A stretch of 64,000 bases of DNA. Origin: Isoetes taiwanensis. Its lineage: Eukaryota; Streptophyta; Lycopodiopsida; Isoetales; Isoetaceae. Location: NCBI GenBank assembly GCA_021234155.1, contig JAJEKV010000059.1, positions 3,718,571 through 3,782,570 of the forward strand, given 5' to 3'. The position numbers and the translations under genes were made by a program. The notes beneath the pieces are model-generated. The model saw nothing but the letters and a program-made list of their open reading frames with translations. It did not search any database and was not told the origin of the DNA. Below are positions 1 to 64,000 of the stretch, one piece after another. The first letter of the stretch is position 1. Every line of letters starts with the position of its first letter.

Positions 1-2340
1 TTCAGTTACGTATTGTTGCCGTTGAGGCATGTTGTATGCTAGAGAAAGCACTCCAACAAGTTTCTCTCGACATACAAAACTCACTTACTAGTGCATTTAG
101 TGGACGGTGCAGAGCTTGCAGTACAACAACTCTAGATGGATGTTTCTTATAGAACGCTTCTCAAGGTCCCTGGCGACTGTGACGCTACAGTGCCGTAGGT
201 TGCATGGCCGAGGGTTGGTTAGCACGAGAGTCATTATCTATGTCACCGAAGTTCTTGGCCTATCTACACCCCAATGCTCAAACATTATGGGACCGATGAA
301 GACACTCCAACTATAATTGAGAAGTCTCCAAGGAAGACCACGTATAAAATTGTCTACACTAGAAGAATGGTAAAAGTCAATAAGTTTTCATCTACAACCT
401 AATTCTACGGAGAAATGGATAAAAAAATACGAGGAAGAAAAAAATAAAGAGAGATGAGGAGAGAAGACGCTATCGACAAAAGAATGCACCACTCTTATCA
501 TCTTAGGGGTCCTCGCAAGTGAGATAAAATTAAATAAATGGTCGCCAACAACTAGAGATGGTAAGGCAACGCGGGCTTAATATGTTTCTAGCGAGAATTT
601 GTATATGCTAAAGGCGTGGTTACCATTTGTAAGTGCAACTTAATAGCATATAATTCACGAAGTTTCTTTGCTTCTGTTATTTTGAACATTTGTTCCTTTA
701 CTTTGTAGTATAATTCATATGCACTTAATATGGTCTTCTCGGGTGCCTACTACCTACAAAGTGTGGATCATGGCAAACGCATTCTATGATTGTGGTATAT
801 CAAAGAAAGTTTAGTACAGCTTTGCCGACCGTAGTGCACTCCAAACCCAATCGAGGCAATGTTGGAAATGGATTGGTACTATAAAACTATCATGGAGGTT
901 ACTGCCTGTGTAGTGCATTCAAACAATGTTGTTTGATGCCAATGGTTTGATCTTGTGTGTAATCGGGGTGCTCAAGTGCTACGACACGAAAGATCCTCGA
1001 AAGTGGCATGTATTCACTAGATTCAACTCGCTCTGCATCGCGGGTCAAGACACACTCGTGGGAGGGTTGAGCAATGTGAACAAGTATGTTTACTTGATGG
1101 GCTAAAAAATTATATATGTCATTAACAAAGGAACTAATGTAATAGAGGTTTTGTAGGTCACCTTCGCTCCGCATCCCTTGCAAGATCAGGTCTGTAGTTC
1201 CATGTAAGGCTCCGCCTCCCGCCGCATATTTGAAGGTGTAGTTAAAGAGATGGCTGGGCTGAATATGGAGGTTAGTGTATCTATTGTCAAGTGATAGAAG
1301 ACTACCACGGACAACTCTTCATTACTTTATTATGATTATATTTTCTTCCCACATATGAATAAGAAAATACTTTGGCATGCTAATTTGTGTATACTACAAA
1401 CCATATTAGGCAACATTAGTATTGCAACTTCTCGGTTATCATAGACATTTATGCCAAGTTAATTGGCATCCTAGTATGTACTCATGGTTTGGGAGCCGAC
1501 GGCAGTTCTACATACGCTTGAGTACATCACTTTTATGTTTAATTAATCACAAAATGAAGATTCCCTTCAAAATGCAAGATTCATATACAAAAATCATATA
1601 TGTAAGCCCCTTCAAAATACAAAATTCATATAAAAACCCATACACAATTCAAATACTGGAAACAAAGTGGGATGCTGCACATCTAGCGTATATATCAAAG
1701 ATTCAAGCAGGATCCACTCAAGAAGCTCGGGTTGGTGCTCACCAAGTGATTTCTCCACCCCGCCGTAATAAGCTCTCCCCGGCATGGAATCCAAGTTCTG
1801 CGGTGTCTGCTTTCCCCAAGGAATTCATGTACGCAGCACTTCCCTGCATGCCATGGTTGAAGTCCGTGCCTTTTGAAAGTAGGCCAAAGAATGTTTCTTT
1901 CCCAAAGGCCCCTATCCTCTAGCATACCTGCCAAGCACAACGAGCTCACTATGCATTTCTTCGTGCACCTCGAGGCCCTCAGTATTGAGGGAAGGCGTTC
2001 TGGCCCCAAGAATACGCGCGAGCAGGTCTTTTCTTGCCCCTATCACGCGCTTTGCCGCGGCTTTGCTTGAACTCCGCCTTCTTGGGTTAGGTTCGCTCTC
2101 TAGCTACTCCGCATCGAGGCGCTCGTGTGCTCCAGCAGCCGCTCGTGACGGCTCAAAAGTGATCAAGCGTGCATGCATCGTGAGAAGCGCCATGGCGTAT
2201 GTAGGTGAGGAGCTCGGACGTAAGGAGTGAGGAGTGAGGAAGCCGGAGGGCTAGGAGTTGCAGGACGGAGGCTACGGGAGAAGTCGGAGGACTACAGGGC
2301 AATATATATGGCATCTCAAAGAATATATATGGCATTCAAA
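1..2340. other. Left flank without recognisable gene
   Basis: Mixed-composition DNA. All open frames here are short (at most about 166 codons), overlap on both strands and match no family I recognise. The right part (about 2000-2230) is richer in GC than the left. It ends in short AT-rich repeats of the type ATATATGGCAT at about 2303-2336, just before the tandem array starts. I see no terminal repeats, tRNA-like folds or splice-supported exons. Decayed transposon sequence is the likeliest content, but that is a guess. Confidence 0.4.
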
Positions 2341-2344
2341 GATT

Positions 2345-5300
2345 CCAGCTGCAGCCCCTGGGAGCACCGCCGTGAAGGGCCGCCGAACTTTTTGGATCCC
2401 GCCTCCCTGTCCTACTCTCCCTCTGCGGGAGGGGATCCCCGCAAGGTCCCGGCCTCGCTTAATTTGCAGGTGGTGTCGTACTGCTGCTCCCGCAACGCTG
2501 CCCCGACTGCTCTAATGCTAACCTTTTGACCTAGACTCTCCTAAAATTCAAAATTGGGCCGCAGTTGAGATGAATTAGGATCCAAATGCAAAAACCGGAA
2601 TTTATTTTCGCAGTAATGTATTAATTGCGAATTTACGTAATGTCTTACATCGCAAAGCCTAATTTCTACTTGCCACATCTGAGGAGAGGTGCGGAAAGGC
2701 CCAACTCCGGGCTTCGCTGCCTCTTGCTCCGTATTTCCTGCAATGGGCCGCTTCTCGCCGTGTCCCAAGTGTGCAATGACTGTGACTCTGGGCCCCAAAA
2801 CGTGAAACCCTTCTAGAGCCCTCGCAACCCACAATGGTTTACGCTTCTGAGGCCCCTCCGTTTATCTTACCGGACCTTGCGCTCTCGTCTTGAAGTGGAG
2901 TTGGGGTGCTGGACGCCGCAGCCGTGACCCAAAATCTCCTGAGGTCGCTGTCTCAAATTTCCCTCCCAAGGCCCCCGGGACGGACGCGACCCTCCGAATC
3001 GCGATTCGACTCCAATGGACTCGTAATCACATTGCCCTGGGACCAAGTTCCGCGGGGCCTAAGACCACCCGAACTCCAAGAAGTGCCAAAGTAGCTCACT
3101 TCCATCACACCTCGTGAAATAATTGGGCTCAGGATGTGCATGCGATAATCGGCCGTGGGAGGGCGGAGTGTTTCTTCTTTCGCAAAACCGACCGTAACTT
3201 GCTCCTAGGTAATTTTGCTATTCTATCATTTGGCAGGTCTATTTGCCATTCGAAAGCAGCATCCCTGCGTCTCAACGACAAAACAAAGGTGGTTTCTTGG
3301 CAAGGCCGACATCGACGCCGCTGGGTTTGACAAGTTCTCCGACCGCATCTGGAATCTTTTGACCTTCCCCAAGAGGGGCCCTCAACGGAGTGATCCAATC
3401 TGGCCGGATATGGGAACCGCCCGAGGGTGGTTGATAGCGCAAAATGGGAGGCCGCCAGAAGGGTCAGCTGAACTTTTTGGATCCCGCTTCTCCTGGGTCC
3501 GGACTTCCTCTTGTGAGGGATCCCCGCTGTCCCCGCCTTGCTTGATTCTGGGAAGGGTGCCACGGCTGCTCTAACGTCAGCCTACTGCTCTAATGCTAAC
3601 CAACCCTTTGACCTAGACCTTCTCCGAAAATTCAAAATTGGGCCGCAGGCCGAGATGAATTAGGGATCCAGTCAAAACTGAATTTATTTTCGTGTAAATG
3701 CATTAATTTAATTCTATTTAATGTTCACATCAGCTCGAATTCTACTTCTGCTACACGGAGGGAGTGAGGCCCAAACTCCGCTCCGCCGGGCCTCTTGCTC
3801 CGTATTCCTACTGCCGCTTCTCGGCCAGGTCCTAGTGCAACAGGTAGACTTTGGCCCCAAAACGTAAACCCTTTCTAGAGCCTCGCACCCACAGGTTTAC
3901 GCTTTCAGGCCCTCTCTCTTTGCTGCATCACGACCTTGCGCCGTGTCTTGAAGTGGAGTTGGGGTGTTGACGCCAGAAAGGACTCCAAAATCTCCGGAGG
4001 TCAGCGTTGCCCCAAATTTCCCTCTCCCCTAAGGCCCTGGGACTGACGTACCTCCCTCTCCTGACCGCTGGACCGACCGCCACTTGACCTGTAACGTCGA
4101 CATTGCTCCCTCGGGACTAAGTTCCGCGGGCCAGAAGACCACCAACTCCAAGAAGCCAAAGTAGCTCACTTCCATCACACCGTAGCCAATTGGCCTAGGA
4201 TGTGCATGCGGGATACCGCCGGGAGGGCGTGGAGTGTTTCCTTCTTTTTCAAAACCGACTGTAACTTGTTCTAGGGTAATTTTGCCACCTGGACGATTAT
4301 GTGGTTCATTTGCTATTCCGAGCATCCCGTCTTTAACGCATAAAATGCTAAGTGCTTTCTACAAGGTCGACACGTGACGCCGTTTGACAAGTTCTCCTGA
4401 CCGACCGAATCTTTTGGACCTTCCCAAGAGGGGCCCCAACGGGAGGGATCCAACTGGCCTGACATGGGAACCGCCCGGAGGGTGGTCATTAGCGCAAGTG
4501 TACCGGGAGCCGCCAGAAGGGTCACGAACTTTTTGATCCCTACCTGGTCCTGACTCTCCCTCTTGTGAGGGATCCCTGTGGGTCCCGCCTTCGCTTTGAC
4601 TTGGGGAAGGGTGCTAGCCTGGTTGCTCCCGCAACGGCCGCCCCGCCGTTCTAATGCTAACCTCCTTTGACCTAGACCTTCTCCTCGTACCCTAAAATTG
4701 GGCCGTAGGCCGAGATGAATTAGGATCCACCTCGCAAAACCGGAATTTATTTTCGCGGTAATGCATTAATTAAGTAATTTACGTATCGCTCCGCCACCGC
4801 AGTGCCCCCAATTCTACTCTGCTACTCCGGGAGGAGGAAAGGCCCAACCTCCGCCGGGCCTCTTGCTCCGTGATTCTACCGGCCGCCTGGCTGTGTCCAG
4901 TGCAATGTATCAGATCGTCTTCAAAACGAACCCTTTCTAGAGCCCTGCAACCCATTGTGGTTTATAAGCTTCGGTAACTTCCTTGTCGATTCGGCCGGAC
5001 CTTGCGCCGTGTCTGAAGTGGAGTTAGTGCTGACGCCAGAGCGCTTTAATTCTTAAAATCCCTCCTGAGGCTGCTTGCTCCCAAATTTCTCTCCCTGCTA
5101 GCCCCGGGACGACGCACTCCCTCCTAATCGCTATCCGACCGCCAATGACTCTAACGTCGACATTGCTCCCCGGGACCAAGTTCCGCGGGCCGTAAGACCA
5201 CCCAACTCCAAGAAGCTTAAAGTAGCTCACTTCATCAAGCACTCGTAGTCAATTGGCCTAGGATGTGCCGCTGGATACCGGCCGTGGAGTGGGCGGAGTG

Positions 5301-8300
5301 TTTCCTTCTTTTCGCGAAAACCGACCGCGGTAACTTTGCTCCCTAGGTAATTTCGCCATTCCGACGATTTAAGGTGGTCTACTTGCTATTCCTGAGCATC
5401 CTGCGTCTTCAACGACAAAACAAAGCAAGGCTTCTACAAGGCCGACATCGACGCCTGCTCTGACAAGTTCTCTGACCGACCGAATCTTTTTGACCTTCCC
5501 CAAGAGGGCCCGAACGGGAGGGGATCCAATCTGGCCGGATAGGGAACCGGCCCGAGGGTGTGGTCATTAGCGCACGGGAGCCGCCGTGAAGGGTCAGCCG
5601 GGAACTTTTGGATCCCGCCTCCCCGGGTCCTGACTCTCCCTCTTGTGAGGGATCCCTCGCAAGGTCCCGCCCCTGTTTGGACTTGGGGGAAGGGCGCCAC
5701 CGGGTTGCCCGCATCCGCTGCCCCATCGCTCTAATGCTAACCCTTTGATCTAGACCTTTCTCCTAAATTCAAAATTGGGCCGGTGTTGAGATGAATTAGG
5801 ATCCAAATTGCAAAACCTAATTTATTTTCAGGTAAATGCATTAATTGCGTAATTTACTTAATGCGTTCTGCCACTTGAAAAGCGCCCCCGACTTCTACTT
5901 CTGCTACATCTGGGAGGAGGAAAGGCCCAAACTCCGCCTCCGCCAGCCTCCCCTCGCTTCCGTATTCTCTGGGCTGCCGCCGGGCCGTGTCCCAGTGCAA
6001 CAGAATAGGATTCTACCCCAAAACGTAAACCCTTCTAGAGCCCCGGGGCAACCTACGTGGCTTTACGCCGAGGCCTCTCCCTCATTTCATCTCACGGGAC
6101 TCCTGGCGCCGGTTCTGAAGTGGAGTTGGGGTGCTGGACGCCAGCCGCTGACCTCCCAAAATCTCCTGAGGCTGCTTGCCCCAAATTTCCTCCTCCCCAA
6201 GGCCTGACCTGACGCGACCTCCTCCCGACCGCTGACCGACCGCCAATGGACTTAACGGGCCGAGACAAGTTCTGGGGACCAAATTCCGCGGGCCGTAAGA
6301 CCACCTCAATCCCAAGAAGCCAAAGGGTCGACTTCCATCACACTCAGAAATAATTGGCCTAGGATGTGCATGCGATAATCGCCGCGGGAGGGCGTGAGTG
6401 TTTCTTCTTTCAAGAAAACCTAATCGCGGTAACTTGCTCCTAGGGTAATTTCGGCCATTCCTGACGATTTAAGGTGGTCTATTTGCCATTCCTCGAGCAT
6501 CCTGCGTTCAACGACAAAACAAAGGCGGCTTCTACAAGGTCACATCGACGCTTCATGTTTGACAAGTTCTCCTGACCGACCGGGAATCTTTGACCTTCCC
6601 GGAAGAGGGGCCCCCGAACGGAGGATCCAAATCTGGCCGGATAGGGAACGTGTCTCTGGGAGGGTGGTCACATGCGCACGGGAGCCGCTGTGAAGGCCGT
6701 GAACTTTTTTGATCCCCGGGCCCCGGGTCCTGGACTCACCTCTCGTGGAGGGATCCCCGCAAGGTCCCCGGCCTCGCTTTGACCTTGGGGAAGGGTGCCA
6801 CTTGCTGTCTCCGCAACCCGGCTGCCCCGACTGCTTCTAATGCTAACCCTTTGACCTAGACCTTCTCCTCCGAAATTCTAAATTGGGCCGTAGGCCGGAG
6901 GATGAATTAGGATCCAGCCGCAAAACCGGGGACTTATTTTCGTAATGCATATCGCGACCTCTATTTAATGTCTTGCCACCGCAAAAGCGCCCCAACTTCT
7001 ACTTGCCACATCTGGAGGAGGAAAGGCCCAACCTCGGCCTCCGCCGGGCCTCTTGTTCACAGATTCCCTACACGCTTCTGGCCAGTCCCAAGGGCACGTA
7101 CTGTGACTCGGGCTCCCCCAAAACGTAAACTCTTCTAGGAGCCCTGCAACCCACAAGGTTTACTTTCTGGAGGTCTCCTGTCGTGATTCGTACGGGACCT
7201 TATGCGCTTCGCAGGTCTTGAAGTGGAGTTGGGGTGTTGACGCCGTGAGCGACCCTAAAATCACCCTGAGGCTGCTTGCCCCAAATTTCTCTCTCCCAAG
7301 GCTCTTGGGACGACGCTAATTCCCTCTCCCACTGACTGGACCGCCAATGGACCTTAACGCCGACATTGCCTCGGGACTAAGTTCCGTGGGCCGTAAGACC
7401 ACCCAACTCCAAGAAGCGCCAGTAGCCTACTTCCATCACACTCGAAATAATTGGCCTAGGATGTGTATGCTGATAATCACCGCGGAGGGCGGAGTGTTTC
7501 CTCTTTCGCGAAACCGAACGCGGTAACTTGCTCCCTAGGGTAATTTCGCCATTCTGGACGATTTGGTGGTCTATTTGCCATTCCGGAGCATCCGCGTCTG
7601 TAACGACAAACAAAGGCGCTTCTACAAGGCCGCATATCGACGCCCGCGCTTGACAAGTTCTCCCGACCGACATCCGGGAATCTTTTGACCTTCCCAAGAG
7701 GCCCTGAACGGAGGATCCAACGGCCGGATAGGGAACCGCCCGAGGGTGGTCATTAGCGCGGCAAAACCGAGCTGTCGAAGGGCCGCCTCTGAACTTTTTG
7801 ATCCCGCCTCCCGGGTCCGGGGACTCTCCCTCTTGTGAGGGATCCCCCGCGAAGGTCCCCGCCTCGCTTGACTTGGGAAGCTGGTGCGCTACCGGTTGTT
7901 CCGCAGTCCGCTGCCCCGACTGCTCTAATGCTAACCCTTTTGACCTAGACCTTCCTAAAAATTCAAAATTGGGCCGTGCAGTCGAGATGAATTAGGATCC
8001 ACTGCAAAACTGGAATTTATTTTCGTGGTAAATGCATTAATTAAGTAATTTACTTAATGTCTTGCTAATCGCAGTGCTTCCCCGACTTCAATACTTGCTA
8101 CACGGGAGGAGGAAAGGCCCAAACTCCGCCCGCTGGCCTCTTGCTCAGATTCTTCCCGGCTGTCAGCTTCTACTGTGTCCTAAGTGCAATGCATTCCCGT
8201 GACTCGCCCCCAAAACGTGAAACCCTTCTAGAGCCCCGGCAACCTACTGTGGTTTACGCCGCTGAGGCCCTCTCCCTTGCCGACTGCAATGACCTTGGCG

Positions 8301-11300
8301 CCGGTTCTCATGGAGTTAAAGACGCCGTGAGCGACCCTAAAATCCCTCCCGGAGGCTGCTTGCCCCACCCTCCCTCTCCCCAAGGCCTTGGGGACTCCGA
8401 CGCCACCTCCCTCCGGGACCGCTGACATCCGACCGCCAATGACTTTAACGTCGACATTGCCCCGGGGACCAAATCGCGGGCTAAGACCACCCGAATCCCA
8501 AGAAGCCAAAGGGTCGGGACTTCCATCACACTCAGAAATAATTGGCCTAGGGATGTGCATGGATACCGCTGCGGGAGGGCGTGAGTGTTTCCTTCTTTTC
8601 GCAAAAACCACCGTGTAATCTTGCTCCCTAGGGTAATTTCGGCCTATTCTAATTTATTTAAGGTGGTCTATTTGCTACCCGTGAGCATCCTTGCCCAACC
8701 ACAAAAATAAAGGCGTGTTTCTACAAGGCCGCATACATCGTGATCACGGCTTGACAAGTTCTCCCGACCGACATCCGGGAATCTTTGACCTTCCCAAGAG
8801 GGGGCCCTCAACGGAGGATCCAACGGCCTGATAGGGGAACCGGGCTCCGGAGTGGTGGTCATTAGCGCGGCAGCCTCGGGGAGCCGCCAGAAGGGTCGCC
8901 TCGCAACTTTTTTGGATCCCGCCTGGTCCTCGCGAAGGTTCCGCCTCGCTTTGACTTGGGAAGGGTGCTGCTTGCTGCTCTCGCAACCCGCTGCCCCACT
9001 GCTCTAATGTTAACCCTTTGAGCTAGACTTTTCTCCTAAAATTCAAAATTGGGCCGTAGGCCGAGGATGAATTGTGATCCAAATGGGTAAAAAATCTACT
9101 TATTTTCGCAATGCATTGATTGCTAATTTAATAATGTCTTGCCATCAGTAGGTGCTTCCCACTTCCTACTTGCCACGCCTGAGGAGGAAAGGCCCAAACC
9201 TGCCCGCTGCCTCCCTTGCTCGTGATTCCTACTGCCGCTTTCTGGCTGTCCTGCGTAACAGACAGATTCGCCCCCAAAACGTGAAACCCTTCTAGAGTTC
9301 TGGCAACCCATGGTTTACGCTGAGGCTCCTCTCTCTTGCTTCCGTGATTCGGCCGACCTTGCGCCGCGGTCTTGTAAGTGGAGTTAGTAAGCACGCCAGA
9401 AGCGCCGGACCTAACCTCCTGAGGTCGCTTGCCCCAAATTTCCTCTCCCAAGGCCCTGGGACTGGACCGCTAACTCCCCTCTCCGAATCGCGACTGACTC
9501 TAATGGACCTCGTAACGCTTCCATACATTGCCTCGGGGACCAAGTTCCATGGCCGTAAGACCACCCAACTCAAGAAGCGCCAAAGTAGCCCACGCATCAC
9601 ACTCGTAGGCCTCACTGGGCTCTAGGGATGTGCATGCTAATATCAAGGCTGTGAGGGCGGAGTACTTCTTTCGCAAAACCGCACTGTAACTTGCTCCCTA
9701 GGGTAATTTCGCCATTCCTGACGATTTGGTAGTTTATTTGCTATTCCAGAGCATCCCTGCGTCTCTAACGACAAAATCAGCAGCGGTTTCTACAAGGCCG
9801 ACATCGACTTCAGCTATTGACAAGTTCTCCCGACCGACTGAATCTTTTGGACCTTCCCCAAGAGGGGCCCCTGGAACGTGGAGGATCCAACTAGCTCTTG
9901 GATAGGGGAACCGCCCGGAGGGTGGTCATTAGCGCAGCCCCGGGAGCTGTGAAGGGGCTGCCTCGTGAACTTTTTTTGGATCCGGGCCTCCGGGGTCCTG
10001 TGACTCCCCTTGTGGGAGGGAGCCCCCTCAGCGTCCCGCTCGCTTGACTTGGGAAGGGTGCCGCCGCTGTTCGCATCCGCTGCCCCGACCGCCGCACGCT
10101 AACCCTTTGACCAGTAGACTCTTCCCAAAAATTCAAATTGGGCCGTAGTCGGAGATGAATTAGGATCCACCGCAAAACCGAATTTATTTTCGTGGCAATG
10201 CATTAATTATGTAATTTACTAATGTCTTGCCACCGCAGTGCCGTACTCGGCTCCCCTACTGGCCACATCGGGAGGAGGAAAGGCCCAAACTCCGCCCGCC
10301 CTTGCTCGTGATTCTACTGGCCGCCGCCAGGTCCTATGCAACAGACCAGACTTCCGCTTCCTCAAAACGCAAACCCTCTAGAGTCTCGCAACCGGCTGTG
10401 GTTTACGTTTCGCAGGCCCCCTCTCCTTGTCGATTCCGCCGATGCACCGCGGTTCTGAAGTGGAGTTGGGGTGTTGACTGCAGCTGACCCTAAAATCCTC
10501 CTGGGAGGCTGCTTGCCCCAAATTTCCCTCTCCCCAAGGCCCCTCGCTGGGATTACTCATCTCCTCCGAATCACGACCGACTCGCCAATGGACTCAGAAC
10601 GCCGACATTGCCCCGGGGACCAAGTTCGCGGGCTTAAGACCACCCAACTCCAAGAAGCGCCAAAGTAGCTCACTTCCATCACACTCAGAAATAATCGCCT
10701 AGGATGTGCATGATAATCGCCGAGGGCGTGAGTGTTTCTTCTTTCGCGAAAACCGACCGCGGTAACTTGCTCCCTAGGTAATTTCGCCATTCCGGACGAC
10801 TTGGCGGTGGTCTATTTGCCATTCCGAGTATCCCCGGCACCAACGACAAAATAAAGCATGTTTCTAAGGCCGACATCGACGCTTCCCGCTGGGTTTGACA
10901 AGTTCTCCCGGACCGATCTGGGAATCTTTGGACCTTCCCCAAGAGGGGCCCTGAATCCGGAGGATCCAATCTGCCGGATAGGGGGGAACCGCCCGGAGGG
11001 TGGTCATTAGCTGCAGTACCGGGAGCGCCGCCAGAAGGGTCAGCTCGGGAACTTTTTTGATCCCGGCCCCCGGGTCCGGACTCTCCCCTCTTGTGAGGAA
11101 TCCCCGCAAGGTCCCCGCCCTCGTTTGACTTGGGGAAGGGTGCCAGCTCGGCTGCCTCGCGAACCCGCCGCCCCGGACCGTTCTAATGCTAACCCTTTGA
11201 CCTAGACCTTCTCCTAAAACGAAAAATTGGGGCCGTGTGCTGGAGATGAATTAGGGGATCCAAGTGGCAAAACCGAATTTATTTTCGTGCAATGCATTAA

Positions 11301-11715
11301 TTGCGTAATTTACGTAATGTCTTGCCATCGCAAAGCGCCCGACCTCTACTTGCCACACGGGAGGAGGAAAGGCCCAAACTCGCTCCGCCGGGCCTCTTGC
11401 TCCGTATTATTCTACCGCCGCCGCCGTGTCCCAAGTGCAACAGACCAGACTGCCCCCCAAAACGTAAACCCTTCTAGAGCCCTCGGGCAACCCACTGTGG
11501 TTTACGCCGGGAGGCCCCTCCTTGTCGTATTCGCTGGGACCTTGCGCCGTGTCTTGAAGTGGAGTTGGGGTGTTGACGCCGCAGCTGACCCCTAAAATCC
11601 CTCCCGAGGCTGCTTTGCCCCAAATTTCCTCTCCCTCAAGGCCCCGGGACCGGACCGGGGACCTCCCTCTCCTCGAATCGCTGACCGGACCGCCAATGGA
11701 CCTTAACGCCGACCA
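2345..11715. repeat. Tandem array of a ~1.08 kb satellite-like unit, about 8.7 copies
   Basis: A recurring landmark (TCTAATGCTAACCCTTTGACC and variants) lies near 2511, 3590, 4651, 5731, 6836, 7924, 9003, 10097 and 11181. The spacing is 1061-1105 bases. Other landmarks repeat at the same interval: the AAGTGGAGTTGGGGTGTTGAC block, the GGAGGAGGAAAGGCCCAAAC block, the TTTATTTTCG...ATGCATTAATT block and the AATTGGCCTAGGATGTGCATG block. The array begins inside a unit near 2345 and ends inside one near 11715, where an unrelated sequence (GGCAAGCTTGATTTAGTATG) starts. No unit carries a conserved reading frame; frames change between copies and are shadows. Copy differences concentrate at CpG positions. 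The unit resembles no rDNA spacer or telomere repeat I know. It could be a satellite or an amplified piece of a larger element. Confidence 0.93.
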
Positions 11716-11716
11716 A

Positions 11717-12436
11717 GTGGCTGGCAAGCTTGATTTAGTATGAAAGTATGCAAGTGAAGCTCAATGGTGCACAAGTCCGGGTTTATTAAAGTGGATAGAT
11801 AAACAAGGATGAAGAGAAATCTAAGTGGATACATAAACAAGAATAGATAAAATACATAAGTAATGAAACAAATCTAAGTTGCTAATAATATTAACTTAAA
11901 AAAGGACACGTCGTTTGGAACCTCAAACATCGTTATAAAAGTCGCTCAACTAAAATTACGAGACGTCGTGATAAAAAAAAGATTGCTAATAATAATAACT
12001 TAAAAAAAAAAAAGACACGTCGATATAAACCAAAAAAAAAGTCAAATGAAAGCATAGGGCGGGCTCTAGAATAGGTATAGCTTAACCGGGTCCAAATCCC
12101 GTAATCGACAACAAATTAATTGCCGCGGGCGGTCACATTCATATGGACTCATTATGGAGGTACGTAAATTGAATATCTCGAACTTCAAATTCAAGGTGAG
12201 ACGTCGTTGAACCCCCGGCCGCGGTCCAAAACCCTTAGCAAGTAATCTATGAAGAGGCCGCAGACCATATATGAAGTTGTATGTGATCATGCACGAGAGA
12301 ATATGGCAAATCAAAGAAGCTCTTCTTGCAGTTTTTTGCATGGATAGAGTCGGGCATGCCTTGTGTAGATTGTATGCTTGAAGAGCAACACGGTGAGCCA
12401 TATGTTTTAATCAAGCATAGCCATATGATCAAGTGA
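11717..12436. repeat. Copy 1 of a ~720 bp tandem duplication
   Basis: It starts with GGCAAGCTTGATTTAGTATG and runs through an AT-rich part with ACACGTCGTT-type motifs. The same start recurs at 12437, and the AAAGTGGATAGATAAACAAGG block at 11788 recurs at 13858. This copy shows the uninterrupted arrangement (GTCCGGGTTTATTAAAGTGG near 11775-11793). That arrangement identifies the sequence between 12501 and 13857 in copy 2 as an insertion. No gene seen. Confidence 0.8.
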
Positions 12437-14285
12437 TTGGCAAGCTTGATTTAGTATGAAAGTATGCGAGTGAAGCTCAATGGTGCACAAGTCCGGTTTA
12501 TAGAATAGAATAGAATAGAATACATTTATGTCCTTTGTGCCGTAAGGCCCCCCGGACTTAATGTAGCATGGGCGAAGCTCCTACAAGGGGTGCTACTAGC
12601 ACATCATTTGTTTTAATGTAGCCTTTTGAAGGCGACTTTTTTCCTTTAATACCAAAGGCTCTCGCTTTTACCTCATTTTGGCCGTGCGGTGAAAGGCCGT
12701 TATCAATCAGCTTTTAGTTTGAGCAATTTAATTTGTGGGGCTATATGACCCGTATTGTATGCATCATATTACAAGCCCTCTTTCACTGTGGTACCTCTCT
12801 ATGGGTCATCATTCTTTGGATCATGCGGATCTCGCCGGATCCCGTAACGATTGGATCATCTTCATCATCCCGTGGATTGGTTCCCCCACTTTATATTTCT
12901 ATATGCCCTCGATGTCCCCATAGATCGTAAAATCGTTAATCATATGGTTTTCATCCTCTATTCCCCGCGGTCACATTCTCGCATATCCTATCCTCCTTGT
13001 CTATCCCTCTCCATCGGTCCTTTTCGATTCTTAGATCGTGACTTCCCATCCCGAATCCACCCAAGTATGTCCCTACGTTCTTCCCCAATATGTTATCCCG
13101 GTACACCCGGTGTCCCATCTGTTGGTCCGATTAAAAAACTTGTAATGAGCCAGTTTGTCTTGGGTCTGTATGTCTCTGCAGACCATGCTCTTGTCGCTAT
13201 GATCCGCCCAATCCTCATTCCTTCGCTCTTCTTCTATCAGGTTACTCGTGTTTAGTCCCATCTTCCACGGTCCATGTTGCCACCTCTCCGAACCATCCAA
13301 AGGCCTTCAAGGATGTGTGATTTTTGTTGATTCGGTGATTGCAATGTTGGACGTTTCCCTTGGATGGGGCGTTGTCTAGAAGGTGTATCTTATGGTTCTC
13401 TCCCATGCTCTCACTTCCATCGGCCTTTGCCCTGTTTCGAGGACCATGACTGTCACATAGGCGTGTTTGTCCTACCATTGAATTCCTCGTACGTGCCATT
13501 GTCTAAAAAATTCCTTCCCCTTTTCCCAGTTTCTTCTCAGCCCGCCCCCATGCTTCCTCCCGCATAACGGGTGGTGGCTAAAACTGCACTAAATAGGTAG
13601 CATTTGATGTCCCAATCAGGTTATTCGACTTACATTATGAAGTTTTTCATGTTAAAGTAACTTCCTATAGCTGATTGGAATCTGGCGTTAGCTCCTTTGG
13701 CCCACTTCCCTGTGCCATGTGCATCATAACCTAGATATTCAGATATTCTGTTGCTTCCTCTATCTCCTTCTCTTTATATCTGAAAGGTTTATGCCTGTTC
13801 CTGTGTCCAAAGATCACTATCTTTGTTTTTGCTAGGTTCACTGTTAGCCCTGTATCTTAAAGTGGATAGATAAACAAGGATGGAGAGAAATCTAAGTGGA
13901 TAGATAAAGAAGGATAGATAAAATACATAAGTAATGAAACAAATCTAAGTTGCTAATAATATTAACTTAAAAAAAAGGACACGTCGTTTGGAACCGAAAC
14001 ATCGTTATAAACGTCGTTCAACGAAAATTTTCAACGAAAATTACAGACGTCGTATAAAAAAAAGATTGCTAATAATAATAACTTAATTAAAAAAAAAGAC
14101 ACGTCGTTATAAACCAAAACGTCATCAAATGAAAGCATAGGGCGGGCTCTAGAATAGGTATAGCTTAACTGTCCAAATCCGGTACTGACAACAAATTAAT
14201 TGCCGTGGCGGTCACATTCGTATGGACTCATTATGGAGTGTACGAAATTGAATATCTCGAACTCGAAATTCAAGGTGAGTAGGAT
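12437..14285. repeat. Copy 2 of the duplication, interrupted by a LINE
   Basis: Bases 12437-12500 match 11717-11785, and 13858 to about 14280 matches 11788 to about 12205. The matching parts keep the same AAACAAATCTAAGTTGCTAA, ACACGTCGTT and AGGGCGGGCTCTAGAATAGG blocks. The 1.36 kb between them is absent from copy 1. After about 14285 the copies diverge: copy 1 continues into GACGTCGTTGAACCC and copy 2 into AGGATATGTTATATTAAGG. Confidence 0.78.
12501..13857 (-). mobile_element. 5'-truncated LINE (non-LTR retrotransposon) 3' fragment
   Basis: The segment is absent from the sister repeat copy. On the minus strand it ends in a short (TATTC)n tail at 12501-12521, a typical LINE 3' end. The minus strand next to 13857 translates to a stretch with L-T-V-N-L-A-K-T-K and then F-G-H-R-N-R. 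This is the conserved 'GL.VN..KTK...F' block after the RT palm in LINE-type RTs. It is followed by an F-R-Y-K-E-K-E-I-E strand matching 'F.Y.G..IE'. The frame then breaks several times, so the copy is dead. Open frames on either strand here (for example 13073-13300 and 13242-13499 minus) are fragments or shadows. The clade cannot be fixed by eye. No clear target duplication is visible. Confidence 0.6.
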
Positions 14286-15139
14286 ATGTTATATTAAGGT
14301 GAAGGGTCTATCTTGTGCCACCACAATATAGATAAAAAACATAAGTAATAAAACAAATAGATCTAAGTTGGTAACTTAATAAAAAAAACACACGTCGGTA
14401 TACACATTGGCGTCATTCCCGCAAATACGGCCCACCTCTTTTCTCTGCTCTATTTATGCAGATCGAATATTGCAGCTCCGATCCATCGGTGAAAAGCTGT
14501 TTTTAATCATCTAAGTTCGTCGAAAGATAAAAAATTTGAGTTTGATTTCTACATTTTCTATCACAAAAATGTCTGGAGGTGGAGGCAAACCGGACTTTCA
14601 ACATCCTGTTCAAGAGCAAATTTGAAGTTAGATTCTTTGCATAAATGATGACCCTCCACTTGGTAACAATCCTTCTTTGTATAATAATTATAATTATAAT
14701 AATAACTTATAATTATAACTTAATAAAAAAAAAGGGCACGTCGTTTAACACAAAGACGTCGTTATGGACGTCAATCAACGACTATAACAGGCGTCGTTCA
14801 TCCGACCTCACGACGCCGTTTAACGACGTCCCAACTTTTATCGAAAAAAGCGAGCGGCTTTTTCCGCGCCTAGTTTTTTTGGTTCTAAGCGGGCCGGAGG
14901 AGCGTTTTTTAAGTGACGCATTTTTGGCGCCGGATCATCCTTGCGGTCCTTTCAAGCTTCAAGCAAGCATCCAAAGGTATTTCAATGGATCAATCAACTC
15001 TATTTTTGAATTAGGCTTGTTGTTTGATAGATTTAGGGGCTTCTTGTTTTTTCTTGTTTGTTTTCAATCCATCCCATTTCTATCCTCCCCTTTCCATCCT
15101 TGTTTTTTTCCATCCTTGTTTTTCTTCAATCCATTTCTC
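14286..15139. other. AT-rich spacer with a cluster of GTCGTT/AACGAC motifs
   Basis: There is no convincing gene. At 14737-14840 the motif GTCGTT or its complement AACGAC/GACGTC recurs several times within about 100 bases. It also occurs in the duplication at 11.9-14.1 kb and in the CACTA subterminal block at 47.8-48.3 kb. A 271-codon open frame starting at 14645 runs into the TTC tract and is low-complexity Ser/Phe/Leu, so I do not count it as a gene. Confidence 0.5.
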
Positions 15140-15435
15140 CTCCTTCTTCTTAGTATGAATCAATCCTCCTCCTTCTTCTTCTTCAGTTCTTCTTCTTCCA
15201 ATCATTGGTTTCTTCCTTCTAATCTTCCTCATTCTTCCAATATTCTATTCATTTTCTTCTTCTTTCTTCTTCTTCACCACTTTTCTTCTTCTTATTCTTC
15301 TTCTTCTTCTTTTCCTATCTCCCCTTCTTCTTCTTCTTCTTCTTCTCCTTCTCCTTCTCCTTCTCCTTCTTCTTCTTCTCTTCTTCTTCCTTCTTCCTTC
15401 TCCTTCTCCTTCTCCTTCTCCTTCTTCTTCTTCTT
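15140..15435. repeat. Imperfect (TTC)n/(TCC)n polypyrimidine tract
   Basis: This is an interrupted run of TTC, CTT and TCC triplets ending exactly where repeat unit a begins (CGATACG at 15436). The same triplet tract borders most other units of the family, so it is probably part of the element or its insertion site. Confidence 0.85.
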
Positions 15436-18055
15436 CGATACGTTTTTACCTAGACAATAATCTATACTACGTAACCCAGTTACAATAACAGCTATTGTTC
15501 AAGGTAAAGACATTTCCCAAATATCCACCCTGGATTTTACCCCAGGCCACATAGGGACAAATCCGATCTACCTATGGATCCAAGATATACTAACCATTTT
15601 TTCAAATATAGCTTTGAGTTTGTTTTACAAGACAAAATCTACTCATGTATTTTAAGGCATAGACTTGTATTTCCATATCAAATTTTCATGTTACATATAC
15701 CATCAATATTCAGCATAAAAATCAGCATAAAAATCATTTTATTTTCCTTATTATGCATCGTATACATTACCTATTCTTGTAACTTTTTACCCATTTCACA
15801 ATATCAGCCTGTATATATAATCAGATTTTGCAAAATACTTGTCTTTTACAAACAATGCATCTTTTGAGCAGCAACCTTTAGTGTTTATACAAACCTACAA
15901 ATCATATTATTTGATATGCCATTTGCTAGGCAGAACCTATGGAAAGATCTCACCCCTGTTATCTTCCAGATAATATTGGGGCAAATCATGTTCATCTTCA
16001 CAGCAACCAGCAAAAAGAACCAATACCAGAGGAGGAGTAGTCTTGGTTACCTGCACCCAAGCACTACCAATGTTAGCAAAAATCATGGTAACAAGGTAAG
16101 GGATGTCGTAAGTCAGAAGACTACTACGGCTTATCGCCCTTCACCCATTGGTTACATTACGCTACTTAATTTCAAATCGAAAGCGGTTAAATCATAACCA
16201 ATTTTGCAGGTCAAAAACCATGATATTATACCAACTCATATGCTGCTTACCACAGCAGCGATCTAGCCCAAATGGATTACAAAGTAATTCCACTAATATA
16301 GCTAAGCCATTATGCTAAGTTATCCCGATGTAATCGATCCCGAAAGCACATCTACACCATAGATAAGCATATACATTGCCTACAATACCGTTTTATCTGC
16401 ATAAGTACTTCATATTTATTATGCCAACAACAACCACGTACCATAACCTATTTAAACTATTAGAACCCCTGCACCAGCTAAAAAACAGCCATCTATATTA
16501 TGTGAGCTGCTATCAGGACCTATCCATTTTATGGACATTAAGACTATATCTAAGTCTGTCTATGAGCCACCTATATAGGCTCCACGTTTATGATATGCTA
16601 ATGAAGTGCAAAAGCATGAATCGTGTCCAGGCATAAAACCCATGTCAATCACATATCAATCTTAGCACAAAATGTCAGTAAACCCTGAATAGCAGGCTTA
16701 ACTATGATCATCTACACTAAGATCAAAGCATTTTAACCATAAAACCCTAAAATCATAAAATCCAGCACCATACACATAGGCTTATTGCATCTGTTACCAG
16801 AACAACCACATCGCCACAAATGGTTACAAGCATAGAGAATCTGTTGTCATATATCAGATAGAGAAAATATTTACGGATAAAGTCCTAGTGTATTAACTTA
16901 AGCAAAGACTTGTGTCTACAAAGCATAGGCAACATCGTGTATCGGAAGTAATAAGACATCTGAACTCCTCACCATCATGCCTCATGATATCAGCTATCTT
17001 TAGAAGACCCATGTTAAACAAAAGGCAACTATCTGTTAAGACCCTTTACTCACATCCAATCCCAACTTATACCTTTTCAGTTCCACAAATATAGCTTTTA
17101 CGGTTTACCCATCTTATTATAGTTTATCCATCTGTGAGCTCTCCATATTCAAAGAAATATCTTTTCTTAATCAGTATGTCCTATGTTTAACTATTCCTTC
17201 TTATTTTAAATCGAAAATAAGTTCTTAAAACATGATTTATACCTGTGTATTTAAGGCCCCAGACCCTCGGGGATTGCCGCTTGAATGGGTGAATTCTTGA
17301 GCCATAGTTGTTTTACCAAACTTTCTCGGTGGTAAATTGCCAAAGATGAAAAGCTTTGCTCTTCTTTCCGTGCTTACGTTCAGTAAACACCTTTAGGCAT
17401 ATCTTGAGCTCCTCGCCACCCTTGCACCAATGATGATGCTTGAGATCGAACAAGCCTTTCCGGACTGAAGAAGTGGCATTTTGTTTGCCGCTCATTCACC
17501 AGTATATCTGAAATATTACTAAGGCAAAGCCCATTCCCGCTCATGGAATCCATCATAATTAGCAAAATCCGATCTATTGAATACCTTTGGCTACCATTGG
17601 ACTGGGTCCGCCCACATCCATAACTCTTAGGGGCTTAATCGAGCCTATTTGCTACACTAACCTCAAAATGCATGAAAATTAAATAATAATTTGAGAAAAT
17701 AACCATTACGCACAAATAGCCATTATAGATTTCGATACCATCAAAATGCTTCACTTAACATCGAAATTCGAATATTTACTTTTATTTTTCTTGGAAAATT
17801 CAGCAAGTTATAACCTTTAATATATGTTGATACTATAAGTATCAACTACCAAAACCATAAGAACAACCATTACATACGTATATGCTCCCATTCTTTATAA
17901 GAAATAAAACCATATAATCTCAAACTTAGGCCTAAGCCTTTTCGAATGTCCAAAACCCCAACATATTTTGGCCAAGAATCAAAAACCAGGTAGCATTGCA
18001 TAATTCCTCACCATGCAGGTTAACCTTCAATCCATGAGCATAATTCCTACTAGGA
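15436..18055 (-). repeat. Long direct repeat unit a (candidate 3' pseudo-LTR of the RT element)
   Basis: It is collinear with unit f (37133 to about 39730), including identical short frames (15574 versus 37273, 15916 versus 37603, 16376 versus 38060). Differences are mostly at CpG sites plus one small duplication near 15720. The head shared by the family starts at CGATACG and contains TTCAAGGTAAAGACATT...CCAAATATCCACCCTGG. The right end is truncated: homology to f stops near 18040, about 200 bases before f's TTC tract, and the sequence passes straight into the middle of unit b's head. The strand is that of the RT body. No protein-coding function is proposed. Confidence 0.85.
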
Positions 18056-20713
18056 GCCCCAACACATATCCATCCCGAAGCGCTACTACCTGTGCCACAA
18101 CCAAGGAAGGCACATTACCTAAAGATATGAAAATAGAATAGTAAAGTAGTAAAGCATTATTTTAGAAGATCTATTAAATCAGAGATTGTAACCATGTATG
18201 ATCAAAGTAGAGACATAAAATATTATTGTAGATTATTCCTATGTATGATAAAAAATAAAGACAAAGTATTCCTCAGAATTATTCTCATCTATGTGTCAAG
18301 GAAAAAGTAGAGTTACAAAATAAATGTAGCTTTAGTTACGCCCAGTAATTCCATCTCCACGTTAACGCCAACCCTAACAAAGAAATAAGAGACAATTGAG
18401 GAGAGAACCCGCACTGCAGCCAATCAATACACAATTAGCGTGAAAACCAAATGTGCAAGGGCCAAAAGGTACATTGGGTCTCTCGCCTTTATCACCGATC
18501 ACCAATTGTATCCTTTTGCCCCGAGGTGACGTTAGCAAGACGTAATAATGGAATCTTAGTTTCAAAACTTCCCATAAAGTTTAGACCTTAAAGCTTAGAT
18601 TAGTAGTATGGCATAAAGTTTAAGATCTCTCATAAATTTTACAAAATATATCCGGCCAAAATTGAAATCATTTTTCCTTCTATGTAGATCATGTATAATG
18701 ATACGCTTTCCAAAGAAATAGAGTAGAACTAGTATGAAAACAATTTATCATTTAACATCTACAATCTTAAGGCTTAAGATCTCTAGATTCAAGGAAGAAA
18801 TGTGCAATTTGAACATAAGGTGAACCCTCAATAATTTCACCAAGTTTCAGGCGTATTTTCGCTTTTGATGCACGCAGTAGCTACTCTTATAAAATTTAAA
18901 GAATAAGCACCAAGCAAAGATTATGTGAAAAGCTCCACGTGACATCCAAGACTTCTTGCCTTCTTGCCTATTACATGATGTGCATATATCGATGGCTTTT
19001 TTCTTTGTTGTAAGAAAAGCATTATCCAAAGTCACAGGTGATACATTTCAAATGGATTTTCTAATGCTATGAGAAAAGCATTTTTCAAAAAAATATTATG
19101 CACCTAAATCAAATATTATTTTATCTAACCCGATTATTGCATTCATATCGCAACAATTTGCAGATTTGCCCAAAACCACCATTATGATGAAGTGGCCCAA
19201 CTCGTTTCGTAGATCTTCCATAAAAGGATGGATGGAGAATGCCAAAAGCATGCTTGTCAAAAGCATATATGCACTATCTACAAACATTTTCAACCCTGCT
19301 TTTTTGCAAAAGTTCAGAGCAACCAGTGTTCTCAATCATAACAAGGCATAACAAGGATCTCTTTAAATTTCTTTTCCAAAAATCGCTTTTACCTCGGCAA
19401 GCTATGGCGATCCCGGCAAGCACCTAATTTTTCCGTGGCAAGCAATGACATTCTTTTCTATACTTCCCAGAGAATCCATCTAAGAGCAGATTAACATGCC
19501 ACGATTTTGCCAAAAGGCATATCAAGTTATTTATACATAACCATTTAGGCAAAGATTGCACCTTTGTCTCGTGATCAAAAAAGTCATGTAAGCATTTGGC
19601 GGCCATTTAAGGCAGAAGTGCTTATCGGCATGTAATCCCCCTTTTTTTAACAGCTTGGCTCTATCCATGTGCATGGAACATCTGCATAATGGCCAATGAA
19701 CTGTAGTCACGATCCTTGCTCTATTATCTTAGAGCAAGCAAATAAGGCCTTTGGCGGTAAAACTATGTCATGCGGCCAGTCTTTAGCGGCCATAAAGTTA
19801 CAAAGAAAAGCCCCAAATGCTTCTATTACCCAAACATATATCGAGCTCTTTATTTGCTCAAAGTCGGAAAAAAGGTATATGCAGCTCTTTTATTTGCTCA
19901 AAGTCAGAAAAAGATAGGCCCTTTCATGGCTATGTCGGCCATGGTTATTATGCCACAAAGTCCTTAAAAGGACAATAGGCAACAAATCATTTTTAAGCAA
20001 ACCCAAACTTATTCCTTAAGGCAAAGCGTGCCTTCTAAGGTTTGCCATAATTTCAATTTGTTAAAGAGTCATCATAGATAGTACAATATCTTTGAAAGCA
20101 TCAAAAAGCAGTGTATGTCTAAAGATAGCTATCCAAGTTGCATATTTACCTTTTTGCATGGTTCCAACGTACCATTAATTAGTTGGAGGTACACATCCCT
20201 TCCAATAAGCACTATAGTCATCTCCATAGACTTAATCCAACATTTAAATGTTAAAAATTCACAAGCAAGATGCACATGAATTTTTTGTATGAATTTTCCA
20301 TATCGAATGTCATATTCACACATGGGATTCCTTTATTTGTCTATAACATCCCCTTGTCATGTGATGCCACACTGCTTTTGCAAAAAGCCTGGTATATCTA
20401 CCTTAGTTTGGATTTTCCAAATTATTTTTCAGCTTACATCTAGTGAAACATGCAATGTGGCTCTGCCGACCAAGCAACACATCTAGTATTATGGCAGTCA
20501 TGGCTCTATAGACTCATGGCTCTATAGACGCCCTCAGCTAAAATTGTAGTATGCACTAAGTCATTTTGCATTTCCAAAAGCCAAATTGGCCCTAAACCTA
20601 TTATGTACATAACTCATATATTAGATGCATATTTAAGCATTTGTCTGCCATATAGGCCATACGCCATTAAAAAATTAGAGAAGAGTTTCTTCTTCTTCTT
20701 CTTCTTCTTCTTC
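18056..20713 (-). repeat. Long direct repeat unit b, head-truncated, ending in (TTC)9
   Basis: It matches unit c (21341-24005) almost throughout: the block from CCAACACATATCCATCCC to GCCATACG is present in both in the same order. About 85 bases of the family head are missing compared with c, because the unit starts at a junction with the end of unit a. It ends in TTC repeats at 20687-20713. The small frames inside (for example 19166-19351 and 20289-20486) recur at matching places in unit c and look non-coding. Confidence 0.85.
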
Positions 20714-21255
20714 TCCCACAATCCCTCCCTCAGGATGTAGGATACCTCTTTTTACAAGGAAAGTAGGACCCCCTTATAAAAAGAGGGGTCCTACTTCCTT
20801 ACACCAGAAGAAAACAGATTCAAAGAATCTTTAGCTCAGTATCAAGTTCTTGTATCATCTGTATTTGAAATAGTATAAGGTGCAGTGGACCAAATACCAT
20901 ATCCGCTGTAGCAGATAATTTGAGAACTAGCACAATGGACTAGTTCAAGACCTGACAAATTATCAGGGTTTTATAATTATGAGGTACATGGGGCACGATG
21001 GGCCCTAAGTACCATGGACAACCTGTTATAGTATTTATGATAACATCTGCTATCAAAACTTAAATTCTTATAAAAAGGAAATAATATACAAACTAACCTG
21101 GCTTGTATAAGAGATTCATTTGCCAGATAGCTCCATCAGGATTTTGAAAAAGATACCTCCATCAAAATATGAGAAAGTAAAGATATCCGAATTTAAATGT
21201 GTAAGACCAACCAATTGTGCATGCCGATATCTCCAAAGAAATGGAAGTCACTTAA
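20714..21255 (-). mobile_element. Spacer 1: deleted, non-autonomous derivative of the RT element body
   Basis: On its left it begins CCCACAATCCCTCCCTC and a hairpin, arms 20737-20759 and 20772-20794, about 20 of 23 positions paired. The same arrangement follows the TTC tract at 27131 and at 30811 next to the RT stop. On its right it ends GATATCTCCAAAGAAATGG-AAGTCAC before the head of unit c, matching the sequence just before the head of unit f (37100-37124). Both ends of the RT body are thus kept while RT and the companion ORF are lost. No coding frame. This supports a small non-autonomous element made of b + spacer + c. Confidence 0.65.
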
Positions 21256-24005
21256 TTCTTCTTCGACACATCTTCACCAGACTACTAATGATTATAGTAA
21301 AAACAATTTACTAAACCCAGATTCGCTCAAGGTAAAGATTACCCAACACATATCCATCCCGGCGCTACCTGTGCCACAACCGGAAGGCACATTACCTAAA
21401 AGATATGAAAATAGAATAGTAAAGTAGCAAAGCATTATTTTAGAAGATCTATTAAATCAGAGATTGTAACCATGTATGATCAAAGTAGAGACATAAAATA
21501 TTATTGTAGATTATTCCTATGTATGATAAAAATAAAGACAAAGTATTCCTCAGAATTATTCTCATCTATGTGTCAAGGAAAAAGTAGAGTTACAAAATAA
21601 ATGTAGCTTTAGTTACGCCCAAAGAATTCCATCTCCACGTTAACGCCAACCCTAACAGCAAATAAGAGACAATTGGAGGAGAGAACCCGTACCTGCAGCC
21701 AATCAATACACAATTAGCGTGAAAACGGTAAATGTGCAAGGGCCAAAAGGTACATTGGGTCTCTCAGTTTATCACTGATCACCAATTGTATCCTTTTGCC
21801 CTGAGGTGACGTTAGCAAGACAGAATAATGGAATCTTAGTTTCAAAACTTCCCATAAAGTTTAGACCTTAAAGCTTAGATTAGTAGTATGGCATAAAGTT
21901 TAAGATCTCTCATAATACGCTTTTACAAAATATATCCGGCCAAAATTGAAATCATTTTTCCTTCTATGTAGATCATGTATAATGATACAGTTTCCAGCAA
22001 ATAGAGTAGAACTAGTATGAAAACAATTTATCATTTAACATCTACAATCTTAAGGCTTAAGATCTCTAGATTCAAGGAAGAAATGTGCAATTTGAACATA
22101 AGGTGAACCCCGAATAATTTCGCCCAAGTTTCGTGCGATTTTCGCTTTGATGCACGCAGAGCTACTCTTTATAAAATTTAAAGAATAAGCACAAGCAAAG
22201 ATTATGTGAAAAGCTCTCCACGTGACATCCCAAGACTTCTTGCCTTCTTGCCTATTACATGATGTGCATATATCGATGGCTTTTTTTTCTTTGTTGTAAG
22301 AAAAGCATTATCCAAAGTCGCTGTGATACATTTCAAATGGATTTTCTAATGCTATGAGAAAAGCATTTTTCAAAATATTATGCACTAAATCAAATATTAT
22401 TTTATCTAACCCGATTATTGCATTCATATCAAGAACAATTTGCATTTGCCCAGCCACCATTATGATGAAGTGGCCCAACTCGTTTCAGATCTTCCATAAA
22501 AGGATGGATGGAGAAATGCCAAAAGCATGCTTGTCAAAAAGCATATATGCACTATCTACAAACATTTTCAACCTGTTTTTTTGCAAAAGTTCAGAGCAAC
22601 CAGTGTTCTCAATCATAACAAGGCATAACAAGGATCTCTTAAATTTCTTTTCTGAAAAATCAAGCTTTTTACCTGGCAAGCTATGGCGATCCTGGCAAGC
22701 ACGAATTTTTCCGTGGCAAGCAATGACATTCTTTTCTATACTTCCTGTAGAATCCATCTAAGAGCAGATTAACATGCCACGATTTTGCCAAAAGGCATAT
22801 CAAGTTATTTATACATAACCATTTAGGCAAAGATTGCACCTTTGTCTCAGATCAAAAAGCTGTATGTAAGCATTTGGCGAAGCCATTTAAGGCAGAAGTG
22901 CTTATCGGCATGTAATCCCCCTTTTTTTTAACAGCTTGGCTCTATCCATGTGCATGGAACATCTGCATAATGGCCACGAACTGCAGTCACGATCCTTGCT
23001 CTATTATCTTAGAGCAAGCAAATAAGGCCTTTTGGGCGGTAAAACTATGTCATGCGGCCAGTCTTTAGCGGCCATAAAAGTTACAAAGAAAAGCCCCAAA
23101 TGCTTCTATTACCCAAACATATATCGAGCTCTTTATTTGCTCAAAGTCGGAAAAAGGTATATGCAGCTCTTTATTTGCTCAAAGTCAGAAAAAGATAGGC
23201 CCTTTCATGGCTATGTCGGCCATGGTTATTATGCCACAAAGTCCTTAAAAGGACAATAGGCAACAAATCATTTTTAAGCAAACCCAAACTTATTCCTTAA
23301 GGCAAAGTGTGCCTTCTAATGTTTGCCATAATTTCAATTTGTTAAAAAGTCAACATAGATAGTACAATATTTTTTGAAAGCATCAAAATTCATTTAATGT
23401 GCTATACATTTGAGTGTACGTCTAAAGATAGCTATCCAAGTTGCATATTTACATTTTTGTATGGTTTCAACGTACCATTAATTAGTGTTCTAACATTGAA
23501 GGTACACATCCCTTCCAATAAGCACTATAGTCATCTCCATGGAATTAATCCAACCTTTACATGCCAAAATTCACAAGCAAGATGCACATGAAATTTTTTG
23601 TATGAATTTCCATATCGAATGTCATATTCACACATGGGATTCCTTTATTTGTCTATAACATCCCCTTGTCATGTGATGCCACACTGCTTTTGCAAAAAGC
23701 CTGGTATATCTACCTTAGTTTGGATTTTCCAAATTATTTTTCAGCTTACATCTAGTGAAACATGCAATGTGGCTCTGCCGACCAAGCAACACATCTAGTA
23801 TTATGGCAGTCATGGCTCTATAGACTCATGGCTCTATAGACGCCCTCAGCTAAAATTGTAGTATGCACTAAGTCATTTTGCATTTCCAAAAGCCAAATTG
23901 GCCCTAAACCTATTATGTACATAACTCATATATTAGATGCATATTTAAGCATTTGTCTGCCATATAGGCCATACGGTCTTCTTCTTCTTCTTCTTCTTCT
24001 TCTTC
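21256..24005 (-). repeat. Long direct repeat unit c, ending in (TTC)9-10
   Basis: The complete family head starts at TTCTTCTTCGACAC (21256) and continues CATCTTCACCAGACTACTAA...AAGGTAAAGATTACCCAACAC. The body is collinear with unit b. The TTC tract at 23977-24005 passes directly into the head of unit d with no intervening sequence, showing that elements of this family abut at TTC tracts. Confidence 0.87.
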
Positions 24006-27000
24006 GATACATCTTCACCAAGACTACTAACAGATTATAGTAAAAAACATTTTTACTAAACCAAATACCATTAAGTTCAAGGCAAAGATTACCCAACACA
24101 TATCCATCTGGCGTTACCGCTATCAAAAGCCTTATAAAAGGAAATAATGTGCCACAACCGGAAGGCACATTACCTCAAACAGTATATTATAGTTATGAAA
24201 GTAGAACAATAAAGTAGCAAAGCATTATTTTTAGAAGATCTATGCATTAATCAGATTATAACAATGTATGATCAAAGTAGAGATATAAAATGTAGACGTA
24301 AAAAATATTGCGTAGATTATTCCAATGTATGATCCAAATAAAAACATAAAGTATTGCGTAAAATTATTCCCATCTATGTGTCAAGTAAAAAAAATAAAGG
24401 TACAAAGTAAGTGTAGCTTTTGTTACTGTATATGATCAAAATAAAGACATAAAAGTATTACTTGTAAATTATTCCCATCTATGTGTCAAGTTAAAAAAAT
24501 AGAGGTACAAAGTAAGTGTAGCTTTGAGTTCACGCTTCAATGAATTCCATCTCCACGTTAAGCGCCAACTCTAACAAACAAATAGAGACAATTGGAGGAG
24601 AAAACCGTACACTGCTGACCAATCAATACACAATTAGCATGATAATGGTAAATGTGTAAGGATAAAAGGTACATTGGGTCTCACTCATCATGTTGATCAC
24701 CAATTGTATCCTTTTGCCCCGAGTAGACATTAACTAGAAAGAAAACTGGAATAACAAATATTTTTAGCATTATAAACATCTCAATTAATCTCTAGTTTTG
24801 TATCATAAAGTATAAGATTATAAGCATTTAAAAGTATCATACAGTTTTTGTATCATAAAGTATAAGATTATAAGCATTTGGAATAATGGCGTGCTCAACA
24901 TTTTTAAACTTCTCAAATTGAACTCAAGGTTGTACCATCAAGAGAACCAATTTCTTGGCCCTAAATCTAGCGCAGGTTACCATGATTTTCAATTCTATTG
25001 GCATAAGGCTCAAGATATCGTAATCAATTTAGAGCATAAAATCCATCAATAGAATGACCATTTTAGCTTGTAGAAAAGTAGATGTGCTTTTATCAGGAGT
25101 AGAACAAATAATCCTTTTCAAATCCTAGAGAACTAGGTAAGTGGTGATCTCATTTGTGCATGTAGGATTTTCTTTAAGCATTAGCCCAATGTCACACACT
25201 ATTTGTAGCATATATTCCAAGATATGGAACAACCAAACAGATTTTGTATGAGCAGAATCACCTTTCAATACACGGATCAACTTCTGCCTAATAAGTATAC
25301 TATTTCTCCATGAAGAAGGTGTATTTTAATTCTATCTCTTATGCCTTTAAAAAAATCAAATATGCTATCAAGCACAAAATAATACCTCTATAAGAAAGGA
25401 CATATATGTAGCACACTCAAGCGAGCATAGAACTAATTGGATTAACCGGATATTTTAGCGGACACGAATAGAAGCCTTGGTACCATAATAACTTGTCTTG
25501 CATCCTCGATTGGAAACCTCAAACATTGGGATGCATTTTCGATCTTTGCCTACTCATCAATCTTGAGAACCAAAGCATTTGCTTTTGTGCTTTTAGAAAG
25601 ATATTGAGTCAATTTCTTGTTAGAAGCCCAGGGCTTAGAGGGCACGTTATATGCCACATTCATCAAATCTAATTTTAACTAACTAAGAAAATATCACTAA
25701 GATCACATCACTGTTTTAAGGCATCAATCAGATACATACCTAGTCGTTGTTCTTCCGGCATGGGAACCAACATGTCTTACTGTCGACCAATTTACGTGTA
25801 TGCTCCACATATTGGTCCATAGCTCTTCTAGATAATATCGACATCAAATAAGCTCGAGCAAAGCTTTTTGAGACCTAGTCATTTGGAGCCACAAAGCTTG
25901 CAAATAAAATTTTTGATGGAATGCTCTTCCCTCATATGTATCGGATCATTATACCCGGCCGGAGGCTATATTAGGGATCTACAGCCATCAACGAATCATT
26001 TATATGGAAGCACCATTGCAAAAAAACATGATATAATCATAGGCATCATCGGGATGAATCTTGTGCATAAACTGTTTATATACAACAAATCCGGAACTAT
26101 TTATGTATGTTTGGATCACCGAAATTAGCTTCTGACGGATATCTTTTCCGCCAAGGTTTTAATACGCTTTTTGAAGCCATGAAACTTATCTTTGTGCAAA
26201 GAACAAATGGAATCGGCATCGATCCGCGAGTTCGATCCCGGTACTAAAAGAAGCAAGTCATATAGGCTGACCATTAGAAACCAAGCCTCCATTGGCGGAC
26301 CGGCAACAATTAACGAGTCACAAAAATTACAATACATTATTTTTAGTCTAAAATACTTTTTATTTGCTTACCACTATTAAGGTTTTAAACGCAAGTAAGA
26401 TGCCATCGGCTCCTTTATTGTTGCTATGTCTTTGTATCACAAGCTTTTTGCCATATACGCTAACGGCCCCACAAACGATGTTAAGTGCAAAGTGCCAATT
26501 TTGAAAGGGCTTCTTTGCTTATCTCAAAGTAGTCCCGAATACTTTAAAAAGAGCTTTTGCCTTTTCATAAAAGTTAAACCATGTAACAACAATATAATTC
26601 TCCTTTGCTTTCACGTGTATCCATATACAACCATAGTATCTTTGTCCTTTTCGTATGCCTAAGCTTTGTATATAGGAAAATCCTACTAAACCATATCTTG
26701 GTCTTTTTCTTATGCATAATCTTTTTTATAGTAAAATCCTATTAAACCATGTGTTATAAAATATTACATGCAAGCATGCCCACATTACGTTTTTGGGACA
26801 TGTCGAGATCTGTTCTCTTTCAATGATTTGCAAAATCAAAAAAGAGAATATTCTCTTCTTCATTATGAGGAAATTTGGCCCCCCTACAGGTAACCATAAA
26901 TCCCCACCATAAATTATCCATTAATAAACCATGATGCCCCATGAATGTTTCCATGGCAATAGTCTTAGAAAAAATGAGCATTATGATGGTTCCAAGGTAC

Positions 27001-27130
27001 CAAGCTTCTTTGTTTTCCAAAGTCCCAAGCTATATTCCATCCCGGCTTGCCTTTATACCATTCTATCATCTCAAAGAAGAGAAGACCGGAAGAGAATATC
27101 CTCTTCTTCTTCTTCTTCTTCTTCTTCTTC
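24005..27130 (-). repeat. Long direct repeat unit d, ending in (TTC)9-10
   Basis: Its head (CGATACATCTTCACCAAGAC at 24005) and 3.1 kb body match unit e (27706-30810). Shared blocks include a 40-base tandem doubling around 24800-24880 (TATCATAAAGTATAAGATTA twice), which is also doubled in unit e near 28465-28545. Parts near the left end also resemble units b/c: the CATCTATGTGTCAAG...TGTAGCTTT block and the CCAATCAATACACAATTAGC block. All units therefore belong to one superfamily. Confidence 0.85.
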
Positions 27131-27705
27131 TCCCACAATCCCTCCCTCGGGGATGTAGGATACCTCTTTTTATAAGGAGAGTAGGACCCCCATAAAAGAG
27201 GGGTCCTACTTCCTTACCCGAAATAAAATAGATTCATAGAATCTTTTAAATCATTAACAAGTTATTTTATCATCCGTATTTAAGTAGTATAAGGTCTGGT
27301 TGCCCAAATACCATATCCATGCAGAGATAAGTCGAGAACTAGCATGTGGACTAGTTCAAGACCGACAAATTATCGGGATTTTTTGAAGGTGAGGCACCGG
27401 GGCATAGTGGGCCCTTAGGGTGCCATAGATAGCGGATTCTGATATTAACCATAACACTTGCTTCGAGAACCTAAAGTCTTATAAAAGAGCATTAATAAAC
27501 AAAGCCCCGACTGGTTTGTATAAGAGATTCGCGTTTGCCGGATCACTCCATTAGGGTAACAAAAAAGATTCATATGCTAGATAACTCCATAAAGATATCG
27601 GAAGAGATAACCGTAAACATATCAAAAGTAGAGCTATCTAAAACTTACATAGGTAGCGCCAACCAATTGTGCATGCGGATATCTCCAAACAAATGGAAAT
27701 CCGAT
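27131..27705 (-). mobile_element. Spacer 2: second deleted derivative of the RT element body
   Basis: It has the same organisation as spacer 1: CCCACAATCCCTCCCTC, a hairpin (arms 27155-27177 and about 27190-27209), the ACTAGTTCAAGACC-GACAAATTATC block, GCCAACCAATTGTGCATGC and GATATCTCCAAACAAATGG, then the head of unit e. No open frame of interest. It forms the interior of a d + spacer + e element. Confidence 0.65.
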
Positions 27706-30700
27706 TTCTTCTTGATACATCTTCACCAAGACTACTAAGCAGTTATAGTAAAAACATTTTACTGGTAAGTATTCTGTTCAAGGCAAAAAGATTACCCAAC
27801 ACATATCCATCTGGCGTTACCCGGGCCACAAATGGAAGGCACATTACCTCAAACACATTTATATTAGTTATGAAAGTAGAACAATAAAGTAGCAAAGCAT
27901 TATTTTAGAAGATCTATGCATTAATCGTAGATTATAACAATGTATGATCAAAGTAGAGATATAAAATGTAGGCGTAAAAATATTCATGTAGATTATTCCA
28001 ATGTATGATCCAAATAAAAACATAAAGTATTATCATAAATTATTCCCATCTATGTGTCAAAAGTAAAAAAATAAAAGGTACAAAGTAAATTGTAGCTTTT
28101 GTTAATTTATGATCAAAATAAAGACATAAAGTATTACTTGTAAATTATTCCCATCTATGTGTCAAGTTAAAAAATAGAGGTACAAAGTAAGTGTAGCTTT
28201 GTTACGCTTCGATAATTCCATCTCCACGTTAGCTAACTCTAATAAACAAATAAGAGACAATTGGAGGAGAAAACCCAGACCACTGACCAATCAATACACA
28301 ATTAGCATGATAATGGTAAATGTGCAAGGGCCAAAAGAAACATTGGGTCTCTCGACTCATCACGATCACCAATTGTATCCTTTCATACTGAGGTAGACAT
28401 TAACTAGAAAGAAAACTGGAATAACAAATATTTTTAGCATTATAAACATCTCAATTAATCTCTAGTTTTGTATCATAAAGTATAAGATTATAAGCATTTA
28501 AAGTATCATACAGTTTTGTATCATAAAGTATAAGATTATAAGCATTTGGAATAATGGCGTGCTCAACATTTTTAAACTTCTCAAATTGAACTCAAAGGTT
28601 GTACCATGAGAAGAGAACCAATTTCTTGGCCCCAAATCTAGCTGGTTACCATGATTTTCAATTCTATTGGCATAAGGCTCAAGATATAAAATCAATTTAG
28701 AGCATAAATCCATCAATAGAATGACCATTTTAGCTTGTAGAAAAGTAGATGTGCTTTTATCGGGGAGTAGAACAAATAATCCTTTCAAATCCTAGAGAAC
28801 TAGGTAAGTGGTGATCATAGCTGTTGTGCATGTAGGATTTTCTTTAAGCATTAGCCCAATGTCACACACTATTTGTAGCATATATTCCGCAAAGCATATG
28901 GAACAACCAAGCGTATTTTGTATGGCAGAATCACCTTTCAATACCGGATCAACCACGCCTAATAAGTATACTATTTCTCCATAGAAGAAGGTGTATTTTA
29001 ATTCTATCTCTTATGCCTTTAAAAATCAAATATGCTATCAAGCACAAAATAATACCTCTATAAGAAAGGACATATATGTAGCACACTCAATCTGAGCATA
29101 GAACTAATTGGATTAACGGATATTTTAGCCCGGACACGGATAGAAGCCTTGGTACCATAAATCTTTGCATCCTCGGTGGAAACCTCCAAACATTCGGGAT
29201 GCATTTTTCGATCTTTGCCTACTCATCAATCTTTGAGAACCAAAGCATTTGCTTTTTGTCTTTGCTTTAGAAAGATATTGAGTCAATTTCTTGTTAGGCT
29301 GGGGCTTAGAGGCCTCGTTATATGCCACATTCATCAAATCTAATTTTAACAACTAAGAAAATATCACTAAGATCACATCCTTTTTTTTAAGGCATCAATC
29401 GCCCATACTGGTCGTTGTTCTTTCGGCATGGGAACCAACATGTCTTGCAATCGGCAATTTCTATGCTCCACATATTAGGTCATAGCTCTTCTAGATAATC
29501 GACATCAAATAAGATGAGCAAAGCTTTTGAGACCTAGTCATTTGGAGCACAAAGCTTGCAAATAAAATTTTTGATGGAATGCTCTTCCCTCATATGTATC
29601 CGGAATGGTATACCCGGCCCGGAGAGGCTATATTAGGGATCCTTGACCATCAAGCGAATCATTTATATGGAAGCACCATTGCAAAAAACATGATATAAAT
29701 AGGCATCATCGGGATGAATCAGCGTGCATAAATCTGTTTATATACAACAAATCCGGAACTATTTATGTATGTTTGGATCGCGATTAGCTTCTGGCGGATA
29801 TCTTTGCCGCCAAGGTTTTAATCTTTTTTTGAAGCCATGAAACTTATCTTTGTGCAAAAACAAAATGGAATCGGCATCGATCCGCAAGATTCGATCCCGA
29901 TTACTAAAAACCAAGTCATATAGAAGCCATTAAAATCAAGCCTCACGTGGAAAGGCCAGGCAACAATTAATGAGTCACAAAAATTACAATACATTATTTT
30001 AGTCTAAAAATACTTTTATTCGCTTACCACTATTAAGGTTCTAAACACCAAGTCCAAGATATAAAAGATGCCATCGGGCTCCTTTATTGTTGCTATGTCT
30101 TTGTATCACAAGCTTTTGCCATATACGCTAACGCCCCACAAACGATGTCAAGTGCAAAGTGCCAATTTTGAAAGGGCTTCTTTGCTTATCTCAAAGTAGT
30201 CCCGAATACTTTAAAAGAGCTTTTTGCCTTTTCATAAAAGTTAAACCATGTACCAACTACATGTCTCTCCTTTGCTTTCACGTGTATCCATACACAACCA
30301 TAAACATTTCAAAGCACTTAATATCTTTGTCCTTTTCGTATGCCTAAGCTTTGTATATAGGAAAATCCTACTAAACCATATCTTGGTCTTTTTTCTTATG
30401 CATAATCTTTTTATAGTAAAATCCTATTAAACCATGTGTTATGAAATATTACATGCAAGCATGCCCACATTACGTTTTGGGGCATGTCAAGATCTGTTCT
30501 CTTTCCAATGATTTGCAAAATCAAAAGAGAATATTCTCTTCTTCATTATGAGGAAATTTGGCCCCCTAAGGTAACCATAAATCCCCCCTACCATAAATTA
30601 TCCATTAATAAACCATGATGCCCCCATGAATGTTTCCATGGCAATAGTCTTAGAAAAACAGCATTATGATGGTTCCAAGGTACCAAGCTTCTTTGTTTTC

Positions 30701-30810
30701 CAAAGTCCCAAGCTATATTCCATCAGCTTGCTTTTATACCATTCTATCATCTCAAAGAAGAGAAGACCAGAAGAGAATATCCTCTTCTTCTTCTTCTTCT
30801 TCTTCTTCTT
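27706..30810 (-). repeat. Long direct repeat unit e, ending in (TTC)9
   Basis: It is collinear with unit d across about 3.1 kb, including TATCATAAAGTATAAGATTA doublets and the TTTTTGCCTTTTCATAAAAG block. It ends in TTC repeats (30783-30810), followed at once by the hairpin and the stop codon of the minus-strand RT. Small open frames are shadows shared with unit d. Confidence 0.85.
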
Positions 30811-30829
30811 CCCACAGCCCTCCCTCGGG

Positions 30830-30902
30830 TAGTAGGACCATTCTTTTCATAAGGTACAACATAGGATGTAGGACCCAACTTATGAAAAGAAGGGTCCTAC
30901 TA
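30830..30902 (-). other. Conserved hairpin just downstream of the RT stop codon
   Basis: The arms 30830-30853 and 30879-30902 are complementary at 23 of 24 positions, with a 25-base loop. The stop codon of the RT is at 30919. Equivalent hairpins with different arm sequence occur in spacers 1 and 2 at the same place relative to the (GAA)n tract. Compensatory-looking variation suggests that structure is maintained. Possible roles are RNA 3' end recognition by the RT or transcript termination; neither is shown. Confidence 0.75.
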
Positions 30903-30918
30903 TCCTAACCTATAACAA

Positions 30919-32142
30919 TCAGCATAAATTTTGGATTAGCAGGCGGATATCATATGATAATCCAGGAAATATTTCCTTGTTCATCATTCTCATGATACTT
31001 TCCATTAGATCTCTTTTATGAAAACCATTTTTTTCAAATTCCATAATCAGCCCATTTATGTCTCTGGCCGCGTTAATAGGATTAGAATGGGCATACAGAT
31101 ATGGTAGAATCTGTGAGATAATAACCCTGCTTGCATTAAGATAAGGCCTGCAGCTGCTGGCATGTATGAATCTCATAATCTTAAATGGGAGTTTTGTTCT
31201 CTTATCATATCTAGTAGTCACGAACAGCCCACTAACCCTGTCAATTACTTCAAATGTAACATTTAAGAAATTACCTTTAAACCCATATGTATCATTGACA
31301 TTCCCATTTTCCGTCGTCTTATAGATAGTTTCATCTTTGATCTGCAGTACTTGCAGATTGTATATATTCCAACAGTCATTGTTACTCTTGTCTTTCTGGA
31401 AAAAAACATCTAAACAGCCTCCATTGGGGATGAACAAATCATCCATAAATCTCCTCGCATCTTTGAACCTAACAATGTCATTATATCTGCCATGCAAAGC
31501 AAGCTTCTCTATAAACATAAATTCATGAAAAGACAGAAATATATTACACCATTCTGGCGAACATGCAAATCCCATCGGGATTCCAGACTTTTGTCTCCAT
31601 ATGTCAGCTCCTTGTACAAGGAAACAATTCCTCAAGAGCCATTCATTTAATCTGTAGAACTCATGTTGATCCATGCATCTCCATGAATCTCCTGCTTGCC
31701 TCTTACTATCCCATATATAAGTTATATCATCATCAAGAATTCTGAACCATAAATTACATGTATCTCCATTTCCCCTCATATATGACACAGCCATATCAAT
31801 GACCTTTTTTATAATAGCACATATGCCATCATTCCCATCAATGGGGATATTTTCATAGCATTTTGAGATATCAGCAGTGAACACATTATGTATTTTCAAG
31901 GGCAGATTTAGCATAACCTCGTAGGTAGAGCCCACAATCCAGTAAGGATTAACTTTCCCTGGCAATAACACACAAACTTTGCTCAATTTTTCCATGTATG
32001 CCATTGGCAACACTTCCATAATTCCTCTAAGTCCTCTAGTTATAATCTTGGATGGTAACGTGAAGATTGTTCTGTTAGCATTTGTGATCCATCTATATTC
32101 GCCTTTATGGGCTTTAAATGTGGCAAGCAGGTATGGAACTCT
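30919..32142 (-). CDS. Reverse transcriptase, catalytic exon (palm, thumb) of a Penelope-like element
   Basis: This is an uninterrupted frame of 407 codons from a probable splice acceptor (GTTACAG ending at 32143) to a stop at 30919. In order it shows a P-Y-L-L-A-T-F-K-A-H-K-G strand followed by Y-R-W-I-T-N (fingers). Motif A is T-A-D-I-S-K-C-Y-E, with Asp at residue 50 counted from the ATG at 32019. Next is S-G-I-P-M-G-F-A-C-S-P at 145-155, then motif C, R-F-M-D-D-L, with the Asp pair at 193-194, and a thumb-like part with Y-D-K-R...L-P-F. All three catalytic Asp residues are present. The G-I-P-M-G...P...E layout and the Y-D-K-R block match RTs of Penelope-like/related elements in algae and cnidarians, not LTR or LINE RTs. 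The ATG at 32019 is internal to the RT domain, so it is not the true start. The exact clade needs a tree. Confidence 0.85.
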   Translation of the reverse strand, partial: RVPYLLATFKAHKGEYRWITNANRTIFTLPSKIITRGLRGIMEVLPMAYMEKLSKVCVLLPGKVNPYWIVGSTYEVMLNLPLKIHNVFTADISKCYENIPIDGNDGICAIIKKVIDMAVSYMRGNGDTCNLWFRILDDDITYIWDSKRQAGDSWRCMDQHEFYRLNEWLLRNCFLVQGADIWRQKSGIPMGFACSPEWCNIFLSFHEFMFIEKLALHGRYNDIVRFKDARRFMDDLFIPNGGCLDVFFQKDKSNNDCWNIYNLQVLQIKDETIYKTTENGNVNDTYGFKGNFLNVTFEVIDRVSGLFVTTRYDKRTKLPFKIMRFIHASSCRPYLNASRVIISQILPYLYAHSNPINAARDINGLIMEFEKNGFHKRDLMESIMRMMNKEIFPGLSYDIRLLIQNLC

Positions 32143-33932
32143 CTGTAACGGATATAAGGGTTTGCCAATCCAATCTTATGGGAAAGCCTGTGTTATAGCT
32201 TCGGATGCACGCCAAGGTAGGGAATAGAAAACCAGAAGCGGCTGTTGTTGGCCGTGAAGATGCATTACGGTGTTATTTACTTAGAGGGGGATACCAGGGT
32301 CTGGTATTCCCTTATATTTATATTAAAGTATTAACTTAAGGTTTTGGCCACTTGAATATTGCTTCCTAGTTCTAAGTTATAGAGGCCTTTGCTTGAAATC
32401 ATGTTATATGGAACCATAGAAACCGAGATAGTGCCAGGGTTGTGGTATTGTGTTAAGGGAATCTTTTATGAACTCGGTCTAAGAATAGATTTGTTTATGC
32501 TTGAACTTGTGAGGTAAGTTGAATTATATTACCTAATAATATTGAACGCCACTTCTCCTAGGGAAAGAAGGGCCTGAGGGAATTTATGGAAGCTCCTGGG
32601 CATAGTGCAGCCATGGAACCTTATAAGCTTAGTAGAAAGCATGTGTCTAGCAAAGTAAACAAGTTGAGCTAACGAATGGAATAAACCATAATAAGATATG
32701 TTGATATATTCTAAACTATTGAACGTGGCTTAGGGTTATAGTTAGGTGGTTGCCCTAACTATAATGGCATGCCTTGGGTTAGTATAATGGCTCGTTGTGT
32801 ATGTATCTCCATGCCATTGTTGATAACCTATCTATCTGTCTTGACCTGTATGCTGGCCATTGTGGCATGTGTTTATTTGTGCGCCTAGATAGCTGGTATA
32901 TGCATTGAGCATGAAGACTCTTATGAACCTTTTTAAGATATTACCTGAAAGTTATGGCTGCTTATATGTTTAGGGAGTTCCTGTTCTTGCTTGAGATGTG
33001 CAATGACGTGTTGTCACTTGGATATGAAATATCTTGGTATGAACCTTATTGTGTTGCATTGCTCTATGGTTGTTCTTGGAGGTAAGATGCATGAGGATTC
33101 TATCTGGAGGAACAAAGTAAAGCTCGGCTTAAAGCAAAGACCAGCCACGCTTTTCACAAATCGAGAGGTCTTTGGGTTCCGTGGCTTGGCCCAATCATGA
33201 TTTTGCTATTCGCAACAAGACTAAGTTCTACCACGGACAAATTTGGAAAAGGCAGAGTTCAAAGCAAGAATCGGGTGTAGCAGCCCATGCCGGAGAGGAT
33301 CACATAATCGTGAATCAGATTATACCATGAGGGTCGGGTGTTTCAAAGGCATCGAATTGGGTTCGGCCTCGCAAGTAATTCTGAGGATGAACACAATAGC
33401 CCTTTTAATATCGCAATTAAATTCTTCTTCGAAATCCATGAGATGCACACAAGCAATCCCCAAATATGCATCAAATCCCCACCTTAGTTTTTAAGATATG
33501 CCTCTGCTCCAAAATCGGTCTGCGCCTCCTTTGCATCCAAATTACGGTTCTCTTGTTTTCTCCACTTCCTTCTCCAATTCGGCCAGCCCCTCTGTCCTCT
33601 TATATACCTTTATGACCAGCACATGGCAAGCTATCTTGCTGCCGGAAGATCCCTGCCGGTGTAAATCCGGCATGCTACAAGTCAAATCACGCAAGATCGG
33701 GCTTTATTTGGCCCGATTTGCTTGTCGATACTTCTCAACTCAATTCGATTTTGGTTCCCCTATTTTTATGGTGCTCACCCATTTGGACATCATAAATTAA
33801 GGTTTTTAAATAACCTTAGCTACTATATTTTTATACTTTAATAAATGCTACCACTAGCATGACCCATGGACACATACCAACAAGGCCTTTAGAGGATCTG
33901 CACAACAAGGTAAGCCACTAGGTTCGTTACAC
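32143..33932 (-). other. Probable 1.79 kb intron (or insertion) inside the RT gene
   Basis: The upstream coding frame runs to K-E-R and is followed by GTGTAAC (donor GT at 33932). The downstream frame begins after CCGTTACAG (acceptor AG at 32143-32144) in the same phase and continues directly into the fingers strand of the RT. The gap contains only small open frames on either strand. It is AT-rich in part, with one GC-richer stretch at about 33100-33760. Introns in Penelope-like elements have been reported. A secondary insertion cannot be excluded, although I see no terminal repeats. Confidence 0.6.
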
Positions 33933-34790
33933 TCTCTCTTTATATGGGCAATCCAACCCAAATTTTGTTAGGAGCTCATCTGCAAGCCTATTCATCAGCA
34001 CATCTTTGCTAATTTTATATTTCTCAAAGTCAGGACTATGCAGTCTGATCCTAGCCATCTCCCTAATGTGCCATGGGCATATGAATGCTGGCACATTCGA
34101 AGCTTTATCTACTCCAGCAACATAAAGATTTTTAATAAGCCAGTCCATACCATTAATAACTTTTGTATCATATATAGCACACTTTCTCCTTTTCTGTGAT
34201 TTAATCAGCCCTTCCATTTTATCTTTCATAAGTCTTAAAAAGCTACTTTTAATACCAGCTTTCTCATATGGGTGTAGTATCCTACCCCGCCCTTCATGTT
34301 TTTCAAAGAACGTGTCCATTCCATTACTGATTTCTTCCAAAAATTCTTCTATGCATATTGGTTTATCCGGTATAAAGTTCAGTCCCTTCTTAAACATGTT
34401 TCTTAGCTCTCGCGCTTTGATGATGTTCAGATCCATAGTCCTAACATGTCCGATATCTTTGTCAATAAAATTTTCCATGCCAGGTTTATGACACACACAT
34501 CTCGGGACCTCTTCCGCAGCAAAGATTTGAAAAGGCTTATAGACATAATCCACAAGTTGTTTATCATATTTCCATCCAAATCCAGTATCAGCCATTATAT
34601 TCTCGCCAAAGTCTCCAAGTCTCAGCAGAATATATTCCTTAATACATTGCCGAATATTAATTGTATCCATTATTTTGGATAGGAAAGTAAAATGTATTCT
34701 GACCTTTTCCCTATTATTTCCTTTTCCATTGCATAATATCCTCCTCCCATTGGAAGCCCGTATAATCTTTCTCTCATGTAGAACATCCTC
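33933..34790 (-). CDS. Reverse transcriptase, N-terminal exon
   Basis: An uninterrupted frame of 286 codons begins after a CTACACAG acceptor (exon from 34790). The longer open frame to 34805 would start at TTG, and a stop lies only three codons upstream of the acceptor, so this is best read as an internal exon. It contains a C-x-C motif (R-C-V-C-H-K), then G-H-V-R-T-M-D-L-N-I-I, L-R-N-M and K-G-L-N-F-I-P. In the same RT family this 'C.C...F.D...GHV.T.DL.II...LR.L..KG..F' block precedes the palm. It ends G-L-D-C-P-Y-K-E-R at a GT donor. There is no endonuclease domain. The basic segment K-S-Q-K-R-R-K may help nucleic acid binding or nuclear entry (inference). Confidence 0.75.
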
Positions 34791-35436
34791 CTGTGTAGAA
34801 CACAATATTTTTCAGTGTCATATAGTAGTCTGTACGTTTATGTAAGAAATGAGCAACATGAATATTTAAAATACTATGTAAACAATGCTGTGCCACCTTG
34901 GACAAGTCATTATATATCAGTTTGGAATATCCCTATGACTAACAGATATATCACTAAATTACCGTGTTCAAACTCCAAATAACTTATGCCATGTCTTATG
35001 GGCCATAAAGTGCATGCAGTGCATGTAGCCCGCATACTTCAAGACATAAGAAATAATCAATTCTACTCAAAATTATGTCGTGCAATTCTATTTAAAGGTC
35101 CTAAGACCAAGCCGCATATTTTATTATATTAGATATATAAGTACAAAAAGTTGAACATTAGTTCTGGTAACCAACGTATGATGCTGGTACAAAAAATAGC
35201 TGGTACAAAAAACAGCTGGTACAAAAAACAGCCTTCCATATGGCTGAAACTACAAAAATTTCATTGCTATATACGTGTGTTCTCTCGCAATGTGATATGG
35301 TATATTCTGCTATAAAGATATCTTTATGAACTACGCACTAAGGGCAACAGTGGGCCCAAAAGTGCATTCTGCAATGGCAGACAATCATGTATTAGTGCAG
35401 TGGACTAATAACATGAATATATATGATGATCATAAC
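34791..35436 (-). other. Non-coding segment between companion ORF and RT exon
   Basis: There is no reading frame of note. A small tandem repeat, CTGGTACAAAAAA-type units of about 17 bases, occurs three times at 35183-35233. The segment starts (minus strand) at a canonical GTAAGT donor and ends at an AG acceptor, so it may be an intron, but the two sites are in different phases. Either a further small exon lies here or the two frames belong to separate transcripts. Confidence 0.45.
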
Positions 35437-36942
35437 TTACCAATTATTATCACCATATTGCAGGCGAGCTTGTTTCAGCTCAGTGCCTCTAAGAAACCCA
35501 TCCGGACGTGCTCCTTTGTTAACTGATGCTTCACCAGGAGTACTAGAGACAATGGAATCTGATAGATCAACTATATTATTTTCAGTCCTGAAGCTAGCCT
35601 CATTACTATTTCTTGCTACCCTGGGTGGCAAGTAGGACAAGCAACCACCTTTTGAGCCATGAGTTGGAGCTGAAGGTGTGGCTTCAACTTTATTTTTCTG
35701 AAGCTTTTTATCCATAAAGGCCTTGTCCTTAATCATTAACTCACAGACCTCTACCAGTTTAGAGTTCCCAAAGATGCTTTGCAAGTCAACATCCGGGTAT
35801 GCAGCAAGCTTATTAGTGACTTTCACCATCATTTCCCTAACTTGCATATATGCCAGTTGCGCCATAATTGGTGTCTTCAGGTTTTGTTGTATGTAAAACA
35901 AGAAGGAGGCCATTCTTCCAGCTTGTGAATACCTTGGGTAAACTTCTTCCAAGTGATTGAACACATACCATAATGCTTGGTCAAACCACGTAATGGAATC
36001 ATTGCAGGCAGCTTTGCAATTGCATTTGAAATACGGACTAAAGCTCCTCCAAATTCTATGTAGATATGAATAATTTCTTTCCGTGTCCGGATAGCCCATG
36101 TGGGCTTTAACAAACATGGTAGTACCTGTATTATTCAAACATTTCTTGTCAAAAAGATTGGTGCTAAAAGGGAAGTGAAATTCCACTTTGTCAACCAGCT
36201 TAGTAAGGTTGTTGGCAGAATCTGTTATCATCATCATATCTTCAGCATTAATAGCCCCCATAATACACCAGGCCTTGACACTAATAGGGGCCAAAGTGCC
36301 GTAATTAAAGCTCCTCCAGAGCGCATGTTGGAATTCCTCGCCCAGCCATTCTATAGCCATCTCAGAGATTATCGGGAAACGAAGACAATTGTGTAAAGTA
36401 AGTCTTATCAGTCCTTCTGCAGTAGGTACTACCATAGTGGCTTCCTTCTCCTTTCTCATCACTTCCCGGTCTTCATTTGGTAGATATTTGGCAAAGCCCT
36501 GCGTAGGATTCAGCTCAATGATACTATTTTGTACATTTTGCACACAAGTTTCAGCTTCAAAGGTAACATCCTCATGCTTATGCACTTTCTCCAGGTATGT
36601 CACACCTAGCTTGAACTCCAGGGCTAGAACATCATCAATATCAGTCCTATCAGCCAGGATACCTTGGGTTTCCGCAAATACCTCCTCCATAATATTCATG
36701 CATTCAACGGGGTCCATGTTCTTCTGATCCATCTTATTGAAAATTTCAAACCAGGAGCTGAAGCCTAGATGGTTAATAGGTGAGAAATACCCTGCACTCA
36801 TGTTCCTATGCCTCCGAAGAATATCTTGGTGAATATCACTGTTGGAGATCATACACAAGACAGATTGTACAGCCATATTTGGAGCATCTCCTGCTTCTCC
36901 ATATCCCATATCCAGCAAATGTTTCAGCCAGACAGTTTTTTT
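35437..36942 (-). CDS. Companion ORF (ORF1) of the RT element, ~500 codons, function unknown
   Basis: A long uninterrupted minus-strand frame lies upstream of the RT in the same direction. The longest reading from 36918 begins at TTG. The first ATG is at 36909, and the frame stays open upstream to a possible acceptor (TTACAG, exon from 36942). At the 3' end the last codons contain a perfect GTAAGT donor (36 to 41 bases into 35437-35442, sequence TTG-GTAAGT), so the true exon may end at 35443. Visible features are many Met and aromatic residues, a C-N-C-K-A-A-C cluster in the middle (near 36010-36030), and a polar tail rich in Ser, Asn and Lys. No zinc knuckle, protease, endonuclease or transmembrane segment is evident. 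I do not recognise the family. Position suggests an ORF1-type accessory protein, or a host gene fragment carried along. Confidence 0.6.
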   Translation of the reverse strand, partial: KKTVWLKHLLDMGYGEAGDAPNMAVQSVLCMISNSDIHQDILRRHRNMSAGYFSPINHLGFSSWFEIFNKMDQKNMDPVECMNIMEEVFAETQGILADRTDIDDVLALEFKLGVTYLEKVHKHEDVTFEAETCVQNVQNSIIELNPTQGFAKYLPNEDREVMRKEKEATMVVPTAEGLIRLTLHNCLRFPIISEMAIEWLGEEFQHALWRSFNYGTLAPISVKAWCIMGAINAEDMMMITDSANNLTKLVDKVEFHFPFSTNLFDKKCLNNTGTTMFVKAHMGYPDTERNYSYLHRIWRSFSPYFKCNCKAACNDSITWFDQALWYVFNHLEEVYPRYSQAGRMASFLFYIQQNLKTPIMAQLAYMQVREMMVKVTNKLAAYPDVDLQSIFGNSKLVEVCELMIKDKAFMDKKLQKNKVEATPSAPTHGSKGGCLSYLPPRVARNSNEASFRTENNIVDLSDSIVSSTPGEASVNKGARPDGFLRGTELKQARLQYGDNNW

Positions 36943-37126
36943 CTGTAATTATACAAATCATTAGTGATAAATATCAATGCTATGAACATTGTACACCTCT
37001 TCAAAGCCTATATCCATAAGAGAATGAACTAGATCATATGCAGCATATAATATCCAAATCAAACCAAACCAACGGTAGATCAGATGATGTGTTTGCTAGA
37101 TATCTCTAGCAAGTGGAAGTCACAAT

Positions 37127-39945
37127 TTCTTCTTCGATACGTTTTTACCTAGACAATAATCTATACTACGTAACCCAGTTACAATAACAACTATTGTTCA
37201 AGGTAAAGACATTCCCCAAATATCCACCCTGGATTTTACCCCAGGCCACATAGGGACAAATCCGATCTACCTATGGATCCAAGATATACTAACCATTTTT
37301 TCAAATATAGCTTTGAGTTTGTTTTACAAGACAAAATCTACTCATGTATTTTAAGGCATAGACTTGTATTTCCATATCAAATTTTCATGTTACATATACC
37401 ATCAATATTCAGCATAAAAATCATTTTATTTTCCTTATTATGCATCGTATACATTACCTATTCTTGTAACTTTTTACCCATTTCACAATATCAGCCTGTA
37501 TATATAATCAGATTTTGCAAAATACTTGTCTTTTACAAACAATGCATCTTTTGAGCAGCAACCTTTAGTGTTTATACAAACCTACAAATCATATTATTTG
37601 ATATGCCATTTGCTAGGCAGAACCTATGGAAAGATCTCACCCCTGTTATCTTCCAGATAATATTGGGGCAAATCATGTTCATCTTCACAGCAACCAGCAA
37701 AAAGAACCAATACCAGAGGAGGAGTAGTCTTGGTTACCTGCACCCAAGCACTACCAATGTTAGCAAAAATCATGGTAACAAGGTAAGGGATGTCAGGTAA
37801 GCTGTAAGACTACACGGCTTATCGCCCTTCACCCATTGGTTACATTCTGCTACTTAATTTCAGATCAGAGCAGTTAAATCATAACCAATTTTGCAGGTCA
37901 AAAACCATGATATTATACCAACTCATATGCTGCTTACCACAGCAGCGATCTAGCCCAAATGGATTACAAAGTAATTCCACTAATATAGCTAAGCCATTAT
38001 GCTAAGTTATCCTGATGCACTGATCCTGAGCACATCTACACCATAGATAAGCATATACATTGCCTACAATACCGTTTTATCTGCATAAGTACTTCATATT
38101 TATTATGCCAACAACAACCACGTACCATAACCTATTTAAACTATTAGAACCCCTGCACCAGCTAAAAAACAGCCATCTATATTATGTGAGCTGCTATCAG
38201 GACCTATCCATTTTATGGACATTAAGACTATATCTAAGTCTGTCTATGAGCCACCTATATAGGCTCCACGTTTATGATATGCTAATGAAGTGCAAAAGCA
38301 TGAATCGTGTCCAGGCATAAAACCCATGTCAATCACATATCAATCTTAGCACAAAATGTCAGTAAACCCTGAATAGCAGGCTTAACTATGATCATCTACA
38401 CTAAGATCAAAGCATTTTAACCATAAAACCCTAAAATCATAAAATCCAGCACCATACACATAGGCTTATTGCATCTGTTACCAGAACAACCACATCGCCA
38501 CAAATGGTTACAAGCATAGAGAATCTGTTGTCATATATCAGATAGAGAAAATATTTACGGATAAAGTCCTAGTGTATTAACTTAAGCAAAGACTTGTGTC
38601 TACAAAGCATAGGCAACATCGTGTATCAGAAGTAATAAGACATACGAACTCTGTACCATCATGCCTGCATATCAGCTATCTTTAGAAGACCCATGTTAAA
38701 CAAAAGGCAACTATCTGTTAAGACCCTTTACTCACATCCAATCCCAACTTATACCTTTTCAGTTCCACAAATATAGCTTTTACGGTTTACCCATCTTATT
38801 ATAGTTTATCCATCTGTGAGCTCTCCATATTCAGCAGTATCTTTTCTTAATCTGTATGTCCTATAAGCGAACTATTCCTTCTTATTTTTAAATCGAAAAT
38901 AAGTTCTTAAAACATGATTTATACCTGAGTATTTGCGCTCCCAGACCCTGCAGGATTGCCGCTTGAATGGGTCGGAATTCTTGAGCCATAGTTGTTTTTA
39001 CCAAACTTTCTCGGTGGTAAATTGCCAGCATGAAAAGCTTTGCTCTTCTTTCCAGGCTTACGTTCGTAAACACCTTTAGGCATATCTTCAGAGCTCCTGC
39101 TCACCCTTGCACCAACGGACAGTAGCAGTATCAGAACAAGCCTTTCCGGACTGAAGCAGTGGTATTTTGTTTGCCGCTCATTCACCAGTATATCTGAAAT
39201 ATTACTAAGGCAAAGCCCATTCCCGCTCATGGAATCCATCATAATTAGCAAAATCCCAGTCTATTGAATACCTTCGGCTACCATTGGACTTCGTCCGCCC
39301 ACATCCATAACTCTTAGGGCTTAACTGAGCCTATTTGCTACACGAACCTCAAAATGCATGAAAATTAAATAATAATTTCAGAAAATAACCATTACGTACA
39401 AATAGCCATTATAGATTTCTGATACCATCAAAATGCTTCACGAACATCGAAATTCCGGAATATTTACTTTTATTTTTCTTGGAAAATTCAGCAAGTTATA
39501 ACCTTTAAGTATATGTTGATACTATAAGTATCAACTACCAAAACCATAAGAACAACCATTACATCTGTATATGCTCCCATTCTTTATAAGAAATAAAACC
39601 ATATAATCTCAAACTTAGGCCTAAGCCTTTCAGAATGTCCAAAACCCCAACATATTTTGGCCAGTAACTGCAAAAACCAGGTAGCATTGTACTCACCATG
39701 CAGCTCCATGAGCATAATTCCTACCAGCCTTCAATAGCCAGTTAACCTTCAATCTTCATGTGTAGTGGACGATAATTATAATATTATTCGGGGAGTGCAT
39801 CTAGAGCCATATATTTACCCCTCATATTTCCAATTCACTAGGATTTGCAGCACCATTCAGAGGGCATATATGTAGACCACTATATAATTGAATGAACCTT
39901 ATTTCAATCTTACCTATTAGCCAACCATATAAGCAAGAAGAAGCC
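37127..39945 (-). repeat. Long direct repeat unit f (candidate 5' pseudo-LTR of the RT element)
   Basis: The head TTCTTCTTCGATACG starts at 37127 and is preceded by the body end GATATCTCTAGCAAG-TGGAAGTCAC. It is collinear with unit a to about 39730. It then continues about 215 bases not present in a (TCTTCATGTGTAGTGGACG...) up to the TTC tract at 39946. Frames inside (37273-37554, 37603-37800, 38060-38320) duplicate those in unit a and are not considered genes. Confidence 0.87.
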
Positions 39946-40052
39946 TCTTCTTCTTCTTCTTCTTCTTCTTCTTCTTCTTCTTCTTCTTCTTCTTCTTCTT
40001 CTTCTTCTTCTTCTTCTTCTTCTTCTTCTTCTTCTTCTTCTTCTTCTTCTTC
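39946..40052. repeat. Pure (TTC)n tract, about 35 repeats
   Basis: An uninterrupted TTC run about 107 bases long sits between unit f and the head of unit g. The poly-Ser and poly-Arg frames across it are artefacts. Confidence 0.97.
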
Positions 40053-42684
40053 GGATTATCTTCACCAAGATTACTTTCCACAATATGAAAAACAAGTTTT
40101 ACATATATGGATTTGGTTCAAGGCGAAAATGACTGACACGACATATCCACCCTGGGTTTTACGCCAGGCCACAACCACACTGACTGTAGTATTCAAATAT
40201 TCAGCAATAACATATTCATAGCAAAGTATTCAAGAAAACATATACTATCACAATGAATAAAGAAGAGAATGCAAGAGTCAAATGTAATCAGATTTCAATT
40301 AAAATCAAATATTTTCTAATTCATAATGTAAAAATATAGAAGACATAGTGTACAAGTCAAATATAATATGATACTAGTGTTAAAATCAAATCTTCCTTCG
40401 GATCATCAGATAATTTCAGATTATTCTTAGTCAATCCACAAAACAAACACTATGCACATGATTTACAATCGAAAATTCAGAATTTCAGAATTTGTATTCC
40501 TTCATAACCACCAGAAAGGTCTCACCAGATAATCTTGTACCATAATTAGCAATCCTCGTAAGACTGCTATGTACATCCCAGCATATGACAAAACATCTAG
40601 GAGATGTAGTCTTGGTTACCTGCACCCAAACAGACCAACATTAGCATATTAATGGTAACGAGGAGAGGGGTGACAGGTAAGCTATAAAACTACATGGCTC
40701 ATCGCCCTTCACCTAAAGTTTAGTCATATTCAAAGTAGAATATCAAACTTTTCTTACTGAATTCTTATATTCTAATCAAGACAGAATATAAGCTAAAAGA
40801 ATGCTGCCTAAGTAAGCATCCTCACAAGTACTGCATTTCAGCAAATTATGATACAACATATAATATTCAAGTCACTAAATATGACTAAGTCCGGTTTAAA
40901 GCCAGAATATTTAACACATGAGGTGCTTTTTGCAGCTGCCTTGCCTGTGTCAATGCCTTAACCATCAATTCAATGCCAAGAACCAAATAATAGAACTACT
41001 ATAACTATTCCAAATGGATGGATGTTATATTTTCACATAAAATCAGCATTTGAATATGGGAATGGAAGCACCATTACACTATTAGCTCTATTTTGTATCT
41101 CATAAGCACATTCAAAGCGGTCAATCAATCAATCTGCACTATAAAAACCCTGTGCAAAGCCATCATATTATGCAGAGAAATGTGCAGCATTATTAAAACA
41201 AAAGCAAGGCGCAAGCACCTACAGCAACCTGAAACCTCATATTAGGAAAGCCTTATAAAAACTTGCAACATCTAAGAACATGAATAAGCACCTAGATCTA
41301 GCTGTTAACTTATAACCTGCCAAAGCAAATGCTAAGATAGAGCGCAACAATGCACTATATACCAAGGCCTAAGACCTAAATCTTCCCCCAAGTAATATTT
41401 TCAATATATAATCGTTCACGGTTCATAGGCATCTGCCCAGAATGTCAAATCATATGCATCTACATTCATCTGCTAAAATGACAAAATGAGCCATAAAAAC
41501 CTGAGTAAGTTGCTCCCGCAATAAAACTTGTTGCTTGTTGTACGCTCTATTGGCACTATTTGTTGTACGTTCCATTGGTACTTCACTGCTACAGTTTGTG
41601 TAGCTATTTAGGCATCACTATAATATATGATGATCGGAACACAGCCTAAAGCAAGAAACAAAATTTTCAAGTAAATATAAATATGCTTGCCTGACTCTGA
41701 ACCACAGTAGCTACCAGCAGATATTCGAAATGGATCATGACATCTACTTCTGGCTGCAGCATAGCATTCAGGCTTCTTAAAACAACAGCGACTTGCCTCT
41801 AAGCACAAGTCGGCTACCTCCAAATAAGATAGGAATGTCTTTTTTTTATGAAACAGATTCGAATCAAGCTTTGTGGCAACTATCATTGGCTCAATCCACT
41901 ATAAATGATCTGTGTACAGAGCAAAACGGCAAGAAATGGGCGCCTATATTGATATTCAGCTGAGAGCTCTCCAAATAAACCGGCTACAGGCTCTCTGTTT
42001 CGGCAAAGGGAGAATAACTCTCTGTTTCAGCAAAAGCCCTAAATGCAAAAACGAATTTAGGGTTTCAAACCACTATTCGAACCATAAAATCCATTTATGC
42101 AAAAATATCATAGTTCTCAAAAATGTAAAAATTTCCCCAAGTGTCTCAATGCAAAATTATTTTCAAAGTACCAATTTAAGTGTCGTAGCTCTTGAAGAGG
42201 AAAGAAGCCATATAGTCTACATGCTATATAAAGAACCAAGCTTTTTAAGAGCTCCATTAATTAAGCCATATGTGGTATTCTAGAGCATTCGTCCCATATT
42301 CTACTCACGATATAAAGTTTATAGAAAAGCATATTTGTTGCCCCAAAATAGTTTAGAAAAGGTACATGCAACCCATTTGTTTTGAAGGTTACAAGTGGCA
42401 CACATGCATGCCCCATGCAACCAAACAATTACTTTATGGAGAATATAATATATGCCCATTTTCTAACCATGTAAAACAAAAATTATATGGCCCACATTTG
42501 AACCAACTTGACCATGTTTCATGTTCATGCACTTATGTATGGTCCCAAGACATGTAACTAAAGTTGCTCACGAACCTTTATATATGCACTTAGAGCTAGA
42601 TGTTGCTTTAGACACTTAGAGCTCTATCAGGATCTAGATTTTATGAGCTCAAGCATTTTGCAATGCAGTTCCAAAAGTAATATT
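40053..42684 (-). repeat. Diverged long repeat unit g of the same family
   Basis: The head follows the TTC tract (GGATTATCTTCACCAAGATTACT...TTCAAGGCGAAAATGAC...ATATCCACCCTGGGTTTTACGCCAGGCCACA) and aligns with the heads of units a and f. A second conserved block, GTAGTCTTGGTTACCTGCACCCAA...GGTAACGAGG...GACAGGTAAGC...CATCGCCCTTCACC at 40596-40720, matches 37724-37840 in unit f. Other parts are diverged. It ends in the largest TTC tract of the window. No partner copy is visible, so it may be a solo repeat or one end of an element cut by the surrounding sequence. Confidence 0.7.
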
Positions 42685-42880
42685 TCCTTCTCCTTCTTCT
42701 TCTTCTTCTTCTTCTTCTTCTTCTTCTTCTTCTTCTTCTTCTTCTTCTTCTTCTTCTTCTTCTTCTTCTTCTTCTTCTTCTTCTTCTTCTTCTTCTTCTT
42801 CTTCTTCTTCTTCTTCTTTCTTCTTCTTCTTCTTCTTCTTCTTCTTCTTCTTCTTCTTCTTCTTCTTCTTCTTCTTCCTC
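42685..42880. repeat. (TTC)n tract, about 64 repeats with one interruption
   Basis: This is nearly pure TTC with one TTTC interruption near 42817, and it degrades to TCC/CTC at the right edge. Poly-Lys, poly-Glu and poly-Phe frames on both strands across it are artefacts of the triplet repeat. Confidence 0.97.
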
Positions 42881-42907
42881 CTCTCCTCTTCTTTTTTTCC
42901 ATGGAAG

Positions 42908-42992
42908 AAGAGGGGCGTCGTTTGAAAGGCGAGGCCCATTCTTCCTCTATTTTTATTACAAGAAGGGGCGTCGTTGAAAGGCGAGGCCCCTT
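42908..42992. repeat. Short direct repeat GGGGCGTCGTTTGAAAGG, two copies
   Basis: GGGGCGTCGTTTGAAAGGCGAGGCCC at about 42911 recurs at about 42965 with one base missing. The spacing is about 54 bases and a TCTTC-rich stretch lies between. It shares GCGTCGTT with the CACTA subterminal block at 47.8-48.3 kb, so it may be part of the left subterminal region of such an element. That is speculative. Confidence 0.6.
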
Positions 42993-43302
42993 CTTTTATA
43001 TTCTTCTTTTTTTTTTTTTTTTACATGTCAATATATAGTTCTTTTTAATTAACAATGTAAATAGTTTTAATGTCAATGATCTTTTCAACGTGAATGGTCT
43101 TTTTGTTTTTTTTTTTTTTAATTTCTTTATTTATGTAAGTTTTCTAATTATTGAATGCCTTTATTTTTTGCATGTACACTAATAACAAAATGCGTCGCTC
43201 TTGAAATCGATTTTTATGTTCGAACACTCGAAGACATTCTAGGTAAGAATTTGAGTTTGAGTAGGAGAATAAAATTTTAATGTTTTATTTAGGTTAAAAA
43301 AC

Positions 43303-43630
43303 TTGGGAGACTTGGACAAGGGCATGGTCGGCTCCGCCTTGAGTGGAAGACTAGGTGTTCGGGTCCAAGCTCACCGGTTTACTCTTGTAATTTTATTGAT
43401 TAATGTATTTAGTTTAGAAAAATTGGGGAGACTTGGACAGGGGCATGGTCGGCTCCGCCTTGAGTGGAGAAGACTAGGTGTTCGGGTCCAAGCTCACCGT
43501 TACTCTTGTAATTTTATTGATTAATGTATTTAGTTTAGAAAAAATTGGGGAGACTTGGACAAGGGCATGGTCGGCTCCGCCTTGAGTGGGAGAAGACTAG
43601 GTGTTCCGGTCCAAGCTCACCTCTCTCTTG
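43303..43630. repeat. Tandem repeat of ~120 bp, 2.7 copies
   Basis: The unit begins TTGGGGAGACTTGGACAAGG, continues CATGGTCGGCTCCGCCTTGA and ends GGTTTAGTTTAG-like AT-rich sequence. Copies start at about 43303, 43423 and 43544. The third stops after GTGTTCCGGTCCAAGCTCACC. A related fragment GGATTGGACAAGGGCGGGG lies at 43674 and TTCGGGTTTAGCTCACCG at 45813, so the family extends further in decayed form. Confidence 0.88.
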
Positions 43631-44152
43631 TTTATTTTTTATTAATATATCAATAAATAGAAATCTTTCTGAGGATTGGACAAGGGCGGGGTTTTGAAAA
43701 AAAAATTGCATTATTGATTTTAGGGTTTCTAGTTAAGAATGTTGTTTTTAAAGATGTTAGGCATGTCAAAGAAACAACGATGTGGAGTGGTTAAGAGCAA
43801 GAAAAAATTTAAGCAGTTGGTTTTAAAAAAAAATTAAAAAGGAAACTAACTCTTAAGAAAGTAGGTAAAGATTCATAATGAAGGTTTGAAAAAAGTCACA
43901 AAGCAAGATTAATGAATCTAAATTGGTTTGTAGGTATGGCCCCGATTTGTGAAGACACAAATGATTAGTGAGATTAGGACGCATGGTCATAAATGAGATA
44001 TGTGCTAACGAAAGTCCCGTAGGAGATGCAAACTGGTCAACGTGTCGACCATTTTGTCGGACATGTGAAAAGGAAGTGCCAATTTGAGTTAGCACAAAAT
44101 GGCCAGGTCAAGAAGAAATGTTGACTTCTCTCCTTGACACATGTAAATGTAA

Positions 44153-45247
44153 ATGATTGGAAACCCCATGGATGAACTGAAGACATGTTTGAAGCATTCA
44201 GGTCGCGGCTTAAAAGTCCCAATGCTTGGGGCTCGTGTCAAGGAATGGGTAGCTTCATGGAATTCATCAAAGAAGCGACGTTTGGATCACAAGAACATCA
44301 TTGCGGATCTCAATGCACGTCGGTTGGAGGTAATTAAAAATGCTTTGCATCAGGGGGAAGCTCTAGTGGAGGCGGGGCCTAGCAAGGCCCACTTTTCTTT
44401 GGAGAATCACATGAACACATCAATCTTTGTTGATCCCATGCGTAGAGGCCGTGGATGTGATCGCCTTATTGAGGAGAAACCAACACATCGCGACGTATCA
44501 AATCAAGATCAGCGGAACACAACACTTCCAAGATGATGAGCTATACGGTGGATGGGTTTTCAAGGGCAAAGATAAGGGGAGGAGCGTATGAGATGGCTCA
44601 AAGATACATACGCTTCAAGAGCCGCATCCTGCTTTGGCTACATCCATTGGACTTGCATATGAAGTTGCTAGCTCTAGTGGGGATACCATAGGGCCAATGG
44701 TGATTCTACCTTTCATGAATGGAGAGACACTTGCACACTTGTTTGACTATTTACCTAATAATAACTTGTCACGTTTTAGAAGATGGTCAAATGCAATTGC
44801 TAGGCCAAGAAGAACCAAGACAACACACATAAATTTGAACTTAGGAGCAAAATCACGAGTTGTATATCAAGTATGTTCGAGAGATAGCTCTTGCCCCCAG
44901 AAGGTGTCGTTGAGATCCACAAAGGCCACTTCACTCACACAAAGCTTAATTGCAAGAGAGTCAAATTACATTTTGATGATGAGTACAAAAATGTGTGGGT
45001 GGCCATTGGTGCTTGGGACAATGCAATTCATTTTTCGCCAAAGCGTCGTCCCTTGTTGAAGTGTCGGTACTTACTTTCGGATGGACAAGCAAAATATCCA
45101 TGGTTAGAGGAAACTGTGTTTGAGAAATCAAAGGATGATGATCGTGTATGGGGACACGAAATTCATGATGTCTATGCATTGGGATATATTTATGAGATGC
45201 TTACGGATTTCATGCAAGCTATCGAATTTAATGGAGTGGTTTAATAA
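44153..45247 (+). pseudogene. Broken coding segments, family not recognised
   Basis: Three overlapping plus-strand frames (44153-44536, 44634-45059, 44891-45244) read like parts of one protein with frame changes. The first has a basic K-K-R-R-L-D-H-K-N-I-I segment, the second G-L-A-Y-E-V-A-S-S-S-G-D. The third has W-V-A-I-G-A-W-D-N-A-I-H-F-S-P-K-R-R and G-H-E-I-H-D-V-Y-A-L-G-Y-I-Y-E-M-L. Composition and codon-like usage are more protein-like than in the AT-rich surroundings. The location inside a candidate CACTA element suggests transposon protein or a captured host fragment. No motif allows a name. Confidence 0.4.
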
Positions 45248-46555
45248 TAACAACAATGCCCAATGGATTAATCCAATCCATATGTACCAACAGCGTCTTG
45301 ACAAGTTGGAGGAGCAAAAACAAGAATGATGTGCCTCACGTGAAGGCGTATTCTCATCACGACCCAAAGCTTCTGAAGTTGTTGAAGCCTTACAAAGTGT
45401 TGGAATATCTTCTACCATGGTTGTGAGACAAAGACGACACATGAAGTGCATGGATGCCTTGGAGATGTCAAAATTGTTGTTGTCACAACTCAAAGAATGA
45501 ATACAATGATGTATATCTTGCCATGTTTAAGAGTATTAAATTTTTTTCATTGTCTAATAACCAAATATATAAAGACACTTTTAATTATTCAAATCCCAAT
45601 GTTTTTGTAATGAACTTCCCATGTTGCTAACATTTGTTGCTTTCCTACTATGTTATTCATCGCACTCCATATAAATAACTTGCAAGTTTTGCACATGTCC
45701 AAACAACCATGGGATGCGACACGATGGCATATCTATTGTTCACAACTTTACTTCTCGTGGCTTGGTAGCCTTATTGTGACCCTAAACACGCAAAGGCGGC
45801 GAGAAGTTGGTCGTTCGGGTTTAGCTCACCGCCACCACCACCATTGTGTGGATTTGGTATGGATTTTTTCAAGGATAAAATGTAAGTTAACCATTTATTT
45901 TAACGTTCTAATGTTTTTAAATGTAAGCGTGTAAATGCGGTTTCGTCCTTCTTTTCCTATGCATAATGTTCGGGCCGTCGTGGTTATGGGTAGGATCTTC
46001 TTCTCACCACCGAAGAAGAGGCGGAAAAAGGACCTCGCATCCGCCGGGAAGGCGCGAAGAGCATGGAACTCGAGAGATATCGAGGCGATAACCACGAAGA
46101 TAGGTGGAATGCCTTGCAATTTGGGATGTCGCCCTTGAGAAATGGACATTCTTGCATTTTGTTGAACAAAGTAGGCGGAGGTGCGCCCATGACCCTCCGT
46201 CATAGCTCATACACTCCTTGAGAATTCAATCTTGGGCCTTCAGAGCGAGGAGAATGAACCCCCCGAAGAAGCGGCGGCCAAATCGTTTCACGTCGGAGTG
46301 GACGCAATTCCTCTTCAAGCTCTGTTAAAGATCGTGCACCACCTGCACCACCTCCACGAAGGCATCTCTTTGAATATGAGTGAGTTCATCTTGAATTATG
46401 CCCTTTTTTGTTCACTAACACATATTCATATGTTAGTCGTATGTTGAGTGTAGTAGCAAAAGTTGCCGCGCCCACAAAGCTGCGGATGGCGACAATTTTT
46501 GGAAGATGGCTAATAAGTGTCACAAATAGCGTTTGCCATAACGTCCCAAGGGTGA
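45248..46555. other. Interval with only short, doubtful frames
   Basis: Several short frames occur (45935-46138 with a P-P-K-K-R-R-K-K basic run, and 46232-46447 with H-L-H-H-L-H-E). None is long enough or recognisable. The P-K-K-R-R-K-K run looks like a nuclear localisation signal but may be chance. The stretch 45490-45640 is AT-rich. Confidence 0.35.
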
Positions 46556-46862
46556 ATGGAACTCGGGGAGCCTATGATGAGGAAAAAAGAGAGGATCAAG
46601 GAGCTTTTAGAAGCAGAATATCCCGAGCTCAAGTCAGGAGAGATCTCATGGAGGGAGGTTTGTTCAAAGCAGGGTAAACATGTTAAAGCCACCAGGTATT
46701 AGGCTCTTTCGTTCTTCATTATAACCTCATTGTACTCATATTTTATTTATATTTTGCAGAGGTAATCAGAAGAAGCAGCTGAAAGCTCTTGCCAAAGCTC
46801 TGAGGAGTCTCGATAGAGGAAGTGGCATGACCCTATCCGGGTTGACTAATGAGGCATTTCAA
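46556..46862 (+). pseudogene. Two exon-like pieces with a 64-base GT-AG intron, family unknown
   Basis: A plus-strand frame reads E-R-I-K-E-L-L-E-A-E-Y-P-E-L and W-R-E-V-C-S-K-Q-G-K-H-V-K-A-T up to CACCAG at 46695, followed by GTATTAGG. After an AT/T-rich stretch comes TTTTGCAG (46759). The frame then reads N-Q-K-K-Q-L-K-A-L-A-K-A-L-R-S-L-D-R-G-S-G. The helix-rich, charged composition and clean splice sites suggest a real coding remnant. The frame is lost on both sides. It may belong to the same transposon-borne gene as 44.15-45.25 kb. Confidence 0.4.
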
Positions 46863-47835
46863 GTACATCATCTCTCCCATGAGTCGTATAATTAGATGAT
46901 GCCATGTGGACTAAGTCCTTGTATTGCATTGTAGTGTTTGAAGGCCAACATATTATCAAAGGGGAAGCTAGAACAAAGGCAGGTATTTGGACGGTGCAAT
47001 GCACGAAACAAGTGGCGCCAGACCGGGTCTGGCGGTTATGGCTTTCTGGATAAGCTATTTGTAAGTATAAATTTGGTTTATAATGTAGGTTCTCGAGTTG
47101 AACACTAACATTAGTTTTGGTGCTCATTCTCAATAGAAGTCATTTTCTTTGGTCGCTTCAATTTGCTAAAGATGAAGCGAAAGGGCCTTCAAACAAAGGC
47201 AGTCATGCGGCCGCCAGCGTCATGCTCTAGCAGCGTGAAAGGGGGATGAAGTGTGTATCATTCATTAGATAATTATTTGTGACTACAATGAACTAATTGT
47301 TGCGATACAATATAATGCGGTAAATGAAACGAAGCCAATGAAGAAGAAGAAGAAGAATTAGAGAGCAACAACTAAAGACTTAATATATTTTGTAATGTGC
47401 AAATTACATTGTGAAATATATTAATTGAATTCAATCTAAATTTTTATGCTTTGTTCTTATTATTTGTGATTTTTTTTGTTATGCTAATTTTATGCTCGAT
47501 TCTATTTTTTTTTTATTCTTAGATTTATTAAACATTTAATTACATATTAAACAATAATGCTTATCTACCATGATACTGAATACTAATATAATTTAATCAA
47601 TATTTGTTTCTATTTTTCGAATTTTTAAATTTTTAAATATTTATTCTCGATTTATTTTGTTCATATTTAATATTTATTAATACTATTAATATTATTGATA
47701 ATATTAATATTAATAAATATTACTAAATATTTATTTATATTAAATATTTGTTAATTTTGAATATGAATATTAACTGTCCGTTAAATAATATTGAATAATA
47801 TTAAATAAATATTTTTTTTTATCAAAATTCCTTAA
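46863..47835. other. AT-rich region without gene
   Basis: The part from about 47380 to 47830 is extremely AT-rich, with many TATTAAT/ATTAATA palindromes. An isolated GC-richer piece (47170-47250) has no usable frame. This AT-rich zone borders the GTCGTT repeat block of the candidate CACTA element. Confidence 0.5.
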
Positions 47836-47837
47836 TC

Positions 47838-48312
47838 GTCGTTGAACGACGTTGTCTGCGTGGCGCCATACGTCAGCGTCGTTGAGCGACGTTATTGTTC
47901 GTGGCGCCGGAGCCAGACAGCGGCGGCCACCGCGGTGAGCGGATGGCGACCCGTCGGCCGAAGAACGTTGTTGAACGGCGTTTCTGCGTGGCGCCCACGT
48001 CGGCCTTACGCTACCGGCCTGTTGGACTGGGCGGACATGATGGCGTGTACTTTTCGTCCATTGAGCGGCGTTGCCCGGCTCATACGCCGCGGTGCCACGC
48101 CGGGCGCCTGAGTCTGTTGGCGGCGATCTTGGCGTGCACGACCGCATTATCTTGCGGCGTTGAGCGGCGTCAAGTCGTAAGCAAAAAGACGCCGCCGTTT
48201 CGGCGCGTATAGCGGCGCGATAAAGGTCGCTTATCGACGCTCCTCCGTCGAAATAGGCGTCGTTTATCGGCGTTTTGGCGTCGATCATCGGCGGGCAAAC
48301 GGCGCCCGGGCG
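47838..48312. repeat. Subterminal repeat block (GTCGTTGAACGACG family) of a CACTA element
   Basis: Motifs of the form CGTCGTTGAACGACG / GGCGTTGAGCGGCG recur at least eight times in direct and inverted orientation. Three larger repeats of about 30 bases join the motif to CGTGGCGCC, near 47838-47868, 47878-47907 and 47965-47994. The block stops about 10 bases before the terminal inverted repeat. Clustered short subterminal repeats are characteristic of CACTA elements, where they bind the TnpA-type protein. Long open frames here (47770-48288 minus) come from GC-rich composition and are not counted. Confidence 0.7.
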
Positions 48313-48319
48313 ATAAATA

Positions 48320-48339
48320 GGAACTTTGGTTTTGTAGTG
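48320..48339. other. CACTA-type terminal inverted repeat, right end
   Basis: On the minus strand it reads CACTACAAAACCAAAGTTCC, matching the CACTACAA start of CACTA/En-Spm elements. It lies immediately outside the subterminal repeat block, with the expected orientation for a right end. The flanking GGG (48340-48342) would be the 3-base target duplication, unverified without the left end. Confidence 0.65.
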
Positions 48340-48370
48340 GGGAACACAGAAAAGTCAAAGGATGCGGAGC

Positions 48371-51300
48371 TTTCTCGACTCGCGAGTCGAGAAAACCCAT
48401 AGAAGTAAAAGAAAAGTAAACATTCAAGGGACTTTCTTGACTCGCGAGTCGAGAAACCCCGGGGCGGTAAAGAACATTCGAGATTAATTGAAAGCATCGA
48501 GCCTTCCCATCCTTTCTTCCTCGGCCTCTTTGGGCAATGTCGCTTAGTTTCTATTCTAAGTTGCATCGTTCGAAGAGGCGTGGCGAGAAAGGATTTGGGA
48601 ATGAGCGGTGCTTTCACTCTGGCCTTCACTCTCGCATCATGTTCTCTGTTCTCCCAAGGGTATTCTCGACTCGCGAGTCGAGAAAGTCCCTTGAATCTTC
48701 TCCTTGTGCTCCTCTCACTTTCTCGACTTGCGAGTCAAGAAACCCCATGGCAATAGAGAGAACACTGGAGATTAATGGCTAAAGAGCAAAAGCATCGAGC
48801 CTTCCCAATCTTTCTTTCCTCGCCTCTTCGGGCAATGTCGCTTAGTTCATATCCTAAGTTGCATCGTTCGAAGAGGCATGAAAGCAAAGATTTGGGAATC
48901 TTGTGATGCTTCTCGGGCCCGACTCTCCTATGTTTTTCTCCTCTCCTTGTGGGTATTCTCGACTCATGAAATGAGAAACCCCCCATACATCCTCCTATTT
49001 CGTGTTTACTTCGGGTGTTAGTAGATACTTTCATGCTCTAACATTGGGACATTTATTGAATGCAGCCCGTATCCTGACCAGATCATACACGTTCGACAAC
49101 AGTGGAAAGCATTGGGTTGCCCTCAGCGTCCTAAAGGAAACAGGGCTCCCTCGGATAAGTGGAAGACCTTTGAGAAACTATGCAGATATGTTCTGGCTTT
49201 GGAAGGCGAGGAAGATGAAGAGGGGAGGATGAAAGAGGAAAAAGAAGAAGAAACACCAAGAAAGGGGGGAGTCTCTCTCGGACCAATATGACCTCATTCT
49301 TAGCGAGGCGATGCGGGAGAAATGGACCTGAGATATGGGCTCAATGGACAAGAGGCAAGTGAAGGGACAGCAATGGGGAATTTCCATGCAAGCCGGGACC
49401 CAAAGTTGTTCGACGGGCAATTTATGAAAAGGATAGGGCACGGCCCGACCAAAGGAAACGCTTGATCTACGGCGAGAATCACGGATGGAACAATCTGCTA
49501 AGGAAAAGTAGAAGCTCAAAAATGCGAGGATGCAAAGGATTATGCCACAGTCCTAAAGAGGCGGCGTCGTTGGAAGAAGGCATCACGGAGTTACGCAATG
49601 TTGCTTCCAATGAATACCATGACTTTGATTATTACAAGGAAAAGGCTGCCCTTGATGAGGAAGACATGAAGGAATTGAACCGTCTATGTCAACCCTACAT
49701 CAACACCAAGCTAAAAGCGTAACGTCAAAACCCTTCCCTTCCCAGAAGCGTGCTATGGCAATTTGGAAGAGGAAGCTTGGATTCTCGGGTGGTCCCATTT
49801 AAAGTAGATGATAGCTCCCCCCATTCCAGTAACGTTGGGACACAAAGGGATTTGGTGGTGCAGGCTGGCACTGGGCCCGTGGCACTATTTGCCATCAATA
49901 TGATTGAAGACCCCACCCTTTTTATGAGAAAGCTGACATAGAGCGTTGGTACAAGGCGATGTGCGGACATGACCGACACGGATACTTTCGGTTTTCTTGT
50001 CTTTTGCATCTTTGGGAAATCGGACAAACTGTTGTCTCCCAATAGGCGGTGATATTAACTTCACCAACAAGATCTTGTACTCCATATCGAACTTGAACAT
50101 GAGTGTAGACTTGGCTTGCCGAAGGCACTAAAGCTTTGCCAATATAGTTTTGGTTTTGGTTTCAAGATCGGGCTGTAGACTGGACAAGTGGTGGTCTAGC
50201 GAACATCATTATCTCGGCCGGGTTCATGATTTCTCAAGAGCGGATGGAACCACGGAAGGGGGCAGATTTATGGAGGATGTGCCATCGATGGACAAAAGTC
50301 GGCAATGATGGTGCGACGGGTCCTATACATAGAATTCCTATCGGCCAAGAGTTATCAAGTACTTCATAACTAGCTTGGTCGAGGAAGATCAAATTGTATG
50401 CGAGTGGTACATGAATGGCACGCTTCTCTGAGGGGGGCTATCTTTGTATAGAATGAAACCTATATCCGTGGTTGGAAATAAGGACATGGTTGAAACCATT
50501 CGGTCATACGGATGCTTCATGAGCATTTCAAAGGGAGGAAGACAAATGGAAGCGGTAAAAAGGCGATGATGGCGAAGACAAACACGAGGCGAGGGAGACA
50601 AACATAGCGGAGGCGAGAATGTCGAAGGTTTAGACCAGAATCTTTGCGGAACTAATTCTTGAGAATCTGAGATTGAGGTGAGTTCACTTTGCTGTCTAGG
50701 TGTTTCCTTTCGGGACTAACTTTTTTCCATTCTCGACTCGCGAGTCGAGAAAACTCGTTTCCTATCTGACATTTGTCATCATTTCAGGGAGATCGATGTC
50801 AACAACTCCGGATCATTGAGCATATCTAGTGGCGGTTCACGTCGCGAGGAGGACAATGCACTTCCCAAAGACAATCAAGTGCAAGACAACTGCGGGCAGC
50901 CGAAAGGATCCGAAAAAGTAATGATCCCGCCCATATGGATCGATGAACCAGAAATGCGTGAGCCAAACTCAAGCGGGATCCGTTTGGTCCCACCAAGCTT
51001 GTAATATTTGGCGTCAATGGAGTATTAGCTCGGTATATCGCGATAAAGGCGTCCCGAAGCTTAACATCTCGCGAGATCCCGACGAGAAGCGGAGCATAAA
51101 ATCGTGTATCCGAGGCCCCGAGCAAAGGAAATTGTTGAATGGTGCACCGGCGGGGATTGAAGTGGCCATATGGTCTTGTATGGCAAAGAAAAATATTGTC
51201 AATGTTCTTGGTGTTCTCGGCCTTCGGTTTTGAAGTTCAAGTTTGTTTGGGGAAGCGAAAAGGGTCGAGCATGTGTCGGACCTCGATCCGACCATCACAA

Positions 51301-52754
51301 AGGGGAAGCATATTATGGTGAAAAGGCTGGGCCGGGGTTTATGAACAATTCGGACTATGGCAAACACAACAGCTGGTCATAGATGACTCCGCCTACAAGT
51401 GCTATCATAACTTCATAAAATACAATCATTGCTAAGACTTATCGACCAGAAGAGTATGAGTCGGATAGGTGGTTGTCTTTCGGACTTTGTCCTGTCTTGG
51501 CGGAATCCCTCTTTGCCATTCTTGTGGCCGGTATGATTACGAACTATCCGAGCCTCAAGGATCCCGATCCAGAGAGCCGCGCGATCATGAAAGCTATGGA
51601 CGACAAATATTTTGGTGATCAAGAAGAGTGACCTCTGCTTTCAGATAGTCAAATTGTGTGAATATTGTAAAGAAACGTGAAGAAATGTACTATGTTTTGT
51701 AATGAATATACATGTATATTGAGTTTTCGCTGGCTTTCTCGACTCGCGAGTCGAGAAAGGCATGCTTGTCCTGTTGATGAAACCATTTATATGTTTGTTT
51801 GTGTGACTGGATGCAGCTGCTATCTGTTATGATAATGGTTGTACATTGGGTTTTCTGGGCCTTTCTCGACTCGCGAGTCGAGAAAGGCACTGCTTGTCTC
51901 GTTGACGCAACCATTTGTATGCTTCCATGTGTGATTGGATGCAACCATATTCTAATGGGAATGGTTGTACTTTGACTTTTCCGGGCCTTTCATTTCGCGA
52001 AGTCGAGAAAGACTTCAGCGTGATTGGATGCCGTTATATGGAATGAATGTTCTCTATTGTAATTGGATTTCACCATTCTTTTCTTCGTTTTGACTAATGG
52101 CACCGTAATTGTTAATCATAGACTCTCCTTGCTCCAGGTGGTTCAGGCACAGATCCGACACCAGCAAAGATCCCGTTCAGGCATCACAGAGACCGCTCCA
52201 GGCGGCACAGATCCCGCTCAAGGCGGAAGAGATACCGTTCTGGCACAGATCCCGCTCACGCTACACTCTTGCCCAGCCTTTGGGATAAGGTTGCTCGTGT
52301 GAATGAGGGCGCCATGCACTTTCGGGATAAAGAAGAGGAGAAGAAATTAGAGACATTCGAAAGCTCAAAGCATCTTGCAAGCATTGCATAACATCCACGG
52401 AGGTTGGGGAAGGAGCATATTCAATGAAAAGTCTGCGGGAGGAGAGTGGAGAAGTCGGGTGGGCCAGTCGGCCGGTGGCTCGAGAGGCACCTCCCGTGAG
52501 GCATTCCACACTCTTGAGGTTGCCCCAAGGCTTACGGTCGGCGTGAAGAAGCGCCGCAAGTTAATCCCCTAAGGTGGACCACCTACCACGATGATGTAGC
52601 GTAGTGGACAAAGAAGACCGCCATGGTCTCTCGTCCGATGTAAAATACATTGTACCTATTCAATTTATTAATAAAAAATCCTTTTCAACTAGAGCTTTGG
52701 TTTCAATCTTTAATGAATTTCCTTTGTTTTAGTTGCATTCTTGTTCTCGACTCG
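48371..52754. repeat. Dispersed 24-bp palindrome, about nine copies plus a half site
   Basis: The core is TTTCTCGACTCG followed directly by its own reverse complement. Exact or one-base-changed copies are at 48371-48394, 48433-48456, 48662-48685, 50729-50752, 51735-51758 and 51862-51885. A copy with two symmetrical changes is at 48719-48742. Degraded copies are at 48954-48977 and about 51987-52010, and a half site is at about 52744. They lie in non-coding gaps, one inside the intron at 50678-50787, and none was seen elsewhere in the window. Flanks often read ...GGG...CTT or GAAACCCC. The role is unknown. Confidence 0.92.
49066..51631 (+). pseudogene. Multi-exon gene remnant, family not recognised
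   Basis: Coding-like pieces occur on the plus strand in changing frames. One follows TTGAATGCAG at 49065 (Y-P-D-Q-I-I-H-V-R-Q-Q-W-K-A-L-G). Another is 49462-49722 (Y-H-D-F-D-Y-Y-K-E-K-A-A-L-D-E-E-D-M-K). A third is near 49918-50040 (A-D-I-E-R-W-Y-K-A-M-C-G-H-D-R-H-G-Y-F). The last, 51430-51631, is open with T-Y-R-P-E-E-Y-E-S-D-R-W-L-S-F and ends D-K-Y-F-G-D-Q-E-E before a stop. A well-formed intron (GAG|GTGAGT at 50678 to TTTCAG at 50787) supports a spliced gene. Frames are broken elsewhere, either by decay or by base-calling noise at CpGs. I cannot name the protein; a transposon-encoded gene is likely. Confidence 0.4.
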
Positions 52755-52947
52755 CTATCCAAGGAAAACTGGAAGAAAGCTTGGATGCACAATAACAGAC
52801 AAAAATTCGAATTAAGGATAGTTTCGGGTCGGGGTGCTCCTTTTCGTGTAAATTAATAGGGTTCGAAAAAAATGGGAATGGTTAAGTCTTGTAATTCTAT
52901 GGATGTAAATCCGAATTACAAAATCTTTGGAAAGATTTAAAGGCGTG
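52130..52947 (+). other. Short imperfect repeats and a small basic frame
   Basis: At 52150-52255 a unit resembling CACAGATCCCGCTCA-GGCGG recurs three to four times. It is followed by a 65-codon frame (52375-52572) that is Gly/Arg/Ser-rich and ends V-K-K-R-R-K-L-I-P. This might be the tail of the upstream broken gene. After 52575 the sequence is AT-rich and carries only a half site of the 24-bp palindrome (about 52744) before the Ty3 remnant begins. Confidence 0.35.
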
Positions 52948-53760
52948 TTCCCGGAAGAGTTGCGAAAAAGGCCACCATCTTCTCAGGCGGTTGAGCATGA
53001 AATTGTGCTTGAACCAGGGGTTAAGCCAGGGCACGTGCTCCCTACCGATTAAGTCCTCTAGAACTTGAAGAGGTTAACAAACAAGTGAGAGAATTGTTAA
53101 GCAAAGGTTTTCTATGACCAAGTAAATCACCTTTTGCGAGTCCCGTTTTGCTTGTTAAGATAGAGGACGGTACTATGTGGATGTGCATAGATTATCGGGC
53201 GCTTAACAAGGCAACTGTAAAGGATAGATATCCTTCACCTTGGGTCGATAATATTTTGGATCATCTTGGGGGTGCCGAATGGTTTACCAAGATCGACCTC
53301 CGCAGTGGATTGATATCATCAGATTAGGATTCGGGAAGGGGACGAACCTAAAACTGCATCTAGAACTCATCAAGGACATTATGAGTTTCTGGTTATGCCG
53401 TTTAGGCTTACAAATGCGCCTGCAACGTTTATGTGATTAATGAATCAAGTCTTCTCCGAGCATTTGGACAAGTTTGTCGAGGTCTTTTTAGATGATATTC
53501 TCGTCTACTCGCAAACTGTTGAAGAACATTTCGCTCATTTGGATCACATTCTTCGAATTTTGCGGGACCACAAGCTCTATGCCAAGATTTCCAAATGTGA
53601 TTTCTTTAAGTAGCGAGTGGCCTATCTGGGACATATCCTGTCTGGTGACGGTGTGTCCCCAGATCCCGCCAAGATACAAGGGTACATCAATGGCTCCCAC
53701 CGGAAAACGTTTCGGAGTTACGCAGTTTTCTGGGGTTAGCCACGTACTACCGTAAATTTG
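52948..53760 (+). pseudogene. Ty3/gypsy reverse transcriptase domain, broken
   Basis: Fragments in successive frames are diagnostic. First is V-F-P-E-E-L...A-V-E-H-E-I-V-L-E-P-G. Then come [28 protein letters not shown] and F-T-K-I-D-L-R-S-G. After a small frameshift near 53310 follow Y-H-Q-I-R-I, E-F-L-V-M-P-F and T-N-A-P-A-T-F-M. The catalytic pair is F-L-D-D-I-L-V-Y-S at 53485-53511, followed by V-A-Y-L-G-H. Several stops (for example near 53431 and 53611) and at least one frameshift inactivate it. Gag and protease, which should lie upstream, are missing, so the element is 5'-truncated. Confidence 0.9.
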
Positions 53761-53852
53761 TACCTAAATCTTCTAAAGTTGTTGCTCCTCTCACGATCAC
53801 GATTTTGTGTGCGGGAGAGAGTAGCAAAGGCGTTCGGCGTTAAGGACTTCGG

Positions 53853-54250
53853 GTGGTGGCGATCCCATTGCTAAAGTGCGATTTGAATCAGGCATTTGAG
53901 GTTTATACTGATGCTTGCGGGGAAGCAGTAGGTGCAGTATTGATGCAGCAAGGTCACGTAGTGGCTTATGAAAGTCGGAAACTAAGTCCTGCAGAAAGGA
54001 ACTACGCAACCTACGAGCAAGAATTGCTAGTCATTGTGCATGCGTTAAAGACGTGAAGGCACTACTTACGTAGTGGGACGAGCCAAGAGCCGCGCAAGTT
54101 TATTGTCGATATCGACCATAAACCATTGGGGTTCTTGCAAAGTCAAGCGAAATTAGCGAGGAGAGGCTAGGTGGCTAGACTTCTTCCATGAGTTCCATTT
54201 TTCCATTGAGCATATGCCGGGCAAAAATAATCCAGTTGCCGGTGCTTTAT
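53853..54250 (+). pseudogene. Ty3/gypsy RNase H domain, broken
   Basis: A clean stretch reads F-E-V-Y-T-D-A-C-G-E-A-V-G-A-V-L and then Y-E-S-R-K-L-S-P-A-E-R-N-Y and Y-E-Q-E-L-L (53890-54055). These hold the first Asp and the Glu of the RNase H active site. A frame change follows. The next frame gives D-H-K-P-L-G-F-L, matching the usual T-D-H-K-P-L strand, and later H-M-P-G-K-like sequence around 54210. Confidence 0.88.
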
Positions 54251-54361
54251 CCACAGTTAAGCATATAAATACCTTAACAACTTTGGTGATCTTTTACAAA
54301 GGATCAAGAATGCATATCCTGAGGATCATCAAGATCCGGCGATAGTCAAGCTTCGGGAGGC

Positions 54362-55290
54362 GTGGGTGAAAGCAAGAGGGGATGCATTTCTATAAGGGAA
54401 GGATTTATGTTCCTTCAAGTGGGGATCTTAGGGTCAATTCTACGTGAGCACCATGACACTCCACAAGCTGGGCATGGAGGTGAATGGAAGACGTATGAGT
54501 TGGTAAAAAGGTTCTACTACTGGCCAGAGTTGCAAGGTCAAGTCAAGGACTTGGTAAGTCACTGCTTGGTGTGTCACACGGTGAAGGCGGATCATGGGAA
54601 AACTCCGGGATTGTTATAGCCCCCCTCTATACCAAATGAACGCTGGGAAAGCGTGGGTATGGACTTTATAGTCGCATTACCTATAACTGCTAGGCAACAT
54701 ACTCAAATTTTGGTCGTAGTGGATCGGCTAACCAAATATGCTAAGTTTATAGCATTAAAAGGGGAGTCTACGAGGAATAAGCGTGCAGATTGCCTATGCA
54801 AAGACATATTTCCAACCTTTGGACTTCCTTTGTCCATCATAAGTGATCGGGACACAAAGTTCACGGGTCATTTCTGGAGAGACCTCATGAAAGGATTGAA
54901 GATCCGATTGTACATGAGTAGTGGAAACCATCCACAGACGGACGGGCAAACTAAGCGCATAAACATGATCTTAATGTTGCGAAGTTTTGTCCACGAGAAG
55001 CAGTCTAGATGGGAGGATTATTTACCCTATCTAGAGTTCGTTTATAATAATAGCCATCACATGAAATTCGGATGACTTCCTTTGTGGCTATGATGGGCCG
55101 AAACCCAAGGGCTTATTCTGGTATGCATAAGTACCTTAGGACCGAAGTTGCAGTACACATGCTTCATGATATGGATGCAATCCTGCGGAAATGCAAGCAA
55201 GCATTGCGAAAAGCTCAAGATAGGGCACGCAGGTCTGCTAATCAGCAGGTGATTACATTTTCTTACGGGTCATTTATCCTTTGGCATTAA
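54362..55290 (+). pseudogene. Ty3/gypsy integrase, zinc finger and core, with lost active-site Glu
   Basis: The HHCC zinc-binding part is at 54440-54620 (E-H-H-D-T-P...G-H-G-G...H-C-L-V-C-H). A stop separates it from the core at 54653-55075. The core has G-M-D-F-I-V (first Asp), V-V-V-D-R-L-T-K-Y, S-D-R-D-T-K-F (second Asp) and H-P-Q-T-D-G-Q-T-K-R-I-N. In intact copies the residue after D-G-Q-T is the catalytic Glu; here codon 54953-54955 is AAG (Lys). The copy would be inactive even without its stops. Frames continue to about 55290 with A-L-R-K-A-Q-D-R-A-R. Confidence 0.9.
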
Positions 55291-55297
55291 GAATCGG

Positions 55298-56185
55298 GTG
55301 CCTAAACTTACTCCGCGGTATGCTGGACCTTTTAGGATTACTAAAAGGATCGGAGAAATAGCATACGAGTTGAACTTACCACAGGAAGTAGGGATCCATC
55401 CTGTGTTTCATGTAAGTCAGCTGGAGAGGCTATACTGGATACCGCTAACATGGTTACTCCGCAAAGTATACCGATCGTCTTAAACTCCTCTGTAATGCCA
55501 GAACATCTTTTAGATAAAAGAGTTCGGCAGCTGCGCAATAGGGATGTGGTAGAACATCGGGTTCAGTGGCAGGCAGGGTTGCCCTTAAGGCCATATCTGC
55601 ACAGGCGTGATTTAGAAGGTGAGGCGAATCATAAGCTTTCTATATTAATTTTGTAGGCGATTACTTTTTGCGACTTGAACTGTTTCATAGAAACTCGGGC
55701 GAATCTTGCCAACGTTAATGTGGTAATTGAAATAAATAAATTAGATGTCAATTCACATATAACTTACAGGATTAAGGAAGCCTATTATGTTTAGCAAAAT
55801 TTGAGTAATTGTTGATTTTTTGAGTATTCTACTATGGTCCACTAGAGCTAGCAAACAATTACTTGATCTACAATGTTGTTAAGGGGATAATCTATGATCC
55901 TACACACTTAGATCCATGGAACTGGAGGCGAAACTCTAGATCTGAGCTTAAGAATGCATGGCTAATTTAAGAAAGGCGGGCGGACGAAATGGTAAAATTT
56001 TGGCGAAAGAATATAATTTATTTTCAATAGTAATCTATTCAGCTTTAGTATCTCATTTTTGAAAATATTCAAAATATAGCCATTTGGCTATAAATAGCCC
56101 CTTAAGGGCAACCCTGGTGGCAGGACTAGTCTCTAGAGGATGCCACCTGGGAGATGGAGGAATTTGTGCAGCAGTTCCCTCATCT
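55298..56185 (+). pseudogene. Integrase C-terminal part and chromodomain, split by a hAT-type insertion
   Basis: First comes P-K-L-T-P-R-Y-A-G-P-F and I-H-P-V-F-H-V-S-Q-L (55298-55425), the usual plant Ty3 integrase tail. Then follow M-P-E-H-L-L-D-K-R-V-R-Q-L-R-N-R and V-E-H-R-V-Q-W (about 55495-55570), the first half of a chromodomain. The second half, E-D-A-T-W-E-M-E-E-F-V-Q-Q-F-P, resumes at about 56137. The 543 bases between are a separate insertion. A purine-rich tract (AAAAGGAGAGGGAGGAA, 56213-56229) and TGTTACA follow, as expected for a polypurine tract and LTR. This places the element in the chromovirus branch. Confidence 0.85.
55574..56116. mobile_element. 543-bp non-autonomous hAT-type element (MITE) with 8-bp target duplication
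   Basis: It begins CAGGGTTGCCCTTAAGG and ends with the exact reverse complement, CCTTAAGGGCAACCCTG. It is flanked on both sides by GTGGCAGG (55566-55573 and 56117-56124). CAGGG-type termini plus an 8-base target duplication define the hAT superfamily. The interior is AT-rich and has no transposase frame. It sits within the chromodomain of the Ty3 remnant, so it arrived after that element inserted. The terminal inverted repeats and target duplication are perfect. Confidence 0.95.
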
Positions 56186-56229
56186 AAAGGATCAACCTTG
56201 AGGGCAAGGTCCAAAAGGAGAGGGAGGAA

Positions 56230-56751
56230 TGTTACAGGTGCTCCCAAGGGCATAGCCGGAATCGGGCCCTTGACGGACGTCCATGAGCATGGGGGTCCTG
56301 TTGGTCGCGATTGCCGGGCAGTTGTGATTTAATGGGCCGTGTTGACTGTAATCAGTCTACGGTGATGGGATGTGGGGTAAATAGTAATAATGCCTAAGTA
56401 ACGGGTAATGGGTTGCTAGGCAGGGCACTAATATCACTAAGTGTTAGTGCGGAAAGAGCTAGCGGGGTTGCGGGCAAGAGATTCTATAGGGTTGCATGGT
56501 TAACATTAGAATATTAATGTTAATATAAGTTAGGGGCCAATGTTATTAATATGTAAGATAAAAATGTTAGCTAGTATTTTTTATGTTATTAAAAAGGGAC
56601 ACATGGCATCGAGATATTGGATGGGTTCAAAGAAATCTGATATATCAGAGAAATGGGTTCGTGGATGGAATCCGGCCTGCCAGATCTTCGAATTGAGCTC
56701 CAGAGCATGAATTTGGATGGAATTAAGGCCTAATCTGGCCGGTTTTGGAAG
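56230..56751 (+). repeat. Probable start of the Ty3 3' LTR (end not defined)
   Basis: TGTTACAGGTGCTCCC begins directly after a purine-rich tract that ends at 56229, as at the 3' LTR boundary of plant Ty3 elements. No upstream LTR copy is in the window, and I could not find the closing CA or a target duplication, so the length is unknown. The stretch holds no gene. Confidence 0.5.
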
Positions 56752-56883
56752 GGGAAACTTCCAGGAGCAGGGAGTTTCCAGAAGAAACTGCCCTGGTGGC
56801 GCCGCCGAGAGCGGCGGCAGCCGCGAGCGGCGCCGCCGCCAGGGCAGTTTCTTCCGGAAACTCCCTGCGATTGGAAGTTTCCC
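56752..56883. repeat. 132-bp GC-rich foldback hairpin
   Basis: The left arm GGGAAACTTCCA...GCAGGGAGTTTCC...GAAGAAACTGCCCTGG...GGCGCCGCC is nearly the exact reverse complement of the right arm ending TGGAAGTTTCCC. The arms are about 58 bases each with a small GC-rich loop around 56810-56828. The predicted stem is very stable. It could be a MITE/foldback element, a microRNA-like precursor or an LTR structure. Open frames across it are not considered genes. Confidence 0.9.
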
Positions 56884-56884
56884 G

Positions 56885-57466
56885 CCGTAACCTGCTAGAC
56901 CCTAAAATTTCCCCATTCCTGAACTATAGTGAGAAAAATATGCAGGAAAGCCATTTTAATCCGATGTTTCTCCTTTTATTCATGTTGTTTCTTGATTTTT
57001 TTTGGCAGAAGATCAGCCATGGCTAGGATAAGAGATGCTTTTTGGCTGAAGAAAATGAAGAAATGCTTGAACGAATCATAGCTAGGTAGTGATGCAGAGC
57101 ATGCAGATCTTTTGGAGCAGAACTTTCGGCTATGGCAGAGGGCAAAAAACGTCTCTGAAAAAGAGGCAAAATCTTGGCCATAGAGCTTCCGGTATGGCAC
57201 AAGAAAAAGAGGTTTTAGAGCTCTTACCCTCATAAATTGGTCCACATCAAAAATTCTGCATCTAAATCATTCTGTATAGCATCTGCAGTGCAAGAAGAAG
57301 CCCTGAAATCGTCAGAGCAGACGCCCTTCATAGCAGAGCAGGGGACTCGAAATCTTGGAAACTCGGGCGGCGCCACCAGATCGCCGCCAGAAACTTAGAC
57401 CTTGAAATTACTTGAAAAAAAAAGTTACTGAAATCGTCGGAAATTTTAGGGTCTCGCAGGTTACGG
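56885..57466. repeat. Inverted repeat pair, 28 bases, 526 bases apart
   Basis: CCGTAACCTGC-AGACCCTAAAATTTCC at 56885-56912 matches the reverse complement of 57439-57466 at 27 of 28 positions. The left arm directly abuts the 132-bp hairpin. A GGCGCCACCAG block at 57368-57378 also matches the hairpin arm in inverse orientation. The interval itself has no recognisable gene; it is Glu/Lys-codon-rich in several frames but unrecognised. Confidence 0.75.
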
Positions 57467-59341
57467 TGCTGAAGCTCTTGGACCTCCTTTTTCTGTGCCT
57501 TAAACTTTCGCCTCTAATGCGAGAATCCTCTGGTGCCTCTAAAATGGGAGGTAATTTTTTGGATAATTTGCTTAAATCGAAGGCAGATCCCTCTGGCTTG
57601 CTATTTGACACCAGAAGGCTTGCCGGCCTTGGAGCAAGGATTGGTAGACATGATTAGCCTGCCTCTGGAATCAAATTTTTGAATGCCATAGCCAGGATTT
57701 TGGGAGCATATTTCGTAAGAAGAAAACTGAAAAACTGAAGGAATTTAGGGCAAAAAAGAAATCTAGAAATGCTTGGGAATTATTTGAAAGCAGTGCGAAG
57801 CAAGGCTCCAGATAGCGGCTCCAGAAAAGGAGTAGAAAAAAATAAACAAAAAAAGGAAATCTCGTGAATGAATCCCATGCCACGTTAAAATAATGAAACA
57901 ACGTCTCTCTTCATCTATGCTATGTGGCCGAATCTGGTTGTCCATAGGGACGGGTTGATAGGGGCGGAGGGACATTGGGGCGATCTCAGCCGTCCATCAG
58001 GTGGACAGACCGACGCCACGGTTTTATAATATGGTACTAGAAAATTGCCCACCATTGGTGGGATTTCTATGTGAGTTATACTAATTTGTTGTCTATGTGT
58101 ATGGGGTACAGTTTGTGTCATTTGGAAGCCCCTTAAAGATGTAGATCACGTACTTCTATGCATCATGTGGTTGCATATAAAAATGGGGCATTTAACGATA
58201 TAAATAGATATGTTCAAGTCCAATTGTCGATATAATAAATGTTGTTTCTTAAACCAGATCAAAATGTTCAAAATTTTAGGATTCTAAACAGGAATGGAGC
58301 TTTAGAACAATAGTAATTATGGTTGCGTCCACAATTACTTGAAAATTTTTGAAAATGCATCATTAGAGTATGAACACAAAAAACAAAATTGCTTGCATTT
58401 TTAGCCATCAGCTTACAATCTGCCCAGCCATGTCCCTTATATAAATCGCAGCAAAAAGTTGCATGTTGAAGATAAGAACAGTAGAATAATGTGGAACCTT
58501 CAACATAAAAGAAATTGGGAAGAAACAAATTGACAGACGTTAGCTGAAGCTGCATTATAGGAAATTATTTCTTCACATGCTGATGTATAATGTAGTAAGT
58601 TAAAGGATAAGTAAACTCAAATAGCAACCATGACTCTATGTATAACGGAAAAGAGGATATTTTGATCTACTTAAGGGACGAAGTTTATGCCTCACCCTGC
58701 ATTTATAATACAAAGATCCAGTGCCATATCTCAAGCTGTCTGCCTTCTTATTTATACAACCTTCTTATTTATACACTGGTCCCTTTGATTGATATGTTGC
58801 AAAAAGATTTCTGTGAAGAGTCATAGCTGAGCCTTAAAATTAGGCATACCATAGTGATAAGCGCAATGTTAATATTAGGTAATAAGAAACAACGCGGATT
58901 CATATCAGAGCCTCCGGATTTAAGCAAAAAGGGTCGATTTGGCCAGGAAAAAGGCTGAATCTTAGATATTTCTGGCCGATTTGCTATTATTGATGATTAT
59001 CTACCTTTTTGGGTTGATATTTGCGATCAGAAAAGGCTCTCCCAAAAATAGGTTAATTTGCCCTTATAAATGTAATTGCTTCCTTCTTCTGAACACAGAA
59101 ATCCGGCTGAGAGCTTGTGAACATCCTCTGCCTTGTTATAGTAATCGATAGAGAATTAGTCCTCATTGCTGAGTTTTCCGATTGTGGTGTTGAAAGCATG
59201 ATAATGTGATTGGCATTGGTGTTGTGCAAATTGATCATATATTTGCAAGACTTTTATTGCTTGTAAGAGGCAGTTTAAGTGCTATTCTTAATGCTTTTGA
59301 TATAAGTGATATACACATTAAGCCATATCGTTATCCTCATT
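57467..59341. other. AT-rich region without recognised gene; possible tRNA-Met primer site
   Basis: Only short frames occur. At 58899-58915 TCATATCAGAGCCTCC resembles the common plant primer-binding sequence TGGTATCAGAGC of copia-type elements, with its first bases altered. It could mark a decayed LTR/internal junction. No matching LTR was identified, so this is tentative. Confidence 0.3.
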
Positions 59342-59440
59342 ACTAATTGGCAAGCATATAAATCTAATTGTACATTTCATATTTTATACCCATTGTCAAG
59401 CACATAAATCTAATTGTACATTTCATATTTTATAATACGG
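59342..59440. repeat. 53-bp tandem duplication
   Basis: ATAAATCTAATTGTACATTT-CATATTTTATA occurs twice, at about 59358 and 59405, each preceded by CAAGCA. It is a simple local duplication in AT-rich DNA. Confidence 0.85.
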
Positions 59441-59690
59441 GGCGAGAGTTACTTGAAAGCCAAAGACCATGAGAGTTTCAACAAAATGGAAGCACAAACT
59501 CATTTATTGGGATATTTAAAGACCAATTAGTCGCCATTCGTATTGAATCAATCAATTTACAGGTGGGATAAGTCAATAATGAGTAGAGTTCTACTCTTTG
59601 TCAAAATCATAATTGTAAATAAGTAGATATAACAAATATCAAATGTGTGCCTGGCGTTTGCCGCAGATAAATCATGTGATAACTACTTTA

Positions 59691-60070
59691 GTGTGCTCAT
59701 GTGAAAGCTGGATGTGGTCTTGTCATAAGCTACGGGCTTTTGCCATCTGGACATATACTATTTGACAGGAAATAAAAGTGAAACAAACGCAAAGACCACA
59801 TAATCATATAGATCCTTTGACAGTACCACATAAGATAGAATAGAATAGAATAGAATATGATTTTATCGTCCACGGAGACCAACTGGCCTATGGGACCCAA
59901 GTACAAAGAGAGAGCAGCAGGCGTATGATAGAAGATAACTATCAATAGAAAAGAGAAGCTGAGTTGTAACGCCCTGCAGGATAAATATAAAAGTTTCCTA
60001 CAGTCATTGGCAGACAATATCACATAAGAAGGAAGATCATAGCTAACCTTTAGTCCGTCTGTGTTGGAGG
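59691..60070. repeat. Direct repeat, copy 1 (with insertion)
   Basis: It begins GTGTGCTCATGTGAAAG and ends CTTTAGTCCGTCTGTGTTGG-AGG, as does 60807-61042. It is longer than copy 2 because of a ~93-bp insertion at about 59839 and a further extra ~40 bases near 59970-60020. No gene. Confidence 0.85.
59834..59933. mobile_element. Very short 5'-truncated LINE insertion with target duplication
   Basis: An (AATAG)n stretch at 59839-59856 followed by about 75 bases is absent from the sister repeat copy at about 60955. GATAGAA occurs on both sides (59834-59840 and 59927-59933), a likely 7-base target duplication. The pentanucleotide tail and the following ATTTTATCGTCC resemble the tail and adjacent bases of the LINE at 12501 (ACATTTATGTCC), so both may belong to one LINE family in the same orientation. 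Confidence 0.65.
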
Positions 60071-60806
60071 TATTCTGTAACTGATGTAGATTAAATGGTG
60101 GACAACCCTATGCATTAAGCTGGAAAAATTTAAAGAGGCAAAGAAACCTTTAGTTTCAATCAATCCGTAACATAACAGTAAATACAAACTCATCCAAGTA
60201 TGACCAAAATGAAAAATATAAACCCAAAACTTGCTCACCTGTTTTAAAGCAACTATGGCCTTGATGTGATTGGTAAGACCACTTCTTGATACGCCCACAA
60301 TTGCCTTTGTAACTCCAATTGCAGTCTATGTCTTTAGAGAAAACACAATGGAGATGCCTCTTAATATTGATTTAACATGCCTTAATGTGTTGTTCTTGGT
60401 TGTTCGTTGCTTTTGTGGAAACAAAACTGGCTGGGCAGTCTGGCCATTAATAGAGCAACGAATTTTGCATAGTGCAAAACTTTTCTTAACTGCCGACCTG
60501 AGAATTTCCACTGTAAGATTCTAAACGAGTCTACCAAAAGCCTAAGTCTGGTATTAAATCTCTTAATATGCCTAACATTATCTTTGTTGTGAAGCTTCAA
60601 ATTCAATCTACATATATAGAGCACAATTACAGAATGAAAATGCCTTCTAAGATTGGCCCAGCAAGTGGATGAATATTGCAATATCAAACATGAAATACTA
60701 CTGCTGTATTGGACTGATTTCACTTATACTGATTTGAGTTATTTCGAACTAAATTAGCTTTCAATCAATCCCTGAGTTATAGTGATCTATATCCTTGTTA
60801 TAGCTA

Positions 60807-61042
60807 GTGTGCTCATGTGAAAGTTCACAGAGTCTTGTCATAGGCTACAGGCTTATCCCATCTGGACATATACTATCTGATAGGAAATAAAAGTGAAATG
60901 CAAAGATCACATAATCATATAGATCCTTTGACAATATCACAAAAGATAGACGATAATTATCAATAGATAAGAGAAGCTGAGTTATAAAGGATAACATAAG
61001 ATGGAAGATCATAGCTAACCTTTAGTCCGTCTGTGTTGGAGG
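60807..61042. repeat. Direct repeat, copy 2
   Basis: This is the shorter partner of 59691-60070. It retains the CATCTGGACATATACTAT, GATCACATAATCATATAGAT and AGATCATAGCTAACCTTTAG blocks in order. It serves as the empty-site reference for the LINE stub in copy 1. Confidence 0.85.
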
Positions 61043-61309
61043 ATGCTCAAATTTACTGCTGTGACAATGGATTGAAAAGATTAGAATAGGACGTCATCTG
61101 CTAATGGACAGAATTCTATAGAACAAAGGTGAGTGATATGTTAATAATTTTCCACCTTTGGAGGCACATGCTCAACTGCTGAACTAAGCTAGAAGTGTCA
61201 GGCTGATGAACATAGTGGGCTCTGCCTGTGTGCTATAGTACTATCTCTCTCAAAGCTTATATTTTTATCTAAATGACTAGTAATGGTACCCAGCCTTGCT
61301 GGACATAAA

Positions 61310-62910
61310 TTAAGAACCTTTAATTTCTTTCTTTTTTTATTCTCCTTTTTTTTTTCTAACCCCCTTCTCCCTCCCTTTGCCTTCCCTTTCCCCTTGCCCT
61401 TTTTTTCTTTCTCTTTTTTCTTATCAGCTTTTTCCCTGCCTTTTTATCTTTCCCCGCTCTTCCCATTTTTCCACTACTCTTTTCCCCTTCCTTTTCCTTT
61501 TTCTTTTCTCTTTCTCGTTTCTCATGCATTTTTTCGTTCTCTCTTTTGCTTACCTTTTCATGTGCCCTTTTTCTTCCTTTCCCCATCCTCTTCCTCTTGA
61601 TCCGTGCTCTTTTCCCCATCTCTTTTCCATTTCTCTCTCCTCTTTTCCTCATGCTCTTTTTTGCTTTCCCTTCTCCTTTTCCGCTTCCCTTTTCCTTATT
61701 CTCTTTTCATACTTTCCCCACCTTTTTGCTTAATGTTGTTCCTTTTTCCCTTTCCTTTCTCTTTCCCTTCCTTTACATTTTCCCTTTCAGGTTTCGGATT
61801 TCCTTTTCATATGCCTCTTTCCATTCCCTTTTCTCAACCTTTTTTATGTACTCTTTTTCCTTCTTTTTCCTATCCTCTTCCCCTTTTCCCCTTTCCACTT
61901 TCTCCTTTCTTGTTTCTTTTTTTCTTTTCCCTTTCCCATACTCTTTTTTCCCTTTCTTTTTCTATTTCCTCACCCTTTCCCTCTTCCTTTTTTCTCGTGC
62001 CCTTTTCTCCTTCCTCTTTTCCTCTTTTCCTATTCCTTGCTCCCTACCCTTTGTCTATTCTACTTTCCCCCACCCCTTTTTCCTCCTTTTTCCATCCTTT
62101 TCCCTCTTCCTTTTTTCTTGATGCTCTTTTTTTGCTTCCGCTTTTTCTCTCTCTTCACCCTTTCTCTCTTTCCTTTTTTTCACGCCCTTTCCTTTTTTTC
62201 CTTTTCTCGTTTCCTTTTCCCAAGTTCTCTTTGCCCTTTTCCCCTCTCTTTTCCTTTTTACTTTCCTTTTTCCCATGGACTTTGCAACCTTTTCTTATTT
62301 TCCCTTATCTTTTTCTCCTTTTTCTCATCCTTACTTTTACCCTTTTCATGGTGCCCTTTTTCCTTTCCCTTTTCCCCTCGCCTATTCTATTCTTTTTCTA
62401 TTTCCTTTTATCTTTCCCTTTTTCCTTTTCTCCTTCTCTTTCCTTTTTCCTTTTTCTCTTACCTTTCTTTTATTCCTTTTCCTTTTCCCTTTCATCGCTT
62501 TTTTCCTTTTCCCTTCCCCATTTCCTTTTCCCTTTTCCCTTTCCCTTTTCTTTTCTTTTTCCTTTTTCCTTCCCCTTTTCCTTTTCCCTTTTCCCCTTTC
62601 ATCGTTTTCCTTTTCCCTTCCCCTTTTCCTTTTCCCCTTTTCCTTTTTCCCTTTCATCGCTTTTTCCCTTCCCCTTTTCCTTTCCCTTTTCCCTTTTCCC
62701 TTTCATCGTTTTTCCTTTTCCCTTCACCTTTTCCTTTGCCCTTTTCCTTTTCCTTTTTTTTCCCTTTCATCGTTTTTTCCTTTTCCTTCCCTTTTCCTTT
62801 TCCTTTTCTCTTTTCCCTTTTCCCTTTTCCCTTTCATCGTTTTTTTCCTTTTCCTTTTCCTTTCCTTTCCTTTCCCTTTCCCTTTTTCCTTTTCCCTTTC
62901 ATATTGAAGC
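61310..62910. repeat. 1.6 kb polypyrimidine (CTTTTCCC-type) tract
   Basis: The plus strand is almost entirely T and C, with rare A/G. The 442-, 292- and 210-codon frames across it are Phe/Ser/Pro/Leu only and overlap in all three phases, as expected for a CT-rich repeat, so they are not genes. Such mirror-symmetric tracts can form triplex DNA. Confidence 0.95.
62490..62910. repeat. Minisatellite inside the polypyrimidine tract, period ~50-67 bp (one ~107), about six copies
   Basis: CCCTTTCATCG(C/T)TTTTTCC recurs near 62489, 62596, 62649, 62699, 62764 and 62830, with a final truncated CCCTTTCATATTG near 62896. Between the landmarks lie runs of CCTTTT. The end at 62910 is abrupt and passes into ordinary sequence. 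Confidence 0.88.
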
Positions 62911-63739
62911 CATAGTCAAGATGAAATTTTAGTTGAAGACACGCACACATCATCTCCACCATTGGTCAATCAAATCCTCGACCGTCCGATTTAGGGCTCC
63001 ATTGAAGACACACGCTATAATTTTATAATATAAGAAGATAATCAGAGGTGACATATCAAGCTCGCATATCAGGACTCAGATAAATTCTTGCTTATCATTT
63101 TACAGATCACTCACCTGCAGGAACCAAAGCCGCAGAATGCAAAAACATTTGATTTAGAAATGCTTTAAAATGCTTAAAAACGTCTTCATCCTAAGCTTTA
63201 CCTTTGGAAGAATGCTCCGCCAGCCAGATTTGTTACTCCAAGACTCACTTTTTATGGATTCTTATTTCAACTCGTTGCATTCACCTTAACAACTGCCCAA
63301 GAAGTTTTGCACTTCATGTTTCTGAAGAAATCCATAGCTCTGAATATTCCAATGAATGCATGCAAACAAAAAAAAAGGGTATGAGAAGAATGAGCCAGCT
63401 TCGAAATCTCCACTACTATAGATATTCTTGCATCCAAAAGCCATTCTAATCCATGGAATGAAGGAAAGGAAAGCCATTCTAACCCTGCACTCACCTCCTG
63501 CGAAATTATACCACAGAGATGGAATATCGCAACGGGAGGGAATATCGCACCTGCTGCACAAACTCGTAACCTATATCTGCTTTACAATGGACAAAACAAC
63601 GGATTTAAATACATTGTCTTTCAAACCCGCAAGTTCCAGTCAGGCAGACAATAAAAAATGGAAAGAACACAAAAGCCATGAGTTCTTGATCAAATAAAAG
63701 AAGCCAAAAGCGAGAAAATCCAAGAAGAGGGGTGCATAC
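62911..63739. other. Interval before the right-end gene candidate
   Basis: Only short frames of about 90 codons or less on both strands, none recognisable. GTTGAAGACACGCACACATC at 62932 recurs in part as TTGAAGACACACGCTATAA at about 63003. If the minus-strand gene at the right end is real, this would be its first intron. Confidence 0.35.
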
Positions 63740-63815
63740 CTGGGGATCCATAGCCACGGCGGGGGCTGGGGCTATTGCTCTGATCGTCATATTCATGATC
63801 ATCCTGCCCATCCAT
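63740..63815 (-). CDS. Possible first coding exon of a minus-strand gene (Asp/Ser/Arg-rich start)
   Basis: On the minus strand an ATG at 63815 opens a frame M-D-G-Q-D-D-H-E-Y-D-D-Q-S-N-S-P-S-P-R-R-G-Y-G-S-P. It runs to CCCCAG|GTATGC (donor GT at 63739-63738), a good splice site. The composition recalls the start of SR-type or other RNA-binding proteins, but the piece is too short to name. The upstream minus-strand sequence to 64000 has stops in all frames and could be 5' UTR. On the plus strand 63764-64000 is also open in two frames, so the call is weak. Confidence 0.25.
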
Positions 63816-64000
63816 GGAAACGGGTCGGGAAAGGCTTCAAGCGACTGGGTAAGGCTCAGAAATCCAGCCTCGCAGCAATGCGAGCAAAGAGGGGCAGAGA
63901 AGCATATCAGTATGGAAACCCACGATCAAGTTCCAGTGACTGGCACCACTACATCATTGGGCACACGACACTGCTTGAAAAAGCTCTGGATTGGCAAGAC

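Follow-up and report, generated by a model that had tools for sequence, protein, structure and literature searches.

A one-directional array of long-repeat retroelements at GAA/TTC tracts surrounding a reverse transcriptase body in Isoetes taiwanensis

Layout of the repeat array

The window, a 64-kb stretch of I. taiwanensis DNA analysed as a whole, contains seven long repeat units (a to g) of 2.6-3.2 kb each and a body encoding a reverse transcriptase (RT) at 30911-37126 on the minus strand. Self-alignment of the window bore out the units and the pairing a/f, b/c and d/e proposed in the earlier note, with every pair in direct orientation. All units of the array share a single orientation, as had been claimed, and the coding strand is the minus strand. 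Units a (15428-18053) and f (aligned over 37127-39727) are 94.9% identical over 2,645 columns, b (18058-20713) and c (aligned over 21342-24005) are 93.3% identical over 2,721 columns, and d (23997-27218) and e (aligned over 27706-30910) are 88.5% identical over 3,327 columns; the solo unit g (about 40044-42680, minus strand) has its own head, TTC tracts on either side and no partner in the array. The three pairs belong to three different repeat subfamilies.

A head of about 130 nt, thought to be common to all seven units, was found in six of them (a, c, d, e, f and g) and is missing from b. It was lost at the a|b junction (18053-18058), where end and head alignments indicate that about 86 nt of the b head and the 5' (coding) end of a, corresponding to about 218 nt present in f, are absent; this junction is read as a probable single deletion of at least 304 nt. 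Unit b terminates in a TTC run beside its spacer. Unit c extends over 21256-24005 on the minus strand, with its head at 21256, and its 5' (coding) end meets the TTC tract of d and begins about 24 nt inside the b sequence according to the end alignment. The aligned range of d takes in the TTC run at 27104-27130 and a hairpin. Unit e (27706-30811, minus strand) meets the RT body within the TTC run at 30785-30811, while f occupies 37127-39945 on the minus strand. On either side of the RT body stand f and e, which resemble each other only in the head, and the joint of the body with e falls within a TTC tract; a and f are presumably the body's own repeat pair, f being the 5' repeat of the RT element.

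The inner pair d/e is more diverged than the outer pair a/f (K2P 0.078 and 0.034, respectively). Within each of the three pairs, divergence is unevenly spread along the repeats (p 5.5e-11, 4.4e-7 and 1.2e-16), so gene conversion could account for the apparent ages of the pairs, and the insertions were not ordered by repeat age for this reason.

The TTC tracts previously noted at unit borders were recovered by Tandem Repeats Finder and by a scan of the whole 64-kb window for strict TTC/GAA runs of six or more units. Eight of the nine strict runs in the window lie within the array, two of the eight being pieces of one tract, and every one of them reads TTC on the plus strand. They are located at the 5' border of g, between g and f, between d and c, between the body and e, in a degenerate tract at the 3' border of a, and at the borders of b and d with their spacers. 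The tract bordering g on its 5' (coding) side (42687-42893, plus strand) contains 69 copies with 96% matches, that between g and f (39946-40052, plus strand) contains 35 units, and the degenerate tract adjoining a at its 3' (coding) end (15254-15436, plus strand) includes one strict run of seven units. All five testable element borders are TTC/GAA tracts, the b|a border having been deleted. The internal repeat copies c, e and f end with about three GAA units, followed by spacer or body. As also noted earlier, the repeats have no TG...CA ends, since the units terminate in GAA tracts; a target duplication inside such a tract would be unrecognisable. Pairs of the telomeric repeat TTTAGGG with up to two mismatches, the only telomere type scanned, were absent from the 64-kb window.

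Genes of the RT body

Two coding regions were found in the RT body, both on the minus strand. ORF1 (35437-36948) confirms the intact companion ORF proposed previously, with 503 open codons against a maximum of 186 in 1,000 Markov shuffles of the stretch; no domain was recognised in it, and a protein search among 3,196 candidates returned no relatives. The RT ORF (30919-34811) contains catalytic motifs A, B and C and ends 173 aa beyond motif C. The distance between motifs A and B is 96 aa; in retroviral RTs it is about half of that. In searches with Pfam profiles, ORF1 and both RT pieces matched neither RNase H nor integrase, protease or endonuclease, GIY-YIG included, and searches with NCBIfam profiles likewise gave no endonuclease match. 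Elsewhere in the window, at 54.6 kb, a match to rve marks a separate element with a Ty3-type integrase.

The RT had been described as split by an intron at 33931-32144. This was refuted: the segment (32144-33931, 1,788 bp) has TG...CA termini, 7-bp inverted ends TGTAACG/CGTTACA and a 5-bp GAGAG duplication, and across the empty site 699 codons are open. By these features it is a later solo-LTR-like insertion that broke the RT, and its TG...CA termini are the sole such end pair found in the RT body; no second copy occurs within the 64-kb window. The 650-nt interval between ORF1 and the RT (34791-35440, minus strand) has GT...AG borders and may be a real intron. A frame change immediately upstream of the RT is possible; by eye, the N-terminus of the RT relative P0004 fits either frame there.

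The product of the RT body can be securely assigned as a reverse transcriptase from its sequence. A protein search of 811 candidates yielded one relative, the full-length P0004 (36% identity, E 5.5e-72), and a profile search of 3,645 candidates yielded one, the more distant fragment P0005 (E 2.2e-12). The protein database search requires shared 5-residue words and the eukaryotic share of the database is unchecked, so rarity there is no proof of rarity in nature. The RT profile matched two Penelope-type fragments, of approximate sequence, with P 8.4e-5 over 158 columns; a control bacterial RT matched it as strongly (P 3.2e-5), over a shorter stretch of 59 columns. The same approximate fragments matched P0004 with P 7.7e-5 over 78 columns and the control bacterial RT with 0.041. 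The RT is plausibly Penelope-like, a likely but unproven assignment.

Four scans of viral contigs with the RT and the approximate Penelope sequences gave no confirmed loci. Prokaryote genome contigs yielded a single locus, L001, where the matching peptide is short and lies within a TonB-receptor-like ORF; it was judged to be due to chance. Among solved structures, a sequence search gave no match for the RT and a profile search gave one irrelevant match (E 0.67). Structure prediction with AlphaFold gave two low-quality models (mean pLDDT 46.5 and 38.8); a Foldseek search with the former returned 53 matches, none at E <= 0.001, and none was used. No hammerhead ribozyme was detected at 14000-44000 (E up to 5) or in the whole window (gathering score), thresholds that a divergent one could escape.

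Spacers and shared end signals

The paired units b/c and d/e enclose short spacers of the lengths originally reported, spacer 1 (20717-21255, 539 nt) forming the interior of c-sp1-b and spacer 2 (27132-27705, 574 nt) that of e-sp2-d, both on the minus strand. In alignments the spacers are 73% identical to each other over 578 columns. They were suggested to be internally deleted copies of the RT body that keep both its ends and lack its genes. Short end stretches are indeed retained, about 90 nt at about 70% identity at one end and about 35-45 nt at the other, but the middles of the spacers have no blastn match in the body, which rules out simple deletions of it. Since only body-end stretches are common to the spacers, c-sp1-b and e-sp2-d are considered non-autonomous relatives. 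The array consists of one RT-bearing element, two non-autonomous relatives and an extra solo unit, all in one orientation.

One of the shared signals is a 3' hairpin with a purine-rich stretch (30812-30912, minus strand), located between the RT stop codon and repeat e and common to both spacers at about 70% identity over 92-94 columns; none of 3,000 body windows scored as high. The hairpin has a fold z of -3.8 in the body and -3.5 in each spacer. The purine tract precedes the 3' repeat as GGGAGGG...GGGA(GAA)n in the spacers and in similar form in the body. The other signal is a junction segment (37080-37126, minus strand) directly after f, which resembles the segments in the corresponding position following c (21209-21255) and following e (27659-27705). 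Against either counterpart none of 3,000 body windows scored as high, and the segment folds no better than shuffled sequences (z -1.6, 1.2 and -0.1). Comparison of the non-autonomous relatives makes candidate cis signals readable: the GAA-ending repeat, the junction segment, and the 3' hairpin with its purine tract.

Proposed insertion at GAA tracts and relation to known systems

The preferred reading, given a probability of about one half, is that a single endonuclease-less, Penelope/terminon-like retroelement family has nested here by inserting, always in the same orientation, into (GAA)n.(TTC)n tracts. In the proposed mechanism, each long repeat in the element RNA would end in about three GAA units, with the short junction segment next after them, and the RT would bind this region. 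Once the GAA template had paired with a TTC 3' end that is exposed, cDNA synthesis would begin there in a telomerase-like manner. Starting at the 3' repeat, it would produce a full element; starting at the 5' repeat, it would produce solo units of the kind of g, while c-sp1-b, e-sp2-d and solo g would be mobilised in trans through the same cis signals as the RT element. Every insertion would add more GAA tract, so that later insertions would stack head to tail. The observations behind this reading are the tracts at the borders, the uniform orientation, the GAA units at internal borders, the end signals common to body and spacers, the RT motifs, and the lack of a recognised integrase, RNase H or endonuclease. 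The greater divergence of d/e than of a/f fits repeats copied from a template. Counted against the reading, which is drawn from one locus, are the equally strong profile match of a control bacterial RT, the LTR-like purine tract before the 3' repeat, a junction segment that folds no better than shuffles, the patchy divergence of the repeat pairs, and the lack of a detected hammerhead or TTTAGGG repeats.

It is unlikely that the array consists instead of LTR retrotransposons with giant, regenerated LTRs and LARD/TRIM-like derivatives with short interiors, placed by an integrase, perhaps acting in trans, that prefers GAA tracts. Direct repeats do enclose short internal regions, a purine tract lies ahead of the 3' repeat, and end signals are common to the non-autonomous members and the RT element. 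However, ORF1 and the RT have no Pfam match to RNase H, integrase or protease, the spacing of motifs A and B is about twice the retroviral one, the units end in GAA rather than TG...CA, the inner pair is more diverged than the outer, and the 5' ends of c and b differ by about 24 nt, which is unlike regenerated LTRs.

Still less probable is an origin of the stack at the DNA level, in which the GAA tracts of a few elements recombined or gave rise to tandem duplications and targeted insertion played no part. Every joint is a tract prone to recombine, the unlike repeats f and e flank the body, and patchy divergence suggests exchange; against this, the pairs fall into three repeat subfamilies, solo g is partnerless, and tracts also lie on the outer sides of g and a, so they are not confined to internal joints. 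That ORF1 and the RT are a cellular RT-related (rvt-like) gene or a foreign element caught between unrelated repeats is very improbable, for although a single body copy was seen and P0004 and P0005 are known without genomic context, the family junction segment and 3' hairpin adjoin the coding ends of the body, and both genes lie between them in the same orientation.

Beyond the preferred reading of targeted insertion, the array may, more tentatively, represent a retroelement lineage whose RT forms a deep branch of its own and which lacks RNase H and endonuclease. In it, microsatellite tracts would replace telomeres, a GAA template in the RNA would pair with TTC ends as telomerase RNA does with telomeres, landing tracts would be self-building, so that the family stacks onto itself head to tail, and non-autonomous relatives would be mobilised. 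If the proposed GAA pairing is right, it would account for elements piling up in one direction at GAA tracts and would connect telomerase-like reverse transcription with ordinary retrotransposition in a testable way.

Among known systems, the plant LARD and TRIM non-autonomous LTR elements likewise have two long repeats, a short interior and ends in common with a possible autonomous partner, but the units described here end in GAA instead of TG...CA and their RT partner has no recognised RNase H or integrase. The telomeric non-LTR elements HeT-A, TART and TAHRE of Drosophila also line up head to tail in one direction, with autonomous and non-autonomous members in the same arrays; they differ in their LINE-type RT and their location at true chromosome ends.

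Direct-orientation pseudo-LTRs (pLTRs) and partial tandems are shared with the PAc element of the green anole (PMC11167929) and rotifer Penelopes (PMC3846280). These canonical Penelope-like elements (PLEs) resemble the proposed mechanism in an internal start near the pLTR/ORF border and in trans mobilisation, and are unlike the array in their GIY-YIG endonuclease, shorter repeats (a few hundred bp), pLTR hammerheads and AT-rich targets (PMC11167929, PMC3846280). A purified PLE starts reverse transcription internally, and the site at which PAc starts shares no homology with the cut DNA (PMC11167929), in contrast to the GAA-TTC pairing proposed here.

The terminons, or Athena elements, endonuclease-deficient PLEs of bdelloid rotifers, are similar to the array in having an RT without its own endonuclease, an additional ORF, and head-to-tail arrays with 5' ends abutting short repeats (PMC6431247, PMC5537684, PMC12477314). 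Two ORFs without an endonuclease match and direct terminal repeats in tandem or partial-tandem arrangement were found here. The array differs in its repeats of 2.6-3.2 kb, in that no hammerhead was found, and in its ends, which carry GAA and no TTTAGGG where terminons have 3' telomere-complementary repeats and a telomere position. RNA repeats of terminons are thought to pair with telomeric target repeats (PMC6431247, PMC5537684, PMC12477314), as proposed for GAA here. If the proposal is true, the terminon principle, in which RNA repeats pair with exposed chromosome-end repeats, would extend to an internal microsatellite.

Paired long repeats and their divergence

All seven long repeat units of the window (a-g) have their coding sense on the minus strand. 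The pairing proposed in an earlier note was borne out by self-BLAST of the window, with 94.9% identity between a and f (15428-18053 and 37127-39727), 93.3% between b and c (18058-20713 and 21342-24005) and 88.5% between d and e (23997-27218 and 27706-30910). The subfamilies match one another in parts only: pairwise identity of the head is 61.6-77.0%, over alignments 112 to 431 columns long. Beyond the head, b/c and d/e share another 368-397 columns, and a/f and g share 126-127. About 86 nt of the head are missing from unit b, and about 218 nt present in f are missing from a; both losses lie at the same a|b junction and can be explained by a single deletion of 304 nt or more.

K2P distances are 0.034±0.004 for a/f, 0.042±0.004 for b/c and 0.078±0.005 for d/e. 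If LTR elements were nested here, d/e, as the inner pair, would be expected to be no older than the outer pair, a/f. Either the repeats were copied from the template in the manner of Penelope-like elements, or a/f was rejuvenated by gene conversion; divergence along the repeat pairs is patchy (p 5.5e-11, 4.4e-7 and 1.2e-16), which allows no choice between template copying and gene conversion.

Further features were noted elsewhere in the window. A GC-rich, satellite-like array at about 2508-11261 has repeats (families D7, D8, D11 and D15) at a spacing of about 1,080 bp. A Ty3-type integrase remnant lies at 54323-55480 on the plus strand (Pfam rve, E 1.6e-8 at 54620-55075), flanked by open frames that look part of the same element. 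An inverted repeat at 56752-56883 has 64-nt arms, 86% complementary, and a 4-nt loop. Pyrimidines predominate over a long stretch at 61400-62900, which contains numerous short C/T repeats.

Coding capacity of the RT body

The RT body extends on the minus strand from 37126 down to 30911, between f and e. ORF1 comprises 503 open codons; when its sequence was Markov-shuffled 1,000 times, no open run exceeded 186. The 650-nt interval between ORF1 and the RT (34791-35440, coding strand GTAAGT...ACACAG) is bordered by GT...AG and may be a genuine intron. Within it, at 35183-35232, a 16-bp repeat occurs three times.

The RT ORF is split into two open pieces around 33931-32144, previously read as an intron. 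That reading is ruled out: the segment starts with TGTAACG and ends with CGTTACA, is bordered by GAGAG on both sides, and is the body's sole pair combining TG...CA inverted ends of 7 bp with a duplication of 5 bp. Joining its flanks gives a single frame of 699 codons, and the protein relative P0004 aligns to either side of the segment through its residues 39-277 and 286-720. The RT is thus broken by a solo-LTR-like insertion, of which no second copy was found in the window.

Two relatives were found: P0004 (729 aa; 36% identity, E 5.5e-72) and P0005 (437 aa; 24% identity over 67%, profile E 2.2e-12). The distance between motifs A and B is 96 aa in the window RT, 100 in P0004 and 91 in P0005, compared with 70 in a bacterial control, and 173 aa follow motif C in the window RT. 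RVT_1 was matched in all three relatives at or around the motif B-C region (E 0.0047, 0.00066 and 0.0014), each under the curated cut-off. Further traits of Penelope RTs are a GLNFxP-like stretch near the N-terminus, a DK motif and, in the thumb, NGY/NGF.

Two structure models were poor. Two Penelope-type fragments matched the family profile over 158 columns extending past motif C (P 8.4e-5), and P0004 over 78 columns (P 7.7e-5). The only plasmid RT found among 72,556 records (E 8), a bacterial control, matched the family profile over 59 columns around motifs B-C (P 3.2e-5), and the profile of the Penelope-type fragments at just P 0.041. What favours a Penelope affinity is therefore how far the match extends, not how strong it is.

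Shared signals and GAA/TTC tracts

Besides the head, two stretches are kept in common where the remaining sequence differs. A junction segment of about 35-45 nt directly after the 5' repeat is common to the f, c and e sites, and a hairpin with a purine tract directly before the 3' repeat is common to the RT body, spacer 1 (20717-21255) and spacer 2 (27132-27705); none of 3,000 random body windows reached either score. The hairpin region folds with z of -3.8 in the body and -3.5 in each spacer, the predicted fold of spacer 2 differing in detail. The junction segment folds no better than its shuffles (z -1.6, 1.2 and -0.1), and the spacer middles gave no blastn match to the RT body.

Strict TTC/GAA runs of at least six units occur nine times in the 64 kb. 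Eight lie within 15.3-42.9 kb, all with TTC on the plus strand, and two of these belong to a single tract; the remaining run, at 47340, is GAA. The array runs are located at the 5' border of g, at g|f, d|c and body|e, at the borders of b and d with their spacers, and within the degenerate tract at the 3' border of a; a deletion has removed the sixth element border, b|a. In the internal repeat copies, some three GAA units precede the body or spacer, the appearance expected of a template that is complementary to TTC. Unit c begins, at d|c, about 24 nt inside the sequence of b. Such a start is expected of a 5' end fixed by transcription or by truncation and not of one regenerated as in LTRs; e and d show no 5'-end difference of this kind. 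A 121-bp tandem repeat in three copies lies at 43286-43650, just past the TTC tract of g.

Proposed insertion mode and known systems

The elements may follow the logic of terminons, with GAA replacing the telomeric repeats. The anatomy, orientation, tract borders and RT motifs were observed directly, at this one locus, whereas GAA-TTC pairing, an internal start and action in trans are inferred. Pfam searches recognised no endonuclease, RNase H or integrase in ORF1 or the RT. Among the matches listed by full-text searches of open-licence papers, no such element was seen.

In a purified Penelope-like element, reverse transcription begins internally, close to where the pLTR meets the ORF, and the start site lacks homology to the cut DNA (PMC11167929), unlike the pairing proposed here. 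Penelope terminal repeats are described as able to mobilise unrelated sequences in trans (PMC3846280). Among described systems, terminons and Athena elements come closest: they are endonuclease-deficient, are joined to telomeric repeats by complementary repeats that the RNA carries at its 3' end, and form head-to-tail arrays (PMC6431247, PMC5537684, PMC12477314).
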